A stretch of DNA of 64,000 nucleotides from Carposina sasakii (lineage: Eukaryota; Arthropoda; Insecta; Lepidoptera; Carposinidae): NCBI GenBank assembly GCA_014607495.2, contig CP053168.1, positions 62,001-126,000 of the forward strand. The letters are read 5' to 3'. The stretch's first letter is position 1. Each line of letters opens with the position of its first letter. Positions 1 through 64,000 of this stretch are shown here, in pieces. Position numbers and translations under genes: made by a program. The notes under the pieces are model-generated. The model worked only from the letters and a program-made list of their open reading frames with translations, did not search any database and was not told the origin of the DNA.

Positions 1-1506
1 TTCTTCTTCAGCTTTTTTCAAATTCTTAAAAGGTGAACACGTCAATTCTTCTGAAAACTGAGTTTTTGATTTTCGTTTAGTAGTTTTTTGAGATCGTTGG
101 GAGATAGGTTTTGGCGAAATTACATTTAAAACGTTTTGTAAAATTTTATTTTCACTATTCAACACTTGGGAGCTTGTTGAAGGTTGAGAGTCATCGTATA
201 ATAAATCTGTAGCTGTGACTGTATTTGACTGTGAATTTATTATAGTGGTCTCTTTATTCATCTCATCAACATTTTCACCTATCAAATTATGCTGAGGTTC
301 AGTTGAACAAAGTGAAGTGCTTGTCGAAGGAGTCGGTTGAGGCTCAGGTATTTCAGTGACTTGAGAAGGCATATAGTCTTCTTCAGAAAAAATATCTGGG
401 TCAAACGGAATAATCCCAGTAACTTGAAACCCCTTAATAGCCTTCTCTAGAGTTGCAATCCTTGTAAAGGCTTTACCAAATATTTCTACAATATCATAGA
501 CTGTAATCCTTTGAGAAGGATGGTTTATCAGCCATAAATCATACTCTCGGGCATGCTCACTTTTTAATGAACTGTAAATACAACAATCCAACGGCTGTAA
601 TCGATGACTTGTGTGTGGAGGCAACGAAACCATTATTATGTAATTTTCGCGAGCAAAAGTAATGGCTTCTAGAGTTCTATGGCTTGCGTGGTTATCCAAA
701 ATTAATAGAACTTTTCTATTTTCGGTAGGCTTTGCAAACGTCACGAAATGTTCCAGATATTTTATAAAATGTTCTGAATCCATCCATCCACTACCATTTG
801 CGTATCCAACCGATCCTGCTGGACTACCTTTCATTATTGTTGGTGGCATACGTTGTCTAGGGAAGAGGATGAAAGGAGGAATATATTGTCCAGCTGCTGA
901 TATTGCGCAAGTAACAGTTACGTTAAACCCACGCTCGGCACTTACAATTCGACCAACTTGTTTGCGGCCTTTCTTTGCAATAATTTTCATAGGCTTAGGA
1001 ACTGTATTTACTCCTGTCTCATCTGCATTAAATACCTAATCTGGTTGCAAAGAGTATTTATCCATCACAGATTTTAATATGTCATATTTTTTTTTACTTG
1101 AACTCTCTAGCAGCTCTAGCTATACTTGTAGGCTCCGGTTCTCTTATAGATATTTGTGGATTTCGCTTGCGAAAGCCGTTTAACCAATCCTTCCCAGCAA
1201 GTCCTTTAGTTTTATTAAAAGTATGCGAAATCCCCATTTTTTCGGCTAGGTCAAAAGCTAATTTTTGAACGTCACGTGGAGTCAAGCCATAAAATTTACT
1301 CTCTAAATCTAAAATATGATCTACCAGCTCTTTTTCTTGTTCTGGTGAAAAAACTGGTTTAAAATTTTATTATCATTACGAGGGCCGCTGACAAACACAT
1401 TATTTTTAAGTCGTCGTAAAAGACATGTTTTAGGGATTCCCAATCTATTGGATGCAAAATTTGCTGACATTTCTTTAGATTTTACAGCTGAAACTGCTTT
1501 CTCCAT
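1..1506 (-). pseudogene. pogo-like transposase of P1 (HTH_psq, Tc5-type HTH, DDE_1), broken
   Basis: Reading leftward from 1506, a psq-type helix-turn-helix (start MEKAVSAVKSKEMSANFAS) is followed by a CENP-B/Tc5-type HTH (1285-1094, with KGLAGKDWLNGFRKRNPQ). A DDE_1 catalytic domain runs from about 1045 past base 1. Three catalytic Asp positions are visible: NADETG, LLILDNHASH and LQPLD. The DDE frame is open to the window edge and ends in a Ser/Thr-rich tail, as in P2 and P3. Breaks are a frameshift near 1365, a small deletion after the second HTH near 1095 and an in-frame TAG just before NADETG. It is therefore not expected to make a full enzyme. The C-terminus, including any PHD finger, is outside the window. 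Confidence 0.85.
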
Positions 1507-1606
1507 ATCTATTTTGGTCCATTATGGATCTGGCTTTTTTCTTATTATAATTGCGCACCATCTGCAAGAAAGTTAAAATTTAAGAAACCGAATTCACAAA
1601 ATCAAG

Positions 1607-1683
1607 GTCCAGACTGTTTGGGGGCACATAGGACCTCTGGACCTATGTGCCCCCGAACCGTCTGGACCTTTGTGACCCAAAGA
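1607..1683. repeat. P1 subterminal motif cluster
   Basis: A perfect inverted repeat, GGGGGCACATAGG against CCTATGTGCCCCC (1620-1654), is followed by a further related copy, GTCTGGACCTTTGTGACCC. The outer end at 2010-2045 contains the related string GGGGGGCACAGGGGACC. Repeats of a short motif near transposon ends usually bind the transposase; here that role is inferred. Confidence 0.6.
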
Positions 1684-2109
1684 CAGTAGTTACGAAAAAG
1701 AATACTAGACTAGTTTAGAAAAAAAATTAGGTTAATGCAAATATACACAAAACTATTCTAATATGTTGTAGTTCACTCACAAAATTCATTTTTATGATAA
1801 TTACTTATATTTATGTGTTATTATAAATATATGTTAATGATTTTTTTACAAACTTACCTTTAAAAACAATATTTTATCACTTTTTATATATTTATCAAAG
1901 ACAACACACGTCACCTGTCACTTAATTAACAAATGGCGTCGGAACAGTGTTGCCACCATATTCGCAAATTCATTTTGGTGAGTTTGGTATGATTTAAAGC
2001 AAAAGTCCTCTCTGCCCCTCCGGTCCCCTGTGCCCCCCCTTCCCCTACAAGAAAATATGCAATAGAGCCGTAAATAAAAAACTGACCAACAGCACACCTA
2101 ACAACAATT

Positions 2110-2270
2110 AAGACGTCTTATCAAATGCTATCAAAGAGCGGTATAAGAAACTAAAAAGTTTAAATGAGAAACGCATTATTTTGAAGAATGACATAAATAA
2201 AGAAGATAATATTAACAAATCCAGGATTAAAGTGCAAATAATAAAAGACTGATTAGATATTAATCAAGGT
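2110..2270 (+). pseudogene. Fragment related to the M1 coiled-coil region, opposite orientation
   Basis: In the plus direction this stretch reads LSNAIKERYKKLKSLNEKR and then a lysine/asparagine-rich helix. It matches KKLSNAIIERY at the end of the coiled-coil part of the M1 gene (minus strand, near 5407). It is a short remnant with no start codon, lying just outside the left M1 inverted repeat. It may come from a second, inverted M1 relative. The rest of 2046-2454 holds no gene I can recognise. Confidence 0.5.
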
Positions 2271-2596
2271 TATTTTAGAAAACACATACGTAAGCCAAGT
2301 AAAAACATACTAAAGGTCAACTATGTTACTCAACCTGCCACTCTGTTACTTTTATGTCCCTAAATTTATAAGAGCAAATTTTTAAATTGTATGGAAAACC
2401 GGTACTTGATTTCATATTTTCAATATGTTATGTATATTATACAGATTATTACATGGGCGAATCAACTATTTTCAGTATCGAATCAAAATATTGATAACTG
2501 AAAAAATAAAATTTATGAATTTATAAAGAGCATCGCACTTTCATGAATATAACCAGATATTATAAAACAAAACGTGAGAACTCACCACTTAAAAAT

Positions 2597-2950
2597 GTCC
2601 CTTGGGTAACGTATACGAATTTCGAATAAAACAACACAAAATAAAACATTTTAGGGAATAATTACAACACAAAGAAAATCAACAAATAAGTCTTTTTATA
2701 AAAATATGGGTGTTCATTATGTCTCTTGAGTCACAATGTAACTAATCAGCGTCAATTTTCATTGTAATATTTTTGTCACCGTAATACATAATAAAATAAT
2801 GATGCAGGCTGTATTTTCATCAAGTCTTCTATATTTATCTAAAATTAAAATAAAAAAATAGCATTTTTTATGTAAAAACGAAAGACATAATGCTCGTGGA
2901 ATATGGGGACAATCATGTCACCCAGGAGACAAACCTTGTGACTCAAGAGA
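2597..2950. repeat. M1 left-arm motif repeats
   Basis: Four copies of a 14-bp motif occur: GTCCCTTGGGTAAC (2597-2610), GTCTCTTGAGTCAC (2721-2734), and two in the other orientation, GTCACCCAGGAGAC (2917-2930) and GTGACTCAAGAGA (2938-2950). They lie in the noncoding arm between the left inverted repeat and the gene end at 3280. The right arm carries the same motif. The remaining bases of 2475-3280 are AT-rich with no gene. Confidence 0.6.
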
Positions 2951-3633
2951 TTTTAAATGGTAACTAAGCAAACAATTTTGACATTTATGCTAGTAAAGGA
3001 ACGAAAATAATTATCAAGTCTTAACGATAACAATCAGTCTCAAATTATCTTTTATACTCTTCAATCAACTTACAATATACCTACACTATACCTCTAATCA
3101 CAAAATTCTTTGTAAATTAGTGAAACAAAAAACTAAAATTAAACCTTTGCAAAATAACAACAGATAAATAACTTTTCATTAAGTCAAACAAAATAACGTC
3201 CATTTTTGTACCTTGTGACCATAACAATCAAAATAAGAAAAAATCAAAGAACGTATAAGAGATCACTTTTCAGAAACATCTACATTATTTTTAAATACGT
3301 AATACTGCTGGCCTCGTTACGAGGCTTGTTTAAGTCCAATAATCCTATTTCTTTTAGCACAGAGTTTGTATAGCTACTCAATGGTAAGTCTTCATCGGAA
3401 CTTACAAGATCATCAATGAGTTTCGGGTTTGATAAAATACTTACATTGCTCTTCAATATGGGTTATCAACTCAGGTACATATTCAAGTTTTTCGGCATTC
3501 TCCGCACTAGTATTTGGCTTATTTCTGTCCTGCTTTGGTGTTTCTATTTCAGTCACAAGCCGAAGGGGGTTGTATCCTTTTGGCGACAGACATTCGCAAA
3601 AGCCTCTGCTACAAAAACAGCTTAACTGTCTGT

Positions 3634-4056
3634 CTCTATTGAGGGATCGCCCACCACCGGGCCCTATACCCTCCGCTGACCCTCGGATCTGCCTACTCAT
3701 GATCACGAACACAAGACACTACAGTCATTATTCTATATATATATCATTGGTTTTAGTTGTTAGTTAGTTGGTTCGGTAGATAGAACTAACATGGAAAACT
3801 AATCCTGATGATGCCACGGGTGTTGGCGAAACATATGTCGATTAAAATTTTAATTGGTTTTCGGATTAGCAGCTATGTATTTATGGTTGCATGCTAGGTG
3901 CTTGGATCTGGCTTCTCGTTGCGACTGTAGTGTCTTGTGTTCGTGATCATGAGTAGGCAGATCCGAGGGTCAGCGGAGGGTATAGGGCCCGGTGGTGGGC
4001 GATCCCTCAATAGAGATTTGAACTTCCGAATAGTGACGCCTGATACAATTCAATAT
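3634..4056 (+). mobile_element. Hammerhead-ribozyme element, copy A
   Basis: A 423-bp element is flanked by a perfect 12-bp direct repeat, TTAACTGTCTGT (3622-3633 and 4057-4068). It consists of an inverted arm of about 93 bases (3634-3726), a spacer, a hammerhead motif (3800-3844), the complementary arm (3923-4016) and an outer block containing GAACTTCCGAATAGTGACGC (4017-4056). Removing the element and one repeat copy makes the M1 gene frame continuous (RQL then SCFCSRGF), which proves a secondary insertion. It encodes no protein and must be non-autonomous. Confidence 0.85.
3800..3844 (+). ncRNA. Hammerhead ribozyme motif, intact core (copy A)
   Basis: Stem I is UAAUC/GAUUA, core CUGAUGA (3805-3811), one extra U, stem II GCCA/UGGC with a 7-base loop, and then GAAA. 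Stem III is two pairs closing an AUAU loop, and the cleavage triplet is GUC, so the predicted cut falls between 3839 and 3840. A very short stem III is typical of hammerheads in Penelope-like elements and retrozymes. The extra base between A9 and G10.1 has a precedent in a viroid hammerhead. Activity is inferred from the fold only. Confidence 0.8.
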
Positions 4057-6020
4057 TTAACTGTCTGTATTTAAGTTCTCCTCGACTAGTACTAAATATT
4101 TGGTGGACATCTTTGGTGCCAGGTAGGGGCTGGATCTTTGGTGGTATTTGTTTTGAGATGCTTTCTATATTATCCTTCATCACTGTATAAAATTTTTCTG
4201 CAGATGAAATGTCTTCACCTCTAGCAACTAAATCATCCGCAGTTTAAGATAGCCTCCAATACCATCTGCTGGCCCCTTGCCATGGCCAGCTTCGAAAAAT
4301 GACCAGGTCATTGCTTTAAATCCATGGTCGAATAATACAGTTGACGCTAGGTAAAAGTTTTGTTTTTGCCTGTATTGACTAAAAAGACCATCTGTGAAGA
4401 AGTGTATTAAAGAAATATCAGGATAAGTGCTTCTTATGTCCTTTAGTACTGGATCAAGATGAGCCCATATAGATGCAGGTTGATGATTAGTATTTGGTGA
4501 CACCGTGCAGAATGATTCAACTTTCTTATCATCATGTGTATGAACATATACCACAACTGTATGCAGTGATACTTGTAATCTGGAACCACCAAAGTGATGG
4601 GCTTGAATCTCCAATTTTCGCTAAAATCTGCAACAACCACTGCTTCTGTTCTTGATAATTTATCAATGGCTTGTCTGAAGTTAGTAAATTGGACTTTTAT
4701 GTTATATACGTGTTTTTTTCAATATTTTTAGTTCTTCATTAAATGCATCCAACATCTCTTTAACCGTTCCCTCCTTATCTTGTTTCACATTCTTAAATGC
4801 TTTTGAAGTCTTTCCATCCTTTTTATATGTCTCTTGTACTCTTACCCATTCTTTCCATTATATTTTATTGCTATCTTTGTCAATATTACTTTGAATTTTT
4901 AAGTTGCAACATTTTTTACAAGTTCCATGCATACAGTCTTTTTCCTTTGTATTACAGACAATAACAGTAATCAACTCGCTCATATTGTCAGTATTTATGA
5001 TGAAGCACTTGCTTTATAAGTTGGATTGATGTGGGTTTTGCATAAACACATTTCGCGTCCACTCACAGTAGGTTTCACAACATAATATGGCTTCATTTTA
5101 GTAAAATAGTAATATGAGCATTTTATTTCCGGATTTTCTTGTTTAAATGTTTTATATATGTTTTTTATTGTGTCTAAGAGGAACCTTTTCTGAACTTTAT
5201 GTCCATGGCGTGTTATTGTTTCCTTCTTTCCTGCTATCGGTCTAGAAACATCCTCTCTTTGAAAAAACGTTTCAATGTTTTTCTTTAGTTTAGACACATT
5301 GACTTTTACTTTTATCATCGGCCTGAGTGGCCCTATTATTCCCAAAGACTCATTTATCATTTCTCATATTTTTCAGACTATTCTTTTCCTTACGTATCTT
5401 TATCGTTTAGTACCTCTCTATGATTGCGTTGGATAGCTTTTTGTATTTAGTTGTATCATCAGATTTTCTTTTCTCTTGTTTATTTTCAACTGTTTCTTTT
5501 TTGGTCCTATTGAAACGTTTCTTATATTTCTCATATTTCTTTTTTAGGTTTGCAATTTCTTGCTGTAACCTCAAATTCTCTTTATATAGCTTTGTTCTAT
5601 CTCTTCTAACTTTAGTTCTTCCTTTATCCTTTTTCACATTCCTACTAGTAGCAAGAGAGCTTTGAGGAGTACTAATGCCCGAGATATCAGAATGATCGTT
5701 CTGTTGTGGAGAATTCTGACGTAGGTTTACTTCAGGCACCAATATAGAAGGGGAACTCGGCGATGTTATATCAAGAAGCCTATTCAATTGTGTCTCTCTT
5801 TTGGTGTTAAGTCATTGACAAGTCTCTTTTTATTATGATAGATGTCTCGTTTTTTTTCTTTTATAATCTTCATACTTCTCAGGGTCACGTTTTAGCTTTT
5901 CTTTGTACCGCCTCTATCGTTCTGCTGCTGATAATGGCATGTTTATATAGGTACTGAAACAAAATAGCTAAAGTTATTTATTTAAGTATGAAAAAACTCT
6001 ATATTCTTAACACGCTAAAC

Positions 6021-6088
6021 GCCATGGGGGTCACCGGTGACCTCACCCTTCCTCTATCATAGCGCCATGGGGGTCACCGGTGACCTCA
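6021..6088. repeat. PB1 subterminal repeats, left pair
   Basis: Two direct copies (6022-6046 and 6064-6088) contain CGCCATGGGGG followed by the palindrome GGTCACCGGTGACC. A third copy lies near the other end at 10342-10366. Repeated palindromes just inside the terminal repeats are probable transposase-binding sites. The CCATGGGG part is also conserved. Confidence 0.7.
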
Positions 6089-6481
6089 ACGTATAGTCAT
6101 ATTCAAACTACTTTTTCTCGCCGCCGGCCATACTGACTGTTACTTTATTCGTACTCCGTGACCGGCACGGCGCTGTAGAACTATACTGCGCAGTGGGACA
6201 AACATACCTTGTAAGGAATTGAAAAAATGAAAGATAGCGAAAAAAGTAACCAAAATAAAAATTCAGGATATATAATTCAAATTAGTCTTTATTATTTAAA
6301 CGAAAATTAGCAGTCTTTATTTTTTAATGAAATACAAACATAAAAATCAGTTTTACTGAAAAATAAAATAAAGTTCTCATTAGTAAGCATAATTACAAAC
6401 AACCATTAGAAATAAAAATAATTAGCCATAATATTTGACAAAACATGCTGTAAAAGATGAGATAAGAAACCTTTTATAGCA

Positions 6482-6703
6482 TCAACATATTAGCGATGGA
6501 CATTTTAGACAAAAGTGAGGCTCCCCCTTGCATTGCACACAGTACGTACTCACTTTCTTAGCTTTATTCTTAGCTACTTTATGACCAAATTCCTGTACTG
6601 AATCTTTATAACATTGCACGCAAAAACGACGCGTGTCTCTTACTTTTCCTTCCTTTAATTGGACCGATTTAAGCAAAAATGATTCAGTCCACACTAACCT
6701 CAT
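6482..6703 (-). pseudogene. piggyBac transposase C-terminal cysteine-rich domain (PB1), detached
   Basis: This is the last 65-70 residues of the PB1 transposase: RRFCVQCYKDSV, then TYCVQCKGEPHFCLKCP, the CxxC/CxxC zinc pattern of the piggyBac DNA-binding C-terminus. It is separated from the catalytic part (8611 onward) by the inserted element at 6671-8606. Joining the flanks across an ATTT duplication restores the frame after KHVLK. As it stands it has no start of its own in context and would not be attached to the enzyme. Confidence 0.85.
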
Positions 6704-8606
6704 TTCGAGATAATAGAGTTTAAAGTTTATTTCGGTATTTCTCTGGCTTTGTAGTTCTAAATGTTATGTTTTTAATTTTATGTTATTCTAAGTGTTCTAA
6801 ACTAATTTACATGCATGTATTTAGTAAATAAATTTTAATAGTTTCGTAGATATTCAAGAAAACTTGCGCGTGGATCATTATTACATAATACATTTTGTAT
6901 GGAATTAGCTGTGTAGGCTGCGGAAAGAAAAATGCAAAAATGTTCCAAACTATGACAAAAATAAAAGCTTAAAAATGTTTATTATTTTTATTTTATTTAA
7001 AAAAACACAAATGTTACCCTACTCCTCATCCAAATCAAAGTCGGGTTCATCACAATAACCATCTATATCGTCTATTATTGCATCGTCTCCCTTCAGTTTT
7101 TTATAATAACCAATGCAATCATTTGGTATGAGATGGAATAACGATTTCAAATCGTTTAACTTCTTTTTGTTAATCAGTTTTCCTGAAGGCCATAATTCTT
7201 GCAAATCTTCTTCTATGACACCCAAATCAACACCTTTTAATTTCTTTTTAATATTCAGTTCTTTGTAGTCCTCATTAAAGGAAGTTCTCATGAACAAAGA
7301 ATGTTGAGTCTTTTTTGTGATTAAAATTTCTTTTGTTTTGAGCCAGTTTACTTTGCTCTTATCATTAAATATTTTTCTATTAACTATTTTCTTTTCTAGA
7401 ATTTGAGATCCAACAAAATCACAACTTTCCATTTTATGGACCTGTAAAGGATTTTTGTTTTTGCATTGTTTCATAATGGCAATATAATCATCCACGGAGT
7501 ATATCCTTTCATATTGCTTGAGTCGAGTCTCAATTTTAGCGAAGTCGTTGTCATTTGGTAGGAAAGTGTGTCCTGATTCTAGGTAACGGAAGCTGATTGT
7601 CTCGAGAGTGGGGTGTCTATTTAATAAAGCCTTTAAAATCAAAACGATTTTGATATTCCTGTTTTGCCCTCCGCAACAGTCACTCCACAAAATCATTTTT
7701 TTACTGTAGGAGGTAGCACGCACTTAATATATTTCCTCAAACATGAACCCACTTCTTGGGCCCCTCTGCCTGCCTCGCCTTCAGCCCAAACAAAACAATT
7801 CCCAACACCGTTGGAAGCCGAGTGTATACCGCAGTTGTATACCCATAACTGCCTTTTGTAGAAAACTATATTGGTCGGTATTCTAGGTAAAGGCAAGGTT
7901 TTCTCCAAATCGTAAGTCAGACATTCAGTTTCTTCACAAGTTTTAGCCTGTTCAAAATCTTCCTTCAGCTTCTTCCTTAAATCTTCGGCAATTTTTTGGT
8001 GTTCTTCTTTTTCTCTTTGGGCATTTGCTCTTTCAGCTGAGGTAGTAGAATTTTTCAATGTCATTTCATAAAGATCACATTTGTTACACGTGTCTTTCTT
8101 AAGGCTCTTGCACCTCAAATTGAATTTTTGTACAAAAATATGTCTAACAACATTGAAGGATGGACATTTTTCATCTTTTCCAAATTCTTTTTCGAATTCT
8201 ATTTTGAACAATTCGTAGATTTTTGGTACCGTCATTCCTGGCTGCAGATATAAAGCATCGCTGTTCTTTTCTCTACGATAATGTGACTCGTATTTTGGCA
8301 ACCTTTTGATAACATCGATAATAAGCTCAATATGTCTTTGTGGCGTTTTATTCCATCCGCCTGCTGTTTCTCCTCTTTTATCTTTTATTTCTCTGTCATT
8401 GCGTTTTTTTCGAAGACTGACAGTAACTTTTTGAGGTGTTATTTGCAGAGTTCTACAAAACATGTCTCGACAAACAGGTATATTGCCAAGTGTATACGTG
8501 CGAATAAATTCGCGAGGTTTCCTCTTCGACGGGGAGCATAATGTAACGTAACTTCGTTTCTTTTTGCTTTCTGTAATGTTAGATGTTATGTACAAAATCT
8601 AAAATT
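6671..8606 (-). mobile_element. DUF7869-like transposable element inserted in PB1
   Basis: The insertion interrupts the piggyBac reading frame, and ATTT is present at both junctions (6667-6670 and 8607-8610), consistent with a 4-bp target copy. It contains one gene (7019-8595). I see no convincing terminal inverted repeat, so the boundary is set by the host frame alone. 6704-7018 is AT-rich noncoding sequence with a possible polyadenylation context and no gene. Confidence 0.6.
7019..8595 (-). pseudogene. DUF7869-like putative transposase with one frameshift
   Basis: The N-terminal half includes HIELIIDVIKRLPKYESHY, a Cys cluster (CKSLKKDTCNKCDLY) and a coiled coil. The C-terminal half has a predicted RNase H-like core: LPRIPTNIVFYKRQLWVYN, then ILWSDCCGGQNRN and YLESGHTFLPNDNDFAKIE. 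I recall this pattern as DUF7869 in animal transposon-derived proteins; the assignment is from memory. The two halves are in different frames, joined at a run of seven A (near 7695). A single-base change there would give one protein of about 520 residues. Confidence 0.7.
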
Positions 8607-8610
8607 ATTT

Positions 8611-10174
8611 TAGAACATGCTTGAGTCTTTTAGGTCTTTCATTGATAATTATTTCTTGGGAATCTGCTGGCCGAGTCAAATAATTTATGAGAGCCCTCCT
8701 AAAGTCGACAATTGAAGATTTGCTCTGCTTATTTTCATTGTACATGACCCAAGCATTTACAACTGCCGTATTTAGAAGTAGTTCTATTGCCAATTTTCTA
8801 TACCATTTTACGGTTTTCCGCAATGGCGAAGAATAGGCACCCATCTGGTCACTCATGTCTACAGACCCTTTCGATTTATTATAATCCAAAATAACTTTTG
8901 GTTTACGAATCTGTTTGCCTTTTTTCACCACCACAGCAATTTTGTCGGAATGCTTTGTCGACAGCATAAGCACGTCCCTCTTATCTTTCCATTTAAGCAC
9001 TGTTACTCCATCTTCATTCTCCATAGCCATTGTTTCACCTTTTTGCAGTTTCGAATCAACAACAGCCTTAGGTAATCCTCTTCTGTTTTTTCGCAATGTG
9101 CCAATTAAATGGGTTTGCTTCTCCAATAACCGATAAGCCAGTTGCAAGCTAGTGTACCAATTATCAGTTACTAGCGTGTGTCCTTTGTCAAATATATTTT
9201 CACATAGTGCCATCACCACATTTGTTGGCGTAGTATTTATTGCGTCAATGTTTTTCCCACTATACAAATTAAGTTTGCAAGTATATCCGGGAACAGTACA
9301 TAACTTAAATAGCTTCATGCCATACTTGTGTCGCTTACTTTTATTGTATTGCCTGAATATTATTCGACCTCTGAAAGGTACTTGGCTTTCATCCACACAA
9401 ACATCTTCTTTAGGCGAATAATATTTCTGGAAAGTAGCATTGAGAGCATCGATTAAAGGTCTTATTTTGGCAATACGATCGTTTCTGTCGACAGATAAAT
9501 TGTCGCTAAACTGTAGGTATTGCAGTAGTAACTCGAAGCGGTTCCTACTCATAACGGTGGCTGGAAAAGTTTGTCCAAGTATCTTGTCTTTGCTCCAATA
9601 ATAAGCTAATTTCGGCAGCTTTACTTCGCCCATAAACAAGACCAGCCCAAGAAACTGTTTTATTTCTGTCTTGTTTGTTGGCTTCCATGAATGAGACCTT
9701 GATCCAGGCTTTGTTTGCCTGGCTGTGATGTTTTGACTTGCGAACAAATTTGTCTGCTCAGCAATCATTTCAATAATTTCTTCAGGCACCAATAGATCAT
9801 AATACTGGTCAGGGCCAGCTTCTTTCAGCAAATTAGAATATGGAGGTTTCATACCCTCGAACTCGGTGAAAGGAATCACTGATGGCTGTCGTCTTTTTGG
9901 CCTCGACCATTTTGAGGAAATACGGTCATTTTGCGATATATTGGCGGCAACAAAATTTTCAGCCGACTCACTGTCACTATCACTATCACTTGCGATAACC
10001 AAACGTCTTTTCTTTTTCGGTAATTACATGGGTTCACTATCCGATTCTACGAGAGCGTCATTGTTTATAGAAGCGATCGAAAAAGAAATTTCTAACGCGT
10101 TGATTTGCTTCCATTCATCCTGCGTAAATTCGAAGTCCTCCATAGCTAAATCCATATCTAAAGGCTCGCACATT
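8611..10174 (-). pseudogene. piggyBac transposase, N-terminal and catalytic part (PB1)
   Basis: The original start is probably ATG at 10174 (MCEPLDMD, an acidic N-terminus), with an in-frame TAA at 10024-10026. The frame is then open for about 465 residues. It holds the DDE_Tnp_1_7 domain with the three Asp motifs CVDESQVPFRGR, TDNWYTS and SVDMSDQMGAY, so the catalytic residues are intact. With the detached C-terminal domain the total would be near 590 residues, the usual piggyBac length. Defects are the early stop and the loss of the C-terminal zinc domain through insertion at KHVLK. An N-truncated product could start only at a later Met (about residue 50 of the open part). Confidence 0.9.
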
Positions 10175-10341
10175 AACTATTCAATAAGAAAATGATGACA
10201 GCTAAGATAGTAGGAACGTAATTGATCTAGTAACACACGTTCTATCACCGTAAGCGCGAGCGCACTACTGGTGTAGCGGGTGGCCGGCGGGGTGGCCGGC
10301 GCGGCGCCGGGTACCGGAAAATATATTTTCTGTATTTGTGC

Positions 10342-10366
10342 GCCATGGGGTGCACCGGTGACCTCA
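10342..10366. repeat. PB1 subterminal repeat, right copy
   Basis: GCCATGGGGTGCACCGGTGA and the following CCTCA repeat the left pair with two changes; the palindrome reads TGCACCGGTGACC here. It lies 142 bases inside the right TTAA. Confidence 0.65.
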
Positions 10367-10881
10367 GCTATGTATTTGACTGTAACTATGTAACCCATGT
10401 ACAGAATTGAATAAAACTTATTTTCTATACGTATCGTAACATAATAAACAAATTACGACCAAAAGTATTTTTACGATTTTTATTTTTTTTCTATCGGCGT
10501 TTAACGTGTTAAATATCTAAACCTTAAGATGCCTATTACAAATTACATATTATATACTACATTTAAAAAGTACTTCAGTACAAAATATAGTTCATAGCGG
10601 TCTTATTTTATTAAATAAACATAATAAATCACGAGTGGCGCTATATGCGCGAGTGAAGTTGTGATAGCTCTCTTAATAGATAAAATGTTTATAGCATTAT
10701 CGGGCACACAAAAGTGCCAGTGCAAAAGGGGTATTTTACGTATTTTTTTTTCTATTTATACACCTACGCAGCAAACTAATAAGATATCTACAATGAACAT
10801 AAGTTCTATGTTAAGTATTTGATAACAAAACGTAGTTTAATTTGTTACAGAAGTAAAAAATTCTCTTCAGTCACTAAAATT

Positions 10882-10930
10882 TTCCCTTGGGTCACGATTT
10901 TTGTGACCCAATGGACACGTGACTCCGGAG
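10882..10930. repeat. M1 right-arm motif repeats
   Basis: TTCCCTTGGGTCAC (10882-10895), its inverse GTGACCCAATGGAC (10903-10916) and the partial GTGACTCCGGAG (10919-10930) repeat the left-arm motif. The rest of 10513-11655 is the M1 right arm. It is AT-rich, has no open gene and contains a run of short palindromes near 10640 (GCGCTATATGCGC). Confidence 0.6.
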
Positions 10931-11822
10931 AAATTATAACGTATTTTTAATAAATTGTTAAAAAAATGTTCGAAAAACAACAATAAAAAACATTCAATGT
11001 GAATTTTAGACCTTAATCCTTACTGATATGCTATTATTTACAATAAAAAGTACTTACGTTTAATTAAAATTCGACGTGAGTCAGCACACATAATAAACAC
11101 ACCCAGCCTCTATCGGAGTCACGAACAAAATGACTGAGGTGCGGGGACGTTACATTAGTGGCGAACGCGATCATGCGATGTCCAGATTCGCTTCCTATTG
11201 GTCAAGCCCTTGATTAGCTATATCTCTCGCACTTAGGAGCGATTTCTATGTGTGACTCAGTAGACGCGTGAATTTCGTTTGTAGTAGGGACAAATATTGC
11301 AACTTTGATATATATTCCTTAAATCAAAGTTGCGTACTCGAAAATGAAGATAACAATTGTAGAAGTACTGTAGTAAATTATTGTCATTAAAGTTCACTAT
11401 ATTCTAACGAAAATTTTTAAAATTGTCGCTAAATACCACACCCTACACGCTCTGGGACAGCAAAGTTTTGTATGACAACATTAATTTGTCCGCTAGGTCA
11501 CGACTATTTCTTCATATGAAAGTGTTATTTGAGCCAATATATAAAGTGAATAATAATTATTATTTATCTGATCATCCAATAGTATTGGTATAAAATACTA
11601 AATTATCATAGTTTCTTTTTTTGAGGTTTTACTATATCAAGGACACGTGCTGACAGAAAATAGTTGATTCGCCCACGTATGGTATAATCGGTATATTGTT
11701 ATAATTACAGACAATTTAAGTAATTTATAAAGAAAAATAGTTTTGTAAAAACATACAAAGTACGAGTATATTTCATTTAACCTATTATTAGTAGGGGAAG
11801 GGGGGGCACGACGGGGACGCGA

Positions 11823-12187
11823 GGTAAGACGGGGTCACGCACACATACAAGAAACTAGACTCTTGCGAACAGAAAACAATAAGCCAATAGGAAGCCATAC
11901 TCGATCAACCGTCAGTGCGACAAAAACAGTGAGTGGGAGTGCACGCGTTTTTTGTTTACAAACGAAAATCACGTTGAGTGTCTCGTCGATCTAATTTTAC
12001 GCAGTTAAAAACGTCTTTACTGTAATGACTACCCAATTTATGTCTTTTCTCGTATATGGTTGTTAGTGTTGTTTACTTTGTTGTCTAGTTAGACAAAAGT
12101 TCAGTTAATATTTTTTTTTGAGAAATTATTTTTTTCTAAATCAGCCTTTGGGGTAAGACGGGGTATTGGGTATGGGGTAAGATGGGG
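11823..12187. repeat. P2 motif repeats, left side (GGGGTAAGAYGGGG)
   Basis: Copies lie at 11823-11834 (partial), 12150-12163 and 12174-12187. The same motif occurs inverted after the gene, at 14166-14179 and 14190-14203, with a partial copy at 14211-14222. The motif is private to P2 among the elements here. Confidence 0.75.
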
Positions 12188-12242
12188 TATAGGGGAAACA
12201 TGGGGAAGTGGGTCTTCGTTTAGGTATCTAGTTTAGTTTAGG

Positions 12243-12290
12243 TATTAGGCACGTATCTATCTATGTTTATAAATAGATACGTGCCTAATA
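12243..12290. repeat. 18-bp hairpin upstream of the P2 transposase
   Basis: TATTAGGCACGTATCTAT (12243-12260) and its perfect complement (12273-12290) are separated by 12 bases, 25 bases upstream of the start codon at 12315. It could be a small foldback insertion or a regulatory structure. Confidence 0.6.
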
Positions 12291-12314
12291 CGATTTTACT
12301 TTTCAGGTAAAACA

Positions 12315-14161
12315 ATGGTACGTTCATACAAGAAGAAAACTAAAAGAGGAGAGTGGTCAACAATTTCTATGAAAACAGCTATAGATAAAGTATTAAGTAA
12401 AGAAATGGGCTACAGAAAAGCCGCTTCTGAATACGGAGTGCCTCGGACTACTTTGGAGCGATATGTTAAGAAAATGAAAGAAGATGGTGAAATTACAATT
12501 GGTGTACCTTTGGGCCCTAAAAAAACCTATATTTACAACAAAAGAAGAAGACGAGATTGTGGTATATCTAAAACATATGGAAGAACGTCTTTTTGGGCTG
12601 ACAACTCTCAATCTGAGACGTCTAGCATATCAACTGGCTGTGAGAAATGGTAAGGCGCACAATTTTAATACTGACAAGCAGATGGCAGGGGTTGATTGGC
12701 TCAAAGGTTTCTTAAGGCGTCATCCAGATTTATCCATTCGTAAGCCCGAAGCTACTTCAGCAGCTAGAGCAATGGGTTTTAATAAAGTGGCCGTTAGTAA
12801 ATTCTACCAGTTGCTTGGAGAGATTTATGACAAACATAAATTAACTCCTGACAAAATATATAATTGTGACGAAACTGGTATTTCCGTTGTATCTAAAACC
12901 AAGAGCAAAATATTGGCTATGAAAGGACGAAAACAAGTAGGCTCGTTATCATCTGCAGAACGCGGCCAGACTATTACAGTAGAAATATGTTTTAATGCTG
13001 CTGGAACCTACATGCCTCCACTGATGATTTTTCCGAGACAACGAATGAAACCAGAATTGTTAGATCACGCCCCACCAGGTACTGAAGGTGTTTGCAATGC
13101 TCGAGGCTGGATAACTACTGAAATATTTTTGACTTGGTTCAAAAAGTTCATCAGATTCTCCGGAGCTACTCCTACTAGTCATGTGTTGCTGCTTCTAGAT
13201 GGGCATGTAAGTCACACTCAAAATTTGGAAGTAATTGATCTGGCACGTAAAAATGGAGTTATTATACTTTGCTTTCCACCGCACTGCACACATAAAATGC
13301 AGCCAGCAGATGTTGCATTTATGAGGCCACTCAGAACATATTATGACCATGCTATTTCGGCCTGGTTGAGATCACACCCGGGGCGTGTGGTAACTGTATT
13401 TCAGATAAGTGAAATATTTGGAAATGCATATATTCAGGCAGCTACAATGTCGACAGCAATTAACGCATTCAGAAAGTGTGGCATATGGCCGTTTAATGAA
13501 AATAATTTTACGGATGCCGATTTCATATCTGCTGCAACTACTGATATACAAAATATTGAAAACTCGTCGAGTGTAGAGCAACAGAGAGTTACAACAGAAT
13601 CATGCACTCCAGTTAGAATAGATTTTATCCCCGAATGTACAGAGCAAGTCACACCTGATGTGACTAAAAAACCTCATCCCGAACCTGAACCTGGATCTTC
13701 TTTTGCTTCTAAATCTCCCATCCGTGCGGTGTACCGCGATCTTACATCTAGCTTTGAAAATGCATCCCCTGGTGATATTTTGCCAATTCCTTTGGTCCAA
13801 CAAACTGAAAAGAGGAAGCAATACCGGAGAGGAAAAACAGCCGTCATTACTTCAACTCCTTATAAAAATGAGCTGGAGAATTTGAAAAAACTGAGGAAAG
13901 TATCCAATCCTAATGATCTTCGGCTCAAAAAAAAATGCTAAGAAGAAACAAAAGACTACAGTTGCAGCCAAGACGAAAAATGACGATGATGAAGATACAA
14001 TTTGTCTCTATTGTAATGATGAAAATAATAGTTTTCTGAAATCATCCGAAGGTTGGGTAGGCTGCCAGCTTTGTGGACGTTGGGCTCACAATGGTTGTGC
14101 TGGTGTGGATGATGAAAACACCGAAGAAATTCATATTTGTATTTATTGTGATAATAATTAG
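12315..14161 (+). pseudogene. pogo-like transposase of P2 with C-terminal PHD finger, two frameshifts
   Basis: Start MVRSYKKKTKRGEW. In order: HTH_psq (AIDKVLSKEMGYRKAASEYG), Tc5-type HTH (QMAGVDWLKGFLRRHPD) and DDE_1 with CDETG, LLLLDGHVSH and CTHKMQPAD. A Pro/Ser-rich linker follows, then a PHD-type zinc finger (CLYCNDEN to CQLCGRWAHNGC to CIYC). Only two lesions exist and both sit in A runs: seven A near 12520 and nine A near 13927. With each corrected by one base the gene would be about 610 residues and intact in all motifs. Either the copy is very young or the runs are assembly errors. Confidence 0.85.
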
Positions 14162-14165
14162 CTTA

Positions 14166-14222
14166 CCCCATCTTGCCCCATTTTCATTACCCCATCTTAC
14201 CCCATGGTAAGGGGCAAGATGG
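14166..14222. repeat. P2 motif repeats, right side
   Basis: CCCCATCTTGCCCC (14166-14179), CCCCATCTTACCCC (14190-14203) and GGGGCAAGATGG (14211-14222) lie directly after the stop codon. They are inverted relative to the left-side copies except for the last. Confidence 0.75.
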
Positions 14223-15483
14223 TTTTTCGAAAGTTCCTATTAAATCATTTATTTAAAAAAAATGCTATAAGTTCATCTCCCAAAGACTATGCCAAATTGT
14301 AGTTAGATTAATAAGGCATTGTGCCATAAATAAATAAGCATAATAAACGCAATGATGATACTGTATTTTTGGTATTTTCCTTAGATATCCCAAAAAATGA
14401 TAAATATATGACGATAACAGAGTTGTTTAATTTTCACCGCACTTTAGTTTCAATCACGTAAAATTCTAAAAATATACGCAAAAGATCGCGGCCAATCACG
14501 AAATAGCATTTTACAATGCAATGTGCATGTCGTGCTATTACCTCTACACTTAAATCAAACATTATATTTTTTTAACAATTCAAAATATATAATAGTCACT
14601 TTTTCTGCCACCGATTTTAAAATGACCCATATACCATTTGAATGAAAAGATATATATCCCTCATTTAGCTCTTTAGCTCATTTAACTCAGGACGCGTGTG
14701 TGCTCATGTGTGACTTTCTTTCTATGATCCATAGTATAGAATGATCGAATTATTTCATTGCTGAGTTATCGAAATGTACCTACCTGCATTACAAAACAAA
14801 ATTTTTCTCTGAACAATTAAAAAATTCGCTCGTCCTGTGTTTAGAATAAATAACACTTCAATTAAATACATTTTTGCATAAATTAATATTGTTTTCTCTC
14901 TCTTGCACGTGGGTCCCGGTCTGAGCGATGTCGGAACCTTCTATATTGCCCGATCGGATGTATGTATCTTTCTCCCTTACTCTCGCTCAGTAACTCAGTT
15001 CTACAATATATCGAAAATGTGTCCTAATTCATACGGAGCTAGAGATATATTTGGAAAGCAAGTGAGCTAGTGATATATTTGGAAAGCAAGTGAGCTAGAG
15101 AGTGATTACCTCACTTTAAAAGATATGTTTCTTTTATATCACTCGCTCATGAACTCCTCATCTCTAGTAAAATGCATGCTGTGTTTTACATAATATAGCA
15201 AATAGAGGGAATTTTGACATACCACCTCTTACTCAAGATGAAATATCATCCGAACAAAATCGAGTCGCTGCATTTCAATAAATGAAAGGAGGTATATTAA
15301 CCTACAACTTGCTGAAGGCAGGCAGGGTAGCGCAGCAAGTCCTTGTGAACCGTTTATTAAAAAAAAAAACAAAGGCGTTAAAGTTATTCAAATTCATATT
15401 AGAATATGGGTACCTTTTTATATTATAATTTTGTTTTATTCCGAATCACTGGATGAATTCATTTGTTTGGAGCGTTTCTGTAA

Positions 15484-15541
15484 AATTTAAATAGAATAAA
15501 TATGTGCCTTAGTATAGGCACATATTTATTCTATTTAAATT
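15484..15541. repeat. Perfect 26-bp hairpin
   Basis: The left arm (15484-15509, ending AATATGTGCCT) and right arm (15516-15541) are exact complements around a 6-base loop. A CA microsatellite follows at once. The origin is unknown; it could be the fused ends of a small foldback element. Confidence 0.75.
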
Positions 15542-15605
15542 CACACACACACACAAATCACTATGATGGGTGCATACTAGTAGTGCATGTTGTGTTTTGA
15601 TTTTG

Positions 15606-15909
15606 ATTGAGGGTATATTAAAAATTATTTGCAATACATTGGTTTTAGTTGTTAGTTGGTTCGGTAGTTAGAATTAACCTGGAAAACTAATCCTGATGAT
15701 GCCACGGGTGTTGGCGAAATATATTTCGATTAAAAATTTTAATTAGTTTTCGGATTAGCAGCTATGTATTTATGGTTGCATGTTAGGTGCTTGGATCTGG
15801 TTTCTTGTTGCGACAGTAGTGTTCGTGTGTTCTTGTGTTCGTGATCATGAGTCTGCAGATCCGAGGGTCAGCGGAGGGTGTAGGGCTCGGTGGTGGGCGA
15901 TCCCTCAAT
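15606..15909 (+). mobile_element. Hammerhead-ribozyme element, copy C (one arm only)
   Basis: It is closely similar to the right two thirds of copy A. It begins ATTGAGGG (15606-15613), ends CCCTCAAT (15902-15909), and lacks both the left arm and the outer block. The left 40 bases (GGGTATATTAAAAATTATTT region) are shared with the copy at 31156, so those two form a sub-type. Confidence 0.75.
15688..15732 (+). ncRNA. Hammerhead ribozyme motif, degraded (copy C)
   Basis: Stem I, CUGAUGA (15693-15699), stem II and GAAA match the intact copies. In stem III the C-G pair is replaced by U and U (UAUAUU), leaving a single pair before the UUC triplet. Cleavage is expected to be weak or absent. Confidence 0.6.
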
Positions 15910-16337
15910 GGGAATAAAAAATATCCGAGATCTTTATGATCTACAATATTGAAATTGGCCCTTAATAAACACCAAATGACGTTAATTCTATGTCATGTCC
16001 TGAAGCAATACAACCAAGAATAACACCAAATCGATTTATAATACGCTGATCAATCCCGGTGACTTGAGAGCTTTTCTCTGGATTTCTAAAAAGCGACGAG
16101 CTGTATTGCCATCATCTGAGGTGTTAAATTATTTTTTTGTTTACCTTGTTATGAAATGGGATTACAAATTTACAAACTCAATAAATAAAAAGTATATACC
16201 TTCATTAATATTCTCCATTATTTTTTTATGCTCACACACTTAAAACTCATAAAAAAATCGATTACAGCACATAGACGCAAAAATTGCAAATGTAATTATT
16301 TTTTCATGTTACTCGTACCTACCTTATATGTTGTAAA

Positions 16338-16500
16338 ATTGTCACTTAGCTCGTACCTCGGAAAGCACGTAAAACCGTTGGTCCTGCGCCTGATCTCTCT
16401 CCGGTCATGTCGGCTTTCCGTTCCATCGGACTATGAGAGTAACGGAATAGAGAGTGCTACTGTGTTTGCGCTAGGGACGGTGCGTATTTACGCGACCTGG
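16338..16500. repeat. Interspersed repeat block, lepidopteran type (first half)
   Basis: The block runs from CTTAGCTCGTACCTCGGAAA through ATCTCTCTCCGGTCATGTCG. I remember near-identical text from many moth and butterfly genomes, where it continues into the kind of sequence seen at 22700-22860. The family name is not certain, so it is reported as a repeat only. Confidence 0.5.
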
Positions 16501-16533
16501 TTTTAAAACTAGGTTTTTACTTGGAAGTACGTA

Positions 16534-18807
16534 GGGGAGAGTCCTACAGTACCGTCACCTTAAGGTTTATCAACCATAAAAACGAAATGCCTAAGGTTAC
16601 ATGCTCTCTGCCTCTTGTTATATATAAAGGAACTAATAAGCTATCAATAAAATGAAAAAAACTCAGGTATTTTAGAAATAATCAGTTTTATTATTATAAT
16701 TAGAAAATTAGGAATAATCAGACTTTAAAAAATTGGCCTCCAGTACCGGCCACTTACGTTCTGGCTTAATATATATCCATTTACACTGAACAATAATCGC
16801 AAATATATTGAGTTGATAGCTCTGATATATTTGCACAAGCTTCATGGATCCAATCCTTACAATTTCCACACTGTATCCAATCCTCATCATGAGATTCAAG
16901 GCATAAAGGACAAATAGTCTCTTCATTCGGGTTGTGAGGAGCCATCAGGTTTTTGTTTTTATTTTTCTTGGATTTCTTGCTTACGTCTCGTCCTGACAGC
17001 AAACTCTTACCTTTTGTATTAGCTTTTTTTCCTGAAACTAAACTCTTACTTTTCTTGTTAACATCTTTTCCTGATAATAAATTCTTTTCCCGTTTAGCTG
17101 ATTCAACATTCTCTTTATCTCCTCTTTTTTCTTCCAGCATTTTTTTGTATGGGGAGCTCGTTATAATTTCACTTCTTTCAGCTTTACGACGTCGTGCTGT
17201 AGCTCTCCTTTTCGAAGCATCAGGAACTGGTGAGATTTCTATAAGTGCAGCTTTAAAATCAGTGGATTTGTCTATTTCATCTTCAGTTTGAGAGTCAGAT
17301 TGCTGGAAACGGGCAATTTGAGGTTCGACATCAGCAGAAACAGTTTGATTCTCAGCTGAGGCTATTTGAGGTTCGGCGTCAGGAGCAACAGTTTGAGTCT
17401 CAGATTGCTTTGAAGTTGAAGGTCTTGGTTCTGGCTGCTGAGCGGATGAAAGTGAAGAATTCGATGTTAATTGACTCTCTGAAATATTGGTCATCTCTGA
17501 ACTTATGAAATCTATATCATCAAAGACATTTCTATCAAAGGGATGTATCCCAGTGCAGCGAAAGCCACTTACTGCAATATCCATTCGAGAAACTCGATTA
17601 AAAGCCGAAGCAACTAATCCTGCAATTTCGTATTCACTGATTCTAACAGCAGGATTTAATCGCATCCACAAATCACATGCATCATTGTAAGCAGATTTAA
17701 AAGGCTTCATTAACGTACGATCAAGTGGCTGCAATTTATGAGTCGTATGAGGTGGTGTACTCAGCATGTGGACATTATTTTTCCTGGCAAATTCAATGAC
17801 ATCTAAGTCTTTATGACTGGCATGTCCATCAAGAATCAAGAGAACTGGATTCTCGGTCGTGGGATTAGAATATTTCACAAAGTGATGCATCCATTTAAGA
17901 AATAAATCAGCATTCATCCAGCCGTTTGGCTGAGCTTCACCTACACTCTCATTTGGAGCATTAATCATAAGCCTTTCATTCATGCGAGCCCGTGGAAATA
18001 CGAAGAAAGGTGGTATGAACTGACCTCCAGCGCTCATTGCAAATAACACAGTCACATTCTTTCCTCGTTCTGCCGAAGTCAATATTCCAATTTGTCTTTG
18101 GTTTTTAGTAGCTTCCACTTAGGCGTGTTTCTGTACAATGCTCACGCCAGTCTCATCGCAGTTCCATATTTTATAGGGAGTGAAATTAAACCTCTGCATC
18201 AAACTTTCAAGGCCTTCAAAAAATCGCTCAACCTGAGGTCTGTTGAATCCTACTGCTCTCATTAAACTCGTTGATTCCGCAGTCCGCAATGATAAGTCTC
18301 TATGTCTTTTCATAAAAGAATAATAGTAGTTTTTACCTGCCATTTTTTTCTCTTTATTAAACTGATGAGGTAATTTGAACTTCTCGGCCAGTTGAAAAGC
18401 GAGATATTGAAATTCTTGTTTGTTTAAGGGCATCAGCCTGTTTGCTAAGTCTTTAACATGTTCTGCTAATATGTCTTCGTGCTCAGGTGAAAAAGTATTG
18501 TGAAAACGACCCATAACTGGCTCAATGGACATTTCTTGATTATTATGAATAGCCTTGACTCGATCATTTAATGTTGTTCGTGGTACCTGACAGCGATCAG
18601 CGGCTTGACGTGTACTCATTTCATTACTCAGCACCAGTTCCACGGCTTTATGCATGTTCGCAGGATCCCAGGTACCCTTCTTTTTCTTTGTCGTGCCCTC
18701 ACTTCGATCTTTTTCCATTTTTGTGTATCTGCAAGCAAGATAAATCCATTAAAAATCAACTTAAAAAGTGGCCGGTACTGGAGGACAATGTTGTGGCCGG
18801 TACTGTA
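16534..18807 (-). mobile_element. pogo/Tigger-like transposon P3
   Basis: The left (3') end is GGGGAGAGTCCTACAGTACC next to TA (16532-16533). The right side keeps the matching CGGTACTGTAGG (18796-18807) but not the outer CTCTCCCC, so it is truncated there. Private motif copies, GGCCGGTACTGKAGG type, lie at about 16544-16556, 16735-16752, 18768-18783 and 18792-18807, inverted between ends. Confidence 0.75.
16781..18718 (-). pseudogene. pogo-like transposase of P3 with C-terminal PHD finger, one stop codon
   Basis: Start ATG 18718 (MEKDRSEGTTKKKKGTW). HTH_psq (residues about 15-65), Tc5-type HTH (KKMAGKNYYYSFMKRHRD), DDE_1 with CDETG, LLILDGHASH and LQPLD, then a long Ser/Glu-rich linker with a basic stretch of three near-repeats (SLLSGKDVNKK type). 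A PHD finger follows (CPLCLESHDEDWIQCGNCKDWIHEAC to CDYC). The only lesion is an in-frame TAA at 18119-18121 between catalytic D1 and D2. The remaining 445-codon part is open. Full length would be about 645 residues. Confidence 0.88.
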
Positions 18808-19059
18808 GGAAACGAAATAAACAATATGTTCGATTACTGACAAATAAATAATGCACAACAGTTTATTTAAAATACGTTTTTGATAACCACATAAGTGTGT
18901 TATACATACCTGGTTTTATTGGTTTTAAAATAGTTCTCCAAACTCTAAATATCAGCCACTGAATTTCAGTTTCGGAGCGTACGTCCATTACGTGCAACAC
19001 AATTCTTTGCACTGGCGGTGAACCGGTCGCGACAAGTCGGCGACGCTCGGGTCATTGGG
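18808..19059. other. Spacer between P3 and the Harbinger element
   Basis: No gene, terminal repeat or known motif is visible in this AT-rich stretch. It carries the junction where the right end of P3 was lost. Confidence 0.5.
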
Positions 19060-19202
19060 CCAGGCCACAACGGTGCGTTGCGGCGTCGCATCGCAAAAAC
19101 AACATCGCACAGCTATGCGATGCGATGTCGCGACGCAAAAATTTCATCGGATACGACATCGTACGTAAAAACGCTAACCAACATTTCAGTTTCTAGTGAG
19201 AC

Positions 19203-21163
19203 ATGGATCGCACTGCGCGTGTTCTACTTCTGCTTGCGTTAAGGCGTATTAAGAAAAAGAAACAGAAAAGAAAGTACTGGGTGCACCCATTACTGACAAT
19301 TATGAATATAGATGGAAACCACTTCAAAACGAAATATGAGGCGCTAAAAGTGGACGAGGTTAAATTTTTCGATTACTTTAGGATGAGTGTAGTAAGTTTT
19401 GAAGAGCTTCTTAGTTTGATAAAGCCTCATTTACAAAAGAAATACATATTCAGAAAACCCATCGAACCTCTGGAGATGCTGGGATTAACTTTAAGGTAAG
19501 AAAAAAATAAACTATTTTTACTATAATCATACTGTTTAATCATTTTCATAATTTAGTGTTATTCAAAACTCGTATTCCGATTGTGTGTCATTCGTCAAAT
19601 TTGTTAGTTCCTCATCGAAATGAATTTGTTCTGGCTCATTTACATCATCATTCCATGGCGTTTGTGGAGACGATTGCATAGGTGCCGGTGATGTTTCGCA
19701 TCCGCTTTGGAAGGCACTGCGTTGAATGGATGTTTGGTAGCCACTCTGCATAGGCATTCGAGCTGATTGGTAGCCACTCTGCATAGACATTTGAGCTGTT
19801 TGATAGCCAGTCTGAACAGTTGTTTGAGATGTTTGATAGTTTGCTTGGACGGATGTTTGTGAAGTTTCATAGTGGCTGGGATAGTATGATGGTTGGTGTA
19901 AATCACTTAATATCTGTAGGACACGACTTTGGAAAATTATTGTTTGATTATCATTCAATTTTTCCAATGATGGCAAAATTCCTTTAAAAAAAGATGTATG
20001 TCTACTTTCAGGTGTTTTTAAAGCAGCTATAATATTCTTCTCAAATTCGTCTTCGTCAATTTTTCTTTTACGCGATGCAGGCTGGTAACGTGGCATGACA
20101 GGTTGCTGGCTTTGTTGGGTTGAGGTGCTTGGTCTTATTTCTTCATCGTCAAGACTTGATGTTGTTTTATTTTGAGAATTCTTTTTCAGAAATAGGAGCT
20201 GGTCGTATAGATGATATTGTTTAATTTTTTTGGCCTCAGCTCCGGATTTACATTGCTCGTTTAATTTTTTTTCGTATTTTGTAAAATTATCCTTGATTCC
20301 TCTCCATTTCTTTATGACATCGTTACCTAAAAAAATATGAAGAATAATGATTTATTTTGTTTTCTTTCAGGTACCTGGCGACGGGAAATACGTTTAAAGA
20401 TATGCATTTCACATATTATCGTGGGAAATCTACAATAACAGGAATAGTAAAATTTGTTTGTCGTATTTTATGGAACATTCTTAAAAGGTTGGAATTACCA
20501 AAAATTACAACAGAGCTGATGGAACAAATTGCTCAAGAGTATGAAAAAAAGACCAACTTTCCTAATTGTATAGGAGCGCTAGATGGAAAACACATTCGTA
20601 TATTGAGCCCGGAACACAGTGGATCCCTATTTTTCAATTATAAGAATTATAATTCCATTGTTCTATTAGCACTTGTTGATACGAATTACAAATTTATATA
20701 TGTCGATATAGGTGCATATGGTAAGGAATGTGACTCCACTGTTTTTCAGAACTCAAATCTATACGACTTATTAAAAAAAGGTCAATTATCTATACCTCCG
20801 CCAAAACCGTTACCTGGCTTTCAAAAAGAAATTCCTTTTGTCTTCGTGGCGGATGAAGGATTACCACTGACAAATAATATAATGCGCCCATATTCTGGGA
20901 AGTTTTTATCGATAGAAAAACGAGTTTTTAATTATCGTTTGAGCCGAGCCAGACGATATGTTGAGAGCGCTTTTGGCATACTCGCAAATAAATGGCGCAT
21001 ATTTCACCGACCCATTAATGTTTCTTACGATTTCACAATAGACATTATGAAAGCATGCTGTGTATTACACAATTTTGTATTGAATCGAGATGGCGCAGAA
21101 ACGTTTGAAGAAATGATTATTGACGATTCTTTGCAAATTTTACACGAAACAACAAACACATGA
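19203..21163 (+). CDS. PIF/Harbinger transposase, two exons (19203-19495, 20371-21163)
   Basis: Exon 1 starts MDRTARVLLLLALRR and ends at AG before GTAAGA. Exon 2 begins after TTTCTTTCAG at 20370, and the join gives LTLRYLATGNTF, the conserved Harbinger string. The spliced product is about 361 residues, normal for the family (DDE_Tnp_4). Catalytic residues are all present: GALDGKH, GKECDSTVF and YVESAFGILANKWRIF. No stop or frameshift is seen, so this is the best candidate for an intact enzyme in the window. The 875-base intron contains the whole of exon 2 of the antisense partner gene. A nuclease and a DNA-binding partner are both needed by Harbinger elements. Confidence 0.9.
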
Positions 21164-21453
21164 AAGTAGAACAGGAGCTAACATAATCAGAAACGAATTT
21201 TGTAATTATTTTAATAGTAACATTGGAGGTCTTAGTTGGCAGTTAACAAAAATATAAATGTTTATAAGTACTTACCGAGTTTTGTTTTTTCAACACTATT
21301 TAACTCCTCAAAATTTGAATATAAACTTGTACAGACTTCCCTCCATGCTTCCGTTTTTAAAAATTTGTCTTTGAATTGTGATATAGTTTTGTCCCAAAGG
21401 ACGGGACGTTCGTATATTAAAGATATCAGGTGGTCGACATCGTACTCCGCCAT
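19563..21453 (-). CDS. Harbinger accessory DNA-binding protein, MADF and BESS type, two exons (21453-21276, 20326-19563)
   Basis: Exon 1 encodes MAEYDVDHLISLIYERPVLW and most of a MADF domain, ending before GTAAGT. The acceptor is AG at 20327-20328. The join gives KLGNDVIKKWRGIKDNFTKY, completing the MADF domain. A BESS-like segment follows (FFKGILPSLEKLNDNQ). Then comes a Gln/Ser/Tyr-rich stretch with a repeated unit, TSQTSVQANYQ and similar, six or more times. The product is about 313 residues, without lesions. In the Harbinger family this protein brings the nuclease to the ends and into the nucleus. Its intron holds all of transposase exon 2. Confidence 0.87.
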
Positions 21454-21590
21454 ATCGCTTAAACAACACGTGCAGGTCGTTCAAAGTATGGACACCGACT
21501 AAACGGCAACGCGTTGTCCCATCGCAGATTTGTACGTTGCGGCATCGGAAATTTCCACGATGCGTTGTGCGGCGTCGTTGATTTTTGCGA

Positions 21591-22029
21591 TATGAAATAC
21601 TTTATTAGGAATCGGCGGCGCCCGGCAACACCTGGAACCAGGAACGGGCCGAAATACCTGGAAGACTTTGAAAGTATTTACGTTGCAAGTATCATAGAGA
21701 TAAATTAAACCTTAGGCTATATCTATTAAGGTGTATAATCGCGCTAACTGGAAGAAAATTCTTTCAAAGTAAAAAAGTCTTTTTGCCAGCGGCATTATAA
21801 CACGCAGCCTTATTGAAATAAGGACTATTTTCTCTGAAATACTTTAGTACCTAGGCATCGACGCCCGGCAACCCGTGGAATACTTGAAAAGGTATTTATT
21901 TAATAAAGGTATTTATTTTGTAGCACGATTATGTTCTTTATGTCTAAGAAAACTAGGATAATATTTCTATAAAAACCTTATTAACAACTTGGTACAGTAC
22001 ATACTTTGTACAGCGGACTCGAAATAGTA
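21591..22029. other. Spacer with a short repeated phrase
   Basis: No gene is supported. CGCCCGGCAACACCTGGAA (about 21609) and CGCCCGGCAACCCGTGGAA (about 21861) form a 250-base-spaced direct repeat, each followed by an AAGGTATTTA-like context. The source element is not recognised. Confidence 0.45.
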
Positions 22030-22480
22030 TGAAGCACGACTATACGTGAGCAAGCTCCTGCTGACAGCGCCAAAGCTGCGGCGCTGGAGTTTAAAAAGTG
22101 TGCAAAAGTAGGCAGTCTAATGGAAATTCTGTGCCCGCTGGTGCTGACGGCGCCGGAGCTGTACCCGATTTGGACCTCCAAAATTGTGCAAAAGTAGGTA
22201 GTCTAAAGGATGTGCTGTGCTCGCTTCTGCTGACGGCGCCGGAGCTGTCCCCGTTTTGGACCTCCAAAAGTGTGCAAAAGTGGGCAGTCTAAAGGATGTG
22301 CTATGCCCGCTTCTGCTGACGTCGCAGGAGTTGTACTCAGTTTGGACCTCCAAGGGTGTGCAAAAGTGGACAGTCTAATAGATGTGCTGTGCCCGCTTCT
22401 GCTGACGACACAGGAGCTGTGCCCGGTATGGACCTCCAAAAGTGTGCAGGAGTAGGAAGTCTCGTGGACGTGCTGTATAC
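22030..22480. repeat. Minisatellite, 86-bp period, about 5.2 copies
   Basis: The marker GTGCAAAAGT or a close variant recurs at 22100, 22186, 22272, 22358 and 22444, exactly 86 bases apart. Each unit also contains TGCTGACGGCGCCGGAGCTG or a variant, and TTTGGACCTCCAAAA. Because 86 is not a multiple of three and stops occur in each frame, protein coding is unlikely. Confidence 0.9.
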
Positions 22481-23400
22481 TGTGATACTCTTTTTTGGTA
22501 CATTCATACATAGGTACATACTGTAATTAAAACTTCCTACAACAATTATGGTACACAAGAGAATGAAGTATTTCGCTGTCCATTCGCTATAATGTTCCTT
22601 ATTACAGTCGCGATAAGGATTAATTTCCTACGTAGTTAAAAAATACTTAAAATATCTGGAAACCTAGTTTTTAGCCCTGGTACGAATTGATGGACGTACT
22701 TTGATGCCCTGGTATGCAAATCGTCAAGTACGACCCATGTCTAGTTTGCGCACACACTTATGCACTATAATATCACCTGCGTACCTGGCCAATCTTCGTA
22801 GAGAATGGTCGCCTTGGCCGAAATACGGTCGGAGAGATCGTACATTTCTATCTTCATAAATGATAACAGGATGGGAGTAGGTCATTAGTAATTGTATGTT
22901 TGAGGTCCCTGGTTACCTGTAAATCATTAAGACTAGTAAAAAGCGTAGTTTAGTAATTAATTTCCAACGTGCAGCTTGTATTGACTTGATTTGATTTATT
23001 ATTGTATTAGAACTTTATTTGGAATTTATCATTTTTGTACGCCCACGGGTAGGACATAGACATACTTTTGCATGTACTTACCAAACACCCTATAAATTAC
23101 CTATGATCCACAAATAAAGAATATTTGATTTGTATGAAACGATCCACTGTTGCCGTATGGCAGAAAGTCGTAAATTATACCTCAAGTTCCAGCTCGAAAA
23201 TATATTTTGAGGCCCCATTTGGATTTGGTTGGCTCATCTTTCGTATATGTACTGGCGTATTTTGCCTGCCTTACGTCCTTTGTAAGGAATCATCATTTCA
23301 TACGAATTTTGTAATACCGGTCTGAGTTATCAAAGTTATTGCCAGAAAAATGTAAATTTTGGCAAATTGTTTCATACCTCTTAAGAGGCTTAATGCTTGC
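22481..23400. other. Spacer with the second half of a lepidopteran-type repeat
   Basis: 22700-22860 includes GCGCACACACTTATGCACTA and TTGGCCGAAATACGGTCGGA. From memory this continues the repeat whose first half lies at 16338-16500. The remainder is AT-rich with no gene I can support. Confidence 0.45.
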
Positions 23401-23572
23401 TGTTAGGTACATCACTACGGGTACCACATCCCTATGTATGTCAAGTGGCGCCATCGCACTCGCGCTTGGCTACTATGTATCTGTGTGATACGCCTGTGTA
23501 TTTTTCTAAAAATAATAAATGCCGTCCTGGAACAAAGAAGCCTTTTAAATACACACCTTCAACTATGAAACA
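23401..23572 (+). repeat. 5' LTR of Gypsy-2
   Basis: It begins TGTTAGGTAC and ends GAAACA, immediately before a primer-binding-site-like TGGTGTCAGAAGTC. An AATAAT-type polyadenylation context lies near the end. No 3' partner LTR is present in the window, so the boundaries rest on TG...CA and the PBS only. Confidence 0.65.
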
Positions 23573-23590
23573 TGGTGTCAGAAGTCTAAG
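23573..23590 (+). other. Primer-binding site of Gypsy-2
   Basis: TGGTGTCAGAAGTCTAAG directly follows the LTR; TGGTGTCAGAAG is a familiar Gypsy-type priming sequence. Confidence 0.6.
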
Positions 23591-23864
23591 AAGAATATAT
23601 GAAGCCCGTTTCGATGTCAGATCAAGAAGATAAAATTGATTTTATAAATGAAATTGTATTAGGCGTTACAATTCGGAAGTTCAAACATTCACTATGGGTG
23701 CGCCCACCACCGGGCCCTACACCCTCCACTGACCCTCGGATCTGATAACTCATAATTGCGACAACAGGCACTTGCACTAACTACAATCGCCATGAGAAAC
23801 CAGACCCGAGCACCTAGCATGCAAGACGATACATTGCACCATTCCGAAATCAAAAACTAGATAA

Positions 23865-23911
23865 ATAATCTACATATGTTTCGCCAACAACCGTGGCATC
23901 CTCAGGATTAT
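23865..23911 (-). ncRNA. Hammerhead ribozyme motif, intact core (copy B, minus strand)
   Basis: Read on the minus strand: stem I AUAAUC/GAUUAU (6 pairs), core CUGAGGA, an extra U, stem II GCCA/UGGC, GAAA, a two-pair stem III around AUAU, and triplet GUA. GUA satisfies the NUH rule. Compared with copy A, stem I is altered on both strands together. Confidence 0.8.
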
Positions 23912-24030
23912 AGAAATTAATAAATTAGTAAACCACTAATTATTATGAACTAGTGGAGGATTATAGAAATTAATAAATTAGTAAACCACTAATTATTATG
24001 AACTAGTGGTTTACTAATTTATTAATTTCT

Positions 24031-24077
24031 ATAATCCTGAGGATGCCACGGTTGTTGGCGAAACATATGTAGATTAT
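24031..24077 (+). ncRNA. Hammerhead ribozyme motif, intact core (copy B, plus strand)
   Basis: Mirror image of the motif at 23865-23911: AUAAUC (24031-24036), CUGAGGA (24037-24043), GAAA (24060-24063), triplet GUA, predicted cut between 24071 and 24072. A full-length transcript would contain one motif and its complement, so hairpin pairing could compete with ribozyme folding. Confidence 0.8.
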
Positions 24078-25544
24078 TTATCTAGTTTTTGATTTCGGAA
24101 TGGTGCAATGTATCGTCTTGCATGCTAGGTGCTCGGGTCTGGTTTCTCATGGCGATTGTAGTTAGTGCAAGTGCCTGTTGTCGCAATTATGAGTTATCAG
24201 ATCCGAGGGTCAGTGGAGGGTGTAGGGCCCGGTGGTGGGCGCATCCATAGTGAAGATAAAATTGAATTTAAGTTAGCCAATGATGTCGCGTAGCCCGCCA
24301 TTGTATACGAGCACGCCGAAAACAGAACAAAAACCTGAATTTGTAAACATTTAGCGAGGTGCGTACCCAAAACACAAATCAAATAAAGAAAACGACAAGG
24401 CACAACTTATTACAATGGCGTCTATTGAGAAGTTGAACACGAAGTGCAACAATATGCCGTATGAGTGGAAAACCTGCAAGCCTAACATGACCTGCTAGAC
24501 ACGATATGATAAACTGATTTATCGACATATAGCCTGTCAAAATACGATAAATATACATAGCCGCAATTATCTACCTTAGAGCTAACCGCCTAGAAGACGA
24601 AGCATATAGCAGGAAAGTCGCTATTCTTTTATAGAATAGAATAGTTTTTATATTTGAAACATACACGGACAGAAACAACGTAGAACAAGACAATAGTAAT
24701 AGGGTAGAAATAGTTACAGATCAAAAGAAGTAGGTAGACAGGTAGAAGCAGCATGTAAAACGGTGTGCCCTATTTGGAGCCCGTCAGTCACGTCCCGTGT
24801 ACGTATACATAACATAACATCGACACAGACGCACTAAATATCTTTTATTCATTTGGCCTAGACCTAGACACAGTAAAATTTCAAGCTCTGTTAGACAAAT
24901 TTGAATAATATTTTATGCCAAAAATTAACATGACAATGGAAAGACATAAACTGTTTAATCGACTACAGGGTCTAGAGGAGTCCATAGACGCATACATCAC
25001 AGAATTAAGAAACCTATGTCAGTCACGTGAATTTGAAAACATACAGGACAATATACTTAGAGATTCAGTGAAAGGAGCGCATTCTGGAAGATCAACCTAA
25101 AACATTAGATGGAGCCGCAGATGTTGCTAAGAGATACGATTCACCAAGACAGCAAGTAAAAGTTTTAAAACAAGCTGCAAATTCTTTTGTTGGAGAAGTT
25201 CATGCAACTACAGGATATTATCGTCAAAGGCAGAGTCAGAGCCATGAAAGAAGAAAGAAGTCGGCACAGGACAAGTCAAGAGCACCATATATAAATCATC
25301 AAAAGTCATCGAGGTAAGTGAAAGGTACAGTGTGTAGAAAAATGTCCGGCAATAGGAGTCAAGTGTCACAAGTGTAAGAAATTTAATCACATTGCAAGTG
25401 TTTGTAGAAACCGACAAGTAAATATAGTTGAAACTGAAGTACCAAATACAAAGTCAGAAAAGCCTTCGCTATTTCTAGGAGTAGTCTCAGTTTAGTGCAT
25501 ACAGTCAAAAAGTCATATTGATAAGTCATGGGACACAAGTTTGT

Positions 25545-26933
25545 TAATTAATGAGAAACAAGTCAGTTTTTTACTTGATACAGGTGCAGACACAAACATT
25601 TAATCACTAGGGACATAGTTCAATCATGAAAAGTCAATTTACACTATCAACATTCAGTGGTGAAATAATAGGACCGACTATAGGACAGGTCAACCTACTT
25701 GTTAGTCTTAATGATAAGTCATACAGTGTAAATTTCCATGTAGTCGATCTAAATGTCAAAATATTTTAGGCAGAGTCATACGCAAGTTGTTAAATCTAAT
25801 AAAAAATATAAACAAAATTACTTTTAGTAAAATGTCAACCAAAGAGACGGCATAGGTCAGAACATAGTGAAAAACATATAATAGATTCAAATTTGTTGAT
25901 TCGAATGTGATTTAATTGAGGGCTTAGGGTGCATAACTAACTTTGAGTGTGAGTTAAAATTAAAGCAAGATGTAATACCAGCAATAGATCCATGTAGGAG
26001 AATTCCTTTTCACTTACAGGAACCTTTAAGAAAGGAACTAAAATTAATGGTAGAAAATGATGTAATTTACAGATTTAACAGATCAGGTTGAAGAACCTAC
26101 GGAGTGGGTAAGTCCAATTGTGTTAACCTAAAAAAAATGGGCAAGTTACGCATTTGCATTGACCCTAGAAAGTTAAACCAGGCTGTTATGAGACCCCATT
26201 TTCAGTTCTCCCTACATTAGATGAATTAAAGTCAGACTTAGCTGGTGCAGAATTTTTTTCTACACTAGATTCCAACAAGGGTTTTTGGATGTTAAAACTT
26301 ACTGAGACATCTTCTGCAACAACAATACAATTATGCACATACTTTACACCATTTGGGCGTTATAGATACAAAAGACTACCATTTGGAATCAATGCAGCCC
26401 CTGAGATCTTTCATATGGAAATGATCAAGCGTTTTGGTGACCTTTCAGGTGTTAAAATATTAATGGATGATTTTATAATTTATGGCAAAACTTCTGTAGA
26501 ACATAATGAGATACTGAAAAAAGTGTTAGCCAGGGCACGAGAAATAAACCTAAGATTCAACAAGGAAAAGTCAGTCATCTGCAAAACTGAGGTAAGGTAT
26601 GATATCTCTAAAGTCGAAGCCATTTGTAAAATGACTAGTCCAACTAATGTCACAGAGTTACAGAGATTTTTAGGCATGGTAAATTACCTAGGTCCATTTC
26701 TTCAAAATTTGTCACACGAAACTGTTAACATGGGGTCATTATTAGCTAAGTATGTTGTTTGGTTATGGTCAGATCATCATGAAGCTGAATTTAATAAAAT
26801 CAAAGCTACGATCAGTTCAGCCCCAGTGTTAACTTATTATGATTCAAAACGGCAGATAATTTTGACCGTCAAAATTAGCTTTAAGTGGAGTCTTAGAACA
26901 GCCAATTGCATATGCATCATGCTCTTTAAATAA
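25545..26933 (+). pseudogene. Gypsy-2 protease and reverse transcriptase, broken
   Basis: The aspartic protease site LLDTGADTNI is visible near 25565-25600. The reverse transcriptase follows: IPFHLQEPLRKELK (about 26000), GKLRICIDPRKLNQ (about 26140), FFSTLDSNKGFW (about 26260), then an open stretch 26289-26933 with PFGINAAPEIF and the catalytic MDDFIIYG. Stops and frameshifts lie between the parts, and a short deletion follows VICKTEVRY (about 26598). Confidence 0.8.
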
Positions 26934-27430
26934 ATGTCGACAAGGTTATCCAAAAATAGAGAAAGAGTTATTAGCAGTCTTGTTTGGCTGTACTAAATTT
27001 CATCAGTATCTTTATGGACAAACAATAACAGTAGAAACTGATCACAAACCGCTTATAAGTCTATTGAAAAAAGCTTTATATATTATAAAATTATTAATAA
27101 AGAAAATGAAAAAATTCTTCACCCGAGTGGGACTCGACCTTTTGCTCTGCGCAGAACTCTCCCATTCCCCCAAGACTACAGCGCATAATGCTTAGACTAC
27201 AGCCTTATGATCTTAATGTAATGTACAAACCAGGTCGTTTCTTATACATAGCAGACACATTGTCAAGATCCCCATTGCCAGAAAATTCATTAACAGATCT
27301 TGGTCATGACATTGATCTGCATGTAAACCTAGTCATGTCTAATTTGTCAGTCAGTAGTGAAAAACTCAAAGAAATTCAAATTAAAACATTACAAGATCCA
27401 GTTTTGAGTCAAATTATTCAATATAAGTAA
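26934..27430 (+). pseudogene. Gypsy-2 RNase H region, split by a SINE-like insertion
   Basis: IEKELLAVLFGCTKFHQYLYG and VETDHKPLISLLKKA (26960-27075) are standard Gypsy RNase H. After a foreign 110-120 base insert, LRLQPYDLNVMYKPGR and the ADTLSRSPL connector resume (27190-27430). Confidence 0.8.
27076..27190 (-). mobile_element. tRNA-derived SINE-like fragment
   Basis: On the minus strand GGTCGAGTCCCACTCGGGTG resembles a tRNA B box and 3' half, followed by an A/T-rich tail (AATTTTTTCATTTTC...). It splits the Gypsy-2 RNase H frame. An A box was not convincingly found, so it may be only a 3' piece. Confidence 0.5.
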
Positions 27431-27790
27431 GTTTGGATGGCCAGAACATAGGAGGTCAATAAGTCAGTCTGACAGACTATATTTTACTTTTAGACAAAAA
27501 ATACATGTCATTGATAACATTGTTTTTAAAAGAAACTCAATAATAAGTCTATTAGAGAATTCATTAGAAAATTAGTTATAGTTGTATTTGTCTAGCAAGA
27601 AAGTCTGTTTATTGGCCTAACATCAGTGTGAGAGTTTTCTAACATATAGAAGAAATAATACTGAAGAGCCTTTTATTAGTCATGCATGAGTATAAGGAAA
27701 TGCCATGGGACAAAGTAGGAGCAAATTTGTTTGACTTTAACAAAAACAAACATTTAATTGTTGACACAAAATGGTTTCAGAAAAAAATAA
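27431..27790 (+). pseudogene. Gypsy-2 integrase remnant
   Basis: LARKSVYWPNIS (about 27595) and PWDKVGANLFDFNKNK (27703-27750) match the zinc-binding tail and the start of the Gypsy integrase core. The catalytic D, D, E region and the 3' LTR are missing; the sequence changes to a LINE at about 27790. Confidence 0.65.
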
Positions 27791-28341
27791 TCAGGCTGTA
27801 GGAAAACTAAAACAATCGTTTGAGATAAACGGTATATTACTAAATGAGAATAAAAGCACTATGTTAAACTACTCGTTTAGAAGGAAAAGTAAAGACGAAG
27901 TAATTAAAGAAGTTACATTTCTGTGATGTACGTTGGATTCTACTCTATCGTTTGACTACCATATTGATAAAATTTGTAACAGACTAGCTAGTGCTAATTA
28001 TGCACTATTCAAATTAAAACCTATTGTCGATAAAAAAAACCCTAATATCAGTCTACTATGCCTACTGCCACTCTATTATTATATATGCAATAACGGTCTC
28101 GGGCAACGCTTCCCAAATTGAGAAAGTTCTAATCTGTCAGAAGAGGTCAATAAGAATTATACATGGCTGCAAAGATTAACTTCAGTTAGAGCGTATTTTA
28201 AGAAAACAAAAATATTGACTGTTGTATCACTGTTTATATTGAACTCTCTTCTGGAAATTCATCTGAACAAGAATGACTACACGAAGAAAATGAATTTTTT
28301 ACAAATACAAACACACCTGTCACAAACATAAGCTGTATATA
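27790..28341 (+). pseudogene. LINE reverse transcriptase C-terminal fragment, part 1 (L2)
   Basis: INGILLNENKSTML, FDYHIDKICNRLASANYALF and a following region, typical of the RT C-terminal part of Jockey-like LINEs. Frameshifts near 27925 and 28030 break it. It is cut by P4 at the TA of 28340-28341 and continues at 30921. Confidence 0.65.
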
Positions 28342-30920
28342 GGGTAAAGGGAGGTATGTTGGTGATATAAGTAATTTGGTGACATTTTTTATACTGGCTA
28401 CCACACAGTTCCCTATGCGAACAGATTCATGAGACAGCGCTAGGTCATTGTTACGAGTGTGAGGAAGATAAATATACATTACGCGCTCCGCTCTAACGTT
28501 CCTATGTTTACTAAACAAACTTTTTTGAGAAGTTGGGACCTGCAGCGCCATTGTTCAATGAATGTCGGCTGCGCTTTCGTATTTTGGATAAAATTAATTT
28601 ATTTAATTAGTATTTCAAAGTAATTCTTATTCAAATTGTTCAATATACCATATATTACTGAATTAAAGCTATAGTGAAGTCGTGTCTGTGTCAAAGTAAG
28701 TATTTTTTCCTTATATTGTAACCGTTGTTTCTTAGTGTTTTCGTCAAAATGTTGGGTATGTTTTTGAATGGTTAACTTTAGATCTATTTTGCGCTTGAAT
28801 TGAAAATTAATTGGAATAGTCAAGTACACACATCGAAAGGTTTCATTTTCAAGTTTAAGTAAAATGGGTTTTCATTTGAATTTAAAGTAATTTTTTTATC
28901 GCCAAATTACCTATACATTTTTTTTATCACCAAATTACCTGTTTCTTAGGTTTGGCAATGGAAGAAAAGAGAAAATATAGGAAATATAACCAGCAACAAC
29001 TTCAAAAAGCTGTCAGTCTTGTTAGAAATGAAGGTAAAACCATATATCAAGCTGCCAAGGACGCAGACGTCCCATGGAGCACCTTGAAACGTTACCTTGG
29101 AAATGAAGAGGATTCGGTAAGAAAAATGGGGAGGCCCTATGCACTGCCTTGCGATCTAGAGCTAAAACTTTACAATTATATTATAGAAATGCAAGAATTG
29201 GGTTTCGGACTGACTGTTTATCAAATTAGAAAATATGCGTATGATCTTGCTGAAGCAGCTGGTCGAACTTTTTGCCATCGGCTAATCGTATTGCAAGTAA
29301 ATGGTGGTGGAATAGTTTTAAGAGCAGGTATAATTTATGTTTACGTGTGCCAGAAAATCTTTCAGCCTACAGGGCTTCTATGGCTAACGAAACAATGGTC
29401 AAAGACTTCTTTTCTAAACTAGATGATGTTCTCACGAAACTCAATATCAAAAATAAATCTCATCTTATCTGGAATTGTGATGAGACTGGATTATCGTATG
29501 TTGTTAAACCATCGAAAGTTGTCACTGGAATTGGTAAGAAATACGTGTACAAAAGATCCTACGCTGAGCGTGGACAAACACAAACAATGATGGCATGTGT
29601 ATGTGCCGATGGAACATGGATTCCCCCGATGATAATCTTTAAAGGTGTTAGATGGAATGATACACTCAAAAATGATGCTCTACCCAACGCTCTTATTAAA
29701 CTATCTCCCAAAGGGTGGATCAATTCCGATTTATTTCTGGAATGGTTAAATTTTTTCATAACTGCCATACCACCTGAACGTCCAGTAGTCCTCTTGATGG
29801 ATTCACATTCTGCACATGTTGGAGCAGAAGTTCTTAAGCTTGCAAAAGAGAACCAAATATATTTATTTACATTCCCAGCTCATTGCACACATCTTTTGCA
29901 GCCTCTTGATGTAGGTCTATTCAAGCCTCTTAAAAGTTACTGGCGCGATAGCATGAATAGATACTTGAACAATAACCCTACAGACGCTCCAAATCGCAGT
30001 AACTTTAATTCCATCTTGAATCCGGCATTTATAACGCATTCACGAAAAAAAATATAGAAAACGCTTTTAAAAAAACTGGCATATGCCCATTAGATGGCAG
30101 TGTTATTGCTGAGGAAGCATTACGACCTTCTGCTTTGACTAACACAGATCCTGCTACAGCTCCAGCTACAGGTCCCGCTACCACGGCTTCAAATAACACA
30201 ACACCTAATAGTTCTTCAGGTCTTCAACGCACGGTGGAACAAATTTTAGAAACACCCAAAGCTTCAAAACGCCCAGAGAAAGTAAGAAAAAGATATTCCA
30301 GTGCCAAATGCTTAATACCGACTAATGCAGATTTAAATGAAAATCAATTACAGGAAAATCTTCAGCCTCAACCTTCGACATCTGGCAAATCTGCCCCAAA
30401 AACAAAAAAAAGCAAAACGCAAGAGATAGAAAATGATTGGGAATGTGGATTGTGTGGAGTCTTGTACTCTACTGATGTGAAAAAAAGAAATGGAGCGAAA
30501 TGGATCCAATGTTCCTATTGTCTGACGCCTTACCATGAAATTTGCGCATCTATCGAAGATGCTGATCCTGAGGAACACCTGTATTATAGATGCGATCGTT
30601 GCCTAGAATAATGTACTAAAGATCATATATATATATTATTTAATTTTCAAGTACAAAATATGTATTTTAGAGTAGTATCACCAAATTACCTACCTACTAT
30701 CACCAATCTACCGAACTCTGTCACCAAGTTACCTTTAACTTCTTGGGAATTTAATAAACATTTTCCTTCCTAAGTATTGAATAATCATTCCGTAAACTGT
30801 ATTAAGTATATAATTCAACTAATAAAGAATGTAAAAAAAAAATTCAGTTCTTGTTTCCTTGTAAAATTACTATAAAACTAGTTTTATAATTTTTTATCAC
30901 CAACATACCTCCCTTTACCC
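28342..30920 (+). mobile_element. pogo/Tigger-like transposon P4, both ends present
   Basis: A 2579-bp element with perfect 26-bp terminal inverted repeats starting GGGTAAAGGGAGGTATGTTG, between TA copies at 28340-28341 and 30921-30922. It splits a LINE. The 5' arm (28342-28951) has no gene. Private motif TCACCAAATTACCT lies at about 28363 (inverted), 28897, 28926 and 30676, with partial copies at 30700-30735. Confidence 0.92.
28958..30611 (+). pseudogene. pogo-like transposase of P4 with C-terminal zinc finger, two frameshifts
   Basis: MEEKRKYRKYNQQQLQKAVS begins an HTH_psq domain, followed by a Tc5-type HTH (broken near 29268 in a T5 run; resumes as SANRIASKWWWNSF). DDE_1 has CDETG, LLMDSHSAH and LLQPLD. 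A second frameshift lies near 30030 in the post-catalytic helix. The tail has an Ala/Thr/Pro repeat (PATAPATGPATT) and a PHD-like finger (CGLCGVLY to CSYCLTPYHEIC to CDRC) whose second pair carries a GAKWIQ insert. Catalytic residues are intact. Confidence 0.85.
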
Positions 30921-31110
30921 TACCAGGAACCCGACTCTACGAGTATAACCTTATAAATAGGGCATTTGTTTAAAGATTGCCATGTACAACAAATTACCTG
31001 CTAAAATTTCACAACTCCCCTTTAATACGTTCAAATATAAAATTATAAAAATTATCGAATTAACTAATATGTATATTTTTAATATTTATTGATCTATAAT
31101 AATTTTATAT
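30921..31110 (+). pseudogene. LINE fragment, part 2 (L2)
   Basis: Immediately right of P4 the sequence reads NPTLRVYNLINRAF, which suits the end of a LINE RT ORF. It is taken as the continuation of the fragment at 27790-28341. The match is short. Confidence 0.4.
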
Positions 31111-31155
31111 TTCAAACTAATATGTAGGTATTAACATTTTTTATTTTTTATTTTG

Positions 31156-31445
31156 ATTGAGGGTATAAAAATGATTTGCATTGGTTTTAGTTGTTAGTTA
31201 GTTGGTTCGGTAGATAGAACTAACATGGAAAACTAATCCTGATGATGCCACGGGTGTTGGCGAAACATATGTCGATTAAAATTTTAATTGATTTTCGGAT
31301 TAGCAGATATGTATTTATGGTTGCATGCTAGGTGCTTGGATCTGGCTTCTCGTTGCGACTGTAGTGTCTTGTGTTCGTGATCATGAGTAGGCAGATCCGA
31401 GAGTCAGCGGAGGGTATAGGGCCCGGTGGCGGGCGATCCCTCAAT
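31156..31445 (+). mobile_element. Hammerhead-ribozyme element, copy E (one arm only)
   Basis: It runs from ATTGAGGG (31156) to CCCTCAAT (31438-31445), with the same left segment as copy C and nearly the same right two thirds as copy A. The left arm and outer block are absent. No target duplication is evident. Confidence 0.75.
31234..31278 (+). ncRNA. Hammerhead ribozyme motif, intact core (copy E)
   Basis: It is identical in every core position to the motif at 3800-3844: UAAUC/GAUUA, CUGAUGA, GCCA/UGGC, GAAA, triplet GUC. The predicted cut is between 31273 and 31274. Confidence 0.8.
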
Positions 31446-32104
31446 AGAAATTATCGAACTTCATCCATTTTATGACATAAATGAATATATGAACTGCTCG
31501 TTTTATGATTTGTAATCAGTAGTAGTCAAAGTTAGTTAATGCTTGACATATTCATTTAATTAAATTGTATAACATATTATAGAATAATGATTGTATATGT
31601 ATTATGACTTACCAAGGTTATGTAATGTAACAAACTGGTGAATAAATGAAATGAAATAAAACCATAGACTTTAACTCTATGTTAATATTTTTTTCCTTTT
31701 TTTCTCGGTACCCGTCTTCAAGATGGCATTATCAAAAAGCAACCTGATTGGTGGAATAAAACATTTGATCACCCGTCTGATTCACTTTATTATAATTTAA
31801 AATATTAATTTAAAAATTAAGTCAATAATTTAATTTAATATTTTAATGACAGAAATTGACGGATAGATCAAGCAACCCGAGTCCCTACAGTAAGTTAAAT
31901 TATTTTTATTGTCATTTAAAGATACCAAAGCTTGAATGCAAGTAGAGCATTTTAATATCTATCAAAGAACTGACGACGAATCCTGCCATATATTCAATTA
32001 TATGTTCGGAAAACTTCGATAGTGACATAGCAACTATATCGAGTTCTAGTTCATCATCATCTTGACTGGTTTGAACGTCGCTGTATTGGAATCCAGGAGT
32101 TGTT
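31446..32104. other. AT-rich spacer, nothing recognised
   Basis: No gene, inverted repeat or motif is supported here beyond AT-rich text and short direct repeats of TTTAATATTTT type near 31820. Confidence 0.5.
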
Positions 32105-32404
32105 TTATTTATGCGTTCTGTAGGTGATGAGTGATGAGCAATTTAAGATGGCTATTTTCTCCAGAGGTACGCAATTTCCAGTTCCAGTATGTCTCAGTTC
32201 TGTATGCACTAATATTTTTTTGTAAATAGTCTCAAATTGTCGAGGTGTAGGATTATCATTACAACCACCGTGGGATCTTATATTACAAAAAAATAGTTCA
32301 ATGTGATCTTGGCTTAATTTGTGAAGAGGAAGGTATTTAATTGGCAATTGTTTATGTTGAAACAAACGCCTTTTATCATTTACGTTTAATGCATGTTTCC
32401 TCAC
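32105..32404 (-). pseudogene. P-element/THAP9-type transposase C-terminal fragment
   Basis: IKYLPLHKLSQDHIELFFCN and GGCNDNPTPRQFETIYKKIL are the signature of the C-terminal part of P-element transposases (LSQDHLE..F and NPT..QF). About 100 residues remain with no catalytic core. No P-element ends were found next to it. Confidence 0.8.
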
Positions 32405-34746
32405 ATTTGATTTCAGTTTAGATTTTTGTGATTAAATAATTTCAAAATGGCGTAGAAGTGCACACTGACTCATTTTTTCAAGGTACACAGTGGGTCATGA
32501 GTAGGGTTGCCACCTTTTTTTTGCAGTTAAATTACATTAGTTATTATAGGTAAGAATAAAAAAGTACATAGTATCAAAATAAAGTACAATTTATTTTTCT
32601 TTATTAAATTTAAAAACATATTTTTTGTTGCCTTTTGCAGTTTGTATCAAATTAGTATCTCTACTAAACAATTGCACAGCATCTTTACATTCTATATTTA
32701 AATTAAAATAAATAAGTAACTCATTTTTAATCAAATTTAGAGAGGCTTTATTCCTTTCGTCTCGCCATTTACATTCATTACAGAAAAAACTCTTTCTGTG
32801 AATGCTGACGTGGCGGGAATAGACAATAAAAATGAAATTACTTTATACAAGTTTAAAAAAATTATCATCACTCTTATTAAATACTTGCTGCCATTTTTGT
32901 GCAGTTGATAGTTCTGTAAAACCCTTAGAAGTACATATTTGATTATAAAGCTGGTTTAATAAAGCGATTTCTCCATAAAGATCATCCATATCTACATCAA
33001 GTTTTTGCAAATTTAAATTTTCAATTATGTTAACAATATTATCAAATTCTACATGGCTCTTTAAATTTATATTACCAAGTATAAATAACCAGTTTGTGTT
33101 ATTAAAATCAAACCATTTATTCAGGTACTCTAGGGCTTTGTCAATAAATAATAAAAAATTCGTATGAATTTTCCCAGTCAGTTCCGGTGAAGATAACAGT
33201 TTAATTTTTTTGCCTGTTTCATACTCGTAGCCAAAAAAAGATCTTGTTTTCTTTGTGTTAATCCATCTCTAAGACTAACCATAATCCCATAAATATCTAA
33301 AATTGTTATGCAGTTGCCTTCTAGACATTTAACAGCTTTATTAAATAAATTTAATAAGTGACTACAAAAATGCAAAAAAATTTCAATAATATCATTCTCA
33401 GTTTCATTGAGCATCGATAAATTTTGTATAACTATTGGACATTGGTCTAAACTTAAAAAGTAGCTTCTAATAGGTGACCAATTTAATAATAATGTATCAA
33501 TGCATGACAAAAGAGAGAGCCATCTTGTTCCCACATGGCGTTTTATTTCATGAAAGTCTCCATCTACTAATGCTACAAATTTTTTCAGCTCCTCTCCTTA
33601 CTGCAGAATGTGAAAAATGAGCATAAATTTTTTAAATCACATTTTCTATGTCATGTGATAAAAAGCTCGTGGCATGTCTTACGCCATTATGCACTATATG
33701 TGCATGACAATTGCCTTTAATCAAATCTGGTACCAAATTTTTCATATTTGTGAATAAAGAATGATTGACACCAAAATTAGCATTGGTATTATCAGCGCTT
33801 AACCCAGAAACATTATGAAAAGATAATTTGTATTGCTCTAATGACTTTTGAATTGCTTCAAACATACCATCAGCAGATTCGCTACTATTTTCATAAAAAT
33901 CTAATAATTTGGTTTCAATCCCATTTTTGGCCGTAAAATATTGTATCACTAACGTAAACAGTTTTATAATTTTTTTATTAGAAGCATCTGTTTGTAAGCA
34001 GTAAAACAAATTGTCTGTATTAACAGCATCTATTACATTTTGTAAAGAATATGGGCCCAACACCTCTGTAACTAGTGCTTCCATTTTTGTTCTACCTAAG
34101 TGAATTGCTGTAGCTGAATTGACATAAATAATTTTATTCAATGTTATTGTACAATCCATGCTATTGTAGGACAAATTATGTTTTACAGTATGATATGTTA
34201 GGGCAAACTCTGAAGCAACAACAATGCGATAAAGAAAATATCGCTGAATCGAGACGATGTGGAAGCAGAAGAAGAGTCAAGGAATTTCTCAAGTAGTCCA
34301 GATGTTCTCCTTATTTCTAATTTTGATTTGTGTTTTGTTTGCTGGTGTTGTGTAACCTGAAAATAATAAGAATAATTCCATCACCTTACCCATCACCCGT
34401 CAACCCATTATCTCCAGTCACCAATAAATAATTTTACTTTCAAAGTTATTGAGGAAAAAACTGCATATTTATTTTAAATAAAATCAAATCATTTTATAGC
34501 ATAGCATAGTTTAGTTTGGATAATTAATGCAACCATATCTATACACATACATACTATTTACCCACTCTAATACACACACACGCACACGTGCACAGACAGA
34601 AAAAACAAAATTGGTCTTCTTACTTGTCCTATTCCTGCTGAAGCAATTGTGAATGTAATTCCACATAATTTACATTTTCCATTATATTCGTTTTGTGGAT
34701 CTTTAATTAGCCAATCACCATGTGCGATTTCCCACTGACTTTTATA

Positions 34747-37613
34747 CAGTCGTTTTGGGTAACTTTGAATTGCAGTTTAACTTTGAACAAAACTATGAAA
34801 AAGGTTTCTTAATATATTACATGGAAACTTTTTGTTGTTTCAATATTGTAACTGCGTAAAACGGATCGCCATTATGTTTTGTAGCAAACGAATTGACAAA
34901 AAATAAACTGTCAATGTCATAATTTTAAAAATCACCCGCCTTTACGTAGAGAAGTTAATACAAGTGTTGGTTGCTCTGGTTTGGAATCGTAATTAAATAT
35001 ACAAACCTTATTATAAACAGGTATGTATTGGTGTTTTACTTTAAAATGTAGTTTAAATATGATTATTTTCAAATAGTTGTCCGTATTTGATGTTAAATAT
35101 TGTGTTAATTTGGTAAAATTTTAACGACGGCCAAAATCTAAGTACTTTGGGTAACATTGAATGGTTCAAAGTTACCCATGTCACAAAAAATATTGTTTTG
35201 GGTAACTTTGAATATGTACGTAGATAATGTTGCCCAGTTCTGATTACAATTTTCCTTTTTACAGTTGTATGTACATAATAATACAAATATGCCCCGAAAA
35301 ACTCAAAAAGTGAACCCCGGCGTTAGGAGGTATGGGGTAAAGAGTAATTATACGCCTGAAACGCTCGAAGAAGCCCTCAATAAAATTCGTTCTGGTGCAA
35401 TGTCTAGATTGGCTGCTTCAAAGTTTTACAAAATACCCGCAGTGACCCTTTTTTACAAATTGAATAGCAAACATAATAAGCCAGTTGGTAAACCTGTTAC
35501 TTTTAGTAAAGATGAAGAAACTAGCTTCAAGGCCCATTTGTTGTTGCTAAGCGATCTGGGCATACCTATAAGTATGATGGATTTCAGATATGTAGTAAAA
35601 AACTACTTAGATAGCAACAATATAACTAAGCCTCAATTTAAAATAACCTGCCAGGTTACGAATGGGGTGCTTTGTTCTTAGAAAGAAACCCAGAATTAAA
35701 AGCAAAAATTGCTCATAACATATCCCGAAAAAGGGCTCAAGTCACCAGAGAAATGGTCGAGAATTTCTTTGAAAATATTCAAACGGAAATAGAAGGAGTT
35801 CCACCAGAAAATATATATAATATGGATGAGTCGGGATTTCATGACGACCCTGGAAAGAAGAAGTTGCTTTTTAGAAGAGACTCTCGACATCCCGAAGTTA
35901 TAAAAAACACAAGTAAATCGTGTTACACCGTCGTCTTTTGTGCGAATGCTGGTGGCGAAGTTTTGCCTCCTTTTTTTATATTTAAAGGCAAAAAACTATG
36001 GTCTGATTGGCTTTTCCAAGCCCCTGTAGGTTCGAGAATGGCTGTGTCCGAATGTGGATGGATTGATTCCTCAATATTTGAAGAGTGGTTGGAAAGACAT
36101 TTTATCCAATACGTTGATAAGCAAGATGGCAAAAAAGTCTTATTGTGCGATAATCTCAGCGCCCACATATCACCAAAAGCATTACTTCTTTGTAACGAAC
36201 ACAACATCACGTTCATTTGCATAATTCCCAATTCAACCCAACTGTTACAACCTTTAGATGTGGGCTATTTTTCAGGTTTAAAAACTGCCTGGAGAAATGT
36301 TCTCAATGATTATCGACAGACTAGTAAGGGAAAAAGGTACAAGCACTGCCAAAGCCTCTCTTTGCCCAGCTGCTCAAAAAATCTCTAGACAAAATTGAAG
36401 GTACGTCTTCTGATAATGTGAAAGCCGGATTTAAGAGCTGTGGCTTGCAACCGATTTCATCTTCTACCGTTTTGAACAAACTACCAACGTACACGTCTCA
36501 GACAGAAATTTGCGATTCTGTTGGTACAAGTTTCATTAACTACATAGAAGAAATAAGGCAAGGAGATTTAAATGTGAAGAAAGGAACAAAATTCCAATTA
36601 CCTGTCACAGCTGGGAAAAGTGTTTCGGCTGAGGAGGTCGTAAAATATTATGAAGAACGAGACAAGACAAACAAAAGTAAAGGACAAATGGGAGACAAAA
36701 CGACGCGTAATCCAAGAAACGAGGGCGACCCATGGGATCTAAGAACAAAAAAAAGAAGGTTACTAATGATGAAGAACAAGAAAAAGGTTTTCAGAGTGAC
36801 CAGGTTAAGAATGGAGAAGTAGAAGATACAAGTATTATTGAAAAAAAATGTGATAATGAGTCTCAAGAAATTGAAAGAAATGTAATAGTTGTAGAAGCTT
36901 TAGTTCACCAACCTCCTCAACACGCCAAGACACCTGCTGGTGAAGTAAGCAACACTTTTAAAAATCAAGCCGTGGCAGAAGATATTAGGCAGGAAATAGA
37001 AATGTTAAATGAAGAAAGTACAGACTTAGATATAGGTAGCGAAGTGATTATAATGGAAGAAGAAATTATAGAGGAATATACAGTAGAAAAGGCAAGTGGG
37101 GAGCTAAAACCTGTAGTTTTAGCGACTGAGAAATGTGCAGGAAAGGGAGACGTTGAAGTCCCGAAAATCAAAGAGGGTACATATTGTATCTTTAGAGAAG
37201 AGGGAAGTTTGTTCCCAGGAAGAATACAAAAAGTTAACCCCTTACAAGTCTGTGTGCTCCAAAAAAATTTTTTAGGTGGTTGGTCTTGGCCTTCTAAAAT
37301 TGAAATATGTCGAATCAATGAGGCCAATATAATTAGTATTTTGAAAGACAAACAGGTATCCAGAAAAAGCGGTCACACTTATATTGACGATGACATTTTG
37401 TTTATGGAATGGGGTGAATGACTTAAAAAATTAAACATTGTTTAAAGATAATGTTGCTAGTTCTATTGTTTTTTTTTGTAAATTTTTTATTTTAGAAAAT
37501 AAACAAACTCAAAAGAACACTATTTGTTCAATAAAATAAACATAAATAATCTAAATGAGATTTGTAAAATCACAAATATTGTAAAAAATATTCAAAGTTA
37601 CCCAAAATGACTG
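34747..37613 (+). mobile_element. pogo/Tigger-like transposon P5, both ends present
   Basis: A 2867-bp element between TA copies (34745-34746 and 37614-37615). The terminal inverted repeats CAGTCRTTTTGGGTAACTTT extend to about 24 bp with one mismatch. The private motif GGGTAACTTTGAAT recurs at 34756, 35151 (variant), 35173 (inverted), 35203 and 37591 (inverted). The 5' arm 34747-35288 has no gene. It lies inside the BED-finger exon of the hAT gene. Confidence 0.93.
35289..37421 (+). pseudogene. pogo-like transposase of P5 with C-terminal barrel-like domain, two frameshifts
   Basis: The likely start is ATG 35289 (MPRKTQKVNPGVRRYG). HTH_psq (LEEALNKIRSGAMSRLAA), Tc5-type HTH, then a frameshift near 35640 (frame resumes as LPGYEWGALFLERNPEL). 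DDE_1 has NMDESG, LLCDNLSAH and LLQPLD. A second frameshift lies near 36335 in an A5 run. The tail (36418-37421) is highly charged and ends in about 80 residues (GTYCIFREEGSLFPGRIQKV to DDILFMEWGE). That end looks like a small beta-barrel domain and not the PHD finger of P2-P4. Catalytic residues are intact. Confidence 0.83.
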
Positions 37614-38158
37614 TACTTCTGCAATCGTTTATTTTTCTTTTTTGCAATGTCATTTTTTTTAACATTTTTTCGGTGTAACATTTTCACTATCTGTTTCATC
37701 CGTTTCACAATTGAAATTACGTTTTGTAGGTGTATGTGGAGTATTCTTGTCCATGATTTACTATAGCATAAATCTATAAAACTAAAGAAAGTTTAAAGTT
37801 TTCCTATTGAATTCAAAATTCAAACCGCTTTGCACACACAAAACAAACAAGAAATTACGACAATGATACTGACATGACATCTGACATTGTTGACATTTGA
37901 GGTTAGGTGGCGTTCAGAAAATGTTAAAAACGAGTAAGTGATGTGGCGCTGGCGAGTGGCGATATAGATTCATCACTAATCGATAAATTTCGTTGAACGA
38001 AAAATTACTTACGACTAAACTTTTGAAAATCCCAAAAAAATCAAATCATGCAAAATAAAGTATTTTCGTGTACTATATTGTTCTCATAAAGTATAGAGTT
38101 ACCTGAAATAACGTACAATACTTTATTATAAAGTACGGGTGGCAATCCTAGTCATGAG

Positions 38159-38222
38159 CATGAGAGTGTACCTTCGTACTGTAGCACTCAATAATTCGTA
38201 ATTCTATGATTTTGTTCGTAGA
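38159..38222. other. P7 5' flank adjoining the hAT insertion
   Basis: A short noncoding leader lies before the P7 start codon. The hAT element has inserted 64 bases upstream of it. No pogo terminal repeat is recognisable on either side. Confidence 0.4.
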
Positions 38223-39215
38223 ATGCCACGAAAGAAGACGAATAGAAAAATAGGGAATACTCCCCACGAAAAAATCAAAGAAGGCTTGCGGTTAATAAGG
38301 AGCGGGGAATCTATGCGAAAAACATCAAAAAGTGTCAATGTCCCTTTTGCTACACTGAAAAGGTATTATTGGAAAACCAAGAACTGCGAATCGCTTGATG
38401 ACTTGTTACCCACTCAGTTAGAACCTAACTATTCAGTTAATAAAATATTCGATGAAGAACAAGAGAACGTACTGAAAAACTATTTTACTCATTGTGCCCT
38501 TTTGTTCTACGGACTGACCGCAAAAGAAAGCCGAAATGTAGCATTTCAATGTGCTAAGATGAATAATTTGAAAATGCCTGCTTCCTGGGAGGAGAAGCAA
38601 ATGGCTGGCAAGGACTGGTTAATTTCATTTAGACGCAGACATAATGTCTCATTAAAAATACCAGAACCATGCAGTCTCGCTAGAGCAACAGCTTTCAACC
38701 AAACCAATGTCAGTAAATTTTACGACAGTTTGGAACATCTCATTTTACGAAGTCAATCATTCGCTGATGGAACCAGAATTTTTAATCTGGATGAAACATC
38801 CACTACTACGGTGCAAAGGCCTCAGAAAGTGCTTGCACCAACTGGCAGAAAAATCATTGGTAGGGTGACTAGCGGGGAACGGGGCACACTAGTCACTACT
38901 TGCTGTATCGTGAGTGCCAGTGGGAATTTCTTGCCCCCAGTAATGGTTTTTCCTAGAAAGAATTTTAAAGACCACATGATAAAAAATACGCCACCTGGAA
39001 TTCTCTGATTGGCATCGTCTACTGGATGGATGAAGTCGACAATATTTCCAGAGGTTATGAAACATTTCATGAAACACACAAATAATGTTTCGAAAGAAAA
39101 TCCTTGCATATTAATCATGGATAATCATAAGACGAAAGCGGGAAACCCAAGAAAAAGAAGAAAATTTGATCTGTGGATGAGAGACAGAGAAGAAGAAACA
39201 GAAATTTTTATATAA
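38223..39215 (+). pseudogene. pogo-like transposase P7, 3'-truncated
   Basis: Start MPRKKTNRKIGNTPHEKIKE. HTH_psq (residues 10-60), Tc5-type HTH (EEKQMAGKDWLISFRRRHN), DDE_1 with LDETS, an in-frame TGA at 39006-39008, then LIMDNHKTK. The third Asp (LQPLD) and the C-terminal tail are lost; the sequence runs into unrelated basic text from about 39140. Up to the stop the first 261 codons are clean. Confidence 0.85.
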
Positions 39216-39479
39216 ATACTCCTTGAAAAATCTTTGCAATAGTACTTGCAAGAAGAAATGTACTACAAAGGACTGAAGAACAAAGAAAATGAATACATGA
39301 GCAGTACTTATGTACTTATTTAAGTTGGGAGCAACAGGGTTTGTTTATCAAGTGCTTGGTAGTAGAAAAACAAGTTGCGAGAAGAATTCAATCTAACACA
39401 GAAGGTAACCCGAAACGCATGGTCACATATTGTTATTTATTTAAGGTAGATAATCTTCCTAAAGTTGATTATTGCAAAA

Positions 39480-39920
39480 TCTTGACTACGCTTGGTTACA
39501 ATGCTAAAAATGATTCAAGACTTATTACAGGTACAGGTACATACCAGTTTTTCATGGGAATTCCACGTGGATTATTTATGTAGTAAATTAAGAATACTAC
39601 TTGGAAAATTCCATCATTTAAGTTTTAAAATACCTGTTTCAATATTAAAATGTTTATATTTCGCCTTAGTCGATTCTATCTTGGGTTATGCTCTTGATTG
39701 CTATGGCCTCACCTTTAAAACATAAAACATACATAGATAAATTAGAAGCACTACAAATAAGATTTTTTAAATTAATGGTCAACAGCAAAACAAAAAGTGA
39801 TTGTAAAGGAGATTATACCAAGCTTTTTAAAATATGTAAAATTTTACCAGTTTGAAACATAAATACCTTTTGGCAATTAACAACCACAGCAAACAAGATC
39901 ATAACATAACTTAATATTGA
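39480..39920 (+). pseudogene. LINE RT C-terminal fragment (L3)
   Basis: FHVDYLCSKLRILLGKFHH and KCLYFALVDSILGYALDCYG fit the region after the RT palm of Jockey-like LINEs, as in L2 and L4. Frameshifts flank it. 39216-39480 and 39921-40101 show no supportable gene. Confidence 0.65.
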
Positions 39921-40101
39921 TTCGGCATGAGTGTGGTACTAGGTCAGTATCCATGAGTAAATATGAGGTCCCTAAAGTAAATAATTATTACGGTGACAGA
40001 TCACTAAAAAAACGTTTACCGTATATTTTAACCTGGAACCGCGTTTATGCCGATTTAAGAGTTTATTAAAAAAATATTTATTAGAGACACTTGAATCCTC
40101 C

Positions 40102-40440
40102 CAGTGTTGCCAGATCGTACATTGCGAAATTATCTCATATTTATTACAAAATTATCGTGTTTTTATCGCATGACAGAATATATGGACAAGGTATGAATCC
40201 AAACCCCCCCGCTACGAGTTACGAGTTACGGACAAGGTATGCAATCCTACCTCCCCCCCACGAGTTGGAATTTAGTGGATTTTAGGGGTAATATTGATTG
40301 TTTACGAAATTATCGTAGATTTGACAATATTATCGTAGAATTTGGACTAATTATCGTACGATACCTAATTTTAATTTTTATGGCATGACACTCGAAATTA
40401 TCGTAGATCTACGATAATTATCGTGCATCTGGCAACGCTG
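40102..40440. mobile_element. hAT-type MITE
   Basis: A 339-bp element with an 8-bp duplication AATCCTCC (40094-40101 and 40441-40448). Ends CAGTGTTGCCAGATCGTACA and, read inward from the right, CAGCGTTGCCAGATGCACGA form imperfect inverted repeats. The palindrome TCGTAGATCTACGA lies inside, and the phrase ATTATCGT recurs several times. No coding capacity. The tips resemble those of the hAT element at 32502. Confidence 0.9.
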
Positions 40441-40665
40441 AATCCTCCTAATATTTCATCCTTATAATTATGGTCAAACTTCACTTAGGTAAGTTTGTTT
40501 ATTTTTAATTAAGATTTTATTAATTTAAGTTGTTACATAAAGAAACTATTACCTGCAGTCAAGCCGTGTAAGCAGTTTTGCAGGGAATTGTAAAACAACT
40601 GTATAATTTTAAAGTTAATAAATAAATAAATAATAATAATTGTATTTAACGAAAGCTTTGTACCC

Positions 40666-40905
40666 TTGGGGTCAACGAATAGTTGTTCTGTCCCATACGC
40701 AGCCGTGTGGAATGAGACGGTATCAGGGAGGCGCCGAGAAGATATAATGTCGGCATTTCATGCTTTCTTGGTTCATAAAAGAAATGCCGAGCATATAACT
40801 TTGTGGCTCGATAACTGTTCGGCTCAAAATAAAAATTGGGCACTGTTGTCTTACCAATTACAAATGCTAGAGCCGGAGGCTTTAAAAAAACCAAAATCTA
40901 TTTAA
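40666..40905 (+). pseudogene. DUF7869-like fragment
   Basis: ITLWLDNCSAQNKNWALLSY is the same motif as ILWSDCCGGQNRN in the element at 7019-8595. About 75 residues survive. 40449-40665 shows only AT-rich sequence with a short TAAA repeat. Confidence 0.65.
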
Positions 40906-41002
40906 CTAAAATTTAATTAATCAATACTTTTTCTTACAATCAAAATTATATCTAAGACAAGTGACAAGTGGTCGATGTGTGTACCAAGAGTGACGCGGGT
41001 GG

Positions 41003-41165
41003 CTCGATTCTGTGTAGCAATCCGCTCGTGACGACGATGATTCACTTAATGCAGCGTCAGTTCTTGTACTTGGTATAGCGGTCGGTACCTTCCTACCGAA
41101 ATTCCTCATGATATTGCAATCACCGCGATGTATCAGCGATCGCCGTGGTAGGCCAATACGTAACA
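41003..41165 (-). repeat. 3' LTR remnant of Gypsy-1
   Basis: It matches the 5' LTR at 47930-48110 closely from TGTTACGTATTGGCC (41165 leftward) to ACAGAATCGAG, with a deletion of about 17 bases. Beyond 41003 the similarity ends, so the outer end is lost. The minus-strand purine tract GGGATGGAGG (41166-41175) precedes it. Confidence 0.85.
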
Positions 41166-41175
41166 CCTCCATCCC
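41166..41175 (-). other. Polypurine tract of Gypsy-1
   Basis: GGGATGGAGG on the minus strand sits immediately before the TGTTACG start of the LTR, the expected position for plus-strand priming. Confidence 0.75.
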
Positions 41176-41622
41176 TTGAACAGCAACTATTCGATGTCTT
41201 CAGATGAGAAAGTTGATGAGAAATTATTTAAGTCGACTCTTCCGTCGCTAGGGTTGATTCTTCCATTTCCTGGTTTCATGTGAGTTACAGGTTCTTTCGG
41301 GTGTACATTTTTCAGATATAGTTTTCTATAACCCACTAGTGAAAGTGCCAATATAGTTGCACATAATAAAATTGTATAGATTGGGATAGTGGTATGATAT
41401 ACTAAGGCTGTTGTTTCAGCTTAACGGGTGACTGCATGGATATCTTCATGTTGCTTGCATGTAGATTTTCTAGACTTATAGAGTTGAGTCTTATAAAGGG
41501 TTTGTCAGTTTGATTCAGATTTTCAGGTGTAGCTTCTAATATTTTTATAACTTGTCCTTTTATTCGATCATAGACATTTGATATGGTGAATTCAGGAGTT
41601 TTCAGGAAACAGTTATAGGGAA

Positions 41623-42932
41623 CTATTGCCAGATAGCTGCCTTGAAGAGTCTTGTACTGCTCTTGTCCGCACGATACTTGAATCTTGGTAGGTTTTGGGA
41701 AACTGATAGTGTAGTGTCTATCGTCGAGCTGCTGCAGGGCGTCTTTGGTACAATGGAGTTCAGCTTACAGGAAGGGTGAAGTTTTTGTGTGGTTATTAGC
41801 TCATGCACGCTGGATGAGGCTATTGGGAACTTGTACACTATTACTACCATTTTATTTTTATAGTAAGAACCTATTTTAATTATATCATAATAATCTCTAA
41901 AATCTACGTCAAGGACTTCATTATTTGAATATAAAGCCTATCTAACATATTTCGTAATGATACTAAACTAAGTACAGAGTGATTCTTGCTCGATGCTCGA
42001 ATACTACTCAATATATTATCTAACCTATTTAACTCTTCCCATAAACTTTCTATATTATCATTTAAAATTAAAAGATGTTGCGCCAAATGGGCGTATTTAA
42101 TTAAATCTGATTGCGAAATAGGACTTTTACCTTTAATTATTAAATTTAAAGTATCACCAATTTTATTTTGATTTTTAATTATGCTGTCTAAAATACTAGA
42201 GTGGTGAGACATCCATTCCTTTGTCAAACTAATATGCTTATTAAATTCGGATCCTAATTTATTCCCGTTATCCTGTAGAACTTTAATGGCATTATCATAT
42301 TTTATCGCGTCATTGTAGTCTAGATTTCCGGAAATGCTTTTTATAACAGAACCTAGCCCGTCTATGAGTCCTCTCTTAACACGATTTGCCTCAAAACTTA
42401 ACACGTTGACGGACAGTAGAAACAAGTGAAATTCGAAAATTGACACTATATGTTTTTGTAATTTTTAGAATATTAGAAGTATGGTTTTACTCTTTCTGCT
42501 TAAATACACTTAATTTTGATTAATTCAGCACCTTTAATTAGGTTGCGGCTACAACCGCAGTGTCTAAAAACGACCGTTTCGTATTGGACGGCTATTGCCG
42601 TCATGTCACATAGTGAACTTGAACTTGACGGCTATAGACGCAACTGTCCGTCAACGTGTTAATAGTTGTTCAGAAATCTTTTCAAGTTTATTACTAAGAT
42701 ATACCATGTAGGGCTCATACAGTGATGAAGTCTTGTTATTTAGTCGAGGTCTAAAATTTGTAAGCTCTAATTTAACTAAATCAATTTTTGAATGAATATC
42801 CTCAATATTAATGTATTGTAAAAAGGAGTGATAGTGAGATATAATTTTAGTCGGTCCTAGTTTAAAGGGTAGTAGTCTGGTTCCATCTTCTAAACTGTCA
42901 ATTGTCACGTCTTGTGCTCGACTTAGTCGCAA
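41623..42932 (-). pseudogene. Errantivirus-type env gene of Gypsy-1, broken
   Basis: Three pieces: 42932-42662 (N-terminal surface part), 42401-41904 (furin-like RVKR site followed by a glycine-rich hydrophobic segment and an amphipathic helix, as in errantivirus envelope proteins) and 41850-41623 (C-terminal part). A TTAA MITE separates the first two. Frameshifts separate the second and third, and no transmembrane end is readable. The gene identifies the element as an env-bearing Gypsy and is not functional. Confidence 0.75.
42402..42658. mobile_element. piggyBac-type MITE in Gypsy-1 env
   Basis: A 257-bp element between TTAA copies (42398-42401, 42659-42662), with perfect 16-bp inverted ends CACGTTGACGGACAGT. 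The internal phrase GACGGCTAT recurs. The env frame is continuous once the MITE and one TTAA are taken away. The tips differ from PB1 after the first four bases, so a different piggyBac lineage probably mobilised it. Confidence 0.92.
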
Positions 42933-42993
42933 TGTCAGTAGTAGAAGTATCCGGTAACAAGTGTGGTTTATTAGAAATTCGTTTAAGGCGTGA

Positions 42994-43930
42994 TTACGCT
43001 ACAGGGCCTCTTCTCTTTTTAGTGTAAATATGAATCGGGAGGTCTGCTAAAACAGTGTCCTGGGTATAGCGTGCTGCCAGTTTTTGACGGCTTGCTAGAG
43101 GGTTACGGATAAATACTTGTTGGTCTGTAGTATATTCTGTTTCAGGTTCACGGTCTCTATTCCTATTTTCAGTAAGTTCAGTTCGTTGGTGTAGAGCAGT
43201 CTCGTTTAGTATGTCATATACCTGTTTCATACGATTTCTGTGGTCTTGGGTATATTGTTGAAATAAATGTTCGGATAAGTCTATGTCTGTAGGGTCACGG
43301 GGATCAAAATGTCCAGTTATTATATCTAAAGGTCTACATTTTGTAAAACTATGTATGGAACTATTATAAGCTAAAACTGCATAAGGCATTAGGTTAATAA
43401 TGGATTCGGTGCGTTGTTCTAATTTTAGTATTCTTAAATGTTCTAAAATAGTTGAGTGAAAACGCTCTACTATGCCGTTAGAATTAGGGGAATGGGCAAG
43501 GATTTTATTATGTTGTATCTTATGGACTTTTGTAAATTCTGAGAAAAGTTGATTAGTGAACTCTGGTCCTTGATCAGTGGTCACTGTCAAAGATACACCA
43601 TGATGAGTGCAGAATTGAAGTAAAGCTTGTATGACACTTATAGCTGTGCCATCTCTTAGATAGTATGCTTGGGCATATTTCGAGAAAGCATCTACTATAG
43701 TTAAATATTTTTAATCTGAGCTGTAAATAAGTCAATATGTACTATACAAAAGGTTTAGTAGGAGGTGGAACTGTACAAAATTTCTGTTTAACAGGATTGC
43801 GGTCATATTTAGCTTGACCACAAATGCTGCATTCGCTGATGTATTTTGAGATATGTTCTTTCATTTTAGGCCAATAGTATCTATGGGATAAGGCTAAGAA
43901 ACATTCGGTAATACCACGGTGGTTGGTTTT
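42994..43930 (-). pseudogene. Gypsy-1 integrase, partly open
   Basis: 43930-43740 carries degraded zinc-finger text (HH then CSICGQAKYDR). The core is visible as VTTDQGPEF and ILAHSPNSNGIVERFHSTIL (43590-43450), containing the second Asp and the catalytic Glu region. It then runs to a C-terminal domain ending 42994. The first catalytic Asp segment (43650-43720) is interrupted by a frameshift or stop. Confidence 0.8.
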
Positions 43931-43947
43931 ACCCTCGTGATACTTCC

Positions 43948-45600
43948 TTATAATGTCTTATAATGCAAATACTGTTTCACATTTTCTACTTCTCTTTTAG
44001 TCAGAACTAAGTTCATTGAAGAACTTTTGAATGCATTTTGGATTACGGGGATGATTTTATACATAGCTAAAGTAGGATAAATTATTATACCGGTCTTTAC
44101 TTTAGGGTTAACATACTCTTTTATTGCGTTTATTACATCGGTTTCAAGATTAGATTCAGATATTTGTACGTTAGTCCGTGTGTGTGTTTCAAATGGTTTG
44201 GTTACTGTAGGTCTCTTTTTAATATCGCCTACTATAGTAAATTGGATTTGTCTATTGAATTTATTCAAAGGTTCGTCTGAAATGGGGATTTCTAAAATTG
44301 GATTTTCAGTAGCTGTGTGAGCAGTGATTGTAGATTCATTATCTGAGAGTGCTTTTTCAGAAGGATTGACTGCCATAGAACTAGCATCCTCATTGTTAAT
44401 TTCTATTCGGGACAATGCGTCTGCGTTAAGGTTTCTTTTGCCTGGCTTATACACTACTGAAAAATTATATTCTGATAACTTAAGTCTCCAACGGGTTAAT
44501 CTTGAGTTCGGTTCTTTTAGACTCATCACCCATTGTAAAGGCTTGTGATCTGTAATAATTTTGAAATTTCTACCAAATAGATAGGGTCTGAAATATTTGG
44601 TTGCCCATACAATAGCCAACAGCTCCTTTTCGATTGTGCTATAATTTATTTCACTGGAATTTAAAGTCCTAGAAGCATAGGCGATAGGCTTATCTTGACC
44701 TATTGTGCCTTGCGATAGAACGGCGCCAATGGCTAGATTAGATGCATCAGTTGTTAATAAGAATTCTTTGGTGAAGTCTGGGTATTGCAAAATAGGGTCG
44801 TTGATTAAAAGTGTTTTACATTTTTCAAAACTATTAATATAATCTATATTGTCGTAAGTTACCTTTGATCCTTTTTTAAGACAATGAGTCATTGGTTTTG
44901 TAATTTGTGCAAAATTCGGTATGAATTTTCTAAAATAACCTAAAAGACCTAGAATACTTTGGATTTCGGTGACTGTTTTGGGTATGGGAAACTTTTCTAT
45001 TGCGGATATTTTACTTGGATTGGGTTTTATACCATCTTTACTAATTATATCTCCTAGATAAGCGGTTTCTAGCTTTAAGAATTCAGATTTATCCATTTGT
45101 ATTTTAAAATTGGATTCTCTTAGTCGGTCGAAAACTTTCTTTAAATTAATTATGTGTTCCTGAAGGGAAGTACTGAAAACTATTATGCCGTCTAAATATA
45201 CTAGGCAAATTACGTTTTGTAAGCCTCGCAAAACATTGTCCATTACACGCTGAAAGGTGGATGGAGAATTTTTGAGACCCATGGGCATACGCATGAATTC
45301 GAAGTGACCGTTCTCAACATTAAATGCAGTTTTGGATATATCGTCTGGATTCATTTCTACCTGATAAAACCCACTCGCTAAATCTAATGTTGCAAAGTAT
45401 TGGCAATTTCCTAGTTTATCTAACACGTCAGTTATATTCGGTATTGGGTACTTGTCATCTATTGTTTTTTCGTTAACTTTCCTAAAATCTACGACGATGC
45501 GCCATTTAGTTTTACTGGATGCATCGGCTTTTTTGGGAACAACCCAGATGGGGGAGCTCCACGCAGATTCTGAAGGTCGGATCATATTTTGGTTCAACAT
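43948..45600 (-). pseudogene. Gypsy-1 reverse transcriptase and RNase H, open but catalytically altered
   Basis: 550 codons without interruption. SAWSSPIWVVPKK, KWRIVVDFRKVNE, FATLDLASGFYQVEM and MPMGLKNSPSTFQ are RT motifs; then FLLTTDASNLAIGAVLSQG, IEKELLAIVWATKYFRPYL and DHKPLQWV are RNase H. The RT active site reads YLDG where the family has YxDD, because the codon at 45187-45189 is GGC. One lost metal-binding Asp should abolish polymerase activity, although the frame is otherwise well preserved. Confidence 0.9.
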
Positions 45601-45646
45601 CTTTGAAATCTGATCTTGAACTTCTTATCTATGAATGAAAGGGTAT

Positions 45647-46311
45647 CTACCTATAACTTTTTGTATAAATTGGCAACTCATCACTGGTTCTAATGGAATG
45701 CTTAATCTTATTAGTGAATGTAAGAGGTTCACCTTCTATGTAGAATACGTGGGCATTCTGTGCACATAATAACTCTAAATTAGCTCGTTCTTCGGTGTTT
45801 AAGTGATCTATATGAGATACGCAAACGAGATAGTACTTGATCAACGCGGGATGCTGATAACTCTTTGCTGTGGTTACTTTCGATATTGAACAGTTCAGCA
45901 TGAACAAGCTGGTCCATTGAAAATATTATATCATTAGAAGTTGGATTTGTAAATTCTAAAATACCTCGACAATTTTTAACCGAAGTTACACATTCACCAA
46001 TTAAACAATTTCATATAGATTGGTAACTGTTTGTTCTTTAAGTCTATATTAGACTCCCATTTATTAAGCAAATCTAAACCTATTAATCCATCGAAATAAT
46101 TATGAAATTTATATATAAAGAGGGTTATACTATCATTATCCTTAAATTCTGTAAAACACGGTAAAGTAATAGAATAATTATTACGGCTAGTTGCATGAAC
46201 ATTTGTTACTTCGAAGGGCTCGTAGTTACATTGTATATGGGGATACAATTTATCAACTGCCTCGGGGCTAATAAATGATTGGTTGGCACCTGTATCAATA
46301 AGTAGCTTCAA
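45647..46311 (-). pseudogene. Gypsy-1 protease and RT-linker region, broken
   Basis: LLIDTGANQSFISPEAVDKL (46305-46250) is the retroviral-type aspartic protease site, and YFDGLIGLDLLNKW its C-terminal half. 45907-45647 carries the connector before RT (NAHVFYIEGEPLTFTNKIKH). Frameshifts separate it from both gag and RT. Confidence 0.82.
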
Positions 46312-46472
46312 GCGGATTTTGAATCTGTATAAATGGTAATTGTCGTTGAGTTTGAAGGTTAATCTCTATTTGAATTTTTTTGATTTGGTTTCCTCCTGAA
46401 AATCCACATTTTTGGGAGAAGAAACTTCATTTTCGGGTTCCTCTACGGAAGCTGGTATATATTCGGGATACA

Positions 46473-47648
46473 TCACAGTATTATCCTGTTGATAATAGTC
46501 ATAGTAGAAGTGTTGGTCAATTTGGTCATAGTCGTAGTAGTCATTATAAGGGTCATAGTAATATTGAAAGTAATATACAATTCGTTAAAATTTACTTGTC
46601 TAGTCTTAAAGTAGTTAGAAGGTGCTGGGTTACCAAATTTTGTCCAATCATGACCACTTGGTGGTATTGGTTTAGACACATAGTGGCTAACACCACTCAT
46701 AGGTTTAACAGCGTTCTGGTTCATTGCAGGATTCCTAGGGGGAAACTTAAATACGTTACTGTTAGCATTATAATTAGGAGGTTGCGCACTGAAAATTCTT
46801 TGTGTGCGTGAAGGGCCTTGATATTGTACGTTTTGATTAAAGTTAGGTCTCCACATCTGCATTGGTCGCTGGGGTACCTGTATACGAGTAGGGTTAGGCC
46901 TAGAAGGACCTGGCATGTTAAAATTAAAAGGTTTCTGAAATTGCATAGGGGCAAAAGGTGGCAAAGGGCCATATGAAAATTTTGGGGTTTGATTTTGCTG
47001 ATTAGATAATTTCTTTTCAGGCATACTTTCGTTTCGGTTCTGCATATATAAGGTATTCATTTCCTCGTGAACAAATTCTAACGCTTTCTCTATCGTCTCC
47101 GGACGCATGCAACGGATACGAGATCCCAGGGGATCTTTAAGACCGCGTAAGTATGACTGCAAAGTTAGTTTCTTGTATAAAGAACGTTTGGACTCTATTG
47201 TACTAGGTATATTCTCGTGTAAACTTATATAGGTCACTATTGTACTGAAAAGACTCTTTTCATAAAATTCTTGAGGTGATGATGAGCCTTGAGTTAAAAG
47301 AGCAAGATCGTTATATAAAGAAGTCTCATCACGTTGGTCTGCACAATTATTAATCAGAACATTACGAATACCATCCCAGTTCTCAGGTATACCGTTTGAG
47401 TTAATAGTACGAGCAGCAGCCCCAGTTATCTTGTTAAGAATCCCATTCAATAATGCTAGATTCTCCAGAGCTTGGGCTGGGTCGACACTGACATATTTAC
47501 TGACTAACTTATCGCATAATTTAATGAATCGAGTTAATACGTTCGGGTTCCCATCAAATTCGGGTACTAATCTAAGTGCTTTAAAAATATCATCTACGGT
47601 TTCCATTTTCTTATATTCTATAGATAATTGCCTATTCTGATCTAACAA
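46473..47648 (-). pseudogene. Gypsy-1 gag
   Basis: An open frame of about 390 codons. An N-terminal helical capsid-like part (LVPEFDGNPNVLTRFIKLCD, SYLRGLKDPLGSRIRCMRPE) is followed by a Pro/Asn/Gln-rich C-terminus. It lacks a CCHC knuckle, as in other errantivirus gags. The last 30 residues (MTLIMTTTTMTKL) look like a frame-shifted tail, so the true end and the gag-pro junction are altered. The start may be METVDDIFKALR. Confidence 0.8.
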
Positions 47649-47884
47649 ACGAAATCTCGAATCGGTACTTAACCTAGGGGACCTGGATTCTCGCGGATGG
47701 AAAATCTTGGAACTTTAAAGGAAAACTTATAGGAAAACAGGAAGCAGCTTCAGAAAGTATCTAAAGTACTCACATATACATTTTGGTCTCCCTGCGTATC
47801 GATGTCTGGATACACCTCTGGACTCCAACACTGTAGGTTCTGGATAGTCTTCTGCAACACGTTACGCACTGACTCTACTAGACT

Positions 47885-47900
47885 ATCCTACCGACTGCGC
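47885..47900 (-). other. Primer-binding site of Gypsy-1
   Basis: On the minus strand GCGCAGTCGGTAGGAT follows the 5' LTR directly. It is complementary to the 3' end expected for an insect tRNA-Ser, the primer used by several errantiviruses. Confidence 0.7.
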
Positions 47901-48110
47901 TAATTACAAATGCTAGAACCTGTGTAGATTCTCGATTCTGTGTAGCAATCCGCTCCTCTTCATGTGTGGTCCGTGACGACGATGATTCACTTAATGCAGC
48001 GTCAGTTCTTGTACTTGGTATAGCGGTCGGTACCTTCCTACCGAGAATCCTCATGATATTGCAATCACCGCGATGTATCAGCGATCGCCGTGGTAGGCCA
48101 ATACGTAACA
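47901..48110 (-). repeat. 5' LTR of Gypsy-1
   Basis: It begins TGTTACGTATTGGCCTACCA at 48110 and ends next to the primer-binding site. About 210 bp. It shares about 160 bp with the truncated 3' copy at 41003-41165. LTR divergence includes a deletion of about 17 bases, so the insertion is not recent. Confidence 0.82.
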
Positions 48111-48171
48111 TACCTTGTATATGTTATTAACAGCAACACAATTGCAGCCAAAACAATAACAATAAAATATT

Positions 48172-48285
48172 TTCTTCATCATCACGATCATTTTTCCCCA
48201 TGGAAGCATACCTGGGAAGTGTCTGGTTTCCAAAATATTAGGATCCAAAGTTGAGTAAATAGACTGCGTTTTTCTGCATAAATCT
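48172..48285. repeat. Dispersed repeat, copy 1 of 2
   Basis: CATGGAAGCATACCTGGGAA followed by GTGTCTGGTTT and a diverging tail also occurs at 57780-57890 in the same direction. The family is not recognised and no end structure is visible. Confidence 0.7.
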
Positions 48286-48481
48286 TAGATGAAAACAAAG
48301 TAGCGGAAGATAGGGCACTTCCTTAAAATCGTCAACTAGAAATTAGGCATGCAACACAACTACACGCGCGAACACACACACAGCTGTAATTGTATTTAAC
48401 GTTGTACACTACTGAGCGATAGAGACAAACCTATTTATTTCGACAGTAGCGCGAGCGAGACAAGCGCGTTTCAATAGAGCA

Positions 48482-49969
48482 TCATCGGAATAATTTCGGG
48501 TTGAGTCGTGTCAGCTCGTGTCCCAGACAATAACTATGGTAAGAAGCTGTTGCAAAAAACGGACAAAAGTGCGATGTGTCTTTGCGGGTTTTTTTGGTAA
48601 GCCAACATTGTTTGCACCTTTTGCGAAGAACTTTATGGCTTTGGCCGCTTTTTCTAGTACATGGCTGTAAAACATGTACTTTTTTTGTTGCCGTTTGAAT
48701 TCGTTGCAACTATCGTTTATTAACTTTGAAATAATCTCCAATCTATAATTATAAAAACTCTCTTTTTTGCAGTAACAATATTATACAATGTAAATGAGTT
48801 GTATAGAATTTGTTGAAAGATATGAATGCCTAATTTTTTGTACCATTTTACTGTTTTATGCTCACAGGAGTAATAGGCGAGCATTTGATCTTGGTGATCT
48901 ATACCGCCCATGTACTTGTTGTAGTTTTTTTCATTTCGGGCTTTGAAACAGTCTGATCGCGCCGCGTTGTTACATAGACCATATTAGATCTAAACTCTGA
49001 AGAAATCATAAGCACTTCTCGCCGATCTCGCCATTTTAAAACAGATGCCATTGGTGCCTCCATTTTCGTCAGTAAGAATATACAGTTTAATTCCATAAGG
49101 GTGTCTTTTGCCTTTTATATATTGACGGAAGACTAATCTTCCCCGAAACAGAACAACAGACTCGTCTATTGACAAATTTCGATAAAGCAAGTAGATCTCT
49201 TTCATTTTTTGGTCAAAATACTGTTTTCGGTTAAATTTTCATCCTCAAAATGAACGAAGAATCAAAAGAAATCTGTTTCTTGTCATGTGTTTAGAAAAAA
49301 ATGGTAAATTAAATAATGGTTGTTGTTTCCAATAATCCGTTATGCGATTAAGTTTAATTGTCCCGATATGGAACAATACACCAAAAAATTTCTTTATCTC
49401 AGGAACAGTAATGCCTTCCACAGCTTTAGTCTGCTATTTGGTTGTAATACTTTTATTTTTAATATTAATCCTCCTTTTTTGAACTCGGTTTAAAATACAA
49501 TTTCGCATCCACACACATCTGCATTAACCCGTCCAAACAAAATTGCACACACTATGCCACTGAACGCACAGGGTGCGTTCATGTCCTTTTATTTCCGCAA
49601 ATGAAATAAATTAGTAATCAGAAAAGTAATAAAATTGAAAAGAGTTCTTACCTTATCAAAATTATATTAAAATGATCTAATTATTGTTGAATTGCACTGA
49701 AAATATTCGACCAAATCACAGCAGAGAAATCACGCGCAACTTTTTGAAGTCGTACTGACCTATTTGACAGTGACATCGACGAACCAAGGGTGTTTGTCGA
49801 TCAAAAAAATGTTATTAGTGGTCATTATTGCCAGAAAAATAAAAAAAGATGCACATTTTTTTTATCCATTAGAAGTACCTGATAACCCAAACGCAAATGG
49901 TGCGCATGTGGCACATTATTGATGTCTCGTTCAACGTAAATGGTGCGTTGCTGGCAACGAATGGGTTAA
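48482..49969 (-). pseudogene. Decayed piggyBac transposon and transposase (PB2)
   Basis: TTAA at 49966-49969 with the outward end TTAACCCATTCGTTGCCAGC marks the 5' side, and AACGYAAATGGTGCG is repeated twice just inside (about 49889 and 49933). The transposase is read in pieces: VPEIKKFFGVLFHIGTIKLN (about 49420), SIDESVVLFRGRLVFRQYIK (49175), LKWRDRREVLMIS (49040), GGIDHQDQMLAYYS (48905) and a Cys-rich tail (RCKQC then HFCPFF, 48600-48540). The segment with the second catalytic Asp (DNWYTS) is deleted. The left TTAA end was not found. Confidence 0.8.
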
Positions 49970-50236
49970 GCAACTACTAGAATTGTGTTTGTTTGATAAG
50001 CAAACAACACACAGTTTTGTACTATTCACAAATGTTTGTCTATCACTTAGGGTAAATTTAATGAACTTAAAACACTTTGAGATTGAATGATTTTTGTTAA
50101 AATATAGACAAGAAATCGGCGGTCCCTTATGTGGTAGTTACGTGAATTTGTTTTTATCTTGCCAAAACCGTCATAACATACAACAGCTTCGATTAAATTA
50201 ATAAAAAGTAAATATTTCATCCATCTTCAAGCATTT

Positions 50237-50292
50237 GCAGTTAAGAACTTTTGCAGGTATCGATTTAAACACCTGCAAAAGTTCGTAACTGC
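50237..50292. repeat. 22-bp hairpin
   Basis: GCAGTTAAGAACTTTTGCAG and the next two bases (50237-50258) pair with 50271-50292 with one mismatch around a 12-base loop. Confidence 0.75.
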
Positions 50293-50778
50293 AACGCTAA
50301 GCGTGATTTCCGAAGTAGTACATCACTAGTGGGTACATGAGTGGGAACGCGCGCGACAGCCTGCGCGCCCCACTCCGCTCTGCCACTTGCGTTCGCACTG
50401 CCCGGTGCGATAGTCATGCGGTTTATATTTCTAGTAAGTTATTAATATTACCAGAATTGTGCCTGCTTCACGGCGGTGTGCAACACAATTTAAAAACACA
50501 AAACCAAAAGAAAATGTTAGTAAAACGGAAAAAAAACAGTAGTGAAACAATCACGAAAATATGAAAAACATACATCAGGTACCGTGTGTCATTCTTTTTA
50601 CTATAAATCTTTATTTAGTTAAATTTTATGTCTATTATTACGTGTATGTATTTAATATTAATACAATGAATAGTTATTATTTTAATATTACGATTAATTT
50701 AAAACCATTCCGAAGTAATCTCTATGTGGTAGTTACGCGGGTTATACGTGGGAAAACTTAACCGGCTATTGTTATTAA

Positions 50779-50960
50779 GTGGCATTTACGTACTCGTATG
50801 TTTACGTCGGAAACCTTGGCCTAAAGGTGGCACTTAGGTAGTTTTACGTTGGAACAATAAAGTTTCTCCTATTAGCAACTGCCACTTACGGTAATTTACT
50901 TTGGAACTGATTGTTTCATATTTACACGTTAATGCCATTTAAGGTATTATAATATTTGCT
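50779..50960. repeat. Degenerate tandem repeat, about 50-bp period, four units
   Basis: The phrase GGCACTTA...TTTACGTYGGAAC starts at 50779, 50827, 50880 and (weakest) 50932. Unit length is 48-53 bases. No coding signal. Confidence 0.55.
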
Positions 50961-51103
50961 ATAGTTATTTTTTTTATCATAAAAAAAAAGTTTTTCTTAG
51001 AATGTTAACCTAGTGACCTAGATTAGTGACTTTTGTGTTATTGTGTACCTATTGTGTTATAATTTTGCCGGACAAATGATAATTAAAATAAATTAACTTA
51101 AAT

Positions 51104-51855
51104 ATGCACAGCCCCTTTAATCGAAGTGGGTTAACTGCCCGCTCCCCGCCACCAACTCCTCAAGCACCGAGCCAACCATGCCAGCATCAAGATGAGGAAA
51201 TGGAAGTTATCCCAACTCCTGAACTCCAGCAGTGGATGAGCTCAATAGAGCAATACCTGAAAGAAATCTACACCATCTCAGGCGAAAGCACAACGCAGAC
51301 AACGAGGATTAAATATTGTAAATAACTGGCTTCAATGCAATTTATTAACCCTTAATGCTGAAAAAACTAAATATGTTTATTTTACAATGCGTAGACCTCA
51401 ATACCCTGTGACTAACCCACTATATGCACACCAACACTGTAGTACATCAGACAACGCAACATGCAATTGTCCGACTCTACAAAAATCCAGTAGCATAAAG
51501 TATCTAGGTGTAACAATAGACGACACAGTCTCTTTCCAGGAACATATTCAAAATATTGTTAGTAGAGTCCGTAAACTACTGTATATATTTAAAAAACTCC
51601 GTCTTATCGCAGACCCAAAGCTAGTTACTCAAGTGTATCTAGCTTTATGTCAATCTATGATACAATATTGTATTAGCTCATGGGGTGGTGCACATAAAAC
51701 ACACATATTTCCCCTCGAAAGAGTCCAACGAGCAATCCTGCAAGTAGCCACTTTCCGTCCTTTCTTATTCCCCGCCTACCTTTTAACAGTCAGTCTGTCA
51801 GCTTTTCATCATGCATATAGTGCTAAAACACTTGCGTACAGTCATGTCATGACAT
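51104..51855 (+). pseudogene. LINE with internal deletion (L4)
   Basis: An ORF1-like N-terminus (MHSPFNRSGLTARSPPPTPQ, 51104-51300) is joined near 51310 to an RT C-terminal region (LLTLNAEKTKYVYFTMR, SIKYLGVTIDDTVSFQEHIQ, VYLALCQSMIQYCISSWGG). The RT palm is missing. It is cut at TA 51856-51857 by P6. Confidence 0.7.
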
Positions 51856-52340
51856 TAGGGGAAGGTGGGGGAAACGCGAACGCGGGGTAATGCCGAATTC
51901 AGTGGTTCTAATATGTTAGACCATATTTTACTTGCCGCCATTTTGGCGATTATGACACCGCTAGTGCCACTCAACAACACGGGAGACGCGACCGCACGTA
52001 CTTGTATGTACAAGGTATGTAATTTTCAATATTTTGTATGTTTTTGATGTAATTTTTTGGTAAACTTAAGTTAGTGTAGCTTTATTTCTATTTACAATAG
52101 TAATTTAGCTTTTACATAGTGGAATAATCACATATTAATCAGATAAATGACAATAACGCAATTGGCAAAAGAAATATAACCTAATTTGTTATTTGCTATT
52201 TTAATGTTTTCGATCTCGTGGGGTAAAGGCGAACACTCTATGTCGGGCAATCTCGAACGTTCGGTATTACCCCACACTTCTTTGTTGGTTTCCCGTTAAA
52301 CATTTTATTATTATTGTTTCAGATGCCTCGTACTTACTAT

Positions 52341-52456
52341 TGTAATAAAACGCGTCGACAGTTCGCAACAGACTGTCATTTATTTCTTTTTAAAGAGTTT
52401 ACATATGGAACATAGATGGCGCCACTAGAATACATACATTTTGATACACTATTACA
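52341..52456 (-). repeat. 3' LTR of Copia-1
   Basis: 116 bp bounded by TGTAATA and TATTACA, so it reads TG...CA on both strands. On the minus strand it follows a purine tract (AAGTGGGGGTAT, about 52457-52468). No second LTR exists on the right. Confidence 0.7.
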
Positions 52457-52670
52457 ATACCCCCACTTATCAAAATATCTAAATAAACTAAACAGGAATT
52501 ATTCCAATTAAATTCATAAATTTATAATGCTTCAGAGGACATAAACCTTTGGTTAATATATCGGCAGGCATATTCTCACTAGATATAAATTTAATTTTAA
52601 TTAGTTATTTTTTAACAACATCTCTAACATAATGACACTTTACATCTATGTGTTTTGACCTACTGTGACA

Positions 52671-55600
52671 TTAACTGTTCAATGCAATTTTCATTGCACT
52701 TTGGTTATCACAATGCAAGTTAATTACATTAAACTTATTTGTAATATCATATATCAGATTTCTTAGATAAACAGCTTCTCTAGAAGCTTCTGACAGAGCA
52801 ACATACTCTGCCTCTATGCTAGATAATGAAACAGTTTTCTGTTTTCTACTCTGCCAAGAGACGGCTGAACCCGATAACAAAAAACAGAATCCAGTGTAAG
52901 ATTTTCGGTCTATGGCATCGCTTGCCCAATCACTATCCACAAACCCTTGTAGATCACTGTTATCACTACTATATTTTAAACAATAATTCTTAGTACATTG
53001 CAAATATCTTAGTATACGTTTTGCATAGTTCCAGTGTATATTATTATAACAACTATTAAATTGACTAAGATAGCTCACAGAATATGCAATATCTGGTCTG
53101 GTTAAAACTGCTAGGTACATTAAACTTCCAATTAATGCTTGATAAGGAACATTAGGTAAACATTTGTCAGTTGACTTATCTAGATTTAATTTAGGCTCAA
53201 TTGGAGTACTTTGTGTTTTACAATCATACATTTCAAATTTAGAAAGTAACTGCTCAACATATTCCTGTTGATCTACAGTAATAAAACTTTTACTATTATC
53301 TATATTTATCCTCATGCCTAGATATTTTTTCACAGGACCTAGATCTTTTAACTTAAATTCTAAACCTAACACATGTTTTAATTTATTAGTTTCAGATTCA
53401 CTATTTGAGAAAATCAAGAAATCATCCACATACAATGCCACAACTATTTTAACCTTATCACTAGTTTTTGTAAACAAACATGGTTCATATTGACTGTTAT
53501 GAAACTCTGAGTCACATAAAACATTCCTAACTCTTTCATGCCATGCTAAGGAAGACTGTTTTAAACCATAAATAGCCTTTTTTAATCTCAGCACCTTTCC
53601 CCCACTTTTGTTTACAAAACCCTCAGGCAATGACATGTATATGTTTTCTTTTAAATAACCATTTAAGAAAGCAGTGGTAACATCTAAATGGGTAATATTC
53701 ATTTTCATCTTTACACTAAGAGAAAATAACAATCTAAGAGTAGAATGTCGCACAACTGGTGAAAAAGTATCTGTATAGTCTATACCTGGTTTTTGTGAAT
53801 ATCCTTTTGCCACTAGTCGAGCACGAAAAATCACATTATTATCACTGTTATATTTTTTCTTAAGAACCCATCTACACTTCACAATTGTCACATCACCTGG
53901 ATTATCAACAAGCTCCCATGCATCACTATCCTCAAACGACTGCAATTCCTCATTTATTGCTTGCTTCCACTGCTACCTCTCTCGCCCCTGGAGAGCCTCA
54001 GATAATACAATATCCTCAGATACTGGAACAATACTGGAAACACACATCATGTTGCTGTACCCATATCGTTCAGGTTGTTTTCTCTGGCGCTTGCTATAAG
54101 CCCTTGGCTCCTGCTCCGGTGTTGATGTTGACTGGATTGGAAAATCTGAAGTATCTTGTGAAATTTCAGCTAATACATCACTGCCATCAGCATACACCGA
54201 AGAATCTGAAGAACAATCTGATAAAAGTTCAGTTTCTGGGATATTTTCAGAAGATTCCCCCACTGAAACTTCAATCTCTTTTTCAGAACTATTATTATGT
54301 GGGTTGTCATTTGTAATCCAAATGGCTTTATCCTCAGTTTTATTCTGAACATCAATCTCAACTTCCATTACTATGACATCTCTGCTGGTGATAACTGTGT
54401 TTTTATCACAATTATAAACACGATATCCCTTCACATTCTCACCATATCCAATCAAAATGTGTTTTGTAGCTTTCTTATCTCATTTAAATCTTTTTTCTTT
54501 AGGGATATGTACCATGACTTTACTGCCAAACAAACGCAGATGACTCAAATCTGGTTTTGATCCATACCACAACTCAAATGGTGTCTTATCAAGTCCTGAT
54601 GCAATAGATCTGTTTTTCAAATATACAGCAGTATTTGCCGCCTCTGCCCAAAACTTTTTCTCTAACTTTGCATCATACAATAAACATTTTGCCTTCTCCA
54701 CAACTGTGCGGTTAGCTCTTTCACATAAGCAATTTTGTTCTGGAGAATATGCGTTTGTTTTTTGATGAATTATACCTGCATGTTTCAAGAAAGCTTTAAA
54801 TTCCTTATTGCAGAACTCTAACCCATTGTCTGATCTCAATATTTTTATTTGTTAACTTTGTTGGTTTTCAACCATTGATTTAAACTCCTTAAACCTGTTG
54901 AAGGCTTCATTTTTCTTCTTCAGAAAATAAATGAAGGTCATTAGACTATAATCATCTACAAATAACAGGAAATATCTAGCACCACTTAACGAACAAGTTT
55001 CCATTGGGCCACAAATATCAGTATGAATTCTGTGCAATGTTTCTGTACTTCGTTCACCCACATGAGAAAAAGGTAATCTTGTTTGTTTGGCTTCACAACA
55101 AGTTGTGCATTGAGCTTTGTTTATATCAAAGTTGCTGTCATACATTAAGCCATTCACAATACCATTTTTCATCTTATGCATATCTTGACTGTTTATATGT
55201 GCTAGTCTTCTGTGCCACAGATATCCACTAAGAGCTGCAGTAGTCAACATACAACTTTGTGATTGTAACCTCAGCTTATACACACCACCAATGAGATCTG
55301 CAGTCGCTACCAAGACATTGTTCTTGTCTTTAATTTGGCACTGCTTTTCTTGGAATATAACATTATTTCCATTCTTGATGAGCTCACTCACTGACAATAA
55401 GTTGGTAGTAAGGCTAGGCACACATAGCACATCCTTAACAGTAATGTGGTATCTTAATTCTGAAACAATGTTTACGTCTCCGGATCCAACAACTGGCACT
55501 TTGGATTCATTCGCGACAATAATTTCTGGCAAACATGGTGTCGAGTTCATGTTTTCTAGCCAATTTTTGTTCGCAGTCATGTGAGCACTTGCACCGGAGT

Positions 55601-55775
55601 CAACGTACCAATCACACTTATTATATTTTCCGTTCAAGAAAACAACATTGAAAACACATTTATTTGTGTTTTTCTTCAACATAGGGCACTGATTTCGATA
55701 ATGTCCTTCTTCTTTACACTTATAAAAGTTATTATTTTTGCAGTTTTTATTCAAAGACTTTATATAAAACAACAT
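52671..55775 (-). pseudogene. Copia-1 polyprotein, gag and 5' LTR deleted
   Basis: From 55775 leftward: a degraded zinc knuckle (KCKEEGHYRNQC, first Cys lost), protease DWYVDSGASAHMT, the pre-integrase domain LWHRRLAHIN, integrase DICGPMETCSLSGARYFLLF then SDNGLEFCN and NAYSPEQNCLCERANRT, RT WVLKKKYNSD to ALYVDDFLIFS, and RNase H VDSDWASD to SSIEAEYVALSEAS. The catalytic YVDD is present. Frame breaks lie near 54845, 54470 and 53960. The upstream gag and 5' LTR are gone. Confidence 0.9.
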
Positions 55776-55939
55776 AGACTATGAATAGACCCCAATTAAA
55801 AGTAGAAATACACATCCACATTTCTACTGTGGGTTTTTCACTGATTAAAACATTGAAAAGGACATTTTCTTACTTAGGTGTACTTTACACAAAATAATGG
55901 GCAGCAGCACCTCCCGTGTTGACAACATAGTCCAAAATA

Positions 55940-57589
55940 CAAACTGCAAACCAAAAGAAAGACCGAACTAAAGTACAGTTTAGAAGATCTCAAAAAGGCT
56001 ATAGATGATGTTAAAACCAAAAAACTCACTCTCGGCAAAGCAGCAGAAACTTATAATGTTCCAAAAACAACAATTTTTGACTACCTAAAGAAAAAAGTGA
56101 TAAAACTGCCTAGGTCTGGACGAAAACCTTTATTTACAGACGATCAAGAAACGCAACTTGTCGATTACATTATAAAATGCAGTAAACTCTGTTATGGCTT
56201 AACCATAAAGAAAATCCGCCAAATCGCGTACAAGTATGCCGAGAAAAACAAACTGCCGCACAATTTCGACCGAGTGAAACAGCTAGCCGGTAAAGACTGG
56301 TACTATAATTTCATGAAAAGACATCGCAGCATATCTCTGAGAACACCCGAGGCGACTTCACTGAATCGTATCACTGCGTTCAATGAAACTGACGTTAAAA
56401 TATTTTATGATAATTTGAAGGCCATACAAAACAAACATCATATTCAACCTGATAAAATCTTTAACGTTGTTCAGACAGGTATATAAACGGTCCAAAGAAA
56501 TCGGAGAATAGTGGCAGTAAAAGGTCAGAAACAAGTTGGTAAGGCAACGAGTGCTGAAAGGGGGTCTACTACAATAGTTGTTTGTGCATTTAGTGCAGGT
56601 GGCCAATACATTCCTCCTTTTTTTATTTTTAAAAGAAAAAGGATGAATCCACAATTACTGAAGGACAGTAACCGAAATATGGTTGGAGCTATATCAGACT
56701 CTGGATGGATAAACAAAAACCTATTTGTGGATTGGCTACACCACTTTATTTTATATGCAAAGCCTTCAAAGGAAGAACCTGTTTTACTTATTTTAGATAA
56801 CCACGAGAGTCATATAAGTCTTGATGCATTCTCACTCTGCAGAGATCGTGGAATTATTATGCTAACTCTGCAACCTCACACAGACTTCAACCCTTGGACT
56901 TGACATATTTTGGCCCTATCAAGACTGCATACAATCAAGAATGTGAGAATCACATGGCAGAGCGATTTGGACAGCCCATTACACAATACGACGCAGTCGA
57001 ATTGTTTACAAACGCTTTTAACCGTTGCAGTAACCTAGAAAAAGCTGCAAGTGGATTTAGAGCTGCAGGAATTTATCCCTTGCGTCCCGTTGAGATAGAT
57101 TCAATTCAGCCATATACCGCACAAGAAACCAAACATCCAATACAAAACATTCCTATGAACACCCAACCTTCAAATAACCAAGCAATTGATGTTCAACAAG
57201 CTCCTGATACTCACAATCATGACGATGTAACTGCAGCAGCTCAAGATCATCGTGTTGAAGTCCACGATGTCTCAGCTTCCGATACATGTCCTGTTAATTT
57301 AGAAAGCGATGATGCAAGTAAGCATGCAGTTTCCCTATCAGAGATTGTTGAATTGCCTATTATTTCTCCAAAAATATCAAAACGCAATATCAGGAAGAAA
57401 AAATCGACTATTCTTACTAGCACACCTATAAAAGTTCAGTTAGAGGAAAAAGAAAACAGAAAAATAGCTAAGCAGAAGTTCTCGAACGTTCCAGAGTACA
57501 TCGATTTGGATCAAACGACGGTTTGGGTATCTGTGAGCCCGTTCCAATTATTCCTTCTTTTCTTCCTTTCTTTCGCTAATATTCATTAA
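55940..57589 (+). pseudogene. pogo-like transposase of P6, catalytic Asp lost
   Basis: KRKTELKYSLEDLKKAIDDV starts the HTH_psq domain, then Tc5-type HTH (VKQLAGKDWYYNFMKRHRS), then DDE_1. The first catalytic motif reads NVVQTG instead of N-D-E-T-G, so the first Asp is Val and the Glu is Gln; an in-frame TAA follows at 56484. LLILDNHESH and LQPLD are kept, but a frameshift (56880) falls just before LQPLD. The Asn/Gln-rich tail runs to 57589 and changes to unrelated hydrophobic text after IDLDQTT; no PHD finger remains. Confidence 0.82.
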
Positions 57590-57590
57590 T

Positions 57591-58990
57591 AGCCGAACTT
57601 AGTGAGTGTAATTATTATTTATCTAGAATATTTAGTGTCATATAGGCATACTTATACCTACGCATCAGCTGGCGCACCGCTCAGGTGTCCTTTTGTTCTC
57701 AGGAATTCTTATCGCACACAACTGATCCTTTTATAAAGGGTATTTTTTGGTCATCAACGTTTCTGAATACCACGCATTCTCCTCATCATCACGAACATTT
57801 TTCTCCATGGAAGCATACCTGGGAAGTGTCTGGTTTTCCAAGATATTGAGGTCTAAAGTCTACTTATCAAGTTGCATTTTTTGTCAGAAATGCATGTAGG
57901 CACGACTAACAAACATCTTTCCCGAAGAAACGTTAGTTAAATTCCAAACATTTCCTATCAAAAATTCAAGGCAAAAGTTACAGCGCGCGGTGGGTAATGC
58001 TACGAGTAGGTCTACTCTAGCTTCTCGCGCGAAGCACACTAGGCTAACCTAGAAACCTACACTAGGCTACACTGGCAGCAACAACCAACACGAAAAATCC
58101 AGCTAAGACAAAACTACTACTTTGTTACTAACACAAAAAAGTTAGTTCTTATTATTAATTAAGTAGGTACCTACCTACATTTACGATCGTATTCTTAGTG
58201 GAACAGTTCGAGGACACACAAATGAGAGATGGCGCATAATACCTACTAGGTATGACAGGAACGTGGTTCGCTAGCGATCAGCTGATTGCCCGGTCGGGCT
58301 CTTGCCGGCTATCGATCGAAACTTCTCCAGTTTTCAGTGTCTATTTCTTACTAATCCTCATAACATACAGGAATAACCTAGCTAGGTAGGCACACTAACT
58401 TGAAACTATAGTACGTACAGTGTAAATTATTAATAATAGTAGTAGGTACTATTGACTACCTACGCGATACGCGGGAAACTTCCTTAATTTAGGTTCTTTC
58501 GAGCTACCTAAGCTACGAAACAATCGAGTAAGTAAGTAGGTACCTTTTCTAGGGCAAAAATCACAATCACAAACTTCTTCATCAATAACTTCTTCAAGTT
58601 TAATCAAATTACGAAGTCACACATAACATAAATAACGGAAAATTAATTATAAACAGTAAACACCATTGTCAAAATTAACGTACCAACAATAAATTCTTCG
58701 CCGGTATTAGCATTTAGGTAACGAAATTCGAAAGCTATTACTATTACGCTACAGACGGTGGCACGTGTAAAGCTGCCCGCCCTTGAACCTGTTCGTGCAC
58801 GTCGAGTCGTCGACAGGCGCACGGTATTTGTAGCAGCGAGCGGTCTCTTTGTCCACGCCTTAGTGATGTCGGAAATGGAATAAAGTATCAATATATATTG
58901 TATCGGTAATTTTTGAATATATCGATAACGATATTGATATTTTTATTTAAAAATATCGATATATCGGTATGATATGAAAAAAAAAATATT
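57591..58990. other. Noncoding spacer
   Basis: No gene is supported. It includes copy 2 of the dispersed repeat (57780-57890), many TAGGTACCTAC-type short palindromes (58160-58560) and an ATATCGAT-rich tract (58880-58975) resembling a low-complexity retroposon tail. Confidence 0.6.
57780..57890. repeat. Dispersed repeat, copy 2 of 2
   Basis: Same CATGGAAGCATACCTGGGAA phrase and following 80 bases as at 48172-48285, about 85 percent similar by eye. Confidence 0.7.
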
Positions 58991-59014
58991 TGGCCTAATC
59001 TACTTTAATCATCT

Positions 59015-59655
59015 TACATTCATCATCATCATTTACAGCCCTGAGAAGTCCACTGTTGGACATAGGCCTCCCCCAACAACCTCCACTCCGACCGGTCGGA
59101 AGCAGCCTGCATCCAACCGACGCCCGCAACCTTGACCAGGTCATCCATCCACCTCGCGAGTGGCCTTCCCACGCTGCGCTTGCCGATACGTAGTATCCAC
59201 TCTAGAACTTTCCAACTCCATCGGCCATCAGTTCTTCGAGCTATGTGCCCTGCCCATTGCCACTTCAGCTTGCTGAACCGTTCAGCTATGTCGGTGATCT
59301 TTGTACGTCTGCGGATCTCCTCATTTCTGATTCGATCACGCAGAGAGATCCCGAGCATAGCTCTCCATCGCTCGCTGTGCGATCCTGAGCTTCTTTATGA
59401 GGCGCATAAGAGACCACGTCTCGGCACCGTAGGTCATCACCGGCAGCACGCGCTGTTTGAATACCTTCGCCTTTAAGGATTGGGACACAAATAAGCCTTT
59501 CCTTTCCATTCGAGGAGCTTAAAGGCGTCTTTCACTGCATTGGTGAAGAGTTTCGGAGAAATAACATCTCCTTGTCTCACTTCCCTCTGCAATGAAATCG
59601 GCTTAGTGTTGTACGTGTTAAATTGTGAGAACGTGTAAGTTCGCTCTAATGACAA
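59015..59655 (-). pseudogene. RTE-type LINE 3' end
   Basis: LQREVRQGDVISPKLFTNAV (59590-59540) is an RT motif. After an internal deletion, FSKLKWQWAGHIARRTDGRW and GRPLARWMDDLVKVAG (59300-59120) give the typical RTE C-terminus. A TGATGATGATGAATG tail follows (59028-59015), matching the short-repeat 3' ends of RTE elements. Confidence 0.85.
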
Positions 59656-59864
59656 TTTTTTTTGAGTTACCTATTATTTGCGATTTTTTTTTTCATATTC
59701 AGTTCGGTTTGATACATCAACTGATGCGTGCGCTTTTTCTTTTCGCTTTTCTTTCCTCGAGTTGTGTTTTTGGTTTTAAGTACTGATTACCGCGCGTGTG
59801 TGTGTGTAGTGTGTGTATTTGTTTTATTGTGCAGTTTAGGTATTTATTGATTAACATTTAAAAA

Positions 59865-60152
59865 ATGCTGCATCAGTACACTTCGCGCGAATACCTAAAC
59901 ATGGTGTATTGCTATGGCAGAGCCGATGGAAATGCAGCATTGGCTCTTCGTGAGTACGGCATCAGGCATTCTGAAGCACAGCAACCCACTGATTCTCTGG
60001 TGATTTTGAGGGCCGTCTACCGCATCCTGGAAAACCACCCGATTGTCCCGGTTTCCCATTGCAGTGGCCAAGAAATTTCAGTTGCAGCTCAGGACGCTAT
60101 TCTCGCCGTCATGAACGTGAATCCGGCGCTAGGGGTTCGGACAGCGGCCTGA
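59865..60152 (+). pseudogene. DUF4817-type HTH fragment of a transposase
   Basis: MLHQYTSREYLNMVYCYGRA and ILRAVYRILENHPIVPV, with ISVAAQDAILAVMNVNPALG, fit the DUF4817 helix-turn-helix that precedes mariner-like transposases in insects (from memory). No catalytic domain follows; the frame ends at 60152. 59656-59864 holds a short GT repeat and no gene. Confidence 0.55.
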
Positions 60153-60249
60153 GTGCTCCGCCAGCGGCATGGCCATCGCTCTCGACATGCCGTGTCCTAC
60201 AGTAATTGAGCAATATTTGATACGTGTTGAGAGGCCTCCTCCCGACGAC

Positions 60250-60829
60250 CCCGACAACAATTAGGTAAGTACCTGCCTCTCACATAACTATTTTGGTAGG
60301 TACCTAAGTTACCTAACTACTATTAATCAGTCCTTTCTTTATGTTCCATTAAATTTGTTGGTAAATACTCGTACCTATCAGTTAGGTACTTAAGAACTTA
60401 CGTCAAAAATTGTCTTGGTTTAATTTTTATTTCATGTGTTTCTTTATCATGTTAATTGTTTGTGATGGCTGTAGGTTTTCTGTGGTCCTTGGTGTTTCGC
60501 GTTGCGAGTTAGGCAGTGGTAAAATGACGGCGATGCCGGTGGAAAATGCAGTACCTACTTGCTATTAAGTATTCTGTTTGGAAGGTTTATGCTAGGATAA
60601 GATAATTTGCATTTGTTATAATATTTCTTCCCGAGGATTTCGACTAAACAAATAGGTTAGTAGGTAGGTTTTATGCACTGATGTTATTCTCCGTTTTACG
60701 TAACCTCATACTACGTTACGGACGAAGTTGAGCGATGTCAGCTTTACATTGCGCGCGACCAAATGTATAAAAAAAAATTACCTGAAAAATTAAACTCATT
60801 TTCCAGCAATATTTTTTGTTCACTATGGG
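60250..60829. other. Noncoding spacer
   Basis: AT-rich, with TAGGTACCTA-type phrases. No gene or repeat end is supported. Confidence 0.5.
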
Positions 60830-61174
60830 TGCGCCTACCACCGGGCCCTACACCCTCCACTGACCCTCGGATCTGATAACTCCTAACTGCGAAAATAGGC
60901 ACTTGCACTAACTACAATCGCCACGAGAAACCAGACCCGAGCACCTAGCATGCAAGACAATACATTGCACTATTCCGAAATAAAAAACTAGATAAATAAT
61001 CTACATATGTTTCGCCAACAACCGTGGCATCCTCAGGATTATAGAAATTAGTAAATTAGTAAACCACTAATTATTATGAACCTCTAAAACCCATTGGGTG
61101 TAGGGCCCGTTGGTGGGCGCACCCATAGTGAATGTTTGAACTTCCGAATTGTAACGCCTAATACAATTTCATTT
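60830..61174 (-). mobile_element. Hammerhead-ribozyme element, copy D (internal deletion)
   Basis: A 345-bp element between perfect 12-bp copies AATATTTTTTGT (60818-60829 and 61175-61186). The left arm and minus-strand hammerhead match copy B. Most of the second arm is deleted between about 61083 and 61098, leaving only GGGTGTAGGGCCCGTTGGTG and its end. The outer block (TTTGAACTTCCGAATTGTAA) is intact at 61135-61174. Confidence 0.88.
60996..61042 (-). ncRNA. Hammerhead ribozyme motif, intact core (copy D)
   Basis: Same core and 6-pair stem I as in copy B: AUAAUC/GAUUAU, CUGAGGA, GCCA/UGGC, GAAA, two-pair stem III, triplet GUA. Confidence 0.8.
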
Positions 61175-61186
61175 AATATTTTTTGT

Positions 61187-61413
61187 ATAAACAAACTTTA
61201 TTTGATGTATATAGGTAGAATACATACCTTTCGTATACGGTTTCAACCAAAAAACATCCTGTATATAGGTCAACATTGCCTACTTATTACGTATTTTAAA
61301 TTTTAACTTTATTTATTTAGCTTACCTATGCTTCCTTTCTACAAATTTACTAGTAAAATGGCCGAATCCGATATGACGGAACGCGAAAAATTAATTAAAA
61401 AGCGCAGTTGCTT
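61187..61413. other. Spacer before Copia-2
   Basis: AT-rich with no supported feature. Confidence 0.5.
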
Positions 61414-61596
61414 TGTTGAGAATATGCGAAGTATGTGAGCAACGCCATCTACCTGATTAGTATCTATGAGTTGTTTAGGTTTTGAGTCCAAGCCACCATC
61501 CGCGTTGTCGTACACATTATTGTAGTGCTCTGTGAAATATATTTATTAAACCTAGTTTTGCCCTATAAACTGTACTTAATTATCCACACCCCTTCA
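61414..61596 (+). repeat. 5' LTR of Copia-2
   Basis: 183 bp beginning TGTTGAGAATATGCG and ending CCTTCA directly before the primer-binding site. The 3' LTR lies beyond the window. Confidence 0.75.
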
Positions 61597-61610
61597 GGTT
61601 ATGGGCCCAG
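61597..61610 (+). other. Primer-binding site of Copia-2
   Basis: GGTTATGGGCCCAG is complementary to the anticodon-stem half of initiator tRNA-Met, the half-tRNA primer used by copia-type elements. Confidence 0.85.
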
Positions 61611-61829
61611 GTAGTGAAAAACAACCTGTTTAGTGGATTATTAAAAGGATTTGCAGTGATTTAAGTGTCGTAAAATAATAAGTACAAATACTTAACGTAA
61701 CCTTAACCGGCCGCGTTACAGCATGCTAAATTGCGATACGGACTTAGAACTTTGCGTTTACGTTTCGTGTTTACTTCATGAAAACTGCTGTGTTTGTACA
61801 TTATTGTGTGATTCGAGTAAGTTTTCGAG

Positions 61830-64000
61830 ATGTCTATAAAAATTGACCAGTTAACCGGGGACAATTATGATACGTGGAAAATCCATATGCGTGCCATTTT
61901 GAAGAAGAATGATTTGTGGGATTACGTATCAGGATTATTACCGGCGCCACCGAGTACCGACTCAAAGTATGCAAGTTGGGTGAAAATGGACGGTAAGGCC
62001 GAATCGGACATACCTACTATTAGCTGTCAGCCCGAGTGAATTAGAGGCTTTAGATGGATTGTCAACCTCGAAAGAAATATGGGACAAGCTGCAGTCAACT
62101 TATCAATCGAGTGGGCCTGCTAGGAAAGCTTCATTGTTGAAAAAACTTGTATTGACCCGCATGCAGGAAGAAGATGACCTGCGTAAGCACATTTCAGATT
62201 TTTTTCAGGCTGTTAAAAAGCTCAAAGAAATTGGTCTGATAGTTATAGACGAATTGTTGGCTATACTGTTACTATACAGTCTTCCAGATTCCTTTGGTAT
62301 GTTTCGGACGGCGATGGAGTCGCGAGATGACTTACCAACAACCGAAACATTGAAAGTAAAGATTATAGAGGATTATGAAGGCCGTAAATCAAAAGTAGCT
62401 GACCAGGGTGCTATGTTTGTTAAACGCAACCATGCAAATATCAATCAGAAGAAGAACTACGACTACCAAAAACATAAAAGTGACATTATGTGTTATCGAT
62501 GTGGACGTCATGGACATTTGGCACGAGATTGTCGAATCAAGAGTACAAAGAAGCATAAGCAGAGTGCACAACAAATAGAACGGAGTAGTAATGAGCGGAA
62601 GACAACAATGTTAATGAGCACCGCCGAAGAGGTGATGTTGGGCGAACAGAGAAAACCTGTTTGGTGTATTGACAGTGGTTGCACAGGTCATATGTGTAAC
62701 ATGAAACATATGTTGAATGATTTTACACGGCTGGACTCCGAGCTAAATTTAGCAAATAGTGAAAGGACACAAATAACTGGAGCTGGAAAAGTTTGCATTT
62801 CAGTACATACATGATGTGAAGAACGTCAAGTAGATATAGAAAATGTGTTCTATGTGTCAGACCTACGAACCAATTTATTGTCAGTGGCTAAAATGACAGA
62901 TCGTGGGTTCGAGGTACATTTTAGAAGAAATGATGCGGTTGTGGTTGATGAAAATGATAAGGTCCACATGTGCGCCGACCGTGTCGGTAACTTGTACCAT
63001 GTTAGAATGAGTAACTCAATAGCCAATAATATTGAAAAGGTGAAAAACTCATTAGATAAATGGCATGAACGCCTTGGCCATCTTAATGAACGCGATTTGA
63101 AGAGAATGGCAAAAGATGACTTAGTTCATGGTTTAACGTGCGAGGGTAGTGAAAAACTATCGGAGTGTGAGATTTGTATAAGTGAGAAGCAAACTTGCAC
63201 GCCTTTCCCTAAAGGCAGTACGGATCGCACGAGTGAGTTTTTAGAAATCGTGCATACAGAGTATGTGGTCCGATGAGGCACCAGTCATATGGTGGTAAGA
63301 AATATTTTGTGACCTTCATCGATGATAAGTCAAGATGGTGTGAAGTTTATTTTATAGCAAATAAAAGCGATGTACTAAATGTATTTAAAACGTATAAGGC
63401 ATATGCTGAGAAATTTACTGATAAGAAGATAAGATATCTTTAGTCTGACAATGGACGGGAATACGTGAATAATGATTTTGATGACTTTTTGAAGAAAGAA
63501 GGAATTGTAAGGAGGCTCACGGCGCCCTATACGCCCCAGCAAAATGGGATCGCAGAACGGAAAAATAGGACGCTGGTCGAGATGGCGCGGTGCATGATGC
63601 GTCAAGCAGAAACACCTCCTATATTTTGGGCAGAGGCCGTAAATACTGCTAATTACGTAAGAAATCAGTGCCCTACTACAGCATTGAATCCCTTATACTA
63701 TATGGAATGGAAAGAAGCCTACTGTAATTTATATGCAAATCTTTGGATCGAAAGCTTATTATATAGATAAAGGTACGCCAAAAGGAAAATTTGATTTAAA
63801 ATCACAGTTGGGAACCTTTGTGGGTTATGATAATCTGGCAAAAGCATATAGAATATATAACCCTAAAACAAGAAAGATTTTTGTTACTCGTGATGTAAAA
63901 TTTATGAATGAAAATGCATTTATACATGAGTATAAAGAGATACTTGATGACGAAGATAGTATTAACGGAAATGAAAAGATGATGGTAAAAATAGATATGT
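61830..64000 (+). pseudogene. Copia-2 gag-pol, runs off right edge
   Basis: gag starts MSIKIDQLTGDNYDTWKIHM, with a zinc knuckle CYRCGRHGHLARDC (62491-62532). Protease site VWCIDSGCTGHMC, pre-integrase LDKWHERLGHLNERDL, integrase FVTFIDDKSRWCEVYF, SDNGREYVN and PYTPQQNGIAERKNRT. It continues to the window end with KGKFDLKSQLGTFVGYDNLA. Lesions: frameshift near 62010, in-frame TGA at 62812-62814, frameshift near 63265, in-frame TAG near 63441, frameshift near 63690. RT and RNase H are outside the window. Confidence 0.9.

Follow-up and report, generated by a model that had tools for sequence, protein, structure and literature searches.

How Penelope elements insert is contested. One paper favors self-priming on an antisense template, and fold-back on such a template has been proposed for the Penelope elements of Adineta vaga in the part of the source drawn on here (PMC3846280). 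Another describes internal initiation at two sites in vitro, with the later steps unproven. In the available part of the account of Poseidon from Anolis carolinensis (PAc), reverse transcription starts at nt 111–118 and at a second site about one tail length away, and both strands are cut and extended (PMC11167929).

The window analyzed here, a 64-kb stretch of Carposina sasakii DNA, contains five short repeats with a putative hammerhead ribozyme. Rather than forming a mobile family by themselves, they were very probably copied from the front end (pLTR region) of a Penelope-like retrotransposon. The repeat unit in all likelihood comprises the end of the UTR, a promoter-like stretch, a hammerhead-like core, the 5′ leader, and the first ORF codons (pLTR plus tail). 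The features of the five copies are as follows.

3622..4068, plus strand: copy 1, subfamily A, two-armed (from BLAST to single-copy reference A, TSD and filler); TSD 3622–3633, inverted F arm 3634–3726, AT-rich filler 3727–3744, direct E arm with tail 3745–4056, TSD 4057–4068
3805..3839, plus strand: copy 1 hammerhead-like core, taken as far as the predicted cut (from pattern and A/B conservation)
4023..4040, plus strand: tail 18-mer of copy 1 (ORF nt 75–92, codons 25–31 of the Penelope ORF)
15595..15909, plus strand: copy 2, subfamily A, direct, stops near F, without inverted arm or tail
15693..15727, plus strand: hammerhead-like core of copy 2, stem III region altered to ATATATTTC
23626..24265, minus strand: copy 3, subfamily B, two-armed; TSD 23626–23639, E arm on the minus strand 23640–23950, repeated piece 23957–24003, F arm 24001–24254, TSD 24252–24265 (3-bp overlap with the F end)
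23662..23679, minus strand: tail 18-mer of copy 3
23871..23905, minus strand: hammerhead-like core of the copy 3 E arm
24037..24071, plus strand: hammerhead-like core of the copy 3 F arm
31049..31458, plus strand: copy 4, subfamily A, one-ended, without tail or inverted arm; TSD 31049–31059, direct segment 31060–31447 that stops near F, TSD 31448–31458
31239..31273, plus strand: hammerhead-like core of copy 4
60808..61186, plus strand: copy 5, subfamily B, two-armed; TSD 60808–60819, F arm 60820–61093, direct E arm with tail 61096–61174, TSD 61175–61186
61002..61036, minus strand: hammerhead-like core of the copy 5 F arm
61141..61158, plus strand: tail 18-mer of copy 5

The target copies are exact and measure 12 bp at copies 1 and 5, 11 bp at copy 4, and 14 bp at copy 3, where about 3 bp may be the element's own GAA end; the duplications of about 12 bp reported in the preliminary description are confirmed. 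No target copy was found for copy 2, the longest common string being 6 bp. The single layout previously ascribed to all five loci holds for the two-armed copies 1, 3, and 5. Copies 2 and 4 are direct, lack the inverted arm and the outer block, and end about 45 nt earlier than the two-armed copies, and the window contains three F/E copies and two F-only copies. The TTGAGGG at the left of copies 2 and 4 is ordinary upstream element sequence that is also present in loci L036, L072, and L096.

The parent, judged from its sequence, is a Penelope-like element of the same genome that has both a reverse transcriptase (RT) and a GIY-YIG domain; the kind of element is known, and the member from C. sasakii is new. 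One tandem junction of this genome (L100) contains the end of a GIY-YIG ORF, its stop codon (46–48), 493 nt with a hammerhead-like core, an ATG (542), and an ORF that passes through the outer block in a frame that stays open to the end of the stretch. In this ORF, the outer end F corresponds to nt 66 and the tail 18-mer to nt 75–92. This continuity with a GIY-YIG/RT element removes the separate protein-less family that had been proposed, and the resemblance to Penelope pLTRs noted at the same time is upheld. The unit consists of the UTR, leader, and ORF start of a Penelope-like element. Upstream of the same UTR, L096 and L099 carry a 337-codon stretch with the YVDD motif of RT and the GIY-YIG motif, and the end of the GIY-YIG ORF is also present in L004. 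The order of an RT domain and then a GIY-YIG endonuclease in one ORF, characteristic of Penelope, is indicated by the motifs of this stretch and by relatives with both Pfam domains. There are 67 homologues with E ≤ 1e-3, the top one from Cydia and others from Choristoneura and Scirpophaga, and many of the 67 carry precomputed RVT_1 and GIY-YIG annotation. The element's own GIY-YIG pieces score 16.8 and 17.4 bits compared with the Pfam cut-off of 22.6, the Pfam RVT_1 profile gave no report on the L096 piece, and a search of solved structures returned nothing useful.

A genome search for GIY-YIG gave 150 scored matches (820 candidates), seven of which have 855-codon open frames. Among the close neighbors in the 150 matches, eight have the same orientation at a spacing of 3031–3036 bp (~3034), 34 are head-to-head, and none is tail-to-tail, so that the pLTR arrangement of Penelope, with tandem units and head-to-head copies, is found among the scored matches.

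The hammerhead-like core with its tiny stem III, also part of the preliminary description, is real: it occurs six times in the window, twice within copy 3, as compared with 0.00 expected in shuffles, and is conserved between subfamilies A and B. The core bases of a minimal type I hammerhead are present in the pLTR, while Rfam reports no hammerhead in the window at the gathering score or at E ≤ 1, where its matches are only of miRNA and snoRNA type and below threshold; it is therefore from the core bases that a putative ribozyme is read. Its predicted cleavage site is 117 nt ahead of the ATG. The RNA may be cleaved there, yet the copies do not end at this position: among 156 arm ends, only one falls within 5 nt of it, as compared with 5.7 expected for a uniform distribution, which the ends do not follow. 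The ribozyme cut was therefore rejected as the setter of copy ends. Upstream, TATATAT is located at F−327 in subfamily B and TATAAAA at F−290 in subfamily A; a promoter reading of these motifs is plausible.

The outer block was likewise correctly recorded in three loci. Its 18-mer occurs three times in the window (0.08 expected with up to three mismatches), and a genome search gave 4,688 exact occurrences and none of the reversed control. The block is the known Penelope "tail" and, as its codons indicate, is coding sequence: the two positions that vary, W and R, are both silent third codon positions (Ile ATA/ATT, Val GTG/GTA). Penelope tails are optional extensions of 30–40 bp at one end that reach into the ORF, and the block agrees with this description, with F at ORF nt 66, E at ~106–116, and the frame open throughout.

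For a wider view of the ends, 103 copies (67 of subfamily B and 36 of subfamily A) were picked by the tail, a choice that guarantees an E end and passes over F-only copies. The outer end E is at ORF nt ~106–116, and 58 of the 67 B copies and 27 of the 36 A copies end at nt 106–116; in three of the 103, the tail continues into the ORF. In 68 of the 103, there is an inverted arm whose outer end is no more than 12 nt from F, a filter that we set, and in 33 of these the end is at 0 or +1 nt; a boundary-free search also found TSDs that abut the F start. TSDs of at least 9 bp flank 58 of the 103 copies and peak at 12 bp (27 of the 58), whereas random boundaries give an average of 4.1 bp. A left arm reaching into the tail was flagged in three copies (L032, L045, and L052). 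The inverted piece starts elsewhere in L004 (an incomplete locus), L006, L024, L040, L046, L077, and the tail-flagged L032, and the left end was unassignable in 25 of the 103 copies. The ends are unequal, with F on one side and E on the other, and arm lengths vary. The retroelement unit with defined ends described earlier is retained in this form, but not as one with equal inverted repeats.

Between the two arms of a copy, the positions of the inner ends show no correlation (B, n = 42, Spearman −0.07, p = 0.66; A, n = 14, Spearman 0.06, p = 0.83), and six of the 42 B pairs lie within 10 nt of each other as compared with 3.9 by permutation. This test omitted L073 and L066, which have the same flanks as L061 and L065, as well as L039-2200 and copies with junction gaps of at least 60 nt, which reduced the B set from 51 to 42 copies and the A set from 17 to 14. 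In seven of the 23 copies with an overlap of at least 60 bp, the copy's own arms are the closest pair; mean identity is 0.934 between own arms and 0.918 to others, a comparison confounded by age. B arm ends form a cluster located upstream of F, at a distance of 104–126 nt, to which 12 of 51 F arms and eight of 67 E arms contribute; in leader folding this cluster falls in one strand of a predicted hairpin.

The leader copies were probably produced by target-primed copying of the mRNA leader on both DNA strands, with one start site each. The endonuclease of the element would cut both target strands about 12 bp apart, and the RT would start internally, at F and at E, both close to the beginning of the ORF, and not at the RNA 3′ end. 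F and E look like two RNA-copying start sites of the enzyme, apparently one per strand. In a two-ended insertion, E would be used by one DNA end and F by its partner. The two cDNAs would extend toward the RNA 5′ end and terminate at positions that bear no relation to each other, and short overlaps or filler would then connect their free ends. This would yield a head-to-head insertion with a one-sided tail and a target duplication of about 12 bp. What is observed is the nature of the unit, an ORF frame that crosses the tail, the fixed outer ends, the TSDs, the head-to-head order, and, in short copies, the uncorrelated inner ends. We infer the use of one site per strand, the monomeric mRNA as template, and the joining step. 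Because copying starts near the ORF start, ordinary mRNA would give leader copies only; longer copies would need read-through transcripts of tandem units.

A fold-back route, in which one strand is made and its end folds back to prime the other arm, is unlikely as the source of these copies. Arms that copy each other should share outer and inner end points, whereas here the tail is one-sided in most two-armed copies and inner ends are uncorrelated in both subfamilies (42 B copies, 14 A copies), with few close B pairs beyond the permuted number. Besides the published head-to-head argument, the route draws support from the two long copies examined, L096 and L004, which are near-symmetric palindromes with AT-repeat centers (98.8% over 3,066 alignment columns in L096). 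These palindromes, as fold-back priming would give, count against the two-strand model, as does the statement in the available part of the Anolis account that start sites did not differ between strands (PMC11167929). Also weighing against it are the selection of the sample by the tail, the copies with flagged, differently placed, or unassignable left ends, and the Pfam results for the element's own pieces.

An independent non-autonomous family of the animal retrozyme type, moving through hammerhead-made circular RNA, would also be short, ribozyme-bearing, and present in thousands of copies with TSDs. It is very unlikely here because the unit is continuous with the Penelope ORF, the copies are head-to-head in place of head-to-tail multimers of an ORF-less hammerhead unit, and arm ends at the predicted cut are so few. 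Still less probable are deletion remnants of full-length Penelope copies, the reading given to similar fragments in the monarch in the part of that study used here (PMC8848866), because target copies match at both outer ends of 58 of the 103 short copies; a two-armed copy that lost internal sequence could, for its part, retain both. The least probable source is a DNA transposon whose termini are long inverted repeats. The extended inverted arms and the fairly constant duplication length suit it, but the ends are unequal (F versus E) where such a transposon has equal inverted ends on every copy, arm lengths vary, one-armed copies occur, copy 4 has a TSD yet no inverted arm, and the unit holds coding sequence of an RT element.

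For Penelope in general, we incline slightly to the view that integration is two-ended target-primed reverse transcription without fold-back, in which the strands of a ~12-bp staggered cut use different internal RNA start sites. The "optional" tail would then identify whichever DNA end had used the outer site. The many short 5′ fragments known from genomes of butterflies and moths would be finished products of copying begun internally on ordinary mRNA and not deletion debris, an alternative reading for fragments such as those of the monarch, which were counted as evidence of deletion (PMC8848866, in the same part). The 4,688 tail 18-mers and the clean target duplications of the sample form a useful natural record of Penelope integration, a data set able to decide between the models.

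The comparisons that follow rest on the parts of each source available to us. As in Adineta vaga (PMC3846280), a pLTR is accompanied by an adjacent inverted pLTR in head-to-head order, an optional tail (~31 bp in that species) is found on one pLTR, and the pLTR extends into the first ORF codons. C. sasakii differs in its TSDs, mostly 12 bp as compared with 8–10 bp, in its thousands of short copies, and in the unequal inner ends seen in short copies. PAc (PMC11167929) shares internal starts near the ORF start (nt 111–118 there, and the proposed start E at ~106–116 here), a second start about one tail length away, and a hammerhead near the ORF start, with no sign in that account that its cut sets copy ends. 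Its hammerhead overlaps the start codon and cuts 26 nt after it, whereas the cut in C. sasakii precedes the ATG, and its two sites showed no strand preference in vitro. Penelope-1_dPle of the monarch butterfly, likened here by description and not by sequence, is also an abundant lepidopteran Penelope-like element found mostly as short 5′ pieces (PMC8848866). Animal retrozymes share a type I hammerhead in a short non-coding unit, with TSDs when present, but are tandem head-to-tail repeats expressed as circular RNA (PMC7229834), whereas the C. sasakii copies are head-to-head and end inside an ORF.

The outer block of the repeat, the stretch that contains the 18-mer, belongs to the start of a Penelope ORF. 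Locus L100 (901 bp fetched over one tandem junction) comprises the end of an ORF, a stop codon, 493 nt including the hammerhead-like core, an ATG, and a frame that passes both the inner fixed end F (nt 66) and the 18-mer (nt 75–92) and stays open to the end of the stretch, a length of 120 codons; the outer block is therefore coding sequence from the start of the Penelope ORF, and the proposal of a separate mobile family built around the ribozyme fails. Codons 28 and 29 differ between the two subfamilies, A and B, only at third positions, which accounts for the W and R in the motif first described. Across the same stretch the amino acid is altered in 10 of the 13 codons that differ between A and B. 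At locus L004 the same UTR, core, and tail (the outer block) follow the end of a GIY-YIG ORF, and in L096 with its upstream stretch L099 the ORF has both YVDD (RT) and GIY-YIG. Together the arms of L096 make a nearly perfect 3,055-bp palindrome, and a 12-bp target copy was read by eye from the alignment output. The GIY-YIG pieces of this element score below the Pfam cut-off; their relatives pass it, and the residues of the motif can be aligned. Among named protein relatives, the best come from Cydia and Choristoneura, in agreement with the earlier guess of Lepidoptera. When the genome (399 Mb in 31 contigs, including the window) was searched with the GIY-YIG peptide, 150 of 820 candidates were scored; those listed lack internal stops, with open frames of 855 codons in seven and slightly longer in two. 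Among the 150 scored matches, neighbors within 8 kb were head-to-head in 34 cases, tail-to-tail in none, and in the same orientation, at 3031–3036 bp, in eight.

The window holds six cores and three outer blocks, far above shuffled sequences. The copies are:

3622–4068, copy 1, two-armed (inverted F arm, direct E arm), exact target copy of 12 bp
15595–15909, copy 2, direct
23626–24265, copy 3, two-armed, exact target copy of 14 bp
31060–31447, copy 4, direct, exact target copy of 11 bp
60808–61186, copy 5, two-armed, exact target copy of 12 bp

The single layout claimed for all five applies to copies 1, 3, and 5; the direct copies stop ~45 nt earlier than the two-armed ones. What had been seen in the sequence thus stands in part, the family claim not at all. 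Just upstream of copy 2, a short near-perfect hairpin (15483–15540) has below-threshold matches to unrelated miRNA families, and an open frame at 30001–30700 has an end that, read by eye, resembles a transposase-type C terminus with a PHD-like finger.

The core consists of CUGANGA, GAAA, a predicted cut after GUA or GUC, and a two-pair stem III with an AUAU loop. It has one additional U between A9 and stem II, a position where an extra base also occurs in a viroid hammerhead. An Rfam search did not report this core. Conservation between A and B is highest here (38 of 44 alignment columns, 86%), compared with 56% upstream of it, 66% between the core and the ATG, 83% between the ATG and F, and 77% for the tail. 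Among 25 distinct segments retrieved with a loose stem-II pattern, 13 have an intact core and two look like chance matches. Of 156 arm ends, a single one falls 5 nt or less from the predicted cut (uniform expectation 5.7, although the ends are not uniform), in agreement with the statement in PMC11167929 that uncut RNA is the dominant substrate of Anolis Poseidon.

Arms and ends were mapped in 103 copies (67 B and 36 A), namely the first 100 of 4,688 genomic 18-mer places as listed and the three in the window, with a long single copy as the reference for each subfamily, taken from L004 for B and from L096 for A. In this set, tail-bearing because it was fetched via the tail 18-mer, the direct arm extends to the tail end E. 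In 68 copies BLAST detects an inverted arm with its outer end no more than 12 nt from F, a limit of our choosing, and 33 of these have an offset of 0 or +1 nt; a few of these 68 arms are doubtful, being short or distant (L035 and L047). Assigning left ends by target copies added four copies with a short inverted arm and six with the target copy directly on the direct arm, leaving 25 unassigned. In eight copies (L004, L006, L024, L032, L040, L046, L059, and L077) the inverted match begins elsewhere than F; L004 is truncated by the locus end, and in L059 a target copy abuts a short F-type arm. L032, L045, and L052 were flagged for a left arm that extends into the tail, L032 being the clear case. 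In all fetched sequence, a tail-fetched set, 62 of 64 F-ended segments are paired head-to-head with a tail-bearing partner; for a third, the partner lies in the next locus. The target copies of about 12 bp were borne out, with at least 9 bp in 58 of the 103 copies and exactly 12 bp in 27 of those; random boundaries average 4.1 bp, and some single boundary of 20 gives at least 9 bp in 15% of copies. Right flanks are common to both members of three pairs: L061/L073 and L065/L066 are probably duplicated insertions, and L039/L069 share theirs because both continue into the Penelope ORF.

Head-to-head arms could also arise by fold-back, in which the product primes itself. The two long copies examined, L096 and L004, are near-symmetric, which speaks for fold-back or for a common 5′ end of the RNA. 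The short copies speak against it, because they carry the tail on one side only and the inner ends of their two arms are uncorrelated (B, n = 42; A, n = 14). Measured past F, 32 of the 41 B copies and 10 of the 14 A copies have an F arm longer than the E arm. Inner junctions have small overlaps, no overlap, or filler, often AT-rich; TATATA-type filler occurs at 3727–3744 and in L016, and the L096 and L004 palindromes have AT-repeat centers, perhaps because the reverse transcriptase slipped or synthesized DNA without a template. Taken jointly, we consider it likely that the repeats are Penelope leader copies and that they formed by two-ended priming, both cut target strands priming reverse transcription from one internal site each. 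Titles and abstract starts, with subscription papers largely outside coverage, yielded no description of such priming of Penelope with one start site per strand; we claim no priority for the idea. The copies are a natural data set bearing on the question of how Penelope elements integrate.

With copying beginning near the ORF start, an ordinary mRNA would give leader copies only. In B, 13 of the 51 F arms and 7 of the 67 E arms end 270–290 nt upstream of F, some 37–57 nt beyond the point where a TATATAT string begins, a spacing that would be compatible with transcription starting there. Of the 3,566 Penelope fragments classified in the monarch, 3,029 (85%) are 5′ pieces, which PMC8848866 (Table 3) interprets as deletions. 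By analogy, the leader copies flanked by target copies suggest another reading, since internal initiation near the ORF start would produce the same 5′ excess at insertion.

In Adineta vaga, Penelope elements have head-to-head pLTRs with the tail on one and target copies of 8–10 bp, for which the authors favored self-priming on an antisense template (PMC3846280). In Anolis Poseidon, reverse transcription begins within the RNA, both at ORF nt 111–118 and at a neighboring second site, with the tail between the two; cutting and extension occurred on both DNA strands, and the ribozyme was dispensable in vitro (PMC11167929). In the moth element, E lies at ORF nt 106–116 in 58 of the 67 B copies and 27 of the 36 A copies, and F at nt 66. 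In the same study the Anolis start site did not differ between strands, and therefore the pattern of one site per end is either peculiar to the moth element or a property of complete insertions.
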